A stretch of DNA of 40,265 nucleotides from a virus, in IMG/VR virus record IMGVR_UViG_3300025466_000089, positions 1 to 40,265 of that record; one strand, 5' to 3'. Of the stretch, positions 1 to 40,265 are shown piece by piece. The first letter of the stretch is position 1; every line of letters starts with the position of its first letter. Below the pieces are notes generated by a model, which saw nothing but the letters and a program-made list of their open reading frames with translations, did not search any database and was not told the DNA's origin. The translations under genes and the position numbers were made by a program.

Positions 1-1258
1 CTATTAAGCCGGTGGCTCCTGTGCTGCCTGTAACACCTGTGGATCCCGTGGCACCAGTAGAGCCATTTGTGCCTGTTGCTCCTGTGGCACCTACGCCAGT
101 AGCACCTTGTGGTCCATCATTGCCGGTTGCTCCAGAACCACCTTGAATACCAGTGGCTCCAGTTGATCCCCAAACACCAGTGCTTCCCTGTGGTCCTGTT
201 GATCCAGTGGCTCCATCTGCACCTGTGGCACCAGTGGCTCCTGTTGATCCCTGTGGCCCAGTTGATCCTGTTGATCCTACAACACCTGTGGCACCAGTGG
301 CTCCTGTTGATCCCTGTGGCCCAGTTGATCCTGTTGATCCTACAACACCTGTGGCACCAGTGGCTCCTGTAGATCCCTGTGGCCCAGTTGATCCAGTGCT
401 TCCTACAACACCAGTTGCTCCAGTGGCTCCTGTTGATCCCTGTGATCCTGTAGAGCCTGTAGAGCCTGTAGAGCCTGTAGAGCCTGTAGAGCCGGTAATA
501 CCAGTTGCACCTGCATGTCCTGTGGCTCCTGTAGCTCCTGTTGCGCCAGTGGCACCGCCCCCGCCTCCACCTGTTTGAGGAGTCCAAGACACATTTCCTG
601 CACCATCAGTTTGTAGCACATACCCATCTGTGCCGCCCAATATGTGCAAATTGGCCACATCAATGGTGAGATTTCCAATGTTTCCAAGACTGGCATTGTC
701 AACAGTTAGATATTGACCGTAAATGTTCAACCATTTTTGTGCAGAGCTACCCAAATTACGAATACGGGTTTGATCTGGCAACACATGAGCATTGGCCACA
801 ACATTGCCAATTCCATTGGGATTCAACACCAAATTACCATTGGTATTGGTAGTCGAAATTGTATTATTAGCAATCTGTATGTTGCTGTTGACTGGGCCAG
901 CAGCAAAAACCTGATCAAAGTTTACATTTACTGCCGTAAAAGCATCAGTTAATGATTCTCCGGGCGGCACAGTATTGATAATTTGCTGACCGCCCTGACT
1001 GAATACCGCAGTCATGTTACCAGTGGCAGTGGAAACTGCATAGGGTGCACCGCCAGGCAAACTGGTCAATGTAATGGTGCTGGTAGGATATCCTGGAATT
1101 ACTGTGCCAACATAATAAGTAGCATTGGCAGTGATTCCGCCAAATACATTGCCCGAAAACACAATGGGCAAGCCCGAAAACATGTTGCCAACAGAACTAA
1201 CGGTTATAATATTTCCAACAGCGTTGGCTGCAGTGGCGTAAATGGTATATTGTGTCAT
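1..1258 (-). CDS. Collagen-like tail fibre protein (3' end outside window)
   Basis: Reading the minus strand from the ATG at 1258, one frame stays open to the window edge, about 419 codons, so the C-terminus is missing. The N-terminal part (about 230 residues) is Gly/Asn/Val-rich, with a [14 protein letters not shown] segment that resembles the N-termini of the fibre genes at 21046 and 29392. After a GGGGG hinge (plus positions about 558-572) it becomes an uninterrupted Gly-X-Y collagen-like tract (GATGATG, GSTGPQG, GSTGSTG). Phage collagen-like tracts form trimeric fibre shafts, so a distal tail fibre or virion decoration is likely. It runs opposite to its neighbours and has its own late-type promoter box at 1282-1287. 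No good Shine-Dalgarno sequence is visible near the ATG. The frame is secure; the exact role is inferred. Confidence 0.85.
221..409. repeat. 63-bp tandem repeats coding collagen-like units
   Basis: A 63-bp unit (21 residues of Gly-X-Y) starts at 221, 284 and 347. The first two copies are nearly identical, the third diverges after about 45 bp, and a degenerate fourth begins at 410. The unit is a multiple of 9 bp, so copy-number change keeps the collagen register in the minus-strand fibre gene. Confidence 0.85.
447..491. repeat. 9-bp microsatellite (5 copies) in fibre gene
   Basis: Five perfect copies of CCTGTAGAG (plus strand) encode Gly-Ser-Thr triplets on the minus strand. Slippage by one unit would lengthen or shorten the fibre by one Gly-X-Y triplet without a frameshift. 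Confidence 0.85.
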
Positions 1259-1281
1259 CAGAGTAGGTCAACCTTTATTGT

Positions 1282-1287
1282 TATTTA
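1282..1287 (-). promoter_or_regulatory. Late-type promoter box TAAATA for fibre gene
   Basis: On the minus strand the sequence CATAAATAAC lies 29 nt before the ATG at 1258, the same spacing as TAAATA boxes before several plus-strand genes. It resembles the T4 late promoter TATAAATA. No -35 element is evident. The assignment rests on the recurring position of the motif. Confidence 0.55.
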
Positions 1288-1311
1288 TGGTAAAACTTGG
1301 TTCCTAAACTG

Positions 1312-1340
1312 TTGTGTAGATGTTGCAATTGTGTTATACT
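1312..1340 (+). promoter_or_regulatory. Sigma70-like promoter for HTH gene
   Basis: -35 TTGTGT (1312-1317) and -10 TATACT (1335-1340) are separated by 17 bp. The start codon is at 1395. It is divergent from the minus-strand fibre promoter. Confidence 0.6.
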
Positions 1341-1394
1341 TGTATCATACTGTTAATAAACAGTTATTTTAAACTTAGAAAAGGAAACTTAAAT

Positions 1395-1667
1395 ATGATC
1401 ACTCGTTTTAGCCCAAAAACAAAAACCTATAAACTGTTCTCAGCATTGCACAGTGGTGAAACTCTTACACCATCACAGGCTGAAAAGCGTTTTGGTATCA
1501 AGAACATCAGTGCCGAAGCTTCGCGTATCCGCCAAGCAGGATTTGCAGTATACTGTAACACCCGCAAAGCCGGCAACGGAGTAGTGGTATCGGAATATGC
1601 CATGGGCAAACCTAGCCGTAAGGTTGTGGCAGCTGGTTACCGAGCATTGGCCATGGGCTTGGTGTAA
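1395..1667 (+). CDS. Helix-turn-helix-like small phage protein
   Basis: A 90-residue basic protein. The segment LTPSQAEKRFGIKNISAEAS followed by RIRQAGF resembles the phage helix-turn-helix family HTH_39: a first helix, then 'FGI..ISAEASRIRQAG', then a wing. DNA binding is therefore plausible but its target is unknown. I chose the ATG at 1395 rather than one 75 nt upstream, because AAAGGAAA precedes it and the longer version would start within the promoter. It is monocistronic: promoter at 1312 and terminator at 1693. It could be an early regulator or a small nucleoid-type protein. Confidence 0.8.
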   Translation: MITRFSPKTKTYKLFSALHSGETLTPSQAEKRFGIKNISAEASRIRQAGFAVYCNTRKAGNGVVVSEYAMGKPSRKVVAAGYRALAMGLV

Positions 1668-1692
1668 TTCTTAGTTTAGACTAGGAAGCAGT

Positions 1693-1720
1693 AAAAACCC
1701 TACATAATGTAGGGTTTTTT
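1693..1720 (+). terminator. Intrinsic terminator after HTH gene
   Basis: CCCTACA (1698-1704) pairs with TGTAGGG (1708-1714), flanked by an A-run and followed by six Ts. Confidence 0.85.
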
Positions 1721-1721
1721 A

Positions 1722-1750
1722 TTGACCAAAAATCTCTAATAGTGTAAAAT
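1722..1750 (+). promoter_or_regulatory. Sigma70-like promoter
   Basis: TTGACC (1722-1727), 17-bp spacer, TAAAAT (1745-1750). It directly follows the terminator and probably drives the long overlapping gene run that begins at 1772. Confidence 0.75.
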
Positions 1751-1771
1751 ACAGTTTTAGCCAGGAGTTAT

Positions 1772-2035
1772 ATGAACAAAGAACTACTTTGTATAGACTG
1801 TAAACACAATCGTGCCGGGCTTGTGGCTCGACTTGTCAAAAATCAAATGGCATTTGAATGTGAACTTGACTGGGCAGAACCCAGATTCAATCCAGTGATT
1901 GGTGTAGAGCAAAAAGGCTATTATCATTCATGTTCGGCCACAAGAAGCGATCCAAAAATATGCGGACCCGAAGCCAAGGCCTGGACACCACGTGATAAGA
2001 TCAATCTTTTTAAATTTATCAAGCATGTCAAATAA
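1772..2035 (+). CDS. Cys-containing small phage protein, function unknown
   Basis: 87 residues, with CIDC near the N-terminus (Cys7 and Cys10) and further cysteines around HSC and KICG in the second half, suggesting a small metal-binding fold. I do not recognise a named family. GGAG lies about 8 nt before the ATG. Its 3' end overlaps the next gene by 11 nt, so the two are probably translationally coupled. It opens the long early operon behind the promoter at 1722. Confidence 0.75.
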   Translation: MNKELLCIDCKHNRAGLVARLVKNQMAFECELDWAEPRFNPVIGVEQKGYYHSCSATRSDPKICGPEAKAWTPRDKINLFKFIKHVK

Positions 2036-2510
2036 TTTCATACTTCGTTGGCTAGAGCGCCTGGACCAACTAATGATCAAATTGGATCGAAAAAAACTTA
2101 TCTATGATAGGGTTGATAAAGAACTTTATTTAACGAGATACTATATTTTTCTTAAAGATCGTGTTAGGTTTCCGTTTAATGTATTTATACATAAATTTCA
2201 TAAAAGTGATGAACCCACGCCGCATGATCATCCTTGGCCCTATTTTACTCTTATCCTTAAAGGTGGATACACCGAATGGATTCCACAGTTTGACAATCAC
2301 GGGCAAAAGATTACAGAAATTGCAGCCTGGCGTGGCCTTGGCCATTTTAGATTCAGCAGTGCCAACAGTTATCATCGCATAGAAATAGATCCTGACGTTG
2401 AAACTTGGACCTTGTTTGTACCGGGCCCCAAACAACGAGACTGGGGATTTTTGACTCGCACAGGGTGGGTGGAAAGTGAACAATATCTTGCACAAAAGGC
2501 TCAACAATGA
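2025..2510 (+). CDS. Cupin-like metal-binding phage protein
   Basis: 161 residues from the ATG at 2025, which overlaps the previous stop. The HDHPW motif at residues 67-71, the following beta-rich segment with a GG turn (ILKGG), and a later His in NSYHRIE look like a cupin double-stranded beta-helix with a His-type metal site. Phages carry similar cupin-like proteins of unknown substrate. An upstream in-frame ATG at 1992 would overlap the preceding gene by 44 nt, so I preferred the shorter form. No enzymatic reaction can be assigned from sequence. Confidence 0.7.
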   Translation: MSNNFILRWLERLDQLMIKLDRKKLIYDRVDKELYLTRYYIFLKDRVRFPFNVFIHKFHKSDEPTPHDHPWPYFTLILKGGYTEWIPQFDNHGQKITEIAAWRGLGHFRFSSANSYHRIEIDPDVETWTLFVPGPKQRDWGFLTRTGWVESEQYLAQKAQQ

Positions 2511-2665
2511 TTTTGATAAATGTCGCTATTGTTATCCTAACCGGGCATTGGTTAGCGAATTCTGACTACACAGACCGACGCTGGAGTTATGTGTTTGATG
2601 GCATCATATTCTCTTGGAATCTTGCCGAAGTATTGATCTATGTAAATAAAGCACTGGGGGGATAA
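2507..2665 (+). CDS. 52-residue small membrane-associated protein
   Basis: The ATG at 2507 overlaps the previous TGA (ATGA), and the frame runs to TAA at 2663-2665, one nt before the next gene. The protein starts MILINVAIVILTGHWLAN, a hydrophobic N-terminal segment, and ends NLAEVLIYVNKALGG. The tight fit between two genes supports it as real. Function unknown. Confidence 0.65.
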   Translation: MILINVAIVILTGHWLANSDYTDRRWSYVFDGIIFSWNLAEVLIYVNKALGG

Positions 2666-2666
2666 T

Positions 2667-3023
2667 ATGGAATTCAACATTGGTGATATTGCAATTGGAG
2701 TGGGCGTTGGCGTAGTTTTATCTGTAATGGTATTCAATTGGATAATGACTCGTATTGGTGAAAGAATTGAATCCGAACTTGAACAAAATCCCAACAACAT
2801 AGGCATGCGAGTAGAGGTTGACCAAAATATCATTTACTGCTATAATAGTGAAACAAATCAATTCCTTTGCCAAGGTCGTACACTGACTGAAATCGCCGAA
2901 GCATTCCAAGCAAGATTTCCAAATTTAGGTGCGTACATCGATGGCGGAGATCCCGAAGTCATAGCACAATGGAAAAACGAAATAAAAAATGAAACTAGCA
3001 ATCACATCAGACCTACATCTTGA
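2667..3023 (+). CDS. Single-pass membrane protein, function unknown
   Basis: 118 residues. A hydrophobic helix at about residues 6-27 (IGDIAIGVGVGVVLSVMVF) is followed by a soluble domain with a Cys-containing beta segment (IIYCYNS) and an acidic C-terminus. GGGGGATAAT precedes the ATG, giving a plausible ribosome site. It overlaps the phosphoesterase gene by 35 nt. No family recognised. Confidence 0.7.
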   Translation: MEFNIGDIAIGVGVGVVLSVMVFNWIMTRIGERIESELEQNPNNIGMRVEVDQNIIYCYNSETNQFLCQGRTLTEIAEAFQARFPNLGAYIDGGDPEVIAQWKNEIKNETSNHIRPTS

Positions 3024-3786
3024 ATTTGGCGATATTGTTTTAAAGAACGATCAATCAGCGGATGTGTTGATCTTGGGTGGTGATATTTGTGTGGCCAAAG
3101 ATTTGTCACCCACAGTGATAGATTTTTTTCAGCGTGTGAGTCGGGAATTTCCGGAAACCATCTATATCATGGGCAATCACGAGCACTATCGTGGGGACTA
3201 TGCTCGTAGTGCAGAGAGTATCTTGGACATGCTGAATTCCTTGCATATTCAAAACATACATTTGCTGGATCGTAGCACACTAAAACTAGGCAATATCACA
3301 TTCATTGGCGGCACATTATGGACAGACTTTAATCGTAGAGATCCTGTTACCATTCAGGCTGCAGGATCAATGATGAACGACTATCGTGGCGTCAAGAATA
3401 GTGACGATAAGAATTCATGGAAGTTTTTGCCTGTGCACGCCTTGAGAGAACACGACGACATGATCAAGTATATAAAATTAGTCATAGCCAATTGTAGGGC
3501 CAACAACACAACCGATGCCAAGGTTGTGGTGGTGGGACACCATGCTCCGACCTTTGAGAGCATCGCACCGCAGTATCGTGGGGATCGAGTCATGAATGGA
3601 TGCTTTGCGTCGGATCTCAGTGAGCTGATTTTGGACTCGCCGGAGATTGTGCTTTGGACACACGGACACATGCATGATGAGTTTGACTACATGGTTGGCA
3701 ACACAAGAGTGGTCTGCAACCCAAGAGGATATCATGGCTACGAAGCCAGAGCCAACAATTTTGCGATCAAGTATGTCAATATTTAA
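2989..3786 (+). CDS. Calcineurin-like metallophosphoesterase
   Basis: 265 residues with the complete metallophosphoesterase signature: SDLH (Asp8, His10), LGGD (Asp32), GNHEH (62-66), GHH near residue 183 and GHMH near 224. These are the ligands of the two-metal site in this superfamily, which hydrolyses phosphomono- or diesters. The substrate (nucleic acid end, nucleotide or phosphoprotein) cannot be inferred. The start MKLAITSDLH places the first motif directly at the N-terminus, as is usual, and this justifies the 35-nt overlap with the preceding gene. It also overlaps the next gene. Confidence 0.9.
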   Translation: MKLAITSDLHLEFGDIVLKNDQSADVLILGGDICVAKDLSPTVIDFFQRVSREFPETIYIMGNHEHYRGDYARSAESILDMLNSLHIQNIHLLDRSTLKLGNITFIGGTLWTDFNRRDPVTIQAAGSMMNDYRGVKNSDDKNSWKFLPVHALREHDDMIKYIKLVIANCRANNTTDAKVVVVGHHAPTFESIAPQYRGDRVMNGCFASDLSELILDSPEIVLWTHGHMHDEFDYMVGNTRVVCNPRGYHGYEARANNFAIKYVNI

Positions 3787-3961
3787 GTGGATTCGCTACA
3801 GTGGCATCAGTGTTATTTTATCGCTGAATCCACTGTGGTGGAAAGTGTTACCTTGGTGGCGTAGAGAAGTAAACGAATGGGCAGGTCCCAATGAGCACAC
3901 CTGGAGTGTGGGATTTTTAGGTATCACTATACGAGTTTGGATAGACAATGGAGATTGGTAA
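3773..3961 (+). CDS. 62-residue Trp-rich protein, function unknown
   Basis: The ATG at 3773 overlaps the phosphoesterase 3' end by 14 nt. The protein is tryptophan-rich (WWKVLPWWRREVNEW) with a hydrophobic middle, which suggests membrane-surface association. The stop shares its last A with the next ATG (TAATG). A longer in-frame start at 3647 would lie deep inside the phosphoesterase and is unlikely. No family recognised. Confidence 0.65.
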   Translation: MSIFKWIRYSGISVILSLNPLWWKVLPWWRREVNEWAGPNEHTWSVGFLGITIRVWIDNGDW

Positions 3962-4233
3962 TGCAGTTTAGTTTTAGAGATGCACCCAGTTGGTTCAATG
4001 GGTATATCATGGATGAATTTCTAGATGAATTTCATACCCAGGCCCATCAACAGGGTGCCGTAGAAGAATCTCTCAAAAATCCACGCAACCATGACAAGTT
4101 ACTGGATTTTGCCATAGAATTTTTCTCTGCCAAAGGTCTATGTGTTCGCAAGCAAGACCGACAAGTCTGGTTTGACATTGATGAAAACAATCCCAAGTAT
4201 TTTTGGCTTATATTAAAATGGAGTGAACAATGA
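3961..4233 (+). CDS. Conserved-looking phage protein, unknown function
   Basis: 90 residues, mixed charge, no membrane segment: MQFSFRDAPSWF start, then a helical region and a C-terminal FDIDENNPKYFWLILKW. It is coupled to the preceding gene by a one-base stop/start overlap and to the following gene by ATGA at 4230. Function unknown. Confidence 0.65.
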   Translation: MQFSFRDAPSWFNGYIMDEFLDEFHTQAHQQGAVEESLKNPRNHDKLLDFAIEFFSAKGLCVRKQDRQVWFDIDENNPKYFWLILKWSEQ

Positions 4234-4934
4234 AGATTTATATCAGCAATTACAGGAATCATTGGGTCTCTCCGTACACCATCCTAAAAGCAGTGTGCTT
4301 CTGGGAACGAGATGATGATGTGTTTTACAACCTTGAAGAAAAACCCAATGCACCCTATGAGAAATGGGTCAATCGTTTAGAATTCTTTTGCCGTGCATGG
4401 CAAAGATTTTTGGACTTTGTACACCCTAGAATACAATATATCAAGATTGATCACCACGACACCTGGAACATGGATAGTACCTTGGCTCACATTGTGTTGC
4501 CCATGCTGAAACAGTTGCGAAACACCAAACACGGTAGCCCCATGGTTGACCTGGAAGATGTGCCTGAACACATGAGAACTGTGGATCATGAAGACTGGGA
4601 AAGCCAGCAGGCATTTGATTTTTATCATGCGCCAGATCTACAAAAAATACAGTGTGATATTCATGACCGCTGGGCCTGGGTTTTGGACGAAATGATCTTT
4701 GCCTTTGAACACAAGTTAGATGACTCATGGGAAGACGCTTTTCAAAGTGGAGATATTGATCATAAAACTGTGGCCAGTGCCTGGGATGAAAACGGCAAAG
4801 CCACAATGTATCAATGGGAAGATGGTCCCAATCATACCTTCCAAATAGACTGGGCAGGCCGTCAAGCAGTAGAAAACAGAATCGCCAACGGCTTTAGACT
4901 GTTTGGCAAATACTACTCAGGACTATGGGATTGA
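4230..4934 (+). CDS. Conserved phage protein, unknown function
   Basis: 234 residues, rich in Trp, His and acidic residues. The combination KIYISNYRNHW, DTWNMDSTLAHIVLPMLKQL and AFDFYHAP recalls a family I have seen repeatedly in large phages without an assigned function. It has ATGA overlaps on both sides, so it belongs to the same co-translated run. There is no transmembrane segment or signal peptide. An early, soluble host-interaction protein is possible, but this is only a guess. Confidence 0.75.
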   Translation: MKIYISNYRNHWVSPYTILKAVCFWERDDDVFYNLEEKPNAPYEKWVNRLEFFCRAWQRFLDFVHPRIQYIKIDHHDTWNMDSTLAHIVLPMLKQLRNTKHGSPMVDLEDVPEHMRTVDHEDWESQQAFDFYHAPDLQKIQCDIHDRWAWVLDEMIFAFEHKLDDSWEDAFQSGDIDHKTVASAWDENGKATMYQWEDGPNHTFQIDWAGRQAVENRIANGFRLFGKYYSGLWD

Positions 4935-5401
4935 TGGACTCTAATTCTGCCCAGGGTCGCGACAGTTTTGATTCCAAAGTAGGTAATACTCTAGTAAGTT
5001 TTATCAATCGCAATGTCACACCTTATGCTACCGAATCGGGTGGTCCAAAGTTTGATTTGATTCCTGTTGAAAAACAAAAGGACATCATGATCAATCATGC
5101 CAGAATCTATGCCCAGCAAGAGTATGATCGTATCATGGAACTGGTATCAGTATTGCAACGTCAAGCAGATGATATCAAGCGCAGACTGGACATCACTGAC
5201 ATGGTGTATGCTGCGGAATATCAGTTCCAGGTGGTTATGGGCAACTGTTATTGGTTGGCATTTGACACAAGAAAACAACAAATGATTTTAACTTCACACG
5301 GTCCCAATGGTTGGAGCTCAGGAACACCTGCCAACTACGAATATATAACACAGGTAAAATACATGGGCGATCACACCTGGCAGGAACAAGCCAATGACTG
5401 A
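4934..5401 (+). CDS. DUF2452-family phage protein
   Basis: 155 residues from the ATG at 4934, which overlaps the preceding TGA; an in-frame ATG at 4925 would add three residues. The order GGPKFD, AQQEYDRIMELVSVLQRQAD, IKRRLDITDMVYAAEY, GNCYWLAFDT and GPNGWSSGTP matches my memory of the DUF2452 family, which is widespread in phages and of unknown function. A coiled-coil-like helix spans about residues 55-85. It overlaps the next gene by 8 nt. Confidence 0.8.
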   Translation: MDSNSAQGRDSFDSKVGNTLVSFINRNVTPYATESGGPKFDLIPVEKQKDIMINHARIYAQQEYDRIMELVSVLQRQADDIKRRLDITDMVYAAEYQFQVVMGNCYWLAFDTRKQQMILTSHGPNGWSSGTPANYEYITQVKYMGDHTWQEQAND

Positions 5402-5666
5402 ACAACAAAGAAGTGCTCGGGTATTTGCCTCGCACATAGAACAATTGCACATAGAACAATTTTTCAATAACAAAGAAACAAGTTATCAAAAAATTTCCGT
5501 AACAGAATATGAAGCATGGAAAAAACAGTTCTCATGGGATGCCTTGCATGGCCTGCGATATGCTCAGAGTTTTTGTAATCATTTTGGAATAACAGACAAC
5601 ATACTCTACTACGACATGGATACTGTTCGAGCAGATAAGTACATAAAGGAACAGTATCTTGAGTAA
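5394..5666 (+). CDS. Small phage protein, unknown function
   Basis: 90 residues, hydrophilic, with repeated QLHIEQFF near the N-terminus (the DNA repeats CACATAGAACAATT twice at about 5434-5461). No motif recognised. It overlaps both neighbours by 8 nt. The ATG at 5394 is the only sensible start. Confidence 0.65.
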   Translation: MTEQQRSARVFASHIEQLHIEQFFNNKETSYQKISVTEYEAWKKQFSWDALHGLRYAQSFCNHFGITDNILYYDMDTVRADKYIKEQYLE

Positions 5667-6093
5667 TCGTCTTTATTTTGCCTATGGCGCCAACATGAAT
5701 CGTGCAGTCATGCGACGACGATGCCCTGCTTCACGGCCTTTGGGCGTGATGATGTTGCAGAACTGGCAGTTGGAATTCTACACACATGCCACAGTCGTGC
5801 CTGCCACAGGAGCCCAATGTGCTGGCGTGTTATGGAACTTGACCCCCAAATGCGAACAAGAATTGGATCACTTTGAAGGATTCCCGCACTACTATAGCAA
5901 ACGCAACTTGACTCAAAATGGAAAGCAGTTTTTCATTTACGAAATGAACCCGCCCTTGGGAGGTTATCCTAGTGAACAATATGTGAATGATATTGGCCGT
6001 AGCTATGATCAATGGCGTCTGCCCCAAAAGTTATTTGACGCGGCCATTGACCGCGTGTATGCCCGTTACGACACCGAATACCCCAAAACGTAA
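5659..6093 (+). CDS. Gamma-glutamylcyclotransferase-like protein
   Basis: 144 residues. YGANMN (9-14) is the family's YGSN-type glycine loop. The segment LDHFEGFP contains the likely catalytic Glu73. These match the GGCT/AIG2 fold, which releases gamma-glutamyl groups as 5-oxoproline. Whether the phage enzyme acts on glutathione, gamma-glutamyl amines or a cell-wall peptide is unknown. The start is a TTG preceded by AAAGGA at 8-nt spacing and overlapping the previous stop; the N-terminus fits the family, so TTG is well supported. Confidence 0.85.
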   Translation: MSNRLYFAYGANMNRAVMRRRCPASRPLGVMMLQNWQLEFYTHATVVPATGAQCAGVLWNLTPKCEQELDHFEGFPHYYSKRNLTQNGKQFFIYEMNPPLGGYPSEQYVNDIGRSYDQWRLPQKLFDAAIDRVYARYDTEYPKT

Positions 6094-6095
6094 AC

Positions 6096-6332
6096 ATGTT
6101 ATTAGATCCCCCGATTGCTTGGCTTCGTGATGCAGTGAGTTTCAAACATGCCTGCGAAATTGCCAAACCTTTTGGCGAAATTGAATATATCTTGGCATGG
6201 TGCAAGGCCGGAATGGACGATGAATGGCGCTGGCAACTGGTAGAAACCAGTTCAGAACGCACTCCTGGCAGATACATCTTTTATTTTGATTCTGAACGGG
6301 ATTACTTGGCATTTAGTATGCGTTGGCGCTAG
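6096..6332 (+). CDS. Conserved phage protein, unknown function
   Basis: 78 residues. The core IEYILAWCKAGM, EWRWQLVETSS and RYIFYFDSERDYLAF is typical of a small protein frequent in large phages, without known function. It follows the cyclotransferase gene by 2 nt and ends the operon before the next promoter. Confidence 0.75.
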   Translation: MLLDPPIAWLRDAVSFKHACEIAKPFGEIEYILAWCKAGMDDEWRWQLVETSSERTPGRYIFYFDSERDYLAFSMRWR

Positions 6333-6333
6333 G

Positions 6334-6362
6334 TTGACCTTTGACTGGATTTCTGTTACAAT
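6334..6362 (+). promoter_or_regulatory. Sigma70-like promoter
   Basis: TTGACC (6334-6339), 17-bp spacer, TACAAT (6357-6362). It restarts transcription ahead of 6392. Confidence 0.75.
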
Positions 6363-6391
6363 AACACTATTACTAACTTTTTGGAAATGTT

Positions 6392-6640
6392 ATGAGCTGT
6401 TTGGATCTAACTCGTCGCCCAACTGTGGTTTTCAATGCGGCCAATGTTGAACATAGAAAAGCCGTAGAGCAATTTCTTCGCACCGGCACATGGGGCGGCA
6501 TTGATGTGAATTTCTTGCTGGAAACTCCCTATTATGATTTGCCTGCCATGATCTCGGCCAAGCTGGCCAACTACTATCTCCAGCGTGAATTTAGTTCTAA
6601 AAAGGAATTACTACATGATACCAGGATCGAAATGGTTTGA
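6392..6640 (+). CDS. Small phage protein, unknown function
   Basis: 82 residues, beginning MSCLDLTRRPTVVFNA, with LRTGTWGGIDVNFLLE in the middle and a helical C-terminus. No family recognised. It is the first gene after the promoter at 6334 and is overlapped by the next gene by 26 nt. Confidence 0.7.
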   Translation: MSCLDLTRRPTVVFNAANVEHRKAVEQFLRTGTWGGIDVNFLLETPYYDLPAMISAKLANYYLQREFSSKKELLHDTRIEMV

Positions 6641-6776
6641 CCGTGACATGCGCACCTATGAAATTGTCAAGATTGACAGTGACTGGGTGTATTATCGCAG
6701 GCACTGTGATGGCGCAGAATTTTCTTGTCTCAGTGGTGCATTTTTACAACGTTTTTCTCTCACGGTGGCAAGATGA
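6615..6776 (+). CDS. 53-residue phage protein, unknown function
   Basis: The start at 6615 is chosen because AAAGGA lies 8 nt upstream; an earlier ATG at 6585 has no such site. The protein (MIPGSKWFDRDM through QRFSLTVAR) has a compact beta-rich look (YEIVKIDSDWVYYRR). The stop is shared with the HNH gene start (ATGA). Confidence 0.65.
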   Translation: MIPGSKWFDRDMRTYEIVKIDSDWVYYRRHCDGAEFSCLSGAFLQRFSLTVAR

Positions 6777-7165
6777 CATCTTCAAGACCAATCTGTATCA
6801 ATCATGGTTGTAACAGTCCAGTGATTCCTGCAAAAGGCAAAATAACTGATGCCAACCCACGTTGGAGGGTGCACTGCGGTGATTGTCAAAAAGCCAGCTA
6901 TGGAGGCAAGGCCCACAAACCTGGAGTTACTCCTTATAAAACCGGCCGTTGTACCAACACAGATGGCCATTTGGGATTTTCATGCTTGATCAAATGGAGC
7001 AAGGTTCCTGCATGGGCCACCGGAATGACTGAAGTTGATCACCGAGACGGTAATCCCAACAACAATGATCATACCAATCTGGACGAATTATGTCCCATGT
7101 GTCACAAACTCAAAGGCCAGATGAATGGCGACTACAATGGCAAGAGGAAAATACTTCATGGTTGA
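6773..7165 (+). CDS. HNH endonuclease with zinc-binding cysteines
   Basis: 130 residues. VDHRDGNPNNNDHTNLDELC at residues 88-107 carries the HNH core (His90, Asn and His100), closed by CPMCH (107-111). Two earlier CxxC-type pairs (Cys8/Cys13, Cys35/Cys38) probably bind structural zinc. Phage genomes carry such enzymes as free-standing homing endonucleases or as host-DNA nickases. I see no intron here, so a free-standing form is likely. The start at 6773 forms an ATGA overlap. It overlaps the next gene by 8 nt. Confidence 0.9.
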   Translation: MTSSRPICINHGCNSPVIPAKGKITDANPRWRVHCGDCQKASYGGKAHKPGVTPYKTGRCTNTDGHLGFSCLIKWSKVPAWATGMTEVDHRDGNPNNNDHTNLDELCPMCHKLKGQMNGDYNGKRKILHG

Positions 7166-7727
7166 ATCTCTTCAAGAATCACTGCATAAATTTTGTGTTC
7201 CAGATTATGGCAAAACACAACGGTCTCCAGAAACTTACTGGACCGTGGCCAGGTATTGCAGTGAGAACTTGGCCGAACTGGTCACCGATTATGCTCAAGC
7301 ACAAGGTAATGCACAGATGTTGCGTGAAATCCGCAATGACATAGATTATTATCTGCGCAGATACCATGAATACTGTATTCAACAGCGAGATGGTATACAG
7401 GCACACTATCATGAAATTGATGCCGAAACTGAGTGTGATTTTGAGCATCTGATACCAGCCAGTCGTATTCGTGATCTCTTGTTGGCCAATGTGATCACAG
7501 TAGAACAGGCATTAAATGCTCCCACTGTGCGACTCAGCCGCTCAAAGCATGTGGCACTGAGATCATCTGGGTGGGGTAGTCGTACCCCCAACATGTGGCA
7601 GCCTTTTCTTCGCTATACTGGTGTGTTTGACGCCCGTTATCAAACCTACGATGGTACTCCGATTGATCCTGTGACTTGGACACTGGAGGACCATTATCGT
7701 CACTTCCAACACCTGGCAATTGAATGA
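7158..7727 (+). CDS. Phage protein with possible nuclease-like EHxxP motif
   Basis: 189 residues from the ATG at 7158, chosen over 7125 because AGAGGA lies 9 nt upstream. The region CDFEHLIPASRIRDLLL has an E-H-x-x-P arrangement seen in some His-Me finger nucleases, followed by SRSKHVAL and a C-terminal PFLRYTG. The catalytic set is incomplete to my eye, so this is a weak hint. It sits between an HNH nuclease and a DNA methyltransferase, with ATGA coupling to the latter. Confidence 0.6.
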   Translation: MVESLQESLHKFCVPDYGKTQRSPETYWTVARYCSENLAELVTDYAQAQGNAQMLREIRNDIDYYLRRYHEYCIQQRDGIQAHYHEIDAETECDFEHLIPASRIRDLLLANVITVEQALNAPTVRLSRSKHVALRSSGWGSRTPNMWQPFLRYTGVFDARYQTYDGTPIDPVTWTLEDHYRHFQHLAIE

Positions 7728-8872
7728 TACAACACTACTATGATCAAATTTGTCAAGAGTGGGGAGTAGTTCCTACTTCTGATGAATACACTGGATACGA
7801 ATCAGTAGACGCTGATCTACGTGCATTGAGCAAACAGGCCTGGTTGGCCGCAGACGATGCCGGACGAGAGGCAATACAAGAAGCAGCTTTTCAAATATAT
7901 CGCGGTGTTGATGTTGTGCCCATCACTTATTATAGTTTGGAAGGGTGTAGACAACAAATTCTAGCAGTAGCTGCGGCCCGTAAGTCTGTGAAAAACAATA
8001 CCCTGGCCATTGGTGGTTCGGCAGGATCAGCATTTGGTCGTTTTTGGTTCCCCAACATGCAGGATGCCAAGTGGAACGACAATGCAACTGTGAGCATTAG
8101 ATCCAGATTTAATCACGACAACAAGCTGAAACGTGCTATCAAAATCTGTTACAAGTTCCGTGACAACGGTGATCTGGCTGTGCATCCCAAGAGTTTGAGA
8201 ACTGCACTGGAATTGGTCAATGGCGGAACCATACAGAATTTCAAGCCCATGAATGCCCGGGCTGTGTGGGAGTATATCTGTCCTGTGTTTCGTGGCCGTG
8301 TGTTGGATTTCAGTTCAGGCTACGGTGGACGTATGCTGGGCGCACTGACCAGTAATCTGCGTTATCACTATTCAGGTATAGATCCCAACACTCGTACCTA
8401 TCAAGGATTACAAGCATTAGGCGAACTGATTACAGACTCAGGCCTCGGAGCAGGTTATGAAATGTACAATTGTGGCAGTGAAGACATGATGCCAGCCCCT
8501 AATTCCTTTGATGCAGCATTTTCGAGCCCGCCTTATTTTAACTTGGAAACCTACTGTGATGAGCCCACACAGTGTATGAATCGCTATAGGAATCTCGATG
8601 CCTGGTTTGAACAGTATGTGACCCCCACACTGCAAATGATATATCGTAGTTTGGAGTCTGATGGTGTGTATGCCGTAAACATAGCAGATTACAAAAATGG
8701 CAAAGACCAATTTGAAATAGTTGATCGGTGGAAACTTCTTAGTGAACGTGTGGGATTTGAGTACCAAGAAACTGTGAACATGTTGTTGACCACTCGTCCT
8801 GGTGTGGGAAATAATCGAGTCCAATCGTCTACCAAGAGTGAAGGCATTTACATTTTTAGAAAAGCAAGATGA
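7724..8872 (+). CDS. DNA amino-methyltransferase-like protein
   Basis: 382 residues. RVLDFSSGYGGRMLGA (about 192-207) is a SAM-binding motif I and FSSPPYFNLE (about 267-276) is the S-P-P-Y motif IV of N6-adenine or N4-cytosine methyltransferases. The motif I-then-IV order fits a beta- or gamma-type arrangement. The first about 180 residues form an extra domain, probably target recognition or a phage-specific substrate domain. It could protect phage DNA from restriction or alter host gene regulation. No partner restriction enzyme is visible, though an HNH nuclease gene lies two genes upstream. ATGA overlaps on both sides. Confidence 0.85.
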   Translation: MIQHYYDQICQEWGVVPTSDEYTGYESVDADLRALSKQAWLAADDAGREAIQEAAFQIYRGVDVVPITYYSLEGCRQQILAVAAARKSVKNNTLAIGGSAGSAFGRFWFPNMQDAKWNDNATVSIRSRFNHDNKLKRAIKICYKFRDNGDLAVHPKSLRTALELVNGGTIQNFKPMNARAVWEYICPVFRGRVLDFSSGYGGRMLGALTSNLRYHYSGIDPNTRTYQGLQALGELITDSGLGAGYEMYNCGSEDMMPAPNSFDAAFSSPPYFNLETYCDEPTQCMNRYRNLDAWFEQYVTPTLQMIYRSLESDGVYAVNIADYKNGKDQFEIVDRWKLLSERVGFEYQETVNMLLTTRPGVGNNRVQSSTKSEGIYIFRKAR

Positions 8873-9240
8873 TATTAGTTGTTCCTGTGAGTGTGGGCGA
8901 GCTTGTGGACAAGATAACCATATTGCAAATCAAGCAACAACACATCACAGATAGTGATAAATTAAAAAATATCAACACTGAACTAAGCAAGTTGTTGAAA
9001 ATCATTGACACTTTGGACACCAAGAACATTGATAACTTGCAGCATCTACTGCTCAAAGTCAATCAAGAACTTTGGGATCTAGAAGAGTTCAAGCGCAGAT
9101 GCGAGCAGAGTCAAACATTTGACAACGAATTTTTGTTTGCTGCTCGTCAAGTTTGCCTCAAAAATGATCTTCGTGCTGACATCAAACGCCAAATCAATTT
9201 TATTATGAACAGTGACATTATGGAAGAAAAAAGTTATTAA
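8869..9240 (+). CDS. DUF6165-family protein
   Basis: 123 residues, starting PVSVGELVDKITILQIK and continuing as a helical, Leu/Lys-rich bundle. This start is characteristic of DUF6165, often found beside glycosyltransferase-9-type genes in bacteria and phages. The two glycosyltransferase-like genes at 9736 and 10668 fit that association. The biochemical role is unknown. It is the last gene of the run that starts at 6392. Confidence 0.75.
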   Translation: MILVVPVSVGELVDKITILQIKQQHITDSDKLKNINTELSKLLKIIDTLDTKNIDNLQHLLLKVNQELWDLEEFKRRCEQSQTFDNEFLFAARQVCLKNDLRADIKRQINFIMNSDIMEEKSY

Positions 9241-9262
9241 TTAGTGCTTGTGTGTCAACTAA

Positions 9263-9275
9263 CTGCCCAGGGCAG
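9263..9275. promoter_or_regulatory. 13-bp palindrome, possible operator
   Basis: CTGCCC-A-GGGCAG is a perfect inverted repeat in the 88-bp gap before 9329. The same gap holds TACGTA twice (9287-9292 and 9305-9310) and a weak -10 TATAAC (9309-9314). The site could be an operator; no regulator is identified. Confidence 0.35.
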
Positions 9276-9328
9276 GCGTTGTATATGTACGTAGATAAAA
9301 AATTTACGTATAACACAAAGGATAAATC

Positions 9329-9511
9329 ATGAAAAATACCATAGTAATCTTAGCGTCAATGTTTGCATTGTCCGCCATGTCTGCCGATGCTCCCAAAACG
9401 GTCGAAGTCAAAAAAGTTGAAACCACTGCTCCTGCTGCTCCTCACAAAAATGACACAATGCCTGTCAAAAGTGAAAAGAAAGTCGAAGCTAAAGAGACCA
9501 AGACCAAGTAA
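9329..9511 (+). CDS. Small exported protein with signal peptide
   Basis: 60 residues. The N-terminus MKNTIVILASMFALSAMSAD is a good Sec signal peptide with likely cleavage after AMSA. The mature part is about 42 residues, almost entirely Lys/Glu/Ala/Pro/Thr (KKVE, KSEKKVEAKETKTK), with no hydrophobic core, so it is probably disordered in the periplasm. AAAGGA precedes the ATG. A periplasmic or envelope-modifying phage peptide is a reasonable inference. It is followed by an ORF in another frame, discussed separately. Confidence 0.75.
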   Translation: MKNTIVILASMFALSAMSADAPKTVEVKKVETTAPAAPHKNDTMPVKSEKKVEAKETKTK

Positions 9512-9677
9512 TCCAAATAGCATTGTAATTGACGACTCTGTAACGCTGGGACGTAATCGTCGAAGTTGCAGGTTTGGAAAGATAGTACATGAAGCAGAAA
9601 AAGATGTTTCTGTGCATGTCAAAATAAGATTGCTGATAGCCAGGCTCAAAGCTCTGGAACTGGTTAGAAAAACCTAG
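9450..9677 (+). CDS. Possible overlapping or frameshifted small ORF
   Basis: After the exported peptide ends at 9511, another frame continues to TAG at 9675-9677, inside the terminator stem. Its downstream part (SIVIDDSVTLGRNRR, then GKIVHEAEKDVSVHVKIRLL) looks like ordinary protein. No ATG, GTG or TTG with a ribosome site lies after 9507. The only ATG giving about 75 residues is at 9450, inside the upstream gene and without a Shine-Dalgarno. Possibilities are a ribosomal frameshift, a sequencing indel, or a chance frame. Confidence 0.35.
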   Translation: MTQCLSKVKRKSKLKRPRPSNPNSIVIDDSVTLGRNRRSCRFGKIVHEAEKDVSVHVKIRLLIARLKALELVRKT

Positions 9678-9702
9678 GTATAAAAACCTAGGTTTTTTTA
9701 TT
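9668..9702 (+). terminator. Intrinsic terminator
   Basis: AAAAACCTAGG (9668-9678) pairs perfectly with CCTAGGTTTTT (9687-9697), with an 8-nt loop and a run of seven Ts. Confidence 0.9.
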
Positions 9703-9706
9703 GTAT

Positions 9707-9712
9707 TAAATA
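9707..9712 (+). promoter_or_regulatory. Late-type promoter box TAAATA
   Basis: TTAAATAGT begins 29 nt before the ATG at 9736, just after the terminator. The spacing matches other TAAATA boxes in the window. Confidence 0.5.
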
Positions 9713-9735
9713 GTGCGAATTATTTGAAAGAACGC

Positions 9736-10662
9736 ATGACAGATTTTTTGGATTTTGAAATTGATAATTGTGGGTTGGGCACTACTATCTCACTATTGAG
9801 TTTATTTTTCCACATTGGCAAGCCAGTGATACTGCGAGCACCAGAGAATTACAAAATATTACGAGAAGTCAAGACAGTATTTGATATTCCAGATGAAAAA
9901 CTGACCATCATAAATCAAGAATCTATACCCAACAGCATTACCAATAGAGCCCAGCATTGTGTGTCCGATTACTGTAAATTTTGGAGTCCTTATTTTGGTG
10001 TTGACAAACTTTGTTATACAGGACAACATGTTCAAACAGGAAAAAAACACAGGCCTTGCATTGGCCTTGTGACCAACAATGGATGGTGGGTGGACGAATT
10101 ACCTTCCAACAGTGTGCCATTCAATAGGTACTACAAAAAAGATTTTTGGTTGAAAATTTATGATCTCATCATGCAGGCAGGTTACGATGTAGTCGGTCTC
10201 AATAGCACTCTTCAGTCTCTTGAGCAAAAGGTCTACATGTTAAATGAACTATGTGACGCAGTCATTGGCTCAGAAGGAGGCATTTGCCATTTGGCTCATT
10301 TGCTAAATGTACCTAGTATAATCATGCCCTGGCATCATCATGAAAGCGGAGCTGATCCACATGAAGATGGTAGTCTTTTTTATGTGCCACATAAAATGCA
10401 TCTCGACCGTAGAACCTATTTTGTAAAATCTCAGGAAGAAATACTGCACTGGTCGCCGAAAGACCTGTGTCATCAAATTAACAAATTGAGATTACAACAA
10501 GGCAACAATGTTTATTTCAACAGTGATTACAGCATTGGACAAGAACACGGAATACACGTCATAAAAAATTACACCGTGCCCGAAGCCACGCAGGCACAAT
10601 TAACTGAGTGGGAAAATGAATTTATTCACACGCATCTTGATAATTTCAATATAGGAGGTTGA
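9736..10662 (+). CDS. Glycosyltransferase-9-like protein, copy 1
   Basis: 308 residues. The segment VIGSEGGICHLAHLLNVPSI (about 178-197) resembles the nucleotide-sugar-binding region of GT9/heptosyltransferase-type GT-B enzymes (the G-x-x-G...HLA...G.P pattern). It is followed by an unusual His-rich stretch, MPWHHHESGADPH, then YVPHKMHLDRRTYFVKS. The ATG at 9736 is preferred over an upstream TTG at 9724. It is paralogous along its whole length to the next gene. It probably transfers a sugar to host surface glycan, a virion protein or modified DNA; the acceptor is unknown. Confidence 0.7.
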   Translation: MTDFLDFEIDNCGLGTTISLLSLFFHIGKPVILRAPENYKILREVKTVFDIPDEKLTIINQESIPNSITNRAQHCVSDYCKFWSPYFGVDKLCYTGQHVQTGKKHRPCIGLVTNNGWWVDELPSNSVPFNRYYKKDFWLKIYDLIMQAGYDVVGLNSTLQSLEQKVYMLNELCDAVIGSEGGICHLAHLLNVPSIIMPWHHHESGADPHEDGSLFYVPHKMHLDRRTYFVKSQEEILHWSPKDLCHQINKLRLQQGNNVYFNSDYSIGQEHGIHVIKNYTVPEATQAQLTEWENEFIHTHLDNFNIGG

Positions 10663-10667
10663 CCTCT

Positions 10668-11564
10668 ATGCTGGAATATGAAATGTCCAGAGTAGGACTT
10701 GGAACTACAATATCAATACTGTCTATGTTGCTGCACTCTGACCAGCAGATTGTCCTACATGTTCCACCTGATTATTGCACTGTTAGAGATTTGAAAAAAA
10801 TATTTAACATAGAAAATTTAACTATCATTGACAAAAAAATATTGAAAAATGATTTATGGCCACAATGCACTGATAAAAGCAAATTTTTCAGTCCCTATTT
10901 TTCAGTTGACAATTTGACCCTGTTTGGCCAGCCAAGACCTGTGGCGGTTGGTCGAAAACCTTGTATTGGCTTGGCCACATGGGATTTACAACATGAATCT
11001 GACACAAATGTTTTTCCCTACAATCGATTGTATACCAAAGAGTTTTGGGCCAGTGTTTTTCATCTAGTGCAAGCCACGGGCTATGATGTTGTAACATTCA
11101 ATATGCTGGATGTTGACCTTGAACACAAGTGCTGGATGTTGAATGAGTTATGCGACTGTGTGATTGGTTACGAAGGTGGAATATGTCATCTTGCACATTT
11201 ACTGGCTATTCCTTGTATCATAATGCCATGGCATCATCACGAAGATGGCAGCGAACCGCATCCAGACGGTTCGCTATGGTATGTTCCCCATAAACTGCAT
11301 CTTGATCGTCGCAGCTACTTTGTAAAATCTCAACAGGAAGTACTGTTATGGTCACCAGAATCTCTGAAAAAGCTAATAGCACAGTTACATTTGGGCTGCA
11401 ATAACAACATTTTTTTCAATGAGAATTTGATAATTGACAAAGAAAAGTTGACCATCGTGTCCCACAATGGACAAGATCTAAATCCCAATCTGTCCAAGTT
11501 TGAAATTGCGTTTATAAAACAGCATATAAAAAACATTGCAGTTGGTGGAGTAGTTCAGCAATAG
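10668..11564 (+). CDS. Glycosyltransferase-9-like protein, copy 2
   Basis: 298 residues. AGGAGG (10653-10658) lies 9 nt before the ATG at 10668, which fixes the start. It matches copy 1 throughout: the N-terminal VGLGTTIS, the central YEGGICHLAHLLAIPCIIMPW, HHHEDGSEPH and YVPHKLHLDRRSYFVKS. The C-terminal 40 residues diverge most. The pair probably arose by tandem duplication and may act on different acceptors or as a complex. The upstream DUF6165 gene supports a glycan role. Confidence 0.7.
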   Translation: MLEYEMSRVGLGTTISILSMLLHSDQQIVLHVPPDYCTVRDLKKIFNIENLTIIDKKILKNDLWPQCTDKSKFFSPYFSVDNLTLFGQPRPVAVGRKPCIGLATWDLQHESDTNVFPYNRLYTKEFWASVFHLVQATGYDVVTFNMLDVDLEHKCWMLNELCDCVIGYEGGICHLAHLLAIPCIIMPWHHHEDGSEPHPDGSLWYVPHKLHLDRRSYFVKSQQEVLLWSPESLKKLIAQLHLGCNNNIFFNENLIIDKEKLTIVSHNGQDLNPNLSKFEIAFIKQHIKNIAVGGVVQQ

Positions 11565-11660
11565 ATTATGCCTATACATGTCATTAAAATAATTATTGAT
11601 AAAATTAATTAATTTCATTGTATACCAAGATAATTACTATAACATTTTGAAAGGAAAAAC

Positions 11661-12137
11661 ATGGCCAATAATAAGTCAATTACAATTACCAATTTGGAAA
11701 GTGCCTTTGCTGGAGAAAGTCAAGCGCATACCAAATATAGATACTTTGCCAAAATTGCTCGTGAAGAAGGACATGAAGATATTGCTCAGCACTTTGAACA
11801 CACTGCGGATCAAGAACTCATGCATGCATGGGGACATTTAGAACTCTTGATTGGCAAACCAAGCACTAGAGAATGTTTGGCAAAAGCCATCGAAGGTGAA
11901 ACTTATGAGTTCACCGAAATGTATCCAGAATTTGAAAAATTTGCCCTGCGCGAAGGCCAATTAGATGCGGCCAACGAAGCCAAACATCAAATTGAAGAAT
12001 CCAAAGAGCATGCTGAACAATTTGCTGCAATCTTGAAGAAAGCAGAAAAACGTTTTGCAGCCTTGACAAAAATTGAAAAGCGGCACGCAGAAGCATATCA
12101 ACAAGTATTGGATTCAATAACTTTTCCAGTAATTTAA
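11661..12137 (+). CDS. Rubrerythrin (ferritin-like diiron protein)
   Basis: 158 residues, a four-helix ferritin-like domain with diiron ligands: AGES (Glu19), QELMH (Glu52, His55), EGET (Glu80) and a later E-x-x-H in KEHAEQF. Rubrerythrins reduce hydrogen peroxide using electrons from a rubredoxin-type centre. Here the usual C-terminal CxxC rubredoxin domain is absent, but a separate rubredoxin gene starts 10 nt downstream. GAAAGGAAAAAC precedes the ATG at good spacing. The preceding 96-bp gap is AT-rich with a poor promoter (TATAAC near 11637). It is probably cytoplasmic and used under oxidative stress in the infected cell. Confidence 0.88.
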   Translation: MANNKSITITNLESAFAGESQAHTKYRYFAKIAREEGHEDIAQHFEHTADQELMHAWGHLELLIGKPSTRECLAKAIEGETYEFTEMYPEFEKFALREGQLDAANEAKHQIEESKEHAEQFAAILKKAEKRFAALTKIEKRHAEAYQQVLDSITFPVI

Positions 12138-12147
12138 GGAGACTATA

Positions 12148-12288
12148 ATGGAAGAATTTTATGTATGCGTAGTTTGCGGACATGTGCACGAAGAAGAACT
12201 TGAAGGCAAATGGTCCGAATTGCCTGACGATTTTATCTGTCCAGAATGTGGCTGCGGCAAAGACGAGTATGAAATAGTGCTTGGCTAA
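12148..12288 (+). CDS. Rubredoxin
   Basis: 46 residues. CVVC at 7-10 and CPEC at 31-34 are the two Cys pairs that bind one iron, and the Gly after the first pair and WSELPDDFICPECGCGKDEY agree with rubredoxin. It is about six residues shorter than typical, lost between the pairs. AAGGAG lies 8 nt before the ATG, in the same transcript as rubrerythrin. It is the expected electron donor for rubrerythrin. The stop codon TAA overlaps the late-type box at 12286. Confidence 0.88.
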   Translation: MEEFYVCVVCGHVHEEELEGKWSELPDDFICPECGCGKDEYEIVLG

Positions 12289-12291
12289 ATA
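12286..12291 (+). promoter_or_regulatory. Late-type promoter box TAAATA
   Basis: GCTAAATACTG overlaps the rubredoxin stop codon, 25 nt before the ATG at 12311. The same CTAAATACT core appears upstream of phoH. Confidence 0.45.
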
Positions 12292-12310
12292 CTGCAACTA
12301 GGGGATGTTG

Positions 12311-12562
12311 ATGGATAATTTTTTGAGTCATGACACTAGAATTGACGATGATACTGCTCTGAGACTATTGGAAAAAAAACTGCACTGGCTCATGATGCAA
12401 TGTGCACAAAGTGGAATTATCACAGACAATGGTGGCGGGCAAATGACCTTTCCTGATGATCTCAATGCAAGTGATATTTTGTACGATTATGGCGACGTGC
12501 AAAGTAACATGTGTGACACCAATAAACAAACCGCGGGTGGCGGTGGCCGAGGACTTGGCTGA
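12311..12562 (+). CDS. Small phage protein with glycine-rich C-terminus
   Basis: 83 residues. The start at 12311 is chosen because AGGGG (12300-12304) lies 6 nt upstream; the ATG at 12305 is too close to it. The protein has a helical N-terminal half (ALRLLEKKLHWLMMQ) and ends in GGGGRGLG. No family recognised. It could be a virion-associated or DNA-binding peptide; the late-type box upstream favours late expression. Confidence 0.65.
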   Translation: MDNFLSHDTRIDDDTALRLLEKKLHWLMMQCAQSGIITDNGGGQMTFPDDLNASDILYDYGDVQSNMCDTNKQTAGGGGRGLG

Positions 12563-12583
12563 TTGTTGTAAAAAAACAACACT

Positions 12584-12612
12584 AAAAACCCTGTAAAATA
12601 CAGGGTTTTTTT
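12584..12612 (+). terminator. Intrinsic terminator
   Basis: AAAAACCCTGT pairs with ACAGGGTTTTT (12584-12594 with 12600-12610), with a 5-nt loop and seven Ts. A smaller GTTGT/ACAAC hairpin lies just upstream. Confidence 0.9.
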
Positions 12613-12638
12613 GTGGCAAAAATACCACACGATTTTGG

Positions 12639-12667
12639 TTGACCCAAAATAGCCCATTTGCTATAAT
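12639..12667 (+). promoter_or_regulatory. Sigma70-like promoter, leaderless geometry
   Basis: TTGACC (12639-12644), 17-bp spacer, TATAAT (12662-12667). The canonical start site, 7 nt after the -10 hexamer, is 12674, the A of the next gene's ATG. Confidence 0.85.
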
Positions 12668-12673
12668 ACTAAC

Positions 12674-12988
12674 ATGAAGACAAGAAAACGCCGTCAAGAT
12701 ACCAAACATGCAGTTTATATGTTGGTGAATACCTGCACAAACGAGTCATACATTGGTATTACTGTCTGCGGTAGCCAAGTACGAAATGCTTTGAAAGTTC
12801 GTTTTCAGAAGCATGTTCGCCGTGCACTCACTGAAAATAAATCGTGGGCTTTGTGCAACAGCATTAGACAACACGGTGCAGAAGCTTTTGTAGTACTTTT
12901 AGTTGACATCGTGCGTGGCAGAAAGCCCGCACATGCCATGGAGCGTGAGTTGATCAATAGTCAAAAACCCACACTCAACAGTCACTGA
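12674..12988 (+). CDS. GIY-YIG endonuclease
   Basis: 104 residues, a near-minimal GIY-YIG nuclease domain. VYM (14-16) stands for GIY, YIG is at 26-28, an Arg in RFQKHVRRA provides the catalytic arginine, and Glu in AMEREL near residue 88 the metal ligand. It has no extra DNA-binding domain and may be a mobile or host-DNA-degrading nuclease. There is no ribosome site, and the ATG coincides with the predicted transcription start, so the mRNA is probably leaderless. Confidence 0.85.
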   Translation: MKTRKRRQDTKHAVYMLVNTCTNESYIGITVCGSQVRNALKVRFQKHVRRALTENKSWALCNSIRQHGAEAFVVLLVDIVRGRKPAHAMERELINSQKPTLNSH

Positions 12989-12992
12989 GCAC

Positions 12993-13021
12993 TTGACTCA
13001 AAATCCCAAATTGGTTATAAT
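12993..13021 (+). promoter_or_regulatory. Sigma70-like promoter
   Basis: TTGACT (12993-12998), 17-bp spacer, TATAAT (13016-13021), upstream of 13052. Confidence 0.85.
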
Positions 13022-13051
13022 AACAGCATATTAAACAAAAAGGAGCAGAAA

Positions 13052-13318
13052 ATGTCAAACGCAAACGAAGTCAAAATGTACGGAATGACAGAGCAACAAA
13101 TTCGTGATCGCTACATGAATTCAATCACTGCAAAGTGTTCGGGTCTTGAAATGGTTGTTGCTGGTATTCTTTCTGATTGCCAAGAATTGATTGCCATGAA
13201 GAATCCCACCATCCCTGCTCCACTCACAGACAAGCTAATCCGTTGCAATATGAACATTGCCAAATTCATCTTGTTTGAGTTAATGGATGAGAAACGCAAC
13301 CAATCAGCAACAGTTTAA
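13052..13318 (+). CDS. Small phage protein, unknown function
   Basis: 88 residues, mostly helical (MTEQQIRDRYMNSIT, then CSGLEMVVAGILSDCQELI and NMNIAKFILFELMDE). AAGGAGCAG lies before the ATG. No family recognised. It heads an early block of at least six genes behind the promoter at 12993. Confidence 0.75.
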   Translation: MSNANEVKMYGMTEQQIRDRYMNSITAKCSGLEMVVAGILSDCQELIAMKNPTIPAPLTDKLIRCNMNIAKFILFELMDEKRNQSATV

Positions 13319-13328
13319 GGAGTAAACT

Positions 13329-13541
13329 ATGAAAGTCATTGTTGAAACTTTATTGACTCAAGAACTTGAAGTGCCTGACGACTGGGACCGTTTGGATATA
13401 TTTGGCTTCTTAGGCGAGTATCAATCGTTCCGTACAGCGTTCCAGGGGGTGAGCAATGAAGATCAAACAGCACGCATCGTCGACTTAGGCGTTGTGGAAG
13501 AAAGAGTAACTGAAATGGGCGATGAAGCCTACGACGAGTAA
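13329..13541 (+). CDS. Conserved acidic phage protein, unknown function
   Basis: 70 residues, acidic. The centre FLGEYQSFRTAFQGVS followed by ARIVDLGVVEERVTE recalls a small protein common in large phages without known function. AAGGAG precedes the ATG. Confidence 0.75.
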   Translation: MKVIVETLLTQELEVPDDWDRLDIFGFLGEYQSFRTAFQGVSNEDQTARIVDLGVVEERVTEMGDEAYDE

Positions 13542-13564
13542 AATAGCAGAGTCAAGGAACAAAT

Positions 13565-13933
13565 ATGTTAAAATCCTGGGAAGAATTGTCAGAACTAGAG
13601 CAGGCACAAGAAATCTACAGTGACATGCACAAAGATGCCTATGGCTTTCGCCCACGTTTTGATTTCAGCACTTGGACTCTTGACAAGTTCAATTCGCAAT
13701 TTGAGATCATGGGCAAAATCATTGAGGCCGACAATCAACTGCAAAAAGAACAACAGGCAGAAGCTGCACACGATTTTGAAATGCGTGTTTTGAGTTTGTT
13801 GCAGACAGGTGCTAAGAATCGTGCTATGGCCTTGCGTTGGATTCACGAAGCTGAAGGTTCAAACGGTGACAATGAATACCTTTGTTTCTTGCTAGGACTG
13901 AGTTATGGTTATTTTAGAAAAACAGGAGTGTAA
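13565..13933 (+). CDS. Conserved phage protein, unknown function
   Basis: 122 residues, helical. The stretch YSDMHKDAYGFRPRFDF is a recurring signature in small phage proteins without assigned function. The C-terminal part AMALRWIHEAEG to FLLGLSYGYF is a compact helical segment. AAGGAAC precedes the ATG. It lies in the operon from 13052. Confidence 0.75.
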   Translation: MLKSWEELSELEQAQEIYSDMHKDAYGFRPRFDFSTWTLDKFNSQFEIMGKIIEADNQLQKEQQAEAAHDFEMRVLSLLQTGAKNRAMALRWIHEAEGSNGDNEYLCFLLGLSYGYFRKTGV

Positions 13934-13934
13934 A

Positions 13935-14117
13935 ATGGGACAGATGAAATCATTGTTTATGGATTTTTTAGAGAAGTACGATGCATGCACCACTGAAGAA
14001 TTACAACAAGAACTAGACTTGTATCAGAGTCTTGAGAGTGCAGGTGTGAGCGATGAGATTCGCAAGTCATTTTTGGAACAACTTTTAGAACAAAGAAATC
14101 AAGAGGAGACACTGTAA
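13935..14117 (+). CDS. 60-residue helical phage protein
   Basis: Start at 13935, after CAGGAGTG; an upstream ATG at 13905 lies inside the previous gene and ahead of this ribosome site. The protein is an acidic helical hairpin (LYQSLESAGVSDEIRKSFLE). The final A of its stop is the first A of the next ATG. Confidence 0.7.
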   Translation: MGQMKSLFMDFLEKYDACTTEELQQELDLYQSLESAGVSDEIRKSFLEQLLEQRNQEETL

Positions 14118-14389
14118 TGAATGTTAAAGAAATTGCTCATGCCATCAAGTTTGGCGGACTTACCAATGCAGACTTGGACTTGGTTATGTCTGCAGTGAGG
14201 TTTGCTCGTGCAGAAATTGTTCAAGACAACAAACGAACCATGGTGCCTGGCACACAGGTCAAGTTTACTAGCAGTCGTAATGGTCGCACCTATCTTGGCA
14301 CAGTGCAAAAGGTTGCCATCAAGTACATCACAGTGGCCACGGCTGTTGGAACATATCGAGTGCCTGCCAACATGTTGGAGGCCATTTAA
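14117..14389 (+). CDS. Conserved small phage protein, likely SH3-like barrel
   Basis: 90 residues: an N-terminal helical part (ADLDLVMSAVRFARAEI), then a beta-rich part with VPGTQVKFTSSRNGRTYLGT and YRVPANMLE. This 'VxPGxxVxFxSxRxGxxxxGTV' layout is typical of a small SH3-like phage protein. It may bind RNA or DNA, but there is no direct evidence. Confidence 0.75.
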   Translation: MNVKEIAHAIKFGGLTNADLDLVMSAVRFARAEIVQDNKRTMVPGTQVKFTSSRNGRTYLGTVQKVAIKYITVATAVGTYRVPANMLEAI

Positions 14390-14394
14390 ATAAA

Positions 14395-14616
14395 ATGTTT
14401 GTAGTATATCATGTCAAATCTGGCAAGTGTGTCACAGTATATGAACGAGAAAGTTCAGCCAAAGCACAGGTCACTCGCAATAACAAGGCCATGATGACGG
14501 ATATATTACGGGGTGAGCACAAAGATCTTTGGTGGAGAGAACGTAAGGTTGAATGGGCTTATTGTACCTACATGGATTATGAACCCCATTTTTACAGGGC
14601 TTACAAGGCCAAATAG
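14395..14616 (+). CDS. Small phage protein, unknown function
   Basis: 73 residues, Lys/Arg/Trp/Tyr-rich: MFVVYHVKSGKCVTVYE, then a basic helix and WAYCTYMDYEPHFYRAYKAK. Similar small proteins occur in many large phages. Its stop lies inside the left arm of a 13-bp inverted repeat. Confidence 0.7.
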   Translation: MFVVYHVKSGKCVTVYERESSAKAQVTRNNKAMMTDILRGEHKDLWWRERKVEWAYCTYMDYEPHFYRAYKAK

Positions 14617-14642
14617 TGTTGCATAAAAACAACACTATTTGG
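14609..14642. terminator. 13-bp inverted repeat at operon end
   Basis: CCAAATAGTGTTG (14609-14621) and CAACACTATTTGG (14630-14642) pair perfectly around an 8-nt loop. The hairpin overlaps the stop codon at 14614-14616 and abuts the next -35 box at 14643. There is no T-tract, so it may be a weak terminator or an insulator between operon and promoter. Confidence 0.5.
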
Positions 14643-14695
14643 TTGACCAAAAATGCCCATTTTGCTATAATAGATGTATAGTAAGTAACAAGGAG
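14641..14695 (+). promoter_or_regulatory. Sigma70-like promoter plus leader, repeat copy A
   Basis: TTGACC (14643-14648), 17-bp spacer, TATAAT (14666-14671), then a leader ending in AACAAGGAG. The whole 55-bp block is identical to 14927-14981. Confidence 0.9.
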
Positions 14696-14701
14696 CAGTA
14701 A

Positions 14702-14923
14702 ATGACGCATTTGGAATTTGAAAGTAATGTATGCTATATCACCCGTCCGTTGTTAAATGACAACGAACATGTGGGATTTTTTGAGAACACAGGCACACTA
14801 TTTGCCGCCTGTTCTAAAGCCACTGCTGATAATATTTTTGACAGATTGGTCATGGAATTTGGCCAAGGTAAAGTGACAATGAACGGCCCTGTTCAAGGTG
14901 AGTACACTTACAATTTTGTATAA
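14702..14923 (+). CDS. Small phage protein, unknown function
   Basis: 73 residues: MTHLEFESNVCYITRPLL, a GFFENTGTLFAACSKATAD middle and a beta-rich C-terminus ending in YTYNFV. It looks like a compact alpha/beta fold. AAGGAG at 8-nt spacing. Monocistronic between the two copies of the 55-bp promoter repeat. Confidence 0.7.
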   Translation: MTHLEFESNVCYITRPLLNDNEHVGFFENTGTLFAACSKATADNIFDRLVMEFGQGKVTMNGPVQGEYTYNFV

Positions 14924-14926
14924 AAC

Positions 14927-14981
14927 GGTTGACCAAAAATGCCCATTTTGCTATAATAGATGTATAGTAAGTAACAAGGAG
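14927..14981 (+). promoter_or_regulatory. Sigma70-like promoter plus leader, repeat copy B
   Basis: Exact copy of 14641-14695, with TTGACC (14929-14934) and TATAAT (14952-14957). The repeat includes the ribosome site, so both downstream genes should be expressed alike. Confidence 0.9.
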
Positions 14982-14988
14982 TTCAAAA

Positions 14989-15267
14989 ATGTCTTATGTA
15001 ATTGTTAGCAAAGGTACTGGTTTAATCGTTACAGACGGTCCCAATAAAACTCGTGCATACAAGACTTTTGGTGCAGCCAAAGCAACTCGTACCCGTCTTT
15101 GTCGTAAAGCAGGCTGGAGCGAAAATCAACTGAACATTGTGACCCGCGAAACTTATCGCGCACCAACTAAAAAGGTCACAAATCTCATGAGTGGCATTGA
15201 GATTGAAATTGATGCGGACACTCCTCGTTGTTGCGACCCTTCCTCAGAATTGTATTGGACCATGTGA
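14989..15267 (+). CDS. Conserved phage protein with CCDPSSE...YW C-terminus
   Basis: 92 residues, basic in the middle (ATRTRLCRKAGW). The C-terminus CCDPSSELYWTM is a strongly recurring ending in small phage proteins; function unknown. The two adjacent cysteines may bind metal. AAGGAG lies 8 nt before the ATG. Monocistronic behind promoter copy B. Confidence 0.8.
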   Translation: MSYVIVSKGTGLIVTDGPNKTRAYKTFGAAKATRTRLCRKAGWSENQLNIVTRETYRAPTKKVTNLMSGIEIEIDADTPRCCDPSSELYWTM

Positions 15268-15273
15268 TTTTGG

Positions 15274-15302
15274 TTGACCCAAAATTGCCAATTTGTTATA
15301 AT
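15274..15302 (+). promoter_or_regulatory. Sigma70-like promoter
   Basis: TTGACC (15274-15279), 17-bp spacer, TATAAT (15297-15302). It resembles the 55-bp repeat (shared TATAATAGA and GTAAG leader) but has diverged. Confidence 0.9.
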
Positions 15303-15332
15303 AGAGTTATAGTAAGAAAACAGGAGCAACTC

Positions 15333-16043
15333 ATGCAATATTATATGTCAAAATATCCGTCAAAATCAACTCGTGTGGCCCAGCCTGGTACCAAGTATCC
15401 AGTCACCATAGTCTGGGCCGCAGCAGTGGCAGCACATCGTATCAATGACAATCGTTACATCAAGGCAACAGAATGGGATACTCAAGCAGAGCCTCCTGTG
15501 GTAAAATACAGAACCAATCGCGAAGTGTTCGCAGAATTACTGGCCAATCCTGATCGATTGGATGCTGGTGACATCCAGGCTGGACAAGAATGCTTGGACT
15601 GGATACGTGGTGACTTCACGGTCAAAGCACTCAAAGGTCAACTCAGCGATTTTGATTTGAGTGTTCAAAAGGTCTTGGCTTTAGAGTCAGAGTTTGATAG
15701 CAATCTAGACCGGTTAGCCTTGGCAGTGGTGCCATGCTTGCCAGCCAGCCAAGCTCGCGGCCAAGCTCGGGCAGAAAGTGATTCACGTCTGCGTCAAACT
15801 GTAAATCAGCATGTGGGCCAAGTTGGTGACAAGATCGCCCTGGATATCGAAGTGTTGAGAACTAGTTATAGTCAAAATTTCAACACATGGTTTGTGACTG
15901 CGGTAGACAGTGAAAACCGCAGTGTGTTTTTCAGCTATCGTGCTCCTATCGATCTAGGACCTGGCGTGAAAATCCGTGGTACTGTCAAATCTCACCGTGA
16001 CAATGCAACCACTCAACTCAACAGGGTGACAGTTTTATCTTAA
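15333..16043 (+). CDS. Phage protein, possible nucleic-acid binding, unknown
   Basis: 236 residues from the ATG at 15333 (CAGGAG upstream); an ATG at 15228 lies upstream of the promoter and is rejected. The N-terminal part is mixed alpha. The C-terminal about 75 residues (VGDKIALDIEVLRTSYS, VTAVDSENRSVFFSYRAP, GVKIRGTVKSH) form a beta-strand series resembling an OB fold. I suspect a nucleic-acid role but do not recognise the family. Confidence 0.7.
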   Translation: MQYYMSKYPSKSTRVAQPGTKYPVTIVWAAAVAAHRINDNRYIKATEWDTQAEPPVVKYRTNREVFAELLANPDRLDAGDIQAGQECLDWIRGDFTVKALKGQLSDFDLSVQKVLALESEFDSNLDRLALAVVPCLPASQARGQARAESDSRLRQTVNQHVGQVGDKIALDIEVLRTSYSQNFNTWFVTAVDSENRSVFFSYRAPIDLGPGVKIRGTVKSHRDNATTQLNRVTVLS

Positions 16044-16052
16044 GGAATTATC

Positions 16053-16175
16053 ATGCAAATTTTATTTGTACTGGCTATCGAAGCCATAATTGTGATCGCC
16101 GTAGCCTTGGGAATAGGTCATATTGCGGACCGTGCAGATCATATCAAAACTCAAATTCAGGACGTACAAAAATGA
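16053..16175 (+). CDS. 40-residue membrane peptide
   Basis: Reading from ATG 16053: MQILFVLAIEAIIVIAVALG, then a polar tail with HIADRADHIKTQIQD. One membrane helix. AAGGAATT precedes it. Its stop overlaps the next ATG (ATGA). It has the same layout as the next peptide, suggesting a duplicated or paired membrane microprotein. Confidence 0.7.
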   Translation: MQILFVLAIEAIIVIAVALGIGHIADRADHIKTQIQDVQK

Positions 16176-16297
16176 AATTTATTTACGGTTTTGTATTTGG
16201 ACTGATTGTAGCAACCGTTGGTTTTTCGGGTGTGGCTCGGATCATGGACCATGGGATCACCACAATCAAATCACAAGCTGAGTCACTGGCACAGTGA
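16172..16297 (+). CDS. 41-residue membrane peptide
   Basis: Reading from ATG 16172: MKFIYGFVFGLIVATVGFSG, then a polar tail ARIMDHGITTIKSQ. One membrane helix. The tail 'R-x-x-DH-x-x-x-x-KxQ' parallels the previous peptide (DRADHIKTQ). They may be partners, for instance in envelope modification or lysis timing. Confidence 0.7.
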   Translation: MKFIYGFVFGLIVATVGFSGVARIMDHGITTIKSQAESLAQ

Positions 16298-16334
16298 TTT
16301 TGGGCAAATTGCAGAATCTAAATAACACAAATGG

Positions 16335-16363
16335 TTGACACTCAAATCCAATTGTGTTATAAT
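16335..16363 (+). promoter_or_regulatory. Sigma70-like promoter (near consensus)
   Basis: TTGACA (16335-16340), 17-bp spacer, TATAAT (16358-16363), both perfect hexamers. The 67-nt leader begins with a TGTTAG/CTAACA hairpin (about 16370-16386). Confidence 0.92.
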
Positions 16364-16430
16364 TTAGATATGTTAGCAAGTCTAACATTAATTTTAAACT
16401 CAACAGGCAACTTAAAAAGGCAACACTATT

Positions 16431-16784
16431 ATGTCAACAACTGAAAAAACTTTCTCCGTAGCAGGTACAGCAACTAACCCAGATGGCACAACCAAGGCTC
16501 GTTTTGCAAACGACATGGTGGCCCGTCACAAGATTTTGCAAAAAGCAGGTTGTACAGATATCAACTTGATTGAACTTCCACATGCAATGACCAAGTTACA
16601 GGCCTTGCAATATTTGCAAGAGCAAGGTATCACTGAAGGCGATGCTGGCTATGCAGTGGCCAACAAATTGGCAGAAAAAACTAAGATTGCCAAGAAAGGT
16701 GAATTGAAAGTTTCTGCTTCAAGTGTGAAAACTGCCAAGGCTCCTGCCAAAACTGCCGTCGCAGAAACAGCAGTAGAAGCTTAA
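16431..16784 (+). CDS. Abundant-looking small phage protein, unknown function
   Basis: 117 residues. The core ARFANDMVARHKILQKAG, INLIELPHAMTKLQALQYLQ and a Lys/Ala-rich C-terminal tail (AKAPAKTAVAETAVEA) recall a phage family of unknown function. The near-consensus promoter and long leader suggest high expression. The alanine/lysine tail could contact nucleic acid. It ends in a strong terminator. Confidence 0.8.
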   Translation: MSTTEKTFSVAGTATNPDGTTKARFANDMVARHKILQKAGCTDINLIELPHAMTKLQALQYLQEQGITEGDAGYAVANKLAEKTKIAKKGELKVSASSVKTAKAPAKTAVAETAVEA

Positions 16785-16801
16785 ACGCTGTTTAACTCTA
16801 C

Positions 16802-16826
16802 AAATGGCACTTCGGTGCCATTTTTT
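16802..16826 (+). terminator. Intrinsic terminator with UUCG loop
   Basis: AATGGCAC (16803-16810), TTCG loop, GTGCCATT (16815-16822) and six Ts. The UUCG tetraloop with a C-G closing pair is exceptionally stable. Confidence 0.95.
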
Positions 16827-16856
16827 ACGATTTCGAAATCCGTCATAATTACATAT

Positions 16857-17102
16857 ATGCTCGACGAAACAACGCAAGAAGAAATAATACGCATAGCTAC
16901 CATGCATCTCATGTTGGTGCTGTATCGAGAAGGTATTACCAAGATACACATGGGAGGACTCATGCGTGTGTTGGGTGTGCCCAACGAAACTGCAGCCGAT
17001 CACGACAACGAAGAAGTCGAAATGGACGAAGACTTCGCTAAATATGTTGAGCAGATGACTGAGTTCGCTAGAATTCAACCTGCCAATCAATCCTTACACT
17101 AA
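16857..17102 (+). CDS. Small acidic phage protein, unknown function
   Basis: 81 residues from the ATG at 16857; the longer frame from 16815 would start inside the terminator. Helical N-terminal half (ETTQEEIIRIATMHLMLVLY), then MGGLMRVLGVP and an acidic tail (DNEEVEMDEDF). There is no ribosome site. A -10-like CATAAT (16844-16849) would put transcription start one nt from the ATG, so leaderless translation is possible; the -35 is poor. It is followed immediately by the next gene (TAAATG). Confidence 0.7.
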   Translation: MLDETTQEEIIRIATMHLMLVLYREGITKIHMGGLMRVLGVPNETAADHDNEEVEMDEDFAKYVEQMTEFARIQPANQSLH

Positions 17103-17345
17103 ATGTCTCAACCCAAAGACAAACATGGCGAAGCCATGTTTATAATAATTCTAAGAACACCTCAGGCTAGAAATTTATTCACCACCTGGATTAATAACAA
17201 TAAAAGTGCTCGCGCTCGAATTGACGATGGGCGTATGCACTTGTTTGATCACAATACTTTAAACCTGTTTATGGTCACATGGAAACACAACTGGGACGAT
17301 GTTACCATATGGGACACATGGAATCGCCGACACATACATGGTTAA
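17103..17345 (+). CDS. Small phage protein, unknown function
   Basis: 80 residues, beginning directly after the previous stop without a visible ribosome site, so translation is probably coupled. Basic middle (NNNKSARARIDDGRMHLF) and Trp-rich end (WKHNWDDVTIWDTWNRRHIHG). A 9-bp hairpin with GAA loop (17121-17141) lies in codons 7-13. No family recognised. Confidence 0.65.
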   Translation: MSQPKDKHGEAMFIIILRTPQARNLFTTWINNNKSARARIDDGRMHLFDHNTLNLFMVTWKHNWDDVTIWDTWNRRHIHG

Positions 17346-17352
17346 ACAAAAT

Positions 17353-17380
17353 TTGACAAGTGTGCAAAATGTCGTATAAT
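17353..17380 (+). promoter_or_regulatory. Sigma70-like promoter
   Basis: TTGACA (17353-17358), 16-bp spacer, TATAAT (17375-17380). Confidence 0.88.
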
Positions 17381-17405
17381 TACTATACATTTAAAGGAAA
17401 CACAA

Positions 17406-17594
17406 ATGACACAACATGAACAAATCGTAGCCGCTTATGAAACATATCTTGCTGAAAATGAAAAATTCACAGGTAAAGGTGTAAAAGCTGCTGCCGCTCG
17501 TGCCCGCAAAGCTCTACAAGAAATGAGTAAAGGCATCAAAGAACGTCGCAAAGAAATCACTGTAGAAAAAGAAGCATTGACCACTGCCAAGTAA
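17406..17594 (+). CDS. Histone H1-like (Hc1-like) small basic protein
   Basis: 62 residues, helical and rich in Lys/Arg/Ala: GKGVKAAAARARKALQEM and IKERRKEITVEKE. The pattern resembles Hc1/histone-H1-like proteins that occur in many large phages and may bind DNA or RNA non-specifically. AAAGGAAA precedes the ATG. The strong promoter suggests abundant early expression. The assignment rests on composition and the K-A-A-A-R-A-R-K motif, so it is moderate. Confidence 0.7.
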   Translation: MTQHEQIVAAYETYLAENEKFTGKGVKAAAARARKALQEMSKGIKERRKEITVEKEALTTAK

Positions 17595-17595
17595 A

Positions 17596-18006
17596 ATGGC
17601 GTATGATGATTTAAAAATCAGCACAGGAACATTTCCAGGATGGGGCACCTTGCCCCAGTCTAATGTATGTTCCATTAGCGCCGCAACACAGATTTCAGCT
17701 GCGACCAACCAGTATGTGTATGCTACCAATGGAACATACACAAGCTCACCTATCACTTCAACTCCAAGCGGAACTCTCGAACTTCAAGGTGAAGGTGCTG
17801 ATGTCCGAATCAATGGCGTCAGTCTAACTGGTGTGCTAAAAAACATTGAGGAACGACTGAATATACTACGCCCTAACGCAGAATTAGAAACTGAGTGGCA
17901 TCAGCTCAAAGAACTTGGTGACCAATATCGTCAATTGGAAGCAGAATTAAAAGAAAAATCTAAGATGTGGGAAAAACTTAAAGCAATGCCGCCGGTGATT
18001 GGTTAA
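17596..18006 (+). CDS. Conserved phage protein with C-terminal coiled coil
   Basis: 136 residues. The N-terminal 70 residues are Ser/Thr/Ala-rich (SISAATQISAATNQ). The C-terminal half, VRINGVSLTGVLKNIEERLN then LKELGDQYRQLEAELKEKSKMWEKLKAMPP, is a helical coiled coil. This C-terminus is frequent in phage proteins of unknown role, perhaps structural. It starts 1 nt after the previous stop. Confidence 0.75.
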   Translation: MAYDDLKISTGTFPGWGTLPQSNVCSISAATQISAATNQYVYATNGTYTSSPITSTPSGTLELQGEGADVRINGVSLTGVLKNIEERLNILRPNAELETEWHQLKELGDQYRQLEAELKEKSKMWEKLKAMPPVIG

Positions 18007-18084
18007 GTGTGTAGTTAATGGCAAAACTGGTCCGAAACAACAGGCATTTGGGCCCTGATTAAGATCAGTTACTAAGTATTTGTG

Positions 18085-18145
18085 GGTGCAGAAAACTCAT
18101 CTGCTGATTTTGTATCGGCAATAGATCACAATCTCTATCTGCACC
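18085..18145 (+). ncRNA. Structured leader RNA upstream of endolysin
   Basis: The 173-bp gap 18007-18179 has no plausible ORF but folds well. GGTGCAGA (18085-18092) pairs perfectly with TCTGCACC (18138-18145). Inside, TGCTGAT (18102-18108) pairs with ATCGGCA (18114-18120, one G-U), and AGAT (18123-18126) with ATCT (18131-18134). The result is a three-way-junction-like element. A separate CTGAT/ATCAG hairpin lies upstream. It lacks a T-arm or anticodon arm, so it is not a tRNA. A regulatory leader for lysis timing is an inference. Confidence 0.45.
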
Positions 18146-18179
18146 GTCTTAACACCAATTCAGGTAAAGGAGAAACAAG

Positions 18180-18758
18180 TTGACTGAATCAACCAATCGC
18201 ATTGCCACCACCTTAGCATGGTGGCTCAGCAGAATAGTAAAATTAGTAAGTCTTTTTATGGTCGTTGCTGTAGTAGTGTCAGTCACTAGCAAACAGTTTG
18301 CAACACTTAGAAGTCAAAACGAAGCATGGCAATTGGCACATGTTAGTGTACAAGAAAAAACTCGTCAATTAGAATGTTTAACACGCAATATCTATTGGGA
18401 ATCAGCTAGCGAGCCATTTGAAGGCAAAGTAGCTGTAGCACAGGTCACAATGAATCGTGTGGCCAGTGGACATTTTCCCGCAGATGTTTGCGGAGTAGTT
18501 TATCAAAAGAACGTTGTGTATGAAAAAGTCATATGTCAATTTTCATGGTACTGCGATGGTACCTACAAAACAAAACCAGTGTACGGAGTACTTTGGCACG
18601 AAAGTGAAGAAGTAGCTAAAAAAGTATTGCTAGAAGGGTTCCGTTTACCTAGTATGAAAAACGCCTTGTACTATCATGCTGATTACATACATGTACAATG
18701 GAATAAACCAGAAATTGCTCAGATAGGGCATCATATCTTTTACGGGGAACGACTATGA
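18180..18758 (+). CDS. SleB-type cell-wall hydrolase (endolysin)
   Basis: 192 residues. A hydrophobic helix at about 18-37 (VKLVSLFMVVAVVVSV) is followed by a short helical linker and the SleB/Hydrolase_2 catalytic domain from residue 66: LTRNIYWESASEPFEGKVAV with likely catalytic Glu74, MNRV, FPADVCGVVYQK and CQFSWYCDG. This family cleaves the peptidoglycan glycan strand. The N-terminal helix suggests a signal-anchor endolysin. The start is TTG at 18180, fixed by AAAGGAG (18166-18172) at 7-nt spacing. ATGA overlap with the next gene. Confidence 0.88.
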   Translation: MTESTNRIATTLAWWLSRIVKLVSLFMVVAVVVSVTSKQFATLRSQNEAWQLAHVSVQEKTRQLECLTRNIYWESASEPFEGKVAVAQVTMNRVASGHFPADVCGVVYQKNVVYEKVICQFSWYCDGTYKTKPVYGVLWHESEEVAKKVLLEGFRLPSMKNALYYHADYIHVQWNKPEIAQIGHHIFYGERL

Positions 18759-19078
18759 CATTTGGATTGACCAACATTGAATCTGGAGTGCAAGGTATTA
18801 GAAAATTTATTGATGAGCATTTGCCTAACATTTCAGCTGAAACGCTGGGATGGCTGGCCACAGTTATAATTCATTGTGCCACAATTCCAACTTTGTTAAG
18901 TTTGCTTTCTGGCCTGAGTGACCGCACACCTAATTTAGACATTGTGCTATTCATGTGGGCTGGACTTATACTGATGTTTGGTCGTGCTGTAATACTCAAA
19001 GACGCCCTCAATATTATCACAATTGGTGTGGGTTTTATGATACAGGCAGGACTAATGGCACTAATTTTATTCAAATAA
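18755..19078 (+). CDS. Holin-like three-helix membrane protein
   Basis: 107 residues with hydrophobic segments at about 32-52 (LGWLATVIIHCATIPTLLSL), 62-80 and 84-106. It is translationally coupled (ATGA) to the endolysin gene, so a holin or lysis regulator is the natural guess. The sequence does not match a holin family that I recognise. Last gene before the promoter at 19082. Confidence 0.65.
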   Translation: MTFGLTNIESGVQGIRKFIDEHLPNISAETLGWLATVIIHCATIPTLLSLLSGLSDRTPNLDIVLFMWAGLILMFGRAVILKDALNIITIGVGFMIQAGLMALILFK

Positions 19079-19081
19079 TGG

Positions 19082-19110
19082 TTGACTTTGGACGTTTTTT
19101 ATGTTATAAT
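19082..19110 (+). promoter_or_regulatory. Sigma70-like promoter
   Basis: TTGACT (19082-19087), 17-bp spacer, TATAAT (19105-19110). It drives 19140 and probably the IF-1 gene downstream. Confidence 0.88.
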
Positions 19111-19139
19111 ATAGGTATATTAACCACTAGGATAATCCT

Positions 19140-19532
19140 ATGAGCATGCATTTAGAAGGCCCTTGGCTCAGTTTGAATGGACGCAAAAAAGGCAAGGTAA
19201 AATTTCGCAATGCCGAAGAAGCACGTCGGGCCCGCGAACTAGAAGAGTCTTGGCAGAAACTGCTGCGAGCACAAGGCATTGAAGCAGAAGATCGTAAACG
19301 TAGCCGTGCGCTCAAAGCAGAACCATTGACATATAAACTCAGTACTCCGGCAGGACGCGGTAATACCAGTCATATTCCCAGTTTGAATTCAGGTGCAGGT
19401 GTTGCTACCCTGGCGCCAGCCAAAGTCTACACAGGTACCAAGGTCAAAGGCATTGCTACCATGCACAAGTCAAATGCAGTTCCTGTTTTTTCTGATGAAG
19501 AAGCCGTTGATATTTCGAGGATGAGAAGATGA
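19140..19532 (+). CDS. Conserved phage protein, unknown function
   Basis: 130 residues. A basic helical N-terminal half (KGKVKFRNAEEARRARELEE, SWQKLL) is followed by an extended part with IPSLNSG, KVYTGTKVKGIATMHKSNAV and a final ISRMRR. This sequence set is one of the commonest proteins of unknown function in large phages. GGATAATCC precedes the ATG. ATGA overlap with the next gene. Confidence 0.82.
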   Translation: MSMHLEGPWLSLNGRKKGKVKFRNAEEARRARELEESWQKLLRAQGIEAEDRKRSRALKAEPLTYKLSTPAGRGNTSHIPSLNSGAGVATLAPAKVYTGTKVKGIATMHKSNAVPVFSDEEAVDISRMRR

Positions 19533-19888
19533 CATTTGACCCAGATGCATTTAACAAAAGTGAAACTTGGCGTTTACTACAAAGTGAAAAAAGCAGCTGG
19601 TACCAAGAAGCCGACGAAGCAGGTCAACAAGCACTCCGAGATTGGATGCACAGTACACTAAAAGAAACTCAACTTCAAATTGAATTTACCAAAGCTGATG
19701 GAATGCATAGATCAATGACTTGTACATTAAACGAATCATTGGGTGCTAGACCGGTAAATAAACTGGCCACAGATAAACCAGAACTTATAGACAAAAAAGA
19801 AACGTGTGTGGTTTGGGATTGCAACGCCAATGGTTGGCGTAGTTTTAGGTGGGACAGATTACGAAAGATAGCGTTCACAATTGAGTAA
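19529..19888 (+). CDS. WYL_2 / DUF2693-like small barrel protein
   Basis: 119 residues. The C-terminal part LQIEFTKADGMHRSMTCTLN, then VVWDCNANGWRSFRWDRLRK, matches the SH3/Sm-like WYL_2 (DUF2693) family common in phages; the role is unknown, possibly ligand or nucleic-acid sensing. The N-terminal about 45 residues are helical and phage-specific. It is the gene just upstream of IF-1, overlapping it by 8 nt. Confidence 0.75.
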   Translation: MTFDPDAFNKSETWRLLQSEKSSWYQEADEAGQQALRDWMHSTLKETQLQIEFTKADGMHRSMTCTLNESLGARPVNKLATDKPELIDKKETCVVWDCNANGWRSFRWDRLRKIAFTIE

Positions 19889-20099
19889 AGAAGATGTGAT
19901 AAAAATGGAAGGTGTAGTAGTAGAAGTTTTACGCAATACCACATATAGAATTAAAATATCAAATTTTGAATTGCCTGTGTTGGCCACACTAAACGGGCGC
20001 ATGCGCCAAAACAATATCAAAGTCCTAGCCGGCGACACAGTTGAAATGGAATTCAGTCCTTACGATCTTGCTCGTGGACGTATTGTTAGACGCAGATAA
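19881..20099 (+). CDS. infA: Translation initiation factor IF-1
   Basis: 72 residues, the length of bacterial IF-1. The OB-fold signature is present throughout: KEDVIKMEGVVVEVL at the N-terminus, YRIKISN, NGRMRQNNIKVLAGDTVEME and SPYDLARGRIVRR at the C-terminus. IF-1 binds the 30S A-site and cooperates with IF-2 and IF-3 in start-site selection. The TTG start is supported because MSKEDVIKMEG aligns with the conserved IF-1 N-terminus; a later ATG (19905) would remove it. It overlaps the previous gene by 8 nt, with little Shine-Dalgarno, so translation is probably coupled. A phage-borne copy is unusual. Confidence 0.9.
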   Translation: MSKEDVIKMEGVVVEVLRNTTYRIKISNFELPVLATLNGRMRQNNIKVLAGDTVEMEFSPYDLARGRIVRRR

Positions 20100-20102
20100 A
20101 TA
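20097..20102 (+). promoter_or_regulatory. Late-type promoter box TAAATA, leaderless geometry
   Basis: GATAAATAT overlaps the IF-1 stop codon. With T4 late geometry (+1 six nt after the last A of the box) transcription starts at 20108, the A of the SodB ATG. Confidence 0.5.
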
Positions 20103-20107
20103 TCATT

Positions 20108-20668
20108 ATGGAAACAGCAAGCTCAATAATGGATTTTATTTATATAGTCGAGGCAAGTACTAGACCAGCCAAACTGGAAACCACACCTTTGCCTTACTCT
20201 GAAAAGGCCTTGGATCCTGTGATGAGTAAGGAATCCATAAATTATCATTATGAACACTTGGCCAAAGGCTATGCCAAACGCTACAATGCTGGCGAAGGCA
20301 ATGCCGATTTTAACCGGGCTGGCAGTTTCTTGCACAACAAGTTTTTCCCTCAATTGCGACCACCCAAAGGTGCCAATCGTCCCCGAGGTGCAGTGCTAGC
20401 CCTCATAGAAGAAAATTTTAAAACCTACGAAGATTTTAAAATTGCGTTTAAAGAAATCGCAATGAAAATACAGGGCTCAGGTTGGGTATATTTAAGCACC
20501 AACGGCACTATCAAAACCATACCTAACCATGCAGTCCGCACCGATATCTGTGTATTGGTTGACTGGTGGGAACATGTTTGGGCTTTAGATTATCAATGGG
20601 ACAAAGAACGGTATCTTGACAATATTTGGAAAATAATTGACTGGGACGTTTGTAACGAAAGACTATGA
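20108..20668 (+). CDS. Iron-type superoxide dismutase (SodB-like)
   Basis: 186 residues. [20 protein letters not shown] carries ligand His47. Then come FLH (His76), GSGWVYL (123-129) and DWWEH (Asp152, His156), giving all four Fe/Mn ligands, with the family's final [20 protein letters not shown]. It converts superoxide to peroxide and oxygen in the cytoplasm. The first about 27 residues are an extension; an internal ATG at 20129 is an alternative start. There is no ribosome site: the ATG coincides with the predicted late start. Metal choice (Fe or Mn) is not decidable by eye. Confidence 0.85.
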
Positions 20669-20991
20669 TGACACTAACTGAATCAGCCACCGCAAAACTG
20701 CATGAACTTATTGCCGAAGAAGGTAATCCTGAGCTCAAACTACGTGTGTTTGTGCAAGGCGGCGGATGCAGTGGCATGCAATATGGTTTTACATTTGACG
20801 AAGTTGCCAACGAAGATGATTGGGATTTAGAATTTGGTGGTGTAAAAGTGTTGGTAGATTCAATGAGTAGCCAATACCTCACTGGTGCCACAGTAGACTA
20901 CAAAGAAGACCTACACGGCAGCAGTTTTGTAATAGCCAATCCCAACGCCCAAACTACCTGCGGCTGCGGCAGTAGTTTCAGTCCAGGTTAG
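20665..20991 (+). CDS. erpA: A-type Fe-S cluster carrier (ErpA/IscA family)
   Basis: 108 residues. [11 protein letters not shown] (Cys35) and the C-terminal CGCGSSF (Cys99, Cys101) are the three cluster-binding cysteines; [14 protein letters not shown] and [11 protein letters not shown] agree closely with the ErpA branch. A-type carriers pass Fe-S clusters to target apoproteins in the cytoplasm. Coupled to sodB by overlap (ATGATG at the TGA); the start may be 20665 or 20668. No other Fe-S assembly genes are in the window, so it must work with host machinery. Confidence 0.88.
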
Positions 20992-21006
20992 GCAAAAAAT
21001 ATAGTT

Positions 21007-21044
21007 AAACAAGTCTGGTAAATACATTCCAGAGGACCTTGTTT
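21007..21044 (+). promoter_or_regulatory. Late-type promoter inside an RBS-sequestering hairpin
   Basis: AAACAAG-TCTGG (21007-21018) can pair with CCAGA and CTTGTTT (21029-21033, 21038-21044), with a 4-nt bulge. The right arm contains the ribosome site AGAGGA of the fibre gene at 21046. A TAAATA box (21019-21024) sits in the loop, so a late transcript starting near 21030 would lack the left arm. The pairing is visible directly; the regulation is inferred. Confidence 0.6.
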
Positions 21045-21045
21045 A

Positions 21046-22089
21046 ATGACCCAAGAAATAATCAATGTAGGAACTGCGCCTGACGATGGCAGCGGCGATC
21101 CTATACGCACGGCATTCACAAAAACTAATTCCAATTTTACTCAATTATACAATCGTGTACAAAATCCTCCAGCTACACCATATGGTCAACTTGGTGACCA
21201 GGTCGGAATGTATGCAGTAAGCTCTATCTATTTTTACTACTGTTTTGCCAACTATGATGGCTCTAATGTAATATGGGGTGAAGTTTCTCAGGCAGGAAAT
21301 ATATCTGCTACATCACTGATATTTGGAAACAGTAATGTTGTTATCAGTGGTCCTGGCAGCAATGTAAACATTGGCGTGCATGGTGTCAGTAATGTGGCAG
21401 TCTTCAATGCCAATGGTATGATTGTTTCTGGTACTACATCTGTGACTGGCAATATTTACAGTGGCAACACAATTACTGGTGCCAGTATGAGCACCACCGG
21501 CAATATTGTGGCAGCTGGCAACGTACAAGGCGGCAATTTAATTACCCTAGGGCAGGCTAGTGTCACAGGCAATGTCACTGCCAACTACTACTTCGGCAAC
21601 GGCAGTCAATTGACTGGACTACCTGCCACTTACAGCAATGCCAATGTGGCGGCTTTTTTACCTACCTACACAGGCAATTTATCTGCCAACAATGTCACTG
21701 CCAACTACTACTTCGGCAACGGCAGTCAATTGACTGGACTACCTGCCACTTACAGCAATGCCAATGTGGCGGCTTTTTTACCTACCTACACAGGTAATTT
21801 GTTGGGCGGAAATCTAACTATAACCAATAATGCCAATGTACAAGGTAATGTTACAGTGGCAGGAACAATACATGGCAACTTAACTGGAACCACTTCTGGA
21901 ATTCATAATGGCCTTGTATACTCGATCAATATACAGGATCTTTCGTGGGATTTTGGATATATAGCTGCTAATACGTATACCAATCCTATGCAGTATCTGT
22001 TTGCAGTAACCAGTGCTGGCAATATTGATATGGGTAACATCACTAATCCATCGTCACTTAATATTGACATTGGTACGTTGAATTATTAA
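21046..22089 (+). CDS. Tail fibre protein with GN-rich repeats
   Basis: 347 residues. N-terminus MTQEIINVGTAPDDGSGDPI then FTKTNSNFTQLYN, a recurring phage-fibre N-terminal module. The rest consists of beta-strand repeats rich in Gly, Asn, Thr and Val (NGSQLTGL, GNVTANYYFGN), including a 120-bp duplication. Such repeats usually form trimeric beta-helical shafts. It lacks the C-terminal cleavage-like domain found in the genes at 22108, 26549 and 28483. It lies first in the virion cluster, behind the hairpin/late promoter. Confidence 0.85.
   Translation: MTQEIINVGTAPDDGSGDPIRTAFTKTNSNFTQLYNRVQNPPATPYGQLGDQVGMYAVSSIYFYYCFANYDGSNVIWGEVSQAGNISATSLIFGNSNVVISGPGSNVNIGVHGVSNVAVFNANGMIVSGTTSVTGNIYSGNTITGASMSTTGNIVAAGNVQGGNLITLGQASVTGNVTANYYFGNGSQLTGLPATYSNANVAAFLPTYTGNLSANNVTANYYFGNGSQLTGLPATYSNANVAAFLPTYTGNLLGGNLTITNNANVQGNVTVAGTIHGNLTGTTSGIHNGLVYSINIQDLSWDFGYIAANTYTNPMQYLFAVTSAGNIDMGNITNPSSLNIDIGTLNY
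21570..21794. repeat. 120-bp tandem duplication in fibre gene
   Basis: 21570-21674 and 21690-21794 are identical over 105 bp with a period of 120 bp (40 codons), so the frame is kept. The absence of mismatches suggests recent duplication or gene conversion. Confidence 0.9.
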
Positions 22090-22107
22090 AGAATCTAGGA
22101 GAATAAA

Positions 22108-23874
22108 ATGAGTTTGCAAATCAGACGTGGTACTCAAGCCCAACTAAGCAATATTACACCTGTGGTAGGAGAAATGATTTATACCACAGATTCCAAACAG
22201 GTATTTGTAGGCGACGGTTCCACTGCAGGCGGTATTGCCATTGCAGTAGGCAGTGGTGGCACTGTTACTGCCAACTTGATAGGAAACGTAACTGGTAGTT
22301 TGAGTGGCGTATTGGTCAGTGTCAGTGGCAATGTTTTGTCAGGAAATATACTGGCCAGTGGATTTGCAAGTGTAGCAGGTAATGTGACTGCCAGTTATCT
22401 CATTGGCAATGGAAGTCAATTGACCGGCATTACCAGTGCCGGCAGTAGAATAAGCAATGGAAACACTGAAATCAACATTGGTGCATCAGCTGGAAATGCC
22501 AATATATCAGTGAATGGTACATCAAACGTGGCAGTATTTGCCAATACAGGCGTACTTGTCAACGGCACTGTTTCTGCGTCAGGAAACATAACTGGAGGAA
22601 ACATATCAGTAACTGGAATAAATGGTACACTACTGACTGCTTCCCAACCAAATATCACAACTTTGGCAAATTTAACCAGCCTAGGCACTGCCAATGTGAC
22701 AACCAACGCACTGGGCAATATTGCAGTGGCAGGTATTATTAGTTCAACTGGAAATATAATTTCGTCTGCTAATATCATTGGAGGTAACTTATCCACTGCT
22801 GGGCAAGTGAGTGCAAGTGCCAATGTCACAGGTGGTAATCTTAACACTGCCGGGCAAGTGAGTGCAAGTGCCAATGTCACAGGTGGTAACTTAATTACTA
22901 ATGGGCTTATATCTGCTACAGCAAACATATATTCAAATGCCACAGTTCATGCAACCAATGACATCTATGCAGGTGGTAATATCACTGCAACTGCATACAC
23001 AGGCACTTTGATCAGTGTGGTAGGTAATGTTACCGGCAATTATTTCTTTGGTAATGGTGCATGCCTGACAGGTATTATCACAAGCGTGTCCAACATCAAC
23101 AATGGAACCAGCAATGTCAATATACCATCAAGTGGTGGCAATATTTTGATCAGTGTTGGCGGCAATTATAATGTGGCTACGGTTACTAATACTGGTATTT
23201 TGGTCAATGGGCTGATTTCAGTATCAGGCAATGTCACAGGTGCATATATCATTGGCAACGGATCGCAGTTGACTGGACTGCCTGCCAGCTATGGCAACGC
23301 CAATGTCAGCAATTACCTGGCAAATTTTGGCAGTAATGCTATCAGTACGTCAGGCAACATCACTGGCGGCAATCTCTCAGTCGGAACTGGAAAAATAACC
23401 ACAAATAACATTGTCAACGGAGGCAGCAATGCCACCGGTAACATTGGGTCAAGTTCAACTTATTTTAACACAGTCTTTGCCCAAGCAACCACTGCACTGT
23501 ACGCTGACTTGGCAGAATGCTATCTTGGTGATGCCTACTATGCTCCTGGTACCGTGGTGTCTTTTGGTGGACCTGCTGAAATTACTTTTTGCGATTTGGA
23601 TCAGGATACTGCTGTTGCTGGAGTGATATCTACCAATCCAGCATACGAAATGAATTCTGGACTTACCGGAGATTATGTGACTACTGTTGCTTTGGTTGGA
23701 CGAGTGCCATGTAAAGTTATTGGCCCAGTTAACAAAGGAGCCTTGATGGTATCTGCCGGCAACGGTATGGCACGTGCAGAATCTTCTCCTAGAATTGGCA
23801 CTGTGATAGGCAAGGCAGTAGAATCATTTGATGGTAGTACTGGACTGATAGAAATTGTTGTTGGAAGAGTTTAA
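22108..23874 (+). CDS. Tail fibre protein with C-terminal cleavage-like domain
   Basis: 588 residues. N-terminus MSLQIRRGTQAQLSNITPVV with YTTDSKQVFVGDGSTAGG is the attachment module common in phage fibres (Mtd_N-like). The middle has 17-residue repeats (51-bp DNA units at 22801 and 22852) of the GNVTGGNLNTAG type. The C-terminus starts near ADLAECYLGD, continues PGTVVSFGG, AGVISTNPAYEMNS and GRVPCKVIGPV, and ends IEIVVGRV. This last domain, shared with two later genes, resembles the Peptidase_G2-type intramolecular processing domain. AGGAG precedes the ATG. Confidence 0.85.
   Translation: MSLQIRRGTQAQLSNITPVVGEMIYTTDSKQVFVGDGSTAGGIAIAVGSGGTVTANLIGNVTGSLSGVLVSVSGNVLSGNILASGFASVAGNVTASYLIGNGSQLTGITSAGSRISNGNTEINIGASAGNANISVNGTSNVAVFANTGVLVNGTVSASGNITGGNISVTGINGTLLTASQPNITTLANLTSLGTANVTTNALGNIAVAGIISSTGNIISSANIIGGNLSTAGQVSASANVTGGNLNTAGQVSASANVTGGNLITNGLISATANIYSNATVHATNDIYAGGNITATAYTGTLISVVGNVTGNYFFGNGACLTGIITSVSNINNGTSNVNIPSSGGNILISVGGNYNVATVTNTGILVNGLISVSGNVTGAYIIGNGSQLTGLPASYGNANVSNYLANFGSNAISTSGNITGGNLSVGTGKITTNNIVNGGSNATGNIGSSSTYFNTVFAQATTALYADLAECYLGDAYYAPGTVVSFGGPAEITFCDLDQDTAVAGVISTNPAYEMNSGLTGDYVTTVALVGRVPCKVIGPVNKGALMVSAGNGMARAESSPRIGTVIGKAVESFDGSTGLIEIVVGRV
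22801..22902. repeat. 51-bp tandem repeats in fibre gene
   Basis: The unit beginning GGGCAAGTGAGTGCAAGTGC occurs at 22801 and again at 22852, encoding a 17-residue shaft repeat. The same 17-residue period appears in the fibre gene at 26549. Confidence 0.85.
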
Positions 23875-23879
23875 ATGTC

Positions 23880-26522
23880 ATGACACAACCAGTCTGGATT
23901 ACGCCATCTGGTAACCTAGGAACAATTCCAGAAGGAGTATTTTACTCTATTCCACTGGTAGCGGTCGCTCCAGCTGACACAGTATACTATCAACTCATTG
24001 CTGGCAGTTTGCCTAAGGGTATGTACGTAGATGAATCTGGTATACTAGGAGGCAATCCATCAGTTTCTGCTACCGCACAAGGTATTCCTGCACCAGTTCC
24101 AAATGATATCACAAGTAAATTTGCAGTCAGAGCCTACACAGAAAAAGTTATTGCAGGACATACTGTTATTGATCGATTGGCAGATCGTACATTTACACTG
24201 ACAGTCACCGGTCAAAATACTCCTCAATTTGTAACTCCTCCTGGCACAATTGCTACCTATTATGATGACAGTCAAGTTAGTGACCTGCAAATTGAAACAT
24301 TCAATCCAGACATATATGCCACTTCGGTGATCACACTAGTTGGCGGTTCATTACCGACAGGACTCACTATATCATTGAATGGTGTTATTTCTGGATATAT
24401 TAGTCCCAATACCACAGTTACACCTACACCAACAGAAACAAACTATTCGTTTACTCTACGAGTCAGCAACATAATGGCCGGAGACATAAGAACATTTAAT
24501 ATTCTTGTGTATGCTCGATCAGTCATGACTGCCGACAACACAGTGATTACTGCTGACAACACATTTATCACTGCAGATGCCAGCCCTCAGGTACCGCCAA
24601 TTATTACCACACCAACAGGATCCATTGGCACGGTTAGAAGTGATAATTTTTATACTTTTCAGTTTTTTGGTATTGACTTCAACGATCAAGCATTTAAGTT
24701 TATTGCAAACACAACACCAGCTGGACTGACATTGGATCCTAATTCTGGTTGGTTATATGGCTATATACCTCCGTCTGGACTGGCATCCACTACGTATTCT
24801 TTTTCAGTAAGAGCATACGAAACGGCCAATCCCAGTGTGATCAGCAATCCTTATGATTATAGCCTAACTGTTACAGGACCACTCAACAGCGAAGTGGTTT
24901 GGTTGACCTCTAGTAATTTAGGTACCATTGACAATGGATCAACCAGTACTTTTTATGTAGAAGCAGTCAATGTTTCTGGATTGGTTTTGCAGTATCAATT
25001 GGTTTCGGGCAGTGACAGTAATTTGCCTCAAGGACTTGAACTACTTACATCTGGGGAAATAGCAGGCCGAGTAAGTTTCAATACGTTTGCTTTGGACGGT
25101 GGGACTACCACTTTTGATGTTTCTAATAATCCCTTATACAATATAGTTATAAATCCGGCTACCAGCACTACAGAGACAACGTTTGATCTCAGTCATACTT
25201 TTACTGTAAATGCATTCAGTGTAAATGGCGTGGTCAATGCCAATAAGACTTTTACAATCACTGTGGTTCGAAGATTTAATCAACCATTTGATAATCTCTA
25301 TATTCAAGCCATGCCCCCGTTGAACGATAGAGATTTTTTAAATTTGTTTTTGCAAAACATCACAATATTTCCGCCTGAGTTAATCTACAGATACAACGAT
25401 CCAAATTTTGGTGTGGCCAAAAATGTTGTTTACTATCATGCCTACGGACTTACTGCAGACACATTAGATGCATATGTGGCCAGTTTGAATTTGAATCATT
25501 ATTGGAAAAATCTAGTGTTGGGTAGTATCAAGACTGCTCAAGCCTTGGACGATGCTGGCAACATAATTTACGAAATTGTTTACAGCGACATCATTGATGA
25601 TCTTGTAAACAATCAAGGACAAAGTGTTAACAAAGAAGTCACATTGCCTTACCAGTTGAACAAGCCAAACAATGAAAAAATTACCACGGTTTATCCCAAC
25701 AGTTTATCCAACATGCGCAACCAGGTCATTGATGTAATTGGGCAAATCAGCAATGTGCTACCACGTTGGATGCTCAGCAAACAGTCCAACGGACAAGTTT
25801 TGGGATTTACTCCAGCCTGGGTGATTGCGTACTGTAAACCAGGCGAGAGCGGTCAAATAGCCTATAATATTCAAACTACCATTGGCAACGCTTTGAATTT
25901 GGTTGATTATCAAGTTGACCGATATGAGCTAGATAATTTATTGACCAAGAACTGGAATAGAGAAAGCCAACATTGGATTCCGACCCCGCCAAGTTGGGTG
26001 AGTTTTGATGTGCAATGCCACTATCAACTAGTGTCTATAAACAACAGCGGAACCAATTACCAAATTGGTGACAAGATAAAAATCCCAGGATCATTGGTAG
26101 GAGGGCAAGATGGCATCAATGATGTCACACTAGTGGTCAATACCGTAACTTCTGGTGCGATTCAAGCAGTATTTTGTTCTGGGCAAGCTCCTCAGCTGTC
26201 AGCAGGTCATACATACAATGATGTAGCAGGAATCAATATCATAGGATCAGGCACTGGCGCTACTTGGAATATAACAACTGTTCCAGGTATTGCTACCACA
26301 TTTGATGTAAACAGCATGGTGTTTACTGATCCATTGGATACCTATTCTAATACCAATGCCTATGACAAGTATTTGTTGTTCCCTCAACGTAATATCATCA
26401 ATGGCCCCATTGTACCAGTCAACACAACCGTGATCTGGATCAATAGTGCTGGGCAAACAGTTAGCTGGACTAACAACACTGGTCAAACAGTGGTCTGGAC
26501 CAATGATCTTGCTAGCACATAA
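23880..26522 (+). CDS. Large virion protein with Ig/cadherin-like repeats
   Basis: 880 residues, the largest gene here. Starting at WITPSGNLGTIPEGVFYSIP, the first about 480 residues contain four or five 'LGTI...Y...AGSLPxG(M/L)...G...SG...G' repeats typical of putative-Ig (He_PIG/cadherin-like) domains found in phage baseplate or fibre proteins (GTIATYYDD, GSIGTVRSDN, GTIDNGST). The remaining part contains a Tyr/Asn-rich domain and ends in repeated VIWINSAGQTVSW-like motifs. It probably forms a baseplate-proximal spike or adhesin. No signal peptide. Its N-terminus follows the previous stop by 5 nt. Confidence 0.8.
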   Translation: MTQPVWITPSGNLGTIPEGVFYSIPLVAVAPADTVYYQLIAGSLPKGMYVDESGILGGNPSVSATAQGIPAPVPNDITSKFAVRAYTEKVIAGHTVIDRLADRTFTLTVTGQNTPQFVTPPGTIATYYDDSQVSDLQIETFNPDIYATSVITLVGGSLPTGLTISLNGVISGYISPNTTVTPTPTETNYSFTLRVSNIMAGDIRTFNILVYARSVMTADNTVITADNTFITADASPQVPPIITTPTGSIGTVRSDNFYTFQFFGIDFNDQAFKFIANTTPAGLTLDPNSGWLYGYIPPSGLASTTYSFSVRAYETANPSVISNPYDYSLTVTGPLNSEVVWLTSSNLGTIDNGSTSTFYVEAVNVSGLVLQYQLVSGSDSNLPQGLELLTSGEIAGRVSFNTFALDGGTTTFDVSNNPLYNIVINPATSTTETTFDLSHTFTVNAFSVNGVVNANKTFTITVVRRFNQPFDNLYIQAMPPLNDRDFLNLFLQNITIFPPELIYRYNDPNFGVAKNVVYYHAYGLTADTLDAYVASLNLNHYWKNLVLGSIKTAQALDDAGNIIYEIVYSDIIDDLVNNQGQSVNKEVTLPYQLNKPNNEKITTVYPNSLSNMRNQVIDVIGQISNVLPRWMLSKQSNGQVLGFTPAWVIAYCKPGESGQIAYNIQTTIGNALNLVDYQVDRYELDNLLTKNWNRESQHWIPTPPSWVSFDVQCHYQLVSINNSGTNYQIGDKIKIPGSLVGGQDGINDVTLVVNTVTSGAIQAVFCSGQAPQLSAGHTYNDVAGINIIGSGTGATWNITTVPGIATTFDVNSMVFTDPLDTYSNTNAYDKYLLFPQRNIINGPIVPVNTTVIWINSAGQTVSWTNNTGQTVVWTNDLAST

Positions 26523-26525
26523 ATA
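26520..26525 (+). promoter_or_regulatory. Late-type promoter box TAAATA
   Basis: CATAAATATTG overlaps the previous stop codon, 29 nt before the ATG at 26549. Confidence 0.5.
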
Positions 26526-26548
26526 TTGATATACAAAGAATACTCATT

Positions 26549-28483
26549 ATGACTGTACCTTATATTTTTGCTAATTCTACAGGAAGCATACCACTGGCTG
26601 AATTAGATGGTAATTTTGCCAATGTTAGCAACTATGTTGTTTCGGCGGGTACTGTGGTTGACAGTGTACAGGCCAATATTTTGACAGTTGGCACATTGAC
26701 ATACTTAGATGTCAATGGAAATATCACTAACAACGGAAACATAATAACTCCGTATTTTTATGGCGACGGATCAAATATCAGTAATTTGACTGGACCCAAT
26801 GTCACTGGCCAAGTGGGCAACGCTCTAGTAGCGGGTACAGTGTATACTCCGGCTCAGAGTAACATAACTTCGCTTGGAACATTGACATCGCTTTCGGTCA
26901 ACGGCAACACTACCAGCGGCAATGTGATTGTCAATGGACTCATGTCAGCCACGGGTTCTATCTTTGGTCTCAGTGTATTTTTGAGTCAATCAGTCAGTGC
27001 CACTGGCAATATCACCAGTGGTAATATCTTGACCAGTGGAGTTGTATCAGCAACCAGTAATATCACTGGCGGTAATATCTTGACCAGTGGAGTTGTATCA
27101 GCAACCAGTAATATCACTGGCGGTAATATCTTGACCAGTGGAGTTGTATCGGTCACTGGAACAATAACTGGTAGAGATTTATCTGTGGCCAGCAATATAG
27201 CTGCCGGAAATATAGCAGTCAGCGGCGCAATAAGTGCCACTGGCAATGTGGTTGGAGGCAATTTGATAACCAGTGGAAATGTATTTGTGACCACTGGAAT
27301 CATTGGCGGCAATATATCAACTACAGGAAATATCATTGGTAGTAATATCACTGGCAGTAACTTATCTGCTGGCAATATCTTCAGTGCTGGATCAGCGTCG
27401 ATTGCAGGAAATATATCCAGTGGAAATCTAACTATTTTGGGACAAATTTCCTCAACTGGCAGTATCACTGGCGGCAATGTACTGACCAGTGGGCTGATAA
27501 GTGTAACCGGCAACATTGTCTCGACTGCAAATATCACTGGTATCAATTTGCTTACGACTGGCGCAGTTTCGGCGTTGGGCAATATAAAAGGTGCATACAT
27601 ATTTGGCAATGGTGCACTGTTGACTGGAGTAATAACCAGTGTTGCTAATATCAATCTGGGATCGTCAAATGTCACAGTCACCAGTGCCGGCGGAAACGTC
27701 ACAGTAGGTATAGGTGGAACTCCAAATGTAGTGCAATTTGCCAACACTGGACAATATGTAACAGGCGTAGTCAGTGCAACTGGTAACATTGTTGGCAATT
27801 ATCTAATAGGAAATGCTTATTATCTAACCGGTTCTTACATGAAATGGACCACTTTGGCCAACACACCGCCAGTTGGTGCCCAGGCCGGCGATTATTGGTT
27901 TAATTCTGCCACAGGTATCAAATATCAATATATCAACGACGGCACTGGCAATAGTTGGGTAGATCAAAGTTCTCCTACATCATTTGCCACGTTGACCGTG
28001 GGAAGTATTCTAAACAATAATGCCAATGGCATAGGCAACATAGGAACCAATGCCAATTATTTCAACACAATATTTGCAAAAAGTACCAGTGCACAATATG
28101 CCGATCTTGCAGAAATGTATTGTGCTGATAACAATTATCCTCCTGGCACTGTGGTAGAATTTGGCGGAGACGAAGAAATCACAGTAAGCACCACCAATCA
28201 TAGCACACGAGTAGCAGGTATTGTATCAACTCATCCTAGTTACCTAATGAACAGTACTCTAGAAGGCCGCAATACTGTGCAGGTGGCGTTGGTTGGTAGA
28301 GTACCATGTCTGGTGATTGGTACAGTACACAAAGGAGACAGGCTAGTGACCAGTGACATACCAGGAGTTGCACAGGCCATGAATCGATCTGCTTATGAAC
28401 CAGGCTGCATAGTTGGCAAATCATTGCAAGATTATGACTCAACCGAAGTTGGTATGATAGAAGTAGCAGTAGGGAGAGATTAA
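26549..28483 (+). CDS. Tail fibre protein with C-terminal cleavage-like domain
   Basis: 644 residues. N-terminus MTVPYIFANSTGSIPLAELD is a distinct attachment module. The shaft has many 17-residue GN repeats, including three 51-bp DNA copies at 27008-27160 (NITGGNILTSGVVSATS). After a WTTLANTPPVGAQAGDYWFN segment (a small globular insertion) comes the shared C-terminal domain (ADLAEMYCAD, PGTVVEFGG, STHPSYLMNS, GRVPCLVIGTV, IEVAVGRD). Probably a trimeric receptor-binding or adaptor fibre. Confidence 0.85.
   Translation: MTVPYIFANSTGSIPLAELDGNFANVSNYVVSAGTVVDSVQANILTVGTLTYLDVNGNITNNGNIITPYFYGDGSNISNLTGPNVTGQVGNALVAGTVYTPAQSNITSLGTLTSLSVNGNTTSGNVIVNGLMSATGSIFGLSVFLSQSVSATGNITSGNILTSGVVSATSNITGGNILTSGVVSATSNITGGNILTSGVVSVTGTITGRDLSVASNIAAGNIAVSGAISATGNVVGGNLITSGNVFVTTGIIGGNISTTGNIIGSNITGSNLSAGNIFSAGSASIAGNISSGNLTILGQISSTGSITGGNVLTSGLISVTGNIVSTANITGINLLTTGAVSALGNIKGAYIFGNGALLTGVITSVANINLGSSNVTVTSAGGNVTVGIGGTPNVVQFANTGQYVTGVVSATGNIVGNYLIGNAYYLTGSYMKWTTLANTPPVGAQAGDYWFNSATGIKYQYINDGTGNSWVDQSSPTSFATLTVGSILNNNANGIGNIGTNANYFNTIFAKSTSAQYADLAEMYCADNNYPPGTVVEFGGDEEITVSTTNHSTRVAGIVSTHPSYLMNSTLEGRNTVQVALVGRVPCLVIGTVHKGDRLVTSDIPGVAQAMNRSAYEPGCIVGKSLQDYDSTEVGMIEVAVGRD
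27008..27160. repeat. Three 51-bp tandem repeats in fibre gene
   Basis: Copies start at 27008, 27059 and 27110, differing mainly at the ends of the array. Each encodes 17 residues. Confidence 0.88.
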
Positions 28484-29343
28484 TGGCATTTCCAACAAAC
28501 CCAACCAATGGTCAACAAACTGATGTCAACGGCATTTTGTACACTTACAACAGCACACTGACTGCTTGGACAGTGACATCATCTGGCGGCGCATTGGTCA
28601 CTGCAAATGCTCTAGCAGTTTCAGGCAACATCACCGGCGGCAGTATATTAAGCAGCGGATTGATAAGTACCACCGGAAATATCAATGGAGCCTATGTCAA
28701 TGGGAATATCAGCACTGCAAATATTTTAACTGGTGGGCTCATCAGTGCCGCCGGCAATATCAGTGGTTCTTACATTATAGGCAATGGCAGTTACTTGACA
28801 GGTGTAGTAACTAATTATGGCAACGCTAATGTGGCCAATTACCTGCCTGTCTATGGCAGCAATATACTGGTAACCAATATTAACAATGCCAGTGGCAATG
28901 GATCTGGAAACATTGGTAATAGCTCAAGTTACTTCAATGTAGTATTCGCCAAAAGTACCAGTGCACAATATGCTGACTTGGCTGAAGTATACATGGCTGA
29001 CAATGAATACGACAAAGGCACAGTGGTTGTATTTGGTGGGCCAAACGAAATAACAGTAAGTAATATCAGTCATGATACCAGAGTGGCCGGTGTAGTATCA
29101 ACCAATCCTGCCTATGTAATGAACTCTTCTAATCCCGGAATAGCCATAGCGCTCACTGGCAAAGTTCCGTGTTGGGTAAAAGGTCCAGTATGCAAGGGTG
29201 ATAGATTAGTTAACATTGAATCTGGAACTGCAGGAAGAATTGATCCAGAATTGGCCAATATCGGCTGTATCATTGGCAAGAGCTTGTGTGACATCAATGA
29301 CACTGATATACATCTAATTGAAATTGCAGTAGGAAGATATTAG
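28483..29343 (+). CDS. Short tail fibre protein with cleavage-like domain
   Basis: 286 residues, starting MAFPTNPTNGQQTDVNGILY (a short attachment module), then only a few GN repeats (about residues 45-125), then the same C-terminal domain (ADLAEVYMAD, KGTVVVFGG, STNPAYVMNSS, GKVPCWVKGPV, IEIAVGRY). The start overlaps the last base of the previous stop (TAATG). It looks like a minimal version of the fibres at 22108 and 26549. Confidence 0.85.
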   Translation: MAFPTNPTNGQQTDVNGILYTYNSTLTAWTVTSSGGALVTANALAVSGNITGGSILSSGLISTTGNINGAYVNGNISTANILTGGLISAAGNISGSYIIGNGSYLTGVVTNYGNANVANYLPVYGSNILVTNINNASGNGSGNIGNSSSYFNVVFAKSTSAQYADLAEVYMADNEYDKGTVVVFGGPNEITVSNISHDTRVAGVVSTNPAYVMNSSNPGIAIALTGKVPCWVKGPVCKGDRLVNIESGTAGRIDPELANIGCIIGKSLCDINDTDIHLIEIAVGRY

Positions 29344-29361
29344 CAGGCTTTGCAGTAGCGA

Positions 29362-29367
29362 TAAATA
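29362..29367 (+). promoter_or_regulatory. Late-type promoter box TAAATA
   Basis: CGATAAATACTAG lies 30 nt before the ATG at 29392 and after the previous stop. Confidence 0.55.
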
Positions 29368-29391
29368 CTAGATCAAAAATTAGGATTACAA

Positions 29392-30285
29392 ATGACCAGT
29401 GCCATAAACCCAAATAATATCAACGGTGCCTATCCAGTGGCTGGACAGGACAACAACAGTCAAGGATTTCGTGACAATTTTACCAATACTGCCACAAACT
29501 TTCAATATGCGGCCAACGAAATAACTGCACTTCAAAATAATGCAGTGTTGTCAGTGGATTTGGCAACCAGTACTAATCCAGTATTTAATAATTTGTTGAC
29601 CAGTACTCTTAGCAATGGGTATCTACAAAATATGTACACTCCATTGGTGCCACTGGGCACGTTAAATGGAGCAGTCACTGTAAACTATGCTTTGGGATCA
29701 TATCAAACTGTAACTACCAGTGGTTCAATCACATTGGGTTTCAGCAACTTACCTGCAGCTGGCAAGGTTGCTACTGTTACTCTACAAATTACTGTGGCCA
29801 GCACTGCACACACACTACAACTACCAGCTGCAGTTTCAATTAACAATGCAGGAATTCAAGGCATCAATGCATCAACCAATGTGATTACTTTTGCAGCAGT
29901 AGGAATATATGCTTTTCAATTCACTACCAGCGACGGTGGATCCACTGTGTCTGTGGTACAAGTCAATGAACGTATATCACCGTTCAACAATTCTGCTGAA
30001 GCTTTGGCAGGCAGTGCCGCAGCCAATTTAGCAACTACTACTAGTTATTTTGCCACGGTATCGACCGAAACTGCCACATTGGCTGCTGGAGTAGCAGGAC
30101 AAATAAAAACTTTTTGTGCAGTTGATATCACTGCTGGTAACATGGTTATCACAGTCACAAATGCTGGCTGGAAGTCATCCGGCACAGGCACTATCACATT
30201 CAGCGCCCGCGGATCTAGTTGCATTCTACAGTATGTCAACTCTAAATGGTTTTGTATTGGCAACAATGGTGCAGCATTTGCTTGA
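29392..30285 (+). CDS. Virion protein, tail-fibre-related
   Basis: 297 residues. The N-terminus MTSAINPNNINGAYPVAGQD and SQGFRDNFTNTATNFQYA is a recurring module of phage fibre/structural proteins, and the rest is Ala/Thr/Ser/Val-rich beta structure ending in CILQYVNSKWFCIGNNGAAF, which looks like a small domain at the distal tip. It lacks the shared cleavage-like domain. GGATTACAA precedes the ATG. Last gene of the virion cluster. Confidence 0.8.
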   Translation: MTSAINPNNINGAYPVAGQDNNSQGFRDNFTNTATNFQYAANEITALQNNAVLSVDLATSTNPVFNNLLTSTLSNGYLQNMYTPLVPLGTLNGAVTVNYALGSYQTVTTSGSITLGFSNLPAAGKVATVTLQITVASTAHTLQLPAAVSINNAGIQGINASTNVITFAAVGIYAFQFTTSDGGSTVSVVQVNERISPFNNSAEALAGSAAANLATTTSYFATVSTETATLAAGVAGQIKTFCAVDITAGNMVITVTNAGWKSSGTGTITFSARGSSCILQYVNSKWFCIGNNGAAFA

Positions 30286-30310
30286 CCAATAGGCAATGAT
30301 GTTGTATAAT
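30282..30310 (+). promoter_or_regulatory. Sigma70-like promoter, leaderless geometry
   Basis: TTGACC (30282-30287) overlaps the previous stop TGA. 17-bp spacer, TATAAT (30305-30310). The canonical start 7 nt downstream is 30317, the A of the next ATG. Confidence 0.85.
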
Positions 30311-30316
30311 TAACGT

Positions 30317-30538
30317 ATGGAACATCCGTTAATTAGTAACCTAAATGATCTAACAGAAGAACAACTGTTAGAAAAGATATTTGAACTAAGGAAAAAATTA
30401 AACATTGCCTATGGCACAGGCAATGCAGATCTCTGTAACCAAATACGCATGGCCATTGAGAGTTTTCAGTCCAAATACAATGAAAAAACACGCCGTGATT
30501 CTAACAATAACTTTGACGAGATAATTAACATTTCATGA
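30317..30538 (+). CDS. Small phage protein, unknown function
   Basis: 73 residues: MEHPLISNLNDLTEEQLLEK, a basic ELRKKLNIAY helix and NADLCNQIRMAIESFQSKYN, a small helical fold that recurs in large phages. No ribosome site; the ATG is at the predicted transcription start, so it is likely leaderless. ATGA overlap with the next gene. Confidence 0.75.
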   Translation: MEHPLISNLNDLTEEQLLEKIFELRKKLNIAYGTGNADLCNQIRMAIESFQSKYNEKTRRDSNNNFDEIINIS

Positions 30539-31143
30539 ATGCACGAATTTCAACAGATTTACATTTTACTGCTGGCATATACCACAACGGAGCAGTGCAA
30601 ATGAACTCGTACATTCTTAAACTTTGGATGATGACACGCACAACAGATCCAGAAAGTCACAACATTGCATTTGAAAGAATCAAGTATTTTGTATACAACT
30701 GTATTGACAGTTCTATAATGATCAGCAGCGAATATCAGGAAACGTTTCAAAAATTCCTCAATGCAGGTTTGAGAATCACTACCATGCCCACTGACCCTGT
30801 TGATCAGCTGATAGGCATTATGTTATACTACAAACTTAACGCTATTATGGAAGGCCGAATTACCATAGCAGAAACAGAAATCAGCAGCGTTATGGGCGAT
30901 TCCATGGTATACCTACACAACGAATTAGAAAATCCAGAAATAGAAAACCGCCCCAATTGGTGGACTTCTGCTGAAATTGATCAGTGTGATTATAGCCTGG
31001 CTGAATTCAACAAAGTGGTAGAGATGCCAGATTCTCGAGGCTGGAGAGAATTAGATCTTTCGTGGCCAGTGGGCGCCGATGATGCAGATTTTGGAAACAC
31101 AATAGTATTTGCAGACTTTAACAAAAACAATGCAACAGAATAA
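30535..31143 (+). CDS. Conserved phage protein, unknown function
   Basis: 202 residues, no membrane segment, mixed fold: MNARISTDLHFTAGIYHNGA, then helical repeats and an acidic C-terminus containing SWPVGADDADFGNTIVFADF. No motif recognised. Overlaps both neighbours (4 nt and 14 nt). Confidence 0.72.
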   Translation: MNARISTDLHFTAGIYHNGAVQMNSYILKLWMMTRTTDPESHNIAFERIKYFVYNCIDSSIMISSEYQETFQKFLNAGLRITTMPTDPVDQLIGIMLYYKLNAIMEGRITIAETEISSVMGDSMVYLHNELENPEIENRPNWWTSAEIDQCDYSLAEFNKVVEMPDSRGWRELDLSWPVGADDADFGNTIVFADFNKNNATE

Positions 31144-31654
31144 ATTTGGTGAGATGATATTCAACGAAACAGATGTTTGTGATCTGTTGATGCAAGGTCG
31201 TGAAATTGAAAGTTTAAAAGGTATGCTAGTCGATAGTTCTGTAGATATTGAACGTGTGGTTGAATTTGTTGAACATTTTCCAAATACCATAGTGTATCGT
31301 AGATTCGACGAACATAAAGCAATAACTGTGCCAGATTGGGATACCCTTCAACAACACACATGGTTTATGCCTGAGTCATATCAACAGCTGGACATTGCCC
31401 AATACATTTTAAATTTGTGTACCAACGAATCTGAACTACAAAGATGTGGCGAAGAATTATTGTTGTACCAGGAACACAATTTATTTTCACTTTTACAATA
31501 TTTGAAATATCTTGTAGATGTAATGACTCAAAATCGAGTCATCTGGGGCGTGGGCCGAGGATCAAGCGTGTCAAGTTTTGTACTGTATAAATTAGGTGTA
31601 CATAAAATTGACAGTTTATATTACAATTTAGACGTAAAAGAATTTTTGCGTTAA
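31130..31654 (+). CDS. DNA polymerase III alpha (DnaE)-like fragment protein
   Basis: 174 residues. The C-terminal about 55 residues (YLKYLVDVMTQNRVIWGVGR, GSSVSSFVLYKLGVHKIDSL and YYNLDVKEFLR) match the bacterial replicase alpha-subunit core segment 'GxGRGS..gSLvaY.LgIT.iDpl.y.L.FERFL'. The protein ends before the catalytic PDxDxD motif, so it cannot polymerise. The N-terminal 120 residues are helical. The start at 31130 overlaps the previous gene by 14 nt; a TTG at 31109 is possible. It might act as a structural subunit, decoy or remnant. Confidence 0.75.
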   Translation: MQQNKFGEMIFNETDVCDLLMQGREIESLKGMLVDSSVDIERVVEFVEHFPNTIVYRRFDEHKAITVPDWDTLQQHTWFMPESYQQLDIAQYILNLCTNESELQRCGEELLLYQEHNLFSLLQYLKYLVDVMTQNRVIWGVGRGSSVSSFVLYKLGVHKIDSLYYNLDVKEFLR

Positions 31655-31657
31655 ATA
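31652..31657 (+). promoter_or_regulatory. Late-type promoter box TAAATA
   Basis: GTTAAATATAC overlaps the previous stop and begins 27 nt before the ATG at 31679. Confidence 0.5.
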
Positions 31658-31678
31658 TACAAACTTAAAGGAATCAAC

Positions 31679-32170
31679 ATGACTAGTAGAACATACAAAA
31701 CTGCCCAGGGCAAAATAGTTGATCTAGGACAACTTATTTTACAAAATGAAAATGTCCGAGCCGTAGGAAATATGAATGTAAATTCTCGTGGGGACAGATT
31801 GGATAGTTCAAACAACATAATTGATTCTAAAAATCAACAAGTTCAAAGGCAGCATCTTAGGCAAATTGCCAGTAATGTAACTGACCGTACAGTTCATGCC
31901 AGTAATATACATGCCAAGCAAAAGGCAGACCCAGTGGTAGAATCTTCTACAGTGGATATTGATCCTGTTGAAACTGCTCCTGTTGAAACTGCTCCTGTTG
32001 AAACTGCTCCTGTTGAAACTGCGGAATCAGTTGAAATTCAGTCCAATCTGCCAGACACACCACGAGGCGGTTTGGCCGCTGCTATTGCTAGGTCTAGAAC
32101 AATAGTGCAAGAAAAAGAAAAAACTACCAAAGAAATTAGGCAATTTAAACCCGGAGTCAATAAGATTTAA
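31679..32170 (+). CDS. Phage protein with PVETA repeats, unknown function
   Basis: 163 residues. The conserved-looking N-terminus MTSRTYKTAQGKIVDLGQLI with NENVRAVGNMNVNSRGDRLD resembles a T4-like phage protein of unknown role. The middle contains PVETA four times from a 15-bp perfect repeat (about 31964-32020). The C-terminal RGGLAAAIARSRTIVQEKEK is basic. AAAGGAATC precedes the ATG, behind a late-type box, so late expression and a virion role are possible. Confidence 0.75.
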   Translation: MTSRTYKTAQGKIVDLGQLILQNENVRAVGNMNVNSRGDRLDSSNNIIDSKNQQVQRQHLRQIASNVTDRTVHASNIHAKQKADPVVESSTVDIDPVETAPVETAPVETAPVETAESVEIQSNLPDTPRGGLAAAIARSRTIVQEKEKTTKEIRQFKPGVNKI

Positions 32171-32172
32171 CC

Positions 32173-32562
32173 ATGTCAAAATTAGCATTTCAACCTCATC
32201 AACTTACACAAAGCCAAATTCATCCGCTGAACAACAGTGTTATTGTTTCAGACATGATTTTTGATCAACGTATTACCAGTTCGGGTATTATCCTGCCTAA
32301 TGATAACGGTACAGGATCTGGGATTAGGCCCAGATGGGGTCAAGTTTATGCAGTAGGTCCCAAACAGACTGATGTCACAGTGGGGCAATGGATATGCGTT
32401 GCCCACGGAAGATGGACTCGTGGCATAGATATCCAAGACGAAAATGGTAGACAAACCATACGCAGAATTGATCCAAATGATATCCTAATGGTCAGTGACG
32501 AGTTGCCACAAGACGATACCATGAGCGATGCAGTAAATGTGGCCAAAAAAACCCGAGATTGA
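32173..32562 (+). CDS. GroES-like co-chaperonin (gp31-type)
   Basis: 129 residues. NNSVIVSDMIFDQRITSSGI followed by ILPNDNGTGSGIRPRWGQVY, AVGPKQTDVTVGQWICVAHG and IRRIDPNDILMV follows the GroES fold (beta-barrel with mobile loop at ITSSGIILP). T4 gp31 replaces GroES to let GroEL fold the major capsid protein; the same role is inferred here. Two nt separate it from the previous gene; it has no strong Shine-Dalgarno. The C-terminal about 20 residues are an extension. Confidence 0.85.
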   Translation: MSKLAFQPHQLTQSQIHPLNNSVIVSDMIFDQRITSSGIILPNDNGTGSGIRPRWGQVYAVGPKQTDVTVGQWICVAHGRWTRGIDIQDENGRQTIRRIDPNDILMVSDELPQDDTMSDAVNVAKKTRD

Positions 32563-32798
32563 CACAACTTTATATGGATTGGGATATGCATGCTATTCAG
32601 CATCAAATTTGGGCCATAAAATATCATGCAACCAGTGGTCGCAATGATGGTTGGACACAGTTTGGCGCCAAACAAGACTTATACAAACTCAAATGGCAAA
32701 TAGAGCAAGCTTTGGCCGACTGCAGCACTTTTATTGGTGAAACTGAGTGGTTGCAAGAACAAGAACAAGAGCGTATAATAAAAATACTAAAATCATGA
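32559..32798 (+). CDS. Small phage protein, unknown function
   Basis: 79 residues if it starts at the TTG at 32559 (TTGA overlap with the previous stop, as in other genes here), or 74 from the ATG at 32574. Helical with many Trp/Gln: MDWDMHAIQHQIWAIKYHAT and LYKLKWQIEQALADCSTF. No family recognised. ATGA overlap with the next gene. Confidence 0.65.
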   Translation: MTQLYMDWDMHAIQHQIWAIKYHATSGRNDGWTQFGAKQDLYKLKWQIEQALADCSTFIGETEWLQEQEQERIIKILKS

Positions 32799-32950
32799 AG
32801 TGCAAGACCTGTAGCAAAGAATATTCACCTAGATGTGATTATCGTCAAGGTCGTTGCCCTCTTCATCCTCCTATTATTCAACTAATCAAAAAACAAAGAC
32901 CAACAACATGCAAGAACTTTGGACGGAAAAGTATAGACCGAACACTCTAG
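32795..32950 (+). CDS. 51-residue Cys-rich zinc-finger-like protein
   Basis: MKCKTCSKEYSPRCDYRQGR then CPLHPP: CxxC plus C...C/H, a compact zinc-binding pattern seen in many phages just before another gene. The start at 32795 forms ATGA with the previous stop. The 3' end overlaps the clamp-loader start by 43 nt. Confidence 0.75.
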   Translation: MKCKTCSKEYSPRCDYRQGRCPLHPPIIQLIKKQRPTTCKNFGRKSIDRTL

Positions 32951-33822
32951 ATGGTTATGTATTTAAAGATTCAGCACAACAAGAACAAATAGCCAGTTGG
33001 GTCCAAACAGGATCAATTCCTCATTTACTATTCAGCGGAGCACCTGGCGTAGGTAAAACTACCCTGGCAAAAATATTGATCAACTTATTAGATATAGATA
33101 GCTATGATGTACTAGAAATCAATGCCAGTCGTGAAAACTCCGTAGATACTATTCGTGACAAGATCACAGGCTTTGTACAGACTATGCCTTTTGGACAATT
33201 CAAAGTGGTACTATTGGATGAAGCAGATTATATTAGTCCCAATGGTCAGGCTGCACTACGTGGTGTGATGGAAATGTATCATGCCACTGCTAGATTTATT
33301 TTAACCTGTAATTATCCCAATCGTGTTATTCCTGCATTGCATTCAAGATGTCAAGGATTTCATATTGATCGAATTGACACCACAGAATTCACTGCCAGGA
33401 TTGCCACAGTGCTGGTAGAAGAATCCATTGAATTTGATCTAGACACATTGGACACTTATGTGAGATCAACATATCCTGATTTACGCAAATGTTTGAACAA
33501 TTGTCAAATGAATTCTGCCACTGGCATCTTGATCGCACCACAAGGCAATGTCAGCAGTCAAGACTGGAAATTGTCAGCAGTAGATTTGTTCAAGTCTGGA
33601 CGCATACTTGAAGCAAGAAAACTCATGTGCGCCAATGCTCGCGCAGAAGAAATGGAAGAAATGTTTCGTTGGTTGTACGATAATTTAGACTTGTGGGGTA
33701 CAGATCAAGAAACACAAGATCGTGCAATTATTGCGATTCGTCAAGGATATGTTAATGTTCCAATGGTTGCTGATCAAGAGATCAATTTGAGTGCAACATT
33801 GTGTGAGTTAGCAAGACTATGA
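32908..33822 (+). CDS. Sliding-clamp loader large subunit (gp44-type, RFC-like AAA+)
   Basis: 304 residues. WTEKYRP opens the RFC/gp44 family. Walker A GAPGVGKT (44-51), Walker B LLDEAD near 100, sensor-1-like FILTCNYPNR, and SRC near residue 150 are all present, followed by the C-terminal collar domain. ATP-driven loading of the sliding clamp for phage replication is established for this family. The start at 32908 gives MQELWTEKYRP; an ATG at 32854 would add 18 unrelated residues. In T4 a small subunit gp62 accompanies gp44; none is evident here. ATGA overlap with the next gene. Confidence 0.92.
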   Translation: MQELWTEKYRPNTLDGYVFKDSAQQEQIASWVQTGSIPHLLFSGAPGVGKTTLAKILINLLDIDSYDVLEINASRENSVDTIRDKITGFVQTMPFGQFKVVLLDEADYISPNGQAALRGVMEMYHATARFILTCNYPNRVIPALHSRCQGFHIDRIDTTEFTARIATVLVEESIEFDLDTLDTYVRSTYPDLRKCLNNCQMNSATGILIAPQGNVSSQDWKLSAVDLFKSGRILEARKLMCANARAEEMEEMFRWLYDNLDLWGTDQETQDRAIIAIRQGYVNVPMVADQEINLSATLCELARL

Positions 33823-34109
33823 GATACATGACCTTAACTTATTTTAAACGTGCTTCAGGAAAAATTGACGAAGTTATGGCAATTGCCAACAGAGTAAAGC
33901 CACGAGATCTACAAACGGCAAGCATTATACTTGACTTTCGAGAACAAGTTGTGTTAAAATGTGTTATTGACGGCAAAACTATGCCCAAAGAGTGGGATAC
34001 AATCGTGGCCTATTATTACAAACACTATCAAGCAACTATAGAAAGATTATTTAAGGAAAATGGACATGAGCTCGAAATGGAAGAATCTGGATCAACTGAT
34101 CCTGGTTGA
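33819..34109 (+). CDS. Conserved phage protein, unknown function
   Basis: 96 residues. TYFKRASGKIDEVMAIANRV, DLQTASIILDFREQVVLKC and PKEWDTIVAYYYKHYQATIE form a recognisable phage family without known function. It occupies the place of T4 gp62 but does not resemble it in length or sequence, so I do not call it a clamp-loader subunit. The ATG at 33819 overlaps the previous stop; a second in-frame ATG is at 33828. Confidence 0.7.
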   Translation: MRYMTLTYFKRASGKIDEVMAIANRVKPRDLQTASIILDFREQVVLKCVIDGKTMPKEWDTIVAYYYKHYQATIERLFKENGHELEMEESGSTDPG

Positions 34110-34677
34110 CGCAGACGGTGTATTACTTGATTGGGAATATGCATTTAATATCTGGATGCAGGAACATGGATTTGAACAAGTACCGGGCAGTAAATTAAGT
34201 TATGAAATGGACGAACGTTATGGTGTTCCCAAAGAACAAATTCGTAAACTAATTAGACTATTCAATGAAAGTGCTGCAATTGGATTCTTACCAGCATTAC
34301 GTGATGCCATGTATTATGTTAAAAGATTGCATGAAGAACATGGCTATAAATTTCACTGTATCACAAGTTTGAGCACTGATCCTAATGCAGTACGATTGCG
34401 TGAAATGAATTTAGCCAAATTGTTTGGCAAAACAGCATTTGAACGTGTGTTGTGTTTGCCCACTGGTGCTGACAAAAACAAAGCCCTAGAAGAATATAGA
34501 GACACAGGTTGTTGGTGGATCGAAGACAAACCTGTAAATGCCGAAGCAGGATTGGCAGTAGGACTGCGACCTTTAGTTATTGAACATGGTCATAACATGC
34601 ATTATTATCATGAACACATCACGCTGGTAAAAAACTGGCGTGATGTGTATCAGATCATTACCGATCAGTCGGTGTAA
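34060..34677 (+). CDS. HAD-superfamily hydrolase (5'-nucleotidase-like)
   Basis: 205 residues. ILVDADGVLLDW (Asp17, Asp19) is HAD motif I, HCITSLS near residue 105 motif II, a Lys (GADKNKAL) motif III, and WWIEDKPVNAEAG motif IV. HAD enzymes use the first Asp as nucleophile to hydrolyse phosphate esters; phage members often act on deoxynucleotides. Start at 34060 or 34066; AAGGA precedes both. It overlaps the preceding gene by 50 nt, and its 3' end overlaps phoH by 13 nt on the other strand. Confidence 0.82.
   Translation: MDMSSKWKNLDQLILVDADGVLLDWEYAFNIWMQEHGFEQVPGSKLSYEMDERYGVPKEQIRKLIRLFNESAAIGFLPALRDAMYYVKRLHEEHGYKFHCITSLSTDPNAVRLREMNLAKLFGKTAFERVLCLPTGADKNKALEEYRDTGCWWIEDKPVNAEAGLAVGLRPLVIEHGHNMHYYHEHITLVKNWRDVYQIITDQSV
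34614..34648. other. 11-bp inverted repeat at convergent gene ends
   Basis: ACACATCACGC (34614-34624) and GCGTGATGTGT (34638-34648) pair perfectly with a 13-nt loop. On the minus strand it begins 17 nt after the phoH stop codon (34665) and may stabilise or end the phoH mRNA; no T-tract follows. Confidence 0.4.
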
Positions 34678-35399
34678 AGTTTTAATACGGATCCTATGAT
34701 CTCGTGTCGCTGAATATCGCGAGCTGACAACTCGCACAAAGCAATACCATTTACACCCCCTTCCCCCAGTCTTTGACAAAGGTCTAACAGTCCATTGTCG
34801 CCACAACTACGGTCGGCTTGTTCTATGTCTCCAGTGATCACAATTTTGCTGTGTACACCTATACGTGTCATCAGCATCTTGGTCTGGGCGGGTGTTGCAT
34901 TTTGCATTTCATCTGCAATGATCCAGGAGTTCTTGAAAGTTCTACCTCTCATGAACGCCAATGGAGCTATTTCTATCACTTGATCTTCTATCATGCCTGC
35001 AATTTCCTGCGGGCGATAATACTCTCGTAAAACATCTAATAAAGGGCGAGTCCACGGTTCCATTTTGGCAACCAGGTTGCCGGGTAAGAATCCATGTTGT
35101 TCTCCTTCTACTCCTACTGCTGGGCGTGTTAGAACTATGCGTTTACAGTCTCCTTCTTTGAGTGCTTTTACAGCGGCCAACATGGCAAGATAAGTTTTAC
35201 CAGTACCTGCGGGTCCTACTGTGACTACGATGTGTTGCGCTTTATCTTGAAGAGCCAGCACCAAACGTTCCTGATTCCTAGTTCTAGGAATCAAATCTAC
35301 CCTACGCGAGGATATTTTTGGAAGTGCTTGGTTGAAACTTATGGTGTTTTCTACTGGATTCATATGACGATGTGCTTTTGCGGCTCTTTGTCTGCTCAA
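34665..35399 (-). CDS. phoH: PhoH-family ATPase
   Basis: 244 residues. Walker A GPAGTGKT (62-69), PAVGVEGEQHGFLPG (the PhoH signature region), Walker B IIADEMQNA near 166 and ITGDIEQAD near 201 mark a complete PhoH. PhoH proteins are ATPases linked to RNA metabolism or phosphate stress and are extremely common in phages, but their exact role is unsettled. The start is TTG at 35399 with GGAG 8 nt upstream; an internal ATG at 35363 is an alternative. Opposite in strand to its neighbours, with its own late-type box. Confidence 0.93.
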   Translation of the reverse strand: MSRQRAAKAHRHMNPVENTISFNQALPKISSRRVDLIPRTRNQERLVLALQDKAQHIVVTVGPAGTGKTYLAMLAAVKALKEGDCKRIVLTRPAVGVEGEQHGFLPGNLVAKMEPWTRPLLDVLREYYRPQEIAGMIEDQVIEIAPLAFMRGRTFKNSWIIADEMQNATPAQTKMLMTRIGVHSKIVITGDIEQADRSCGDNGLLDLCQRLGEGGVNGIALCELSARDIQRHEIIGSVLKLYTD

Positions 35400-35446
35400 G
35401 TGCTATTCTCCATATGGTTAAATGCCAACAATTGCTGCTGGTAAAG

Positions 35447-35452
35447 TATTTA
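35447..35452 (-). promoter_or_regulatory. Late-type promoter box TAAATA for phoH
   Basis: Minus-strand CCTAAATACTTT lies 53 nt before the phoH TTG, longer than elsewhere. The core CTAAATACT also occurs at 12285. The remaining gap (35453-35558) has no plausible ORF. Confidence 0.45.
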
Positions 35453-35558
35453 GGCCCAGGTGATCAAAAGTTCAGTGGGCATTGATATTTTTTAAAATCG
35501 CACTAAGTATTAGGCTTGGCTACAATATTTTAATAAATTGGTCTTTGATCGACTACGC

Positions 35559-35564
35559 TAAATA
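35559..35564 (+). promoter_or_regulatory. Late-type promoter box TAAATA, leaderless geometry
   Basis: GCTAAATAATC: with T4 late spacing transcription starts at 35570, the A of the ATG. No ribosome site is present. Confidence 0.45.
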
Positions 35565-35569
35565 ATCAT

Positions 35570-36169
35570 ATGGGACTTAAAGATCAAGAATTATTCAAAG
35601 ACCACAGTGATTACTGGCAGGTAGCAGAAAACATCCGTGACATTTACATGTCAGAAGGAAGTTTGCTGAGTCTACTAGACTTTGAACGTGTGCTAGACGA
35701 ATTGGATTTGTATGCTTTTAAAAACTGGGCCATAGGTGAATTAGTTCAAGGTCCAGAAATTGGCAAGTATCGTGTGGGTTGTATTTTTATGTGGCCCGAA
35801 AAACTCATGCCAGATCCACGTGGTGCCAAGCGACTACTACCTTTTGACTGCGAAGTGCGCTACAAAAAAACCAACATGAAGATTCCTGTAAAGATTGAAG
35901 ATCCTAGCGATTTTCGCCCTGGCACACACAAAGCCAAAATTGTAGAGAAAAAAGTTTGGCTGGTAGAAATCGTCATGCCCAAGGCCTTGATGAGTGATAT
36001 ACGTACTGGTTCAGTTGAACTTGAAGATCAAGACATTGATCTGGAAGATCTTGACAGTGCCTACGAGCAAGATCTTGATCAACAAACATTCCAGACTAAA
36101 AATGCACAACAACAAAATGCACAACAACTACAACAACCCGCAGCCATCCAACCCTCAGTGGCTATTTGA
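35570..36169 (+). CDS. Conserved phage protein with Gln-rich tail
   Basis: 199 residues. The core DFERVLDELDLYAFKNWAIG, ELVQGPEIGKYRVGCIFMW, P-rich PEKLMPDPRGAKRLLPF and KIPVKIEDPSDFRPG is characteristic of a phage family with no known function. After residue 155 it becomes acidic, then low-complexity Gln/Asn-rich (QQNAQQLQQPAA). No ribosome site precedes the ATG. The next gene starts inside the Gln-rich part, in another frame. Confidence 0.78.
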   Translation: MGLKDQELFKDHSDYWQVAENIRDIYMSEGSLLSLLDFERVLDELDLYAFKNWAIGELVQGPEIGKYRVGCIFMWPEKLMPDPRGAKRLLPFDCEVRYKKTNMKIPVKIEDPSDFRPGTHKAKIVEKKVWLVEIVMPKALMSDIRTGSVELEDQDIDLEDLDSAYEQDLDQQTFQTKNAQQQNAQQLQQPAAIQPSVAI

Positions 36170-36689
36170 AAGCCTAGGTTACAAGGATCTTGAGGGTTTG
36201 TTAAAACCCACGATCCATGTTGACGAGTTTTCAAGTAAAATGGGCGATGACGATGACATCATTGTGCTTAGTTTTTTTGTACGTGATCAGCAGGCTGCCA
36301 AAGACCTTATGAACTGGTTTGAAAAAGGTTATGACTTTGTGGTTGATGCAGATAAAAGTCCCGGCGAAATTCGCCCCAACCGTTTTTTGGTCTATGTGGA
36401 AATACGTCGACGAAGCACTGCCGCTGGCCATGTAGAAACATTACTAACTGATTTGAATACCTTGACAGAATTTGAGCCAAAAGACTGGATCATGCACTAC
36501 AAAGGAAAAGAAGTTGCTTTCACTAGAGATGCGTTTGAAAACATGGTACCACTGAGTCCCAAGGCATATCGTAAAGTACACGACGAAGATCTCAACGAAG
36601 TCAGAATTGCAGCAGGATTGCCTACCAAATCTATCTACGAAAAAGACGATCCAATAATTCGAGCCATACAAAGCGCTGCAGGAATTTAA
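36102..36689 (+). CDS. Conserved phage protein, unknown function
   Basis: 195 residues from ATG 36102, or 190 from ATG 36117; both lie within the previous gene's tail. Conserved-looking parts: NPQWLFESLGYKDLEGLLKP, TIHVDEFSSKMGDDDDIIVL, LMNWFEKGYDFVVDADKSPG, RPNRFLVYVEI and the C-terminal IAAGLPTKSIYEKDDPIIRA. It is acidic and soluble and looks like a T4-like core protein of unknown role. The overlap with the previous gene (about 50-70 nt) is long, as in some T4-like pairs. Confidence 0.78.
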   Translation: MHNNKMHNNYNNPQPSNPQWLFESLGYKDLEGLLKPTIHVDEFSSKMGDDDDIIVLSFFVRDQQAAKDLMNWFEKGYDFVVDADKSPGEIRPNRFLVYVEIRRRSTAAGHVETLLTDLNTLTEFEPKDWIMHYKGKEVAFTRDAFENMVPLSPKAYRKVHDEDLNEVRIAAGLPTKSIYEKDDPIIRAIQSAAGI

Positions 36690-36721
36690 TCAATATAGGA
36701 TTACAGGCTATATATTTGCCT

Positions 36722-37417
36722 ATGCAGATTAAAAGTTTTGGATGTAGTTTTATTTTTGGCAGTGAATTGGCCGACGATGGTAGGCACAAATCATATGCCA
36801 CCGGCAGTCAACTAACATGGCCGGCATTGCTAGCCAAACACTATAATTATCAATATGCCACGTATGCCAGACCAGGGTCTGGCAACCTGCAAATTCTAGA
36901 AAGACTCATGAGTAATTTAGCAGGAGAAGTCAATGAAAAAATCCTGTGTGTGATTGGTTGGTCATGGATTGATAGATTTGACTACTGTGTTGAAAAACCA
37001 ACTTGGCCCGGCCAACCCTGGGCTACACTTATGCCAATTGATTCAACAGAAACTGCCAAAATCTATTATCGAGACCTGCACTCTGAGCTCAAAGACAAAT
37101 TCCTAAGCTTGTTGTACATCAAACAAGCAATTAATTTGCTCGAACAGAAAAAAATACCGTTCATTATGACGTACATGGATAATTTACTGTTTGACAACCA
37201 GTGGAATACCAGTCCTGCCATAGAAGAATTACAACAACAAATCAAACCTTTTATGACTACTTTTGACGAATTGACCTTTTTGGAGTGGAGCAGAAAACAC
37301 CAATATCCAGAAACCCAAAATTGGCATCCATTGGAGCAGGCACATCAGTCAGCAGCTCAATATATTATTCAGGCTTTAGATAGGAAAAATATAGGCGCTC
37401 ATTGCCATCTCTTTTGA
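36722..37417 (+). CDS. SGNH-hydrolase-like protein
   Basis: 231 residues. SFGCSFIFGSEL places a candidate nucleophile Ser9 in a GxSF block, YARPGSGNLQI gives the second block with its Asn, and NWHPLEQAH near residue 202 has the His of the final block. These form the SGNH/GDSL esterase pattern. Phage members might deacetylate or esterify sugars; the substrate is unknown. Start ATG 36722; TTG at 36716 is possible. Its last 53 nt overlap the opposite-strand methyltransferase. Confidence 0.72.
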   Translation: MQIKSFGCSFIFGSELADDGRHKSYATGSQLTWPALLAKHYNYQYATYARPGSGNLQILERLMSNLAGEVNEKILCVIGWSWIDRFDYCVEKPTWPGQPWATLMPIDSTETAKIYYRDLHSELKDKFLSLLYIKQAINLLEQKKIPFIMTYMDNLLFDNQWNTSPAIEELQQQIKPFMTTFDELTFLEWSRKHQYPETQNWHPLEQAHQSAAQYIIQALDRKNIGAHCHLF

Positions 37418-38093
37418 ATTCCAACAGTTTGAGATTGTATTTTTCTGCAAATTCATTTACTATTTCAAAAGTCCAGTGAAATATATCTACATAAGGCCCA
37501 GTTTTGTGTGCAATACCCGGATTGGCTCTGAGATAAAACTTACCTCCTGGCATTAATAAATCTACACAATGACTGAATCTGGCTTCAATTTCATCCTGGC
37601 TATTGAAATTGATTGATCCCAATGCCAATATATGGTCATGCTTGTGTTTGACTTTATAATCTAAAATATCAACTTCAAAATCAGCACAATTGTTGTATGG
37701 ATCAATACCTATTAAATTTTTAATACGACCTTTGAATGGATGATATCCGCAGCCCACATCTAGTACATTTTGAGGATCTTGTTTGTTGATTTCTTCGACC
37801 AAGGCCCAGCCTGTGTAATCATAATCGCCAGTTCTTGGCTTCCAAATCTCAGCAAAGAAACGATGAGTGTAACGTTCGCTTAGATCAGCCACAATATCTT
37901 CCAGAGTACCCATATAGTCACATGGCAAACTTAATTCGGCTTCTACAGAATCTTTGAATTTTTGATACCTTGCTGGAGTCCAAGGCAATTTGTCAACCAC
38001 AGTATCACGATCAAATATAATATTTTTATATTTGGGTAAATTAAAAGTAGTTTGTAAATTTTTCAACAATAGATTAAAAATTTTTGTGTTCAT
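37365..38093 (-). CDS. SAM-dependent methyltransferase (class I)
   Basis: 242 residues. NVLDVGCGYHPFKG near residue 109 is a class-I SAM-binding motif I, IGIDPYNN the motif II acidic position, ALGSINF a motif IV-like turn, and DLLMPGGKFYLRAN the usual strand-loop before motif VI. Acceptor unknown (small molecule, sugar or lipid). It is transcribed opposite to and between an SGNH gene and a sulfotransferase-like gene, suggesting a shared role in glycan decoration. Confidence 0.82.
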   Translation of the reverse strand: MNTKIFNLLLKNLQTTFNLPKYKNIIFDRDTVVDKLPWTPARYQKFKDSVEAELSLPCDYMGTLEDIVADLSERYTHRFFAEIWKPRTGDYDYTGWALVEEINKQDPQNVLDVGCGYHPFKGRIKNLIGIDPYNNCADFEVDILDYKVKHKHDHILALGSINFNSQDEIEARFSHCVDLLMPGGKFYLRANPGIAHKTGPYVDIFHWTFEIVNEFAEKYNLKLLEFKRDGNERLYFSYLKPE

Positions 38094-38151
38094 AACATTA
38101 TGTAGTTAAAATAAACACTGATTGAATAATTTCTTGACAAAATGGACCCAA

Positions 38152-38157
38152 TAAATA
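38152..38157 (+). promoter_or_regulatory. Late-type promoter box TAAATA, near-leaderless
   Basis: CAATAAATACTT lies 10 nt before the ATG at 38162; T4 late spacing puts transcription start at 38163, within one base of the ATG. Confidence 0.45.
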
Positions 38158-38161
38158 CTTT

Positions 38162-39376
38162 ATGAATGTTCTAATATTAACACCTGATAGAGTTGGATCA
38201 ACTTTGTTGCAACGAGTATTGACAGTGTATATGCTACGCCAGGGTTTTGATAAACCAGTGATAAATCTACATGAATTAACCAATGGACTGGTAAAGTATT
38301 ACAATGATGTACTGCAACAAGAAGTATTAGGCAAACCCAAAGGTACTTATAGCAGTGGATACTATCAAACCCTTGACCAGGTGCAGGATTTACTTGGATC
38401 AGTGGATCACTATAAAACTACCAGACTTGCACACTATCACATAGTTAGACGAGCTGATACCATTGCAGATCAAATAAAATTTTACGAATATCTCAATGAT
38501 AATTTTTACATTATAAGTTGCCGTAGAGAGAATTTGTTTGAACATGCCATAAGTTGGGGCATTCAAAGACAAAGCAAACGTCTAAATGTGTATAATGTTG
38601 AAGAAAAAATAAATGTTTTTCAAAACATATACAAAAACAAAATCAGTGTTCCTAAAGAAACATTACTGCATCATCTTGACAATTATAAAAACTATATCTC
38701 ATGGGCGGATACAAATTTTAATATACAGTCATATTGGAACTATGACATTGATGTAAAAAACATTGAAAAATATATTTTGAATTTGGATTTCATGCAAAAC
38801 AATATCAATAATACCTGGAAGGAAATGTTTGGGCAAGATTTTAACACGTGGAATGCTTGCCATAGAATTTTGCCTAATTTAAAATTACTTGATCGTGCCA
38901 CTGCTACAAAAAAAATCAAAATACTTACTAAACCTATCAGCGAAGAAGTATGGAATCAACTCAAAGGACCTGACTGGCCACAAACTGCCATGGAATATGT
39001 CAACTACACTGATAATTTGCCAATCACCATTGATAATGAAATAAAAAAGTTATTTGACGAAACGTCACTGAGCGTAACTGATGAAGAATACACTTTTTTA
39101 GAAAAAAACTTGACCCTATATGTCAACACAAATATTCAACTGTTAAAACTGGTCAGTGATGGATTTTTGGTCACAGGAATTCCACTGAAATTGCAATCAC
39201 TAAGAGAAAAAAAATCAATAATAAAAAACTTTGATCAATGCCTGGATTGGTACAATACATGGAGTCAACAAAATAACTTTGGAACCATGTACACTGACAA
39301 TGAATTGGCGTCAATTATGCTCGATCAAGATTTAGAACTAAGTTTTCAAGTTGATCAACAAATTTTGTTGCAGTGA
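38162..39376 (+). CDS. Sulfotransferase-like protein
   Basis: 404 residues. TPDRVGSTLLQRVL (7-20) resembles the 5'-phosphosulfate-binding P-loop of PAPS sulfotransferases (RSGSTxL-type), and ISCRRENLFEHAISW near 117-131 resembles the 3'-phosphate motif (R..N...S). If real, it transfers sulfate from PAPS to a sugar or tyrosine. Sulfotransferase-like genes are known in marine phages. The C-terminal about 200 residues are not recognised. Its last 62 nt overlap the opposite-strand SGNH gene. No ribosome site is seen. Confidence 0.68.
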   Translation: MNVLILTPDRVGSTLLQRVLTVYMLRQGFDKPVINLHELTNGLVKYYNDVLQQEVLGKPKGTYSSGYYQTLDQVQDLLGSVDHYKTTRLAHYHIVRRADTIADQIKFYEYLNDNFYIISCRRENLFEHAISWGIQRQSKRLNVYNVEEKINVFQNIYKNKISVPKETLLHHLDNYKNYISWADTNFNIQSYWNYDIDVKNIEKYILNLDFMQNNINNTWKEMFGQDFNTWNACHRILPNLKLLDRATATKKIKILTKPISEEVWNQLKGPDWPQTAMEYVNYTDNLPITIDNEIKKLFDETSLSVTDEEYTFLEKNLTLYVNTNIQLLKLVSDGFLVTGIPLKLQSLREKKSIIKNFDQCLDWYNTWSQQNNFGTMYTDNELASIMLDQDLELSFQVDQQILLQ

Positions 39377-40163
39377 TTTTGTCATAATGAAAACCATCTC
39401 TGGCCAAATCCAATTTGATAAATTCAGGCACATACAATCGATTAGCCAACAATTCAGAGTACAGTTCAAAAAACCCAGTGTAACCAAATGCTTGTAGTTC
39501 TGTTTGAACAAACATCTCAAGCTGGCTGGCAGGATATTCAGGCCAGTCAGGACCGCGTAATTTATTCCATTCGTCCTGAACTGTGGTACCCACTGCCCAT
39601 CCTGGAATAAAAGAATGTATTATTTTTGTGTTCTGTTTTGTTTGTTCAATAGTTTGCACAAGTTTGTTGAAATTACACAACAATTGCAATGATGTCAATT
39701 CAAGATCATGAAAATTTAATCTGCGTTTTTCATCATCAAGCCCTGAGTCGGCCAATTCGTAACGAGTAAAAAAACTCCAATGAATAATTATTATTTTGGG
39801 TTTTATTTTATCAAGAACCCTTGATATCTTTCGGGCAATCCAATAATTACTAGCCCCGTCCATGCTGACATTTATACAACGTTTATTAAGCCTATGTTGA
39901 AAAATATTAACCCATGTGTGTGACAACGGACTTCCTACGCCTGTTGTAAAACTATCTCCAAAACACCAAATAGAATTTTCTAGGTCAGAAATTTCCTGGG
40001 GCCATTCTGCGTCTCTAAACCCACGACTGTTGTAATGATAGGTGATGGGATATGGATATTTTTTGAAATGACTTTTATCATGACAATTATTGATGGTATC
40101 AATTCCAGATTCTGACCAAATTTTATTTTGACGTGATGGTAGTAAAAAATCAGGTAGGATCAT
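39315..40163 (-). CDS. SGNH/GDSL hydrolase
   Basis: 282 residues. WCFGDSFTTGVG (Ser71 nucleophile) is SGNH block I, VSMDGASNYWIARKI block II with Asn, and DLARDGFHYDKITATKF near 255 carries the Asp-x-x-His of block V. NSRGFRDAEWP before block I recurs in phage proteins of this type. A secreted or virion esterase acting on glycan O-acetyl or similar groups is plausible, but there is no signal peptide. It converges with the sulfotransferase-like gene. Confidence 0.85.
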   Translation of the reverse strand: MILPDFLLPSRQNKIWSESGIDTINNCHDKSHFKKYPYPITYHYNSRGFRDAEWPQEISDLENSIWCFGDSFTTGVGSPLSHTWVNIFQHRLNKRCINVSMDGASNYWIARKISRVLDKIKPKIIIIHWSFFTRYELADSGLDDEKRRLNFHDLELTSLQLLCNFNKLVQTIEQTKQNTKIIHSFIPGWAVGTTVQDEWNKLRGPDWPEYPASQLEMFVQTELQAFGYTGFFELYSELLANRLYVPEFIKLDLARDGFHYDKITATKFVDQLENLVLNLDRA

Positions 40164-40211
40164 ATAATTTTTCTGGTATAGTAAAAAATTTCAAAATTGA
40201 TAAATAAAATT

Positions 40212-40250
40212 ACAACAGGTACAAAAAATTTTGTCCTGTTGTATTTTTTT
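40212..40250. terminator. Strong bidirectional terminator hairpin
   Basis: ACAACAGG (40212-40219) pairs with CCTGTTGT (40235-40242). Inside, ACAAAA pairs with TTTTGT, giving about 14 bp with one bulge. Seven Ts follow on the plus strand and an AT-rich run on the minus strand. It probably ends a minus-strand gene beyond the window. Confidence 0.8.
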
Positions 40251-40265
40251 CATATATATTTAAGG

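Follow-up and report, generated by a model that had tools for sequence, protein, structure and literature searches.

Promoters of a large, fixed gene set in the phage analysed here and in its relatives appear to place the transcription start site (+1) at, or no more than 3 nt before, the A of the start codon, such that the corresponding mRNAs are predicted to be leaderless. We put the probability of this reading at about 0.88. It draws on the promoter boxes and their spacing from start codons, the exclusive use of ATG, the absence of Shine-Dalgarno (SD) sequences, a pyrimidine at −1 followed by A at +1, conservation among orthologues, and the presence of a late sigma factor gene, and from these features we infer where the transcripts actually begin and how they are translated. 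Early members of the set would be transcribed from host sigma70 promoters arranged as TTGAC-17-TATAAT-N6-ATG, and late members would use the phage's gp55-family late sigma factor at TAA[A/G]TA-N4-7-ATG. Each mRNA would begin with a 5′-terminal AUG without an SD sequence, and the ribosome would recognize this AUG directly via the leaderless pathway.

Six predicted leaderless genes in the window

The window is a 40,265-nt stretch of DNA corresponding to positions 1 to 40,265 of the IMG/VR virus record IMGVR_UViG_3300025466_000089. The original prediction listed six promoter/ATG pairs in this DNA, and a check of the sequence located all six at the expected positions. TATAAT boxes end at 12667 and 30310 (ATG at 12674 and 30317), a CATAAT sequence ends at 16849 (ATG at 16857), and TAAATA boxes end at 20102, 35564 and 38157 (ATG at 20108, 35570 and 38162). 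As anticipated, the six genes lack SD sequences (AGGA, GGAG and GAGG are absent 5′ of all six ATGs), and most neighbours carry them. Leaders of ~18-25 nt, mostly with GGAG-type sites, follow the strong early promoters nearby (12993, 14643, 14929, 15274, 17353 and 19082). The ordinary early promoter at 14643..14671 (plus strand) provides a contrast, with its ATG (14702) located 30 nt 3′ of the −10 element and accompanied by AAGGAG.

Two of the genes follow promoters with a TTGACA-like −35 element, a spacer of 16-18 nt and TATAAT, as expected for sigma70, and the sigma70 promoter logo of the clade is likewise TTGAC/TATAAT. The promoter at 12639..12667 (plus strand; TTGACC-17-TATAAT, with TG before the −10) ends 6 nt from the ATG of a predicted leaderless gene for a 104-aa GIY-YIG endonuclease-like protein (12674..12988, plus strand). 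This ORF matches the Pfam GIY-YIG profile just under the cut-off (E 1.8e-4) and a PHROG homing endonuclease profile (E 3.9e-7), and its leaderless-type arrangement is present in 56/56 distinct relative contexts. The promoter at 30282..30310 (plus strand; TTGACC-17-TATAAT) is also 6 nt from its ATG, which opens a predicted leaderless ORF of 73 aa (MEHPLI...; 30317..30538, plus strand) with no assigned function. The arrangement is leaderless-type in 13 of 17 distinct relative contexts, and three of the other four have an SD-like leader.

Three genes have late-type TAAATA boxes, all on the plus strand. The box at 20097..20102 lies 5 nt from the ATG of a predicted leaderless gene (20108..20668, plus strand) for a 186-aa Fe/Mn superoxide dismutase, SodB (Pfam Sod_Fe_C, E 6.9e-20; Sod_Fe_N, E 1.9e-6). 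In all 56 of the 56 distinct relative contexts, sodB retains TAAATA/TAAGTA-N4-7-ATG, including where the upstream gene does not encode IF-1. The box at 35559..35564, also 5 nt from its ATG, precedes a predicted leaderless gene for a 199-aa virion structural protein (35570..36169, plus strand; phrog_12928, head and packaging, E 1.5e-27), which is leaderless-type in 55/59 distinct relative contexts. The third box (38152..38157) lies between two divergent genes and is separated by 4 nt from the start of a predicted leaderless 404-aa ORF without an assigned function (38162..39376, plus strand); relatives carry TAAATA or TAAGTA, and 13/15 contexts are leaderless-type.

The gene at 16857 had been assigned to the sigma70 class on the basis of CATAAT, and this assignment has to be revised. 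The box CATAATTA (16844..16851, plus strand) is better read as the late-type sequence TAATTA (16846-16851), located 5 nt from the ATG, because there is no proper −35 element and 26 of the 30 distinct contexts in relatives show TAAGTA/TAAATT/TAATTA-N4-7-ATG. This predicted leaderless gene (16857..17102, plus strand) encodes 81 aa with no assigned function and is preceded by a terminator-like hairpin.

No shared pattern of RNA structure was found among the 5′ ends of these mRNAs. When the window, the GIY-YIG gene and the 16857 gene were used as queries against cultured phages, neither nucleotide nor protein searches gave a match. A candidate leaderless upstream ORF of 24 codons at 16370 (TATAAT-N6-ATG) was rejected because relatives retain a 5′-terminal hairpin of changing sequence, and not the reading frame.

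Promoter-to-start spacing in related phages

The proposed comparison with shuffled sequence, when confined to the window, favours the sigma70 class weakly (3 occurrences versus 0.8 in dinucleotide shuffles) and the late class not at all (TAAATA-N4-7-ATG occurs 4 times on both strands versus 3.9). Since the window by itself shows no excess of the late pattern over chance, relatives are needed to make the case. We analysed the spacing in seven related records, four of which are near-complete jumbo phages of ~340-355 kb. The clade comprises giant freshwater phages related to T4.

By their distance from promoter boxes, start codons in these records fall into two clearly separated classes. Those of the first class, here called leaderless-type, are separated from TATAAT by exactly 6 nt, or from TAAATA by 4-7 nt, are ATG only, and are virtually free of SD sequences (0/46 and 3/167 starts). 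Those of the second class lie ~17-33 nt from the box, and 57% of these leadered starts have an SD sequence. Each ~345 kb genome has 38-46 leaderless-type genes, which represent about half of the late promoters and about a quarter of the sigma70 promoters. Specifically, 30 ATGs that open an ORF lie at gap 6 from strict sigma70 promoters, compared with ~0.7 per nearby position (Poisson p ~1e-37), and TAAATA in the relatives has 167 at gaps 4-7 versus 27 expected (p ~1e-72). Control codons give a flat profile, as do nearly all variants of TAAATA that differ by a single base, and GTG and TTG starts give no peak at the leaderless gaps. An unbiased search for hexamers 5′ of ORFs recovered near the start only TATAAT (gap 6), TAAATA (gaps 4-5) and the SD sequence.

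The distance from TATAAT to +1 is canonically gap 6, and the predicted +1 thus falls on the A of AUG, as it would at gaps 4-7 after TAAATA. A pyrimidine occupies −1 in 86% of late and 74% of sigma70 leaderless-type genes versus 52-57% of leadered genes, an excess that is explained if transcription starts there. Alternative in-frame starts with an SD sequence are rare among leaderless-type genes (3% and 13%). The peaks in the relatives support the claim that both promoter classes give rise to leaderless transcripts, which we regard as predicted from sequence.

The late class is accompanied by a candidate sigma factor. Late promoters of T4 are gp55-dependent and have the consensus TATAAATA. Genes for gp55-family late sigma factors (phrog_12791, phrog_234) are present in 7/7 jumbo clade genomes tested, and the same profiles gave no match in three shorter clade fragments. 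The clade boxes resemble T4 late promoters in their TAAATA core and lack of a −35 element. However, only TAA[A/G]TA is conserved, without the preceding TA, and the full TATAAATA is not retained. Moreover, about half of the clade boxes are 4-7 nt from an ATG, whereas no T4 ATAAATA box has a start at this distance, consistent with the expectation that the arrangement is unusual for a T4-like phage.

Conservation and membership of the gene set

The arrangement is fixed at the same genes across orthologues that are ~30-60% identical, with interchange from the leadered class at no more than 7%. In orthologue comparisons, 72% are leaderless for late leaderless genes versus 7% for leadered genes, and the distance between box and ATG stays constant while the length of the N-terminus varies. 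Normal leaders at the same genes in relatives had been named as evidence against the prediction; inside the clade, the window genes are leaderless-type in 13/17 to 56/56 contexts, and leadered orthologues appear only at its edges (sodB of PA5oct, and L179/L180 for gene 30317).

The suggestion that these genes form a functionally separate regulon is not supported. The set mixes both promoter classes and includes portal, baseplate wedge, virion structural, nucleotidyltransferase, phosphoesterase, cyclase and endonuclease genes, with no shared function or timing. Therefore, it is better described as a mode of expression.

Alternative explanations and possible purpose

Coincidence in an A/T-rich genome would account for the shuffle-level frequency of the late pattern within the window, and only with the relatives can chance be excluded for the late class. 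There, the peaks occur at the same few positions in 7/7 related records and are missing from T4, PA5oct and 121Q, where such boxes are at least as frequent per kb, and the arrangement is conserved among orthologues; we consider chance exceedingly improbable. The same low standing applies to the idea that TAAATA near an ATG is simply the TAA stop of an upstream gene beside the next start codon. This is suggested by the sodB box of the window, inside which the TAA stop of the IF-1 gene falls, and is refuted for the class as a whole: only 27/163 leaderless boxes close an upstream ORF (17%, as for leadered late boxes), sodB retains its box with a different upstream gene, and the 38162 box sits between divergent genes.

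An improbable, though less remote, alternative is that the boxes are promoters and the true starts lie elsewhere, either a few nucleotides inside the ORF or at upstream promoters, with translation from a downstream start or by SD-independent A/U-rich initiation on normal leaders. The start sites here are predicted, and the late-type gaps are spread over 4-7 nt. Against this explanation are the canonical gap of TATAAT, the −1 pyrimidine/+1 A signature, the rarity of SD-preceded alternative starts, and the exclusive use of ATG.

If the mRNAs are leaderless, the purpose that we tentatively prefer is that protein output is tied to the timing of each gene's own promoter, because an SD-free gene would be translated only from its own-promoter message and not from upstream read-through. 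Against this purpose, the share of late boxes that close an upstream ORF does not differ between the leaderless and leadered classes. That equality, together with the absence of a common function, is compatible with an equally tentative view of purpose, in which the leaderless arrangement is real and is a by-product of compaction with no regulatory role. Promoter and ATG would have been brought together to save DNA, at no cost in a host able to translate leaderless mRNA. However, compaction does not readily explain why the same genes remain fixed across such divergent orthologues, or why the pattern is missing in the equally dense relatives PA5oct, 121Q and T4.

Translation factors encoded by the clade

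Immediately upstream of sodB, the window encodes a 72-aa translation initiation factor IF-1 (19881..20099, plus strand; Pfam PF01176, E 1.9e-17). IF-1 and initiator tRNA are reported to favour leaderless mRNAs, and IF-3 inhibits them. The IF-1 family is present in 17/17 clade records, an initiator-like tRNA (C1xA72) in 3/4 jumbo genomes examined, and IF-3 is absent from the clade phages. A search of bacterial genomes for the donor of IF-1 gave best matches of 46-58% identity in many phyla, with no host signal. Through phage-supplied IF-1 and tRNA without IF-3, infected ribosomes might shift toward 5′-AUG messages in a dedicated leaderless translation programme. We consider such a programme doubtful. 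As to IF-1 as the cause of the leaderless arrangement, the evidence is mixed: HTVC008M has leaderless-type late genes and no IF-1, and Phosso encodes IF-1 but gives few matches to the pattern.

Comparison with known systems

Lambda cI is a model leaderless mRNA (PMC9031893), and leaderless mRNAs occur genome-wide in mycobacteria (PMC4633059). The clade genes share with these mRNAs the 5′-terminal AUG, the lack of an SD sequence, the use of ATG only, and the +1 at A, here as predictions. Unlike single genes such as lambda cI, the predicted set numbers ~45 per genome in lytic T4-like phages, and it differs from both systems in involving two promoter classes, one of them read by the phages' own late sigma, and in including portal and baseplate genes.

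The cultured Pelagibacter phage HTVC008M (Kyanoviridae) carries a smaller, independent version of the arrangement, in which 12 ATGs that open ORFs follow TAAATA at gap 5 exactly. Of these, nine were checked and coincide with annotated CDS starts; tail and baseplate genes are among them. However, this phage has the late class only, at gap 5 only. Pseudomonas phage PA5oct, the closest cultured relative (clamp loader 54% identical), shares SodB, the late sigma, S21 and an initiator-like tRNA with the clade, but has no leaderless peak, a normal leader at sodB, and no IF-1. Spacing in 121Q likewise shows no leaderless peak. The TATG late promoters of the jumbo phage phiKZ also start transcription near an ATG-like string, but the polymerase differs and the start was mapped to the G of TATG (PMC4666361). 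We rejected them as a precedent because the transcript does not begin with AUG. A literature search for clade-wide leaderless use by a phage found no paper in the collection covered.

To our knowledge, leaderless mRNAs are usually regarded as rare exceptions in Gram-negative systems and phages. The reference phage T4 shows nothing comparable to leaderless-type placement at ~45 genes per genome. Starts in such phages may be wrongly placed by gene finders that expect SD sequences, and the distance from promoter to ATG offers a simple test for the leaderless class in uncultured viruses. HTVC008M, which is cultured, provides an immediate experimental entry. If the dedicated programme were true, phage late genes would gain over host SD messages. 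More generally, a large conserved set of predicted leaderless genes in lytic jumbo phages would be a natural system for learning under which conditions, and for what reason, ribosomes load onto an AUG at the very 5′ end of a message.

Promoter-to-start spacing

The window, a linear fragment of 40,265 bases in IMG/VR, comes from a T4-like phage. It carries late-type promoter boxes and genes for a clamp loader, SodB, IF-1, an iron-sulphur protein, and a GroES/gp31-like protein. Among cultured phages it is closest to the jumbo phage PA5oct, with 54% identity between the clamp loaders, and its uncultured close relatives include contigs of 320-364 kb. The six promoter/start pairs in which the original prediction placed an ATG on or beside the expected transcription start are all present in the sequence, with ATGs at 12674 (GIY-YIG), 16857, 20108 (sodB), 30317, 35570 (virion structural), and 38162. 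On its own, this list is no proof of leaderless mRNAs because the window counts are near chance. The late-type pattern occurs four times versus 3.9 in dinucleotide shuffles, which is chance level, and the sigma70 pattern three times versus 0.8, mildly above chance. The test was therefore moved to related genomes.

For the jumbo relatives G004, G005, G008, and G016 and the shorter contigs G001-G003, ATGs that begin reading frames of 40 codons or more were counted at each distance from each promoter box. With a strict sigma70 promoter (TTGAC-18-TATAAT), exactly 6 nt separate the box from 30 such ATGs in these seven records, gaps of 7-17 are nearly empty, and a broad second peak lies at ~27-32 nt. 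For TAAATA, the counts at gaps 4, 5, 6, and 7 are 45, 64, 25, and 33; the counts then drop before a second maximum at gaps 17-25. Control trinucleotides gave no comparable peak at the leaderless gaps, except for one repeated leader motif, and GTG and TTG starts gave none. When each of the 18 single-base variants of TAAATA was scored, a clear but weaker peak emerged for TAAGTA and TAATTA alone. Searching the regions before ORFs for hexamers, with no motif chosen beforehand, recovered Shine-Dalgarno (SD) strings, TAAATA (gaps 5 and 4), and TATAAT (gap 6) with a matching TTGACC at -35. The gap-6 excess also appears in viral contigs selected for an unrelated spacing (12 versus ~1), and sigma70 leaderless units therefore extend beyond this clade.

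Start-codon signatures and conservation

Leaderless mRNAs are a well-supported prediction for this clade from sequence. GGAG, GAGG, or AGGA precedes 0 of 46 sigma70 and 3 of 167 late leaderless-type starts, compared with 57% of leadered starts, and few leaderless-type genes have an SD-preceded, in-frame alternative start within 25 codons (late 3%, sigma70 13%). A pyrimidine directly precedes the ATG in 86% of late and 74% of sigma70 leaderless-type genes, versus 52-57% of leadered genes. RNA polymerase usually prefers a pyrimidine at -1 in its -1/+1 choice, so this excess indicates the A of the ATG as +1. The late group at gap 7 has the consensus TAAATA-N4-AC(T/C)-ATG, which suggests a three-base leader. 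That TAAATA serves merely as an upstream stop codon was ruled out, as 17% of boxes close an upstream ORF in both classes.

The arrangement is also conserved. In 72% of orthologue comparisons, a late leaderless gene has a leaderless counterpart (leadered genes, 7%); for sigma70 leaderless genes the share is 52% (leadered genes, 5%). Distinct relative contexts are of the leaderless type for SodB (56/56), GIY-YIG (56/56), 35570 (55/59), 16857 (26/30), 38162 (13/15), and 30317 (13/17). Box-to-ATG spacing stays constant while N-termini and upstream genes vary. Leaderless and leadered states can interconvert, since two relatives of 30317 (L179 and L180) instead have GAGG within a leader of 20 nt, and sodB of PA5oct is leadered. 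The leaderless GIY-YIG gene occurs in at least two or three differing neighbourhoods (L183-L262 flanks), as expected for a mobile endonuclease bringing its own minimal promoter-start unit.

Scale, gene content, and phage range

Promoter-abutting ATGs are more numerous than first reported, with 38-46 leaderless-type genes per ~345 kb genome. Once background is subtracted, ~54% of the late promoters that have a start close by are of this type, as are ~26% of the corresponding sigma70 promoters. Their products include the portal protein, a gp25-like baseplate wedge protein, and virion structural proteins, as well as metallophosphoesterases, nucleotidyltransferases, a CHASE2-cyclase, and a 3'-5' exoribonuclease-like protein; the proposal that they form a functional regulon is not supported.

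Unlike the clade, T4, PA5oct, and 121Q lack the leaderless spacing peak, and P-SSM2 starts are almost wholly leadered. The cultured pelagiphage HTVC008M has 12 starts at gap 5 after TAAATA, and the nine checked are annotated CDS starts. Between 6280 and 49760 of this phage, tail, baseplate, and curli genes have TAAATA-N5-ATG at their annotated starts. Adenylate/guanylate cyclase genes are leaderless-type in two phage groups (jumbo CHASE2-cyclase, L286:8026-10068; HTVC008M, 11972).

Other features of the window

A hairpin, ATGTTAGCAAGTCTAACAT, at 16370-16388 opens the early mRNA of the gene at 16431. Relatives of this gene keep 5'-end hairpins of differing sequence, followed by a conserved leader, GGCAAC..AAAGGCAAC. 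Three near-identical early promoter-leader units (14643-14701, 14929-14988, and 15274-15332), each preceding a different small gene, have the layout TTGACC...TATAATAG..TATAGTAAG...GGAG and resemble a repeated expression cassette. By eye, the products of the adjoining genes at 9724-10662 and 10659-11564 resemble tandem duplicates, and 11661-12288 encodes rubrerythrin-like and rubredoxin-like proteins that, with SodB, would make up an oxidative-stress set.

Transcription and translation factors

TAAATA is a reasonable late-sigma target because all seven jumbo clade genomes tested carry a gp55-family late sigma gene. The TTGAC/TATAAT promoters would be read by host sigma70. Biochemical work is reported to show that leaderless translation is stimulated by IF1 and by initiator tRNA but inhibited by IF3 (PMC9031893). 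IF-1 is encoded in 17/17 clade records (G001-G017; 19881-20099 in the window) and IF-3 was found in none of them, whereas 121Q and Atu_ph07 show the reverse, encoding IF-3 without IF-1. A Met-tRNA with the initiator-type C1xA72 mismatch is present in three of four jumbo genomes examined, but also in PA5oct; these tRNAs (L293:7029-7104, L309, and L326; PA5oct, L386) combine C1xA72 with a GG/CC-type anticodon stem, both marks of initiator tRNA. IF-1 is not required for leaderless-type genes, since HTVC008M lacks it, and the tie between IF-1 or initiator-like tRNA and leaderless use is a lead, not a result.

Leaderless mRNA is an already known kind of transcript. A limited literature search found no earlier description of clade-wide leaderless use in lytic T4-like jumbo phages, and its occurrence there appears to be new.
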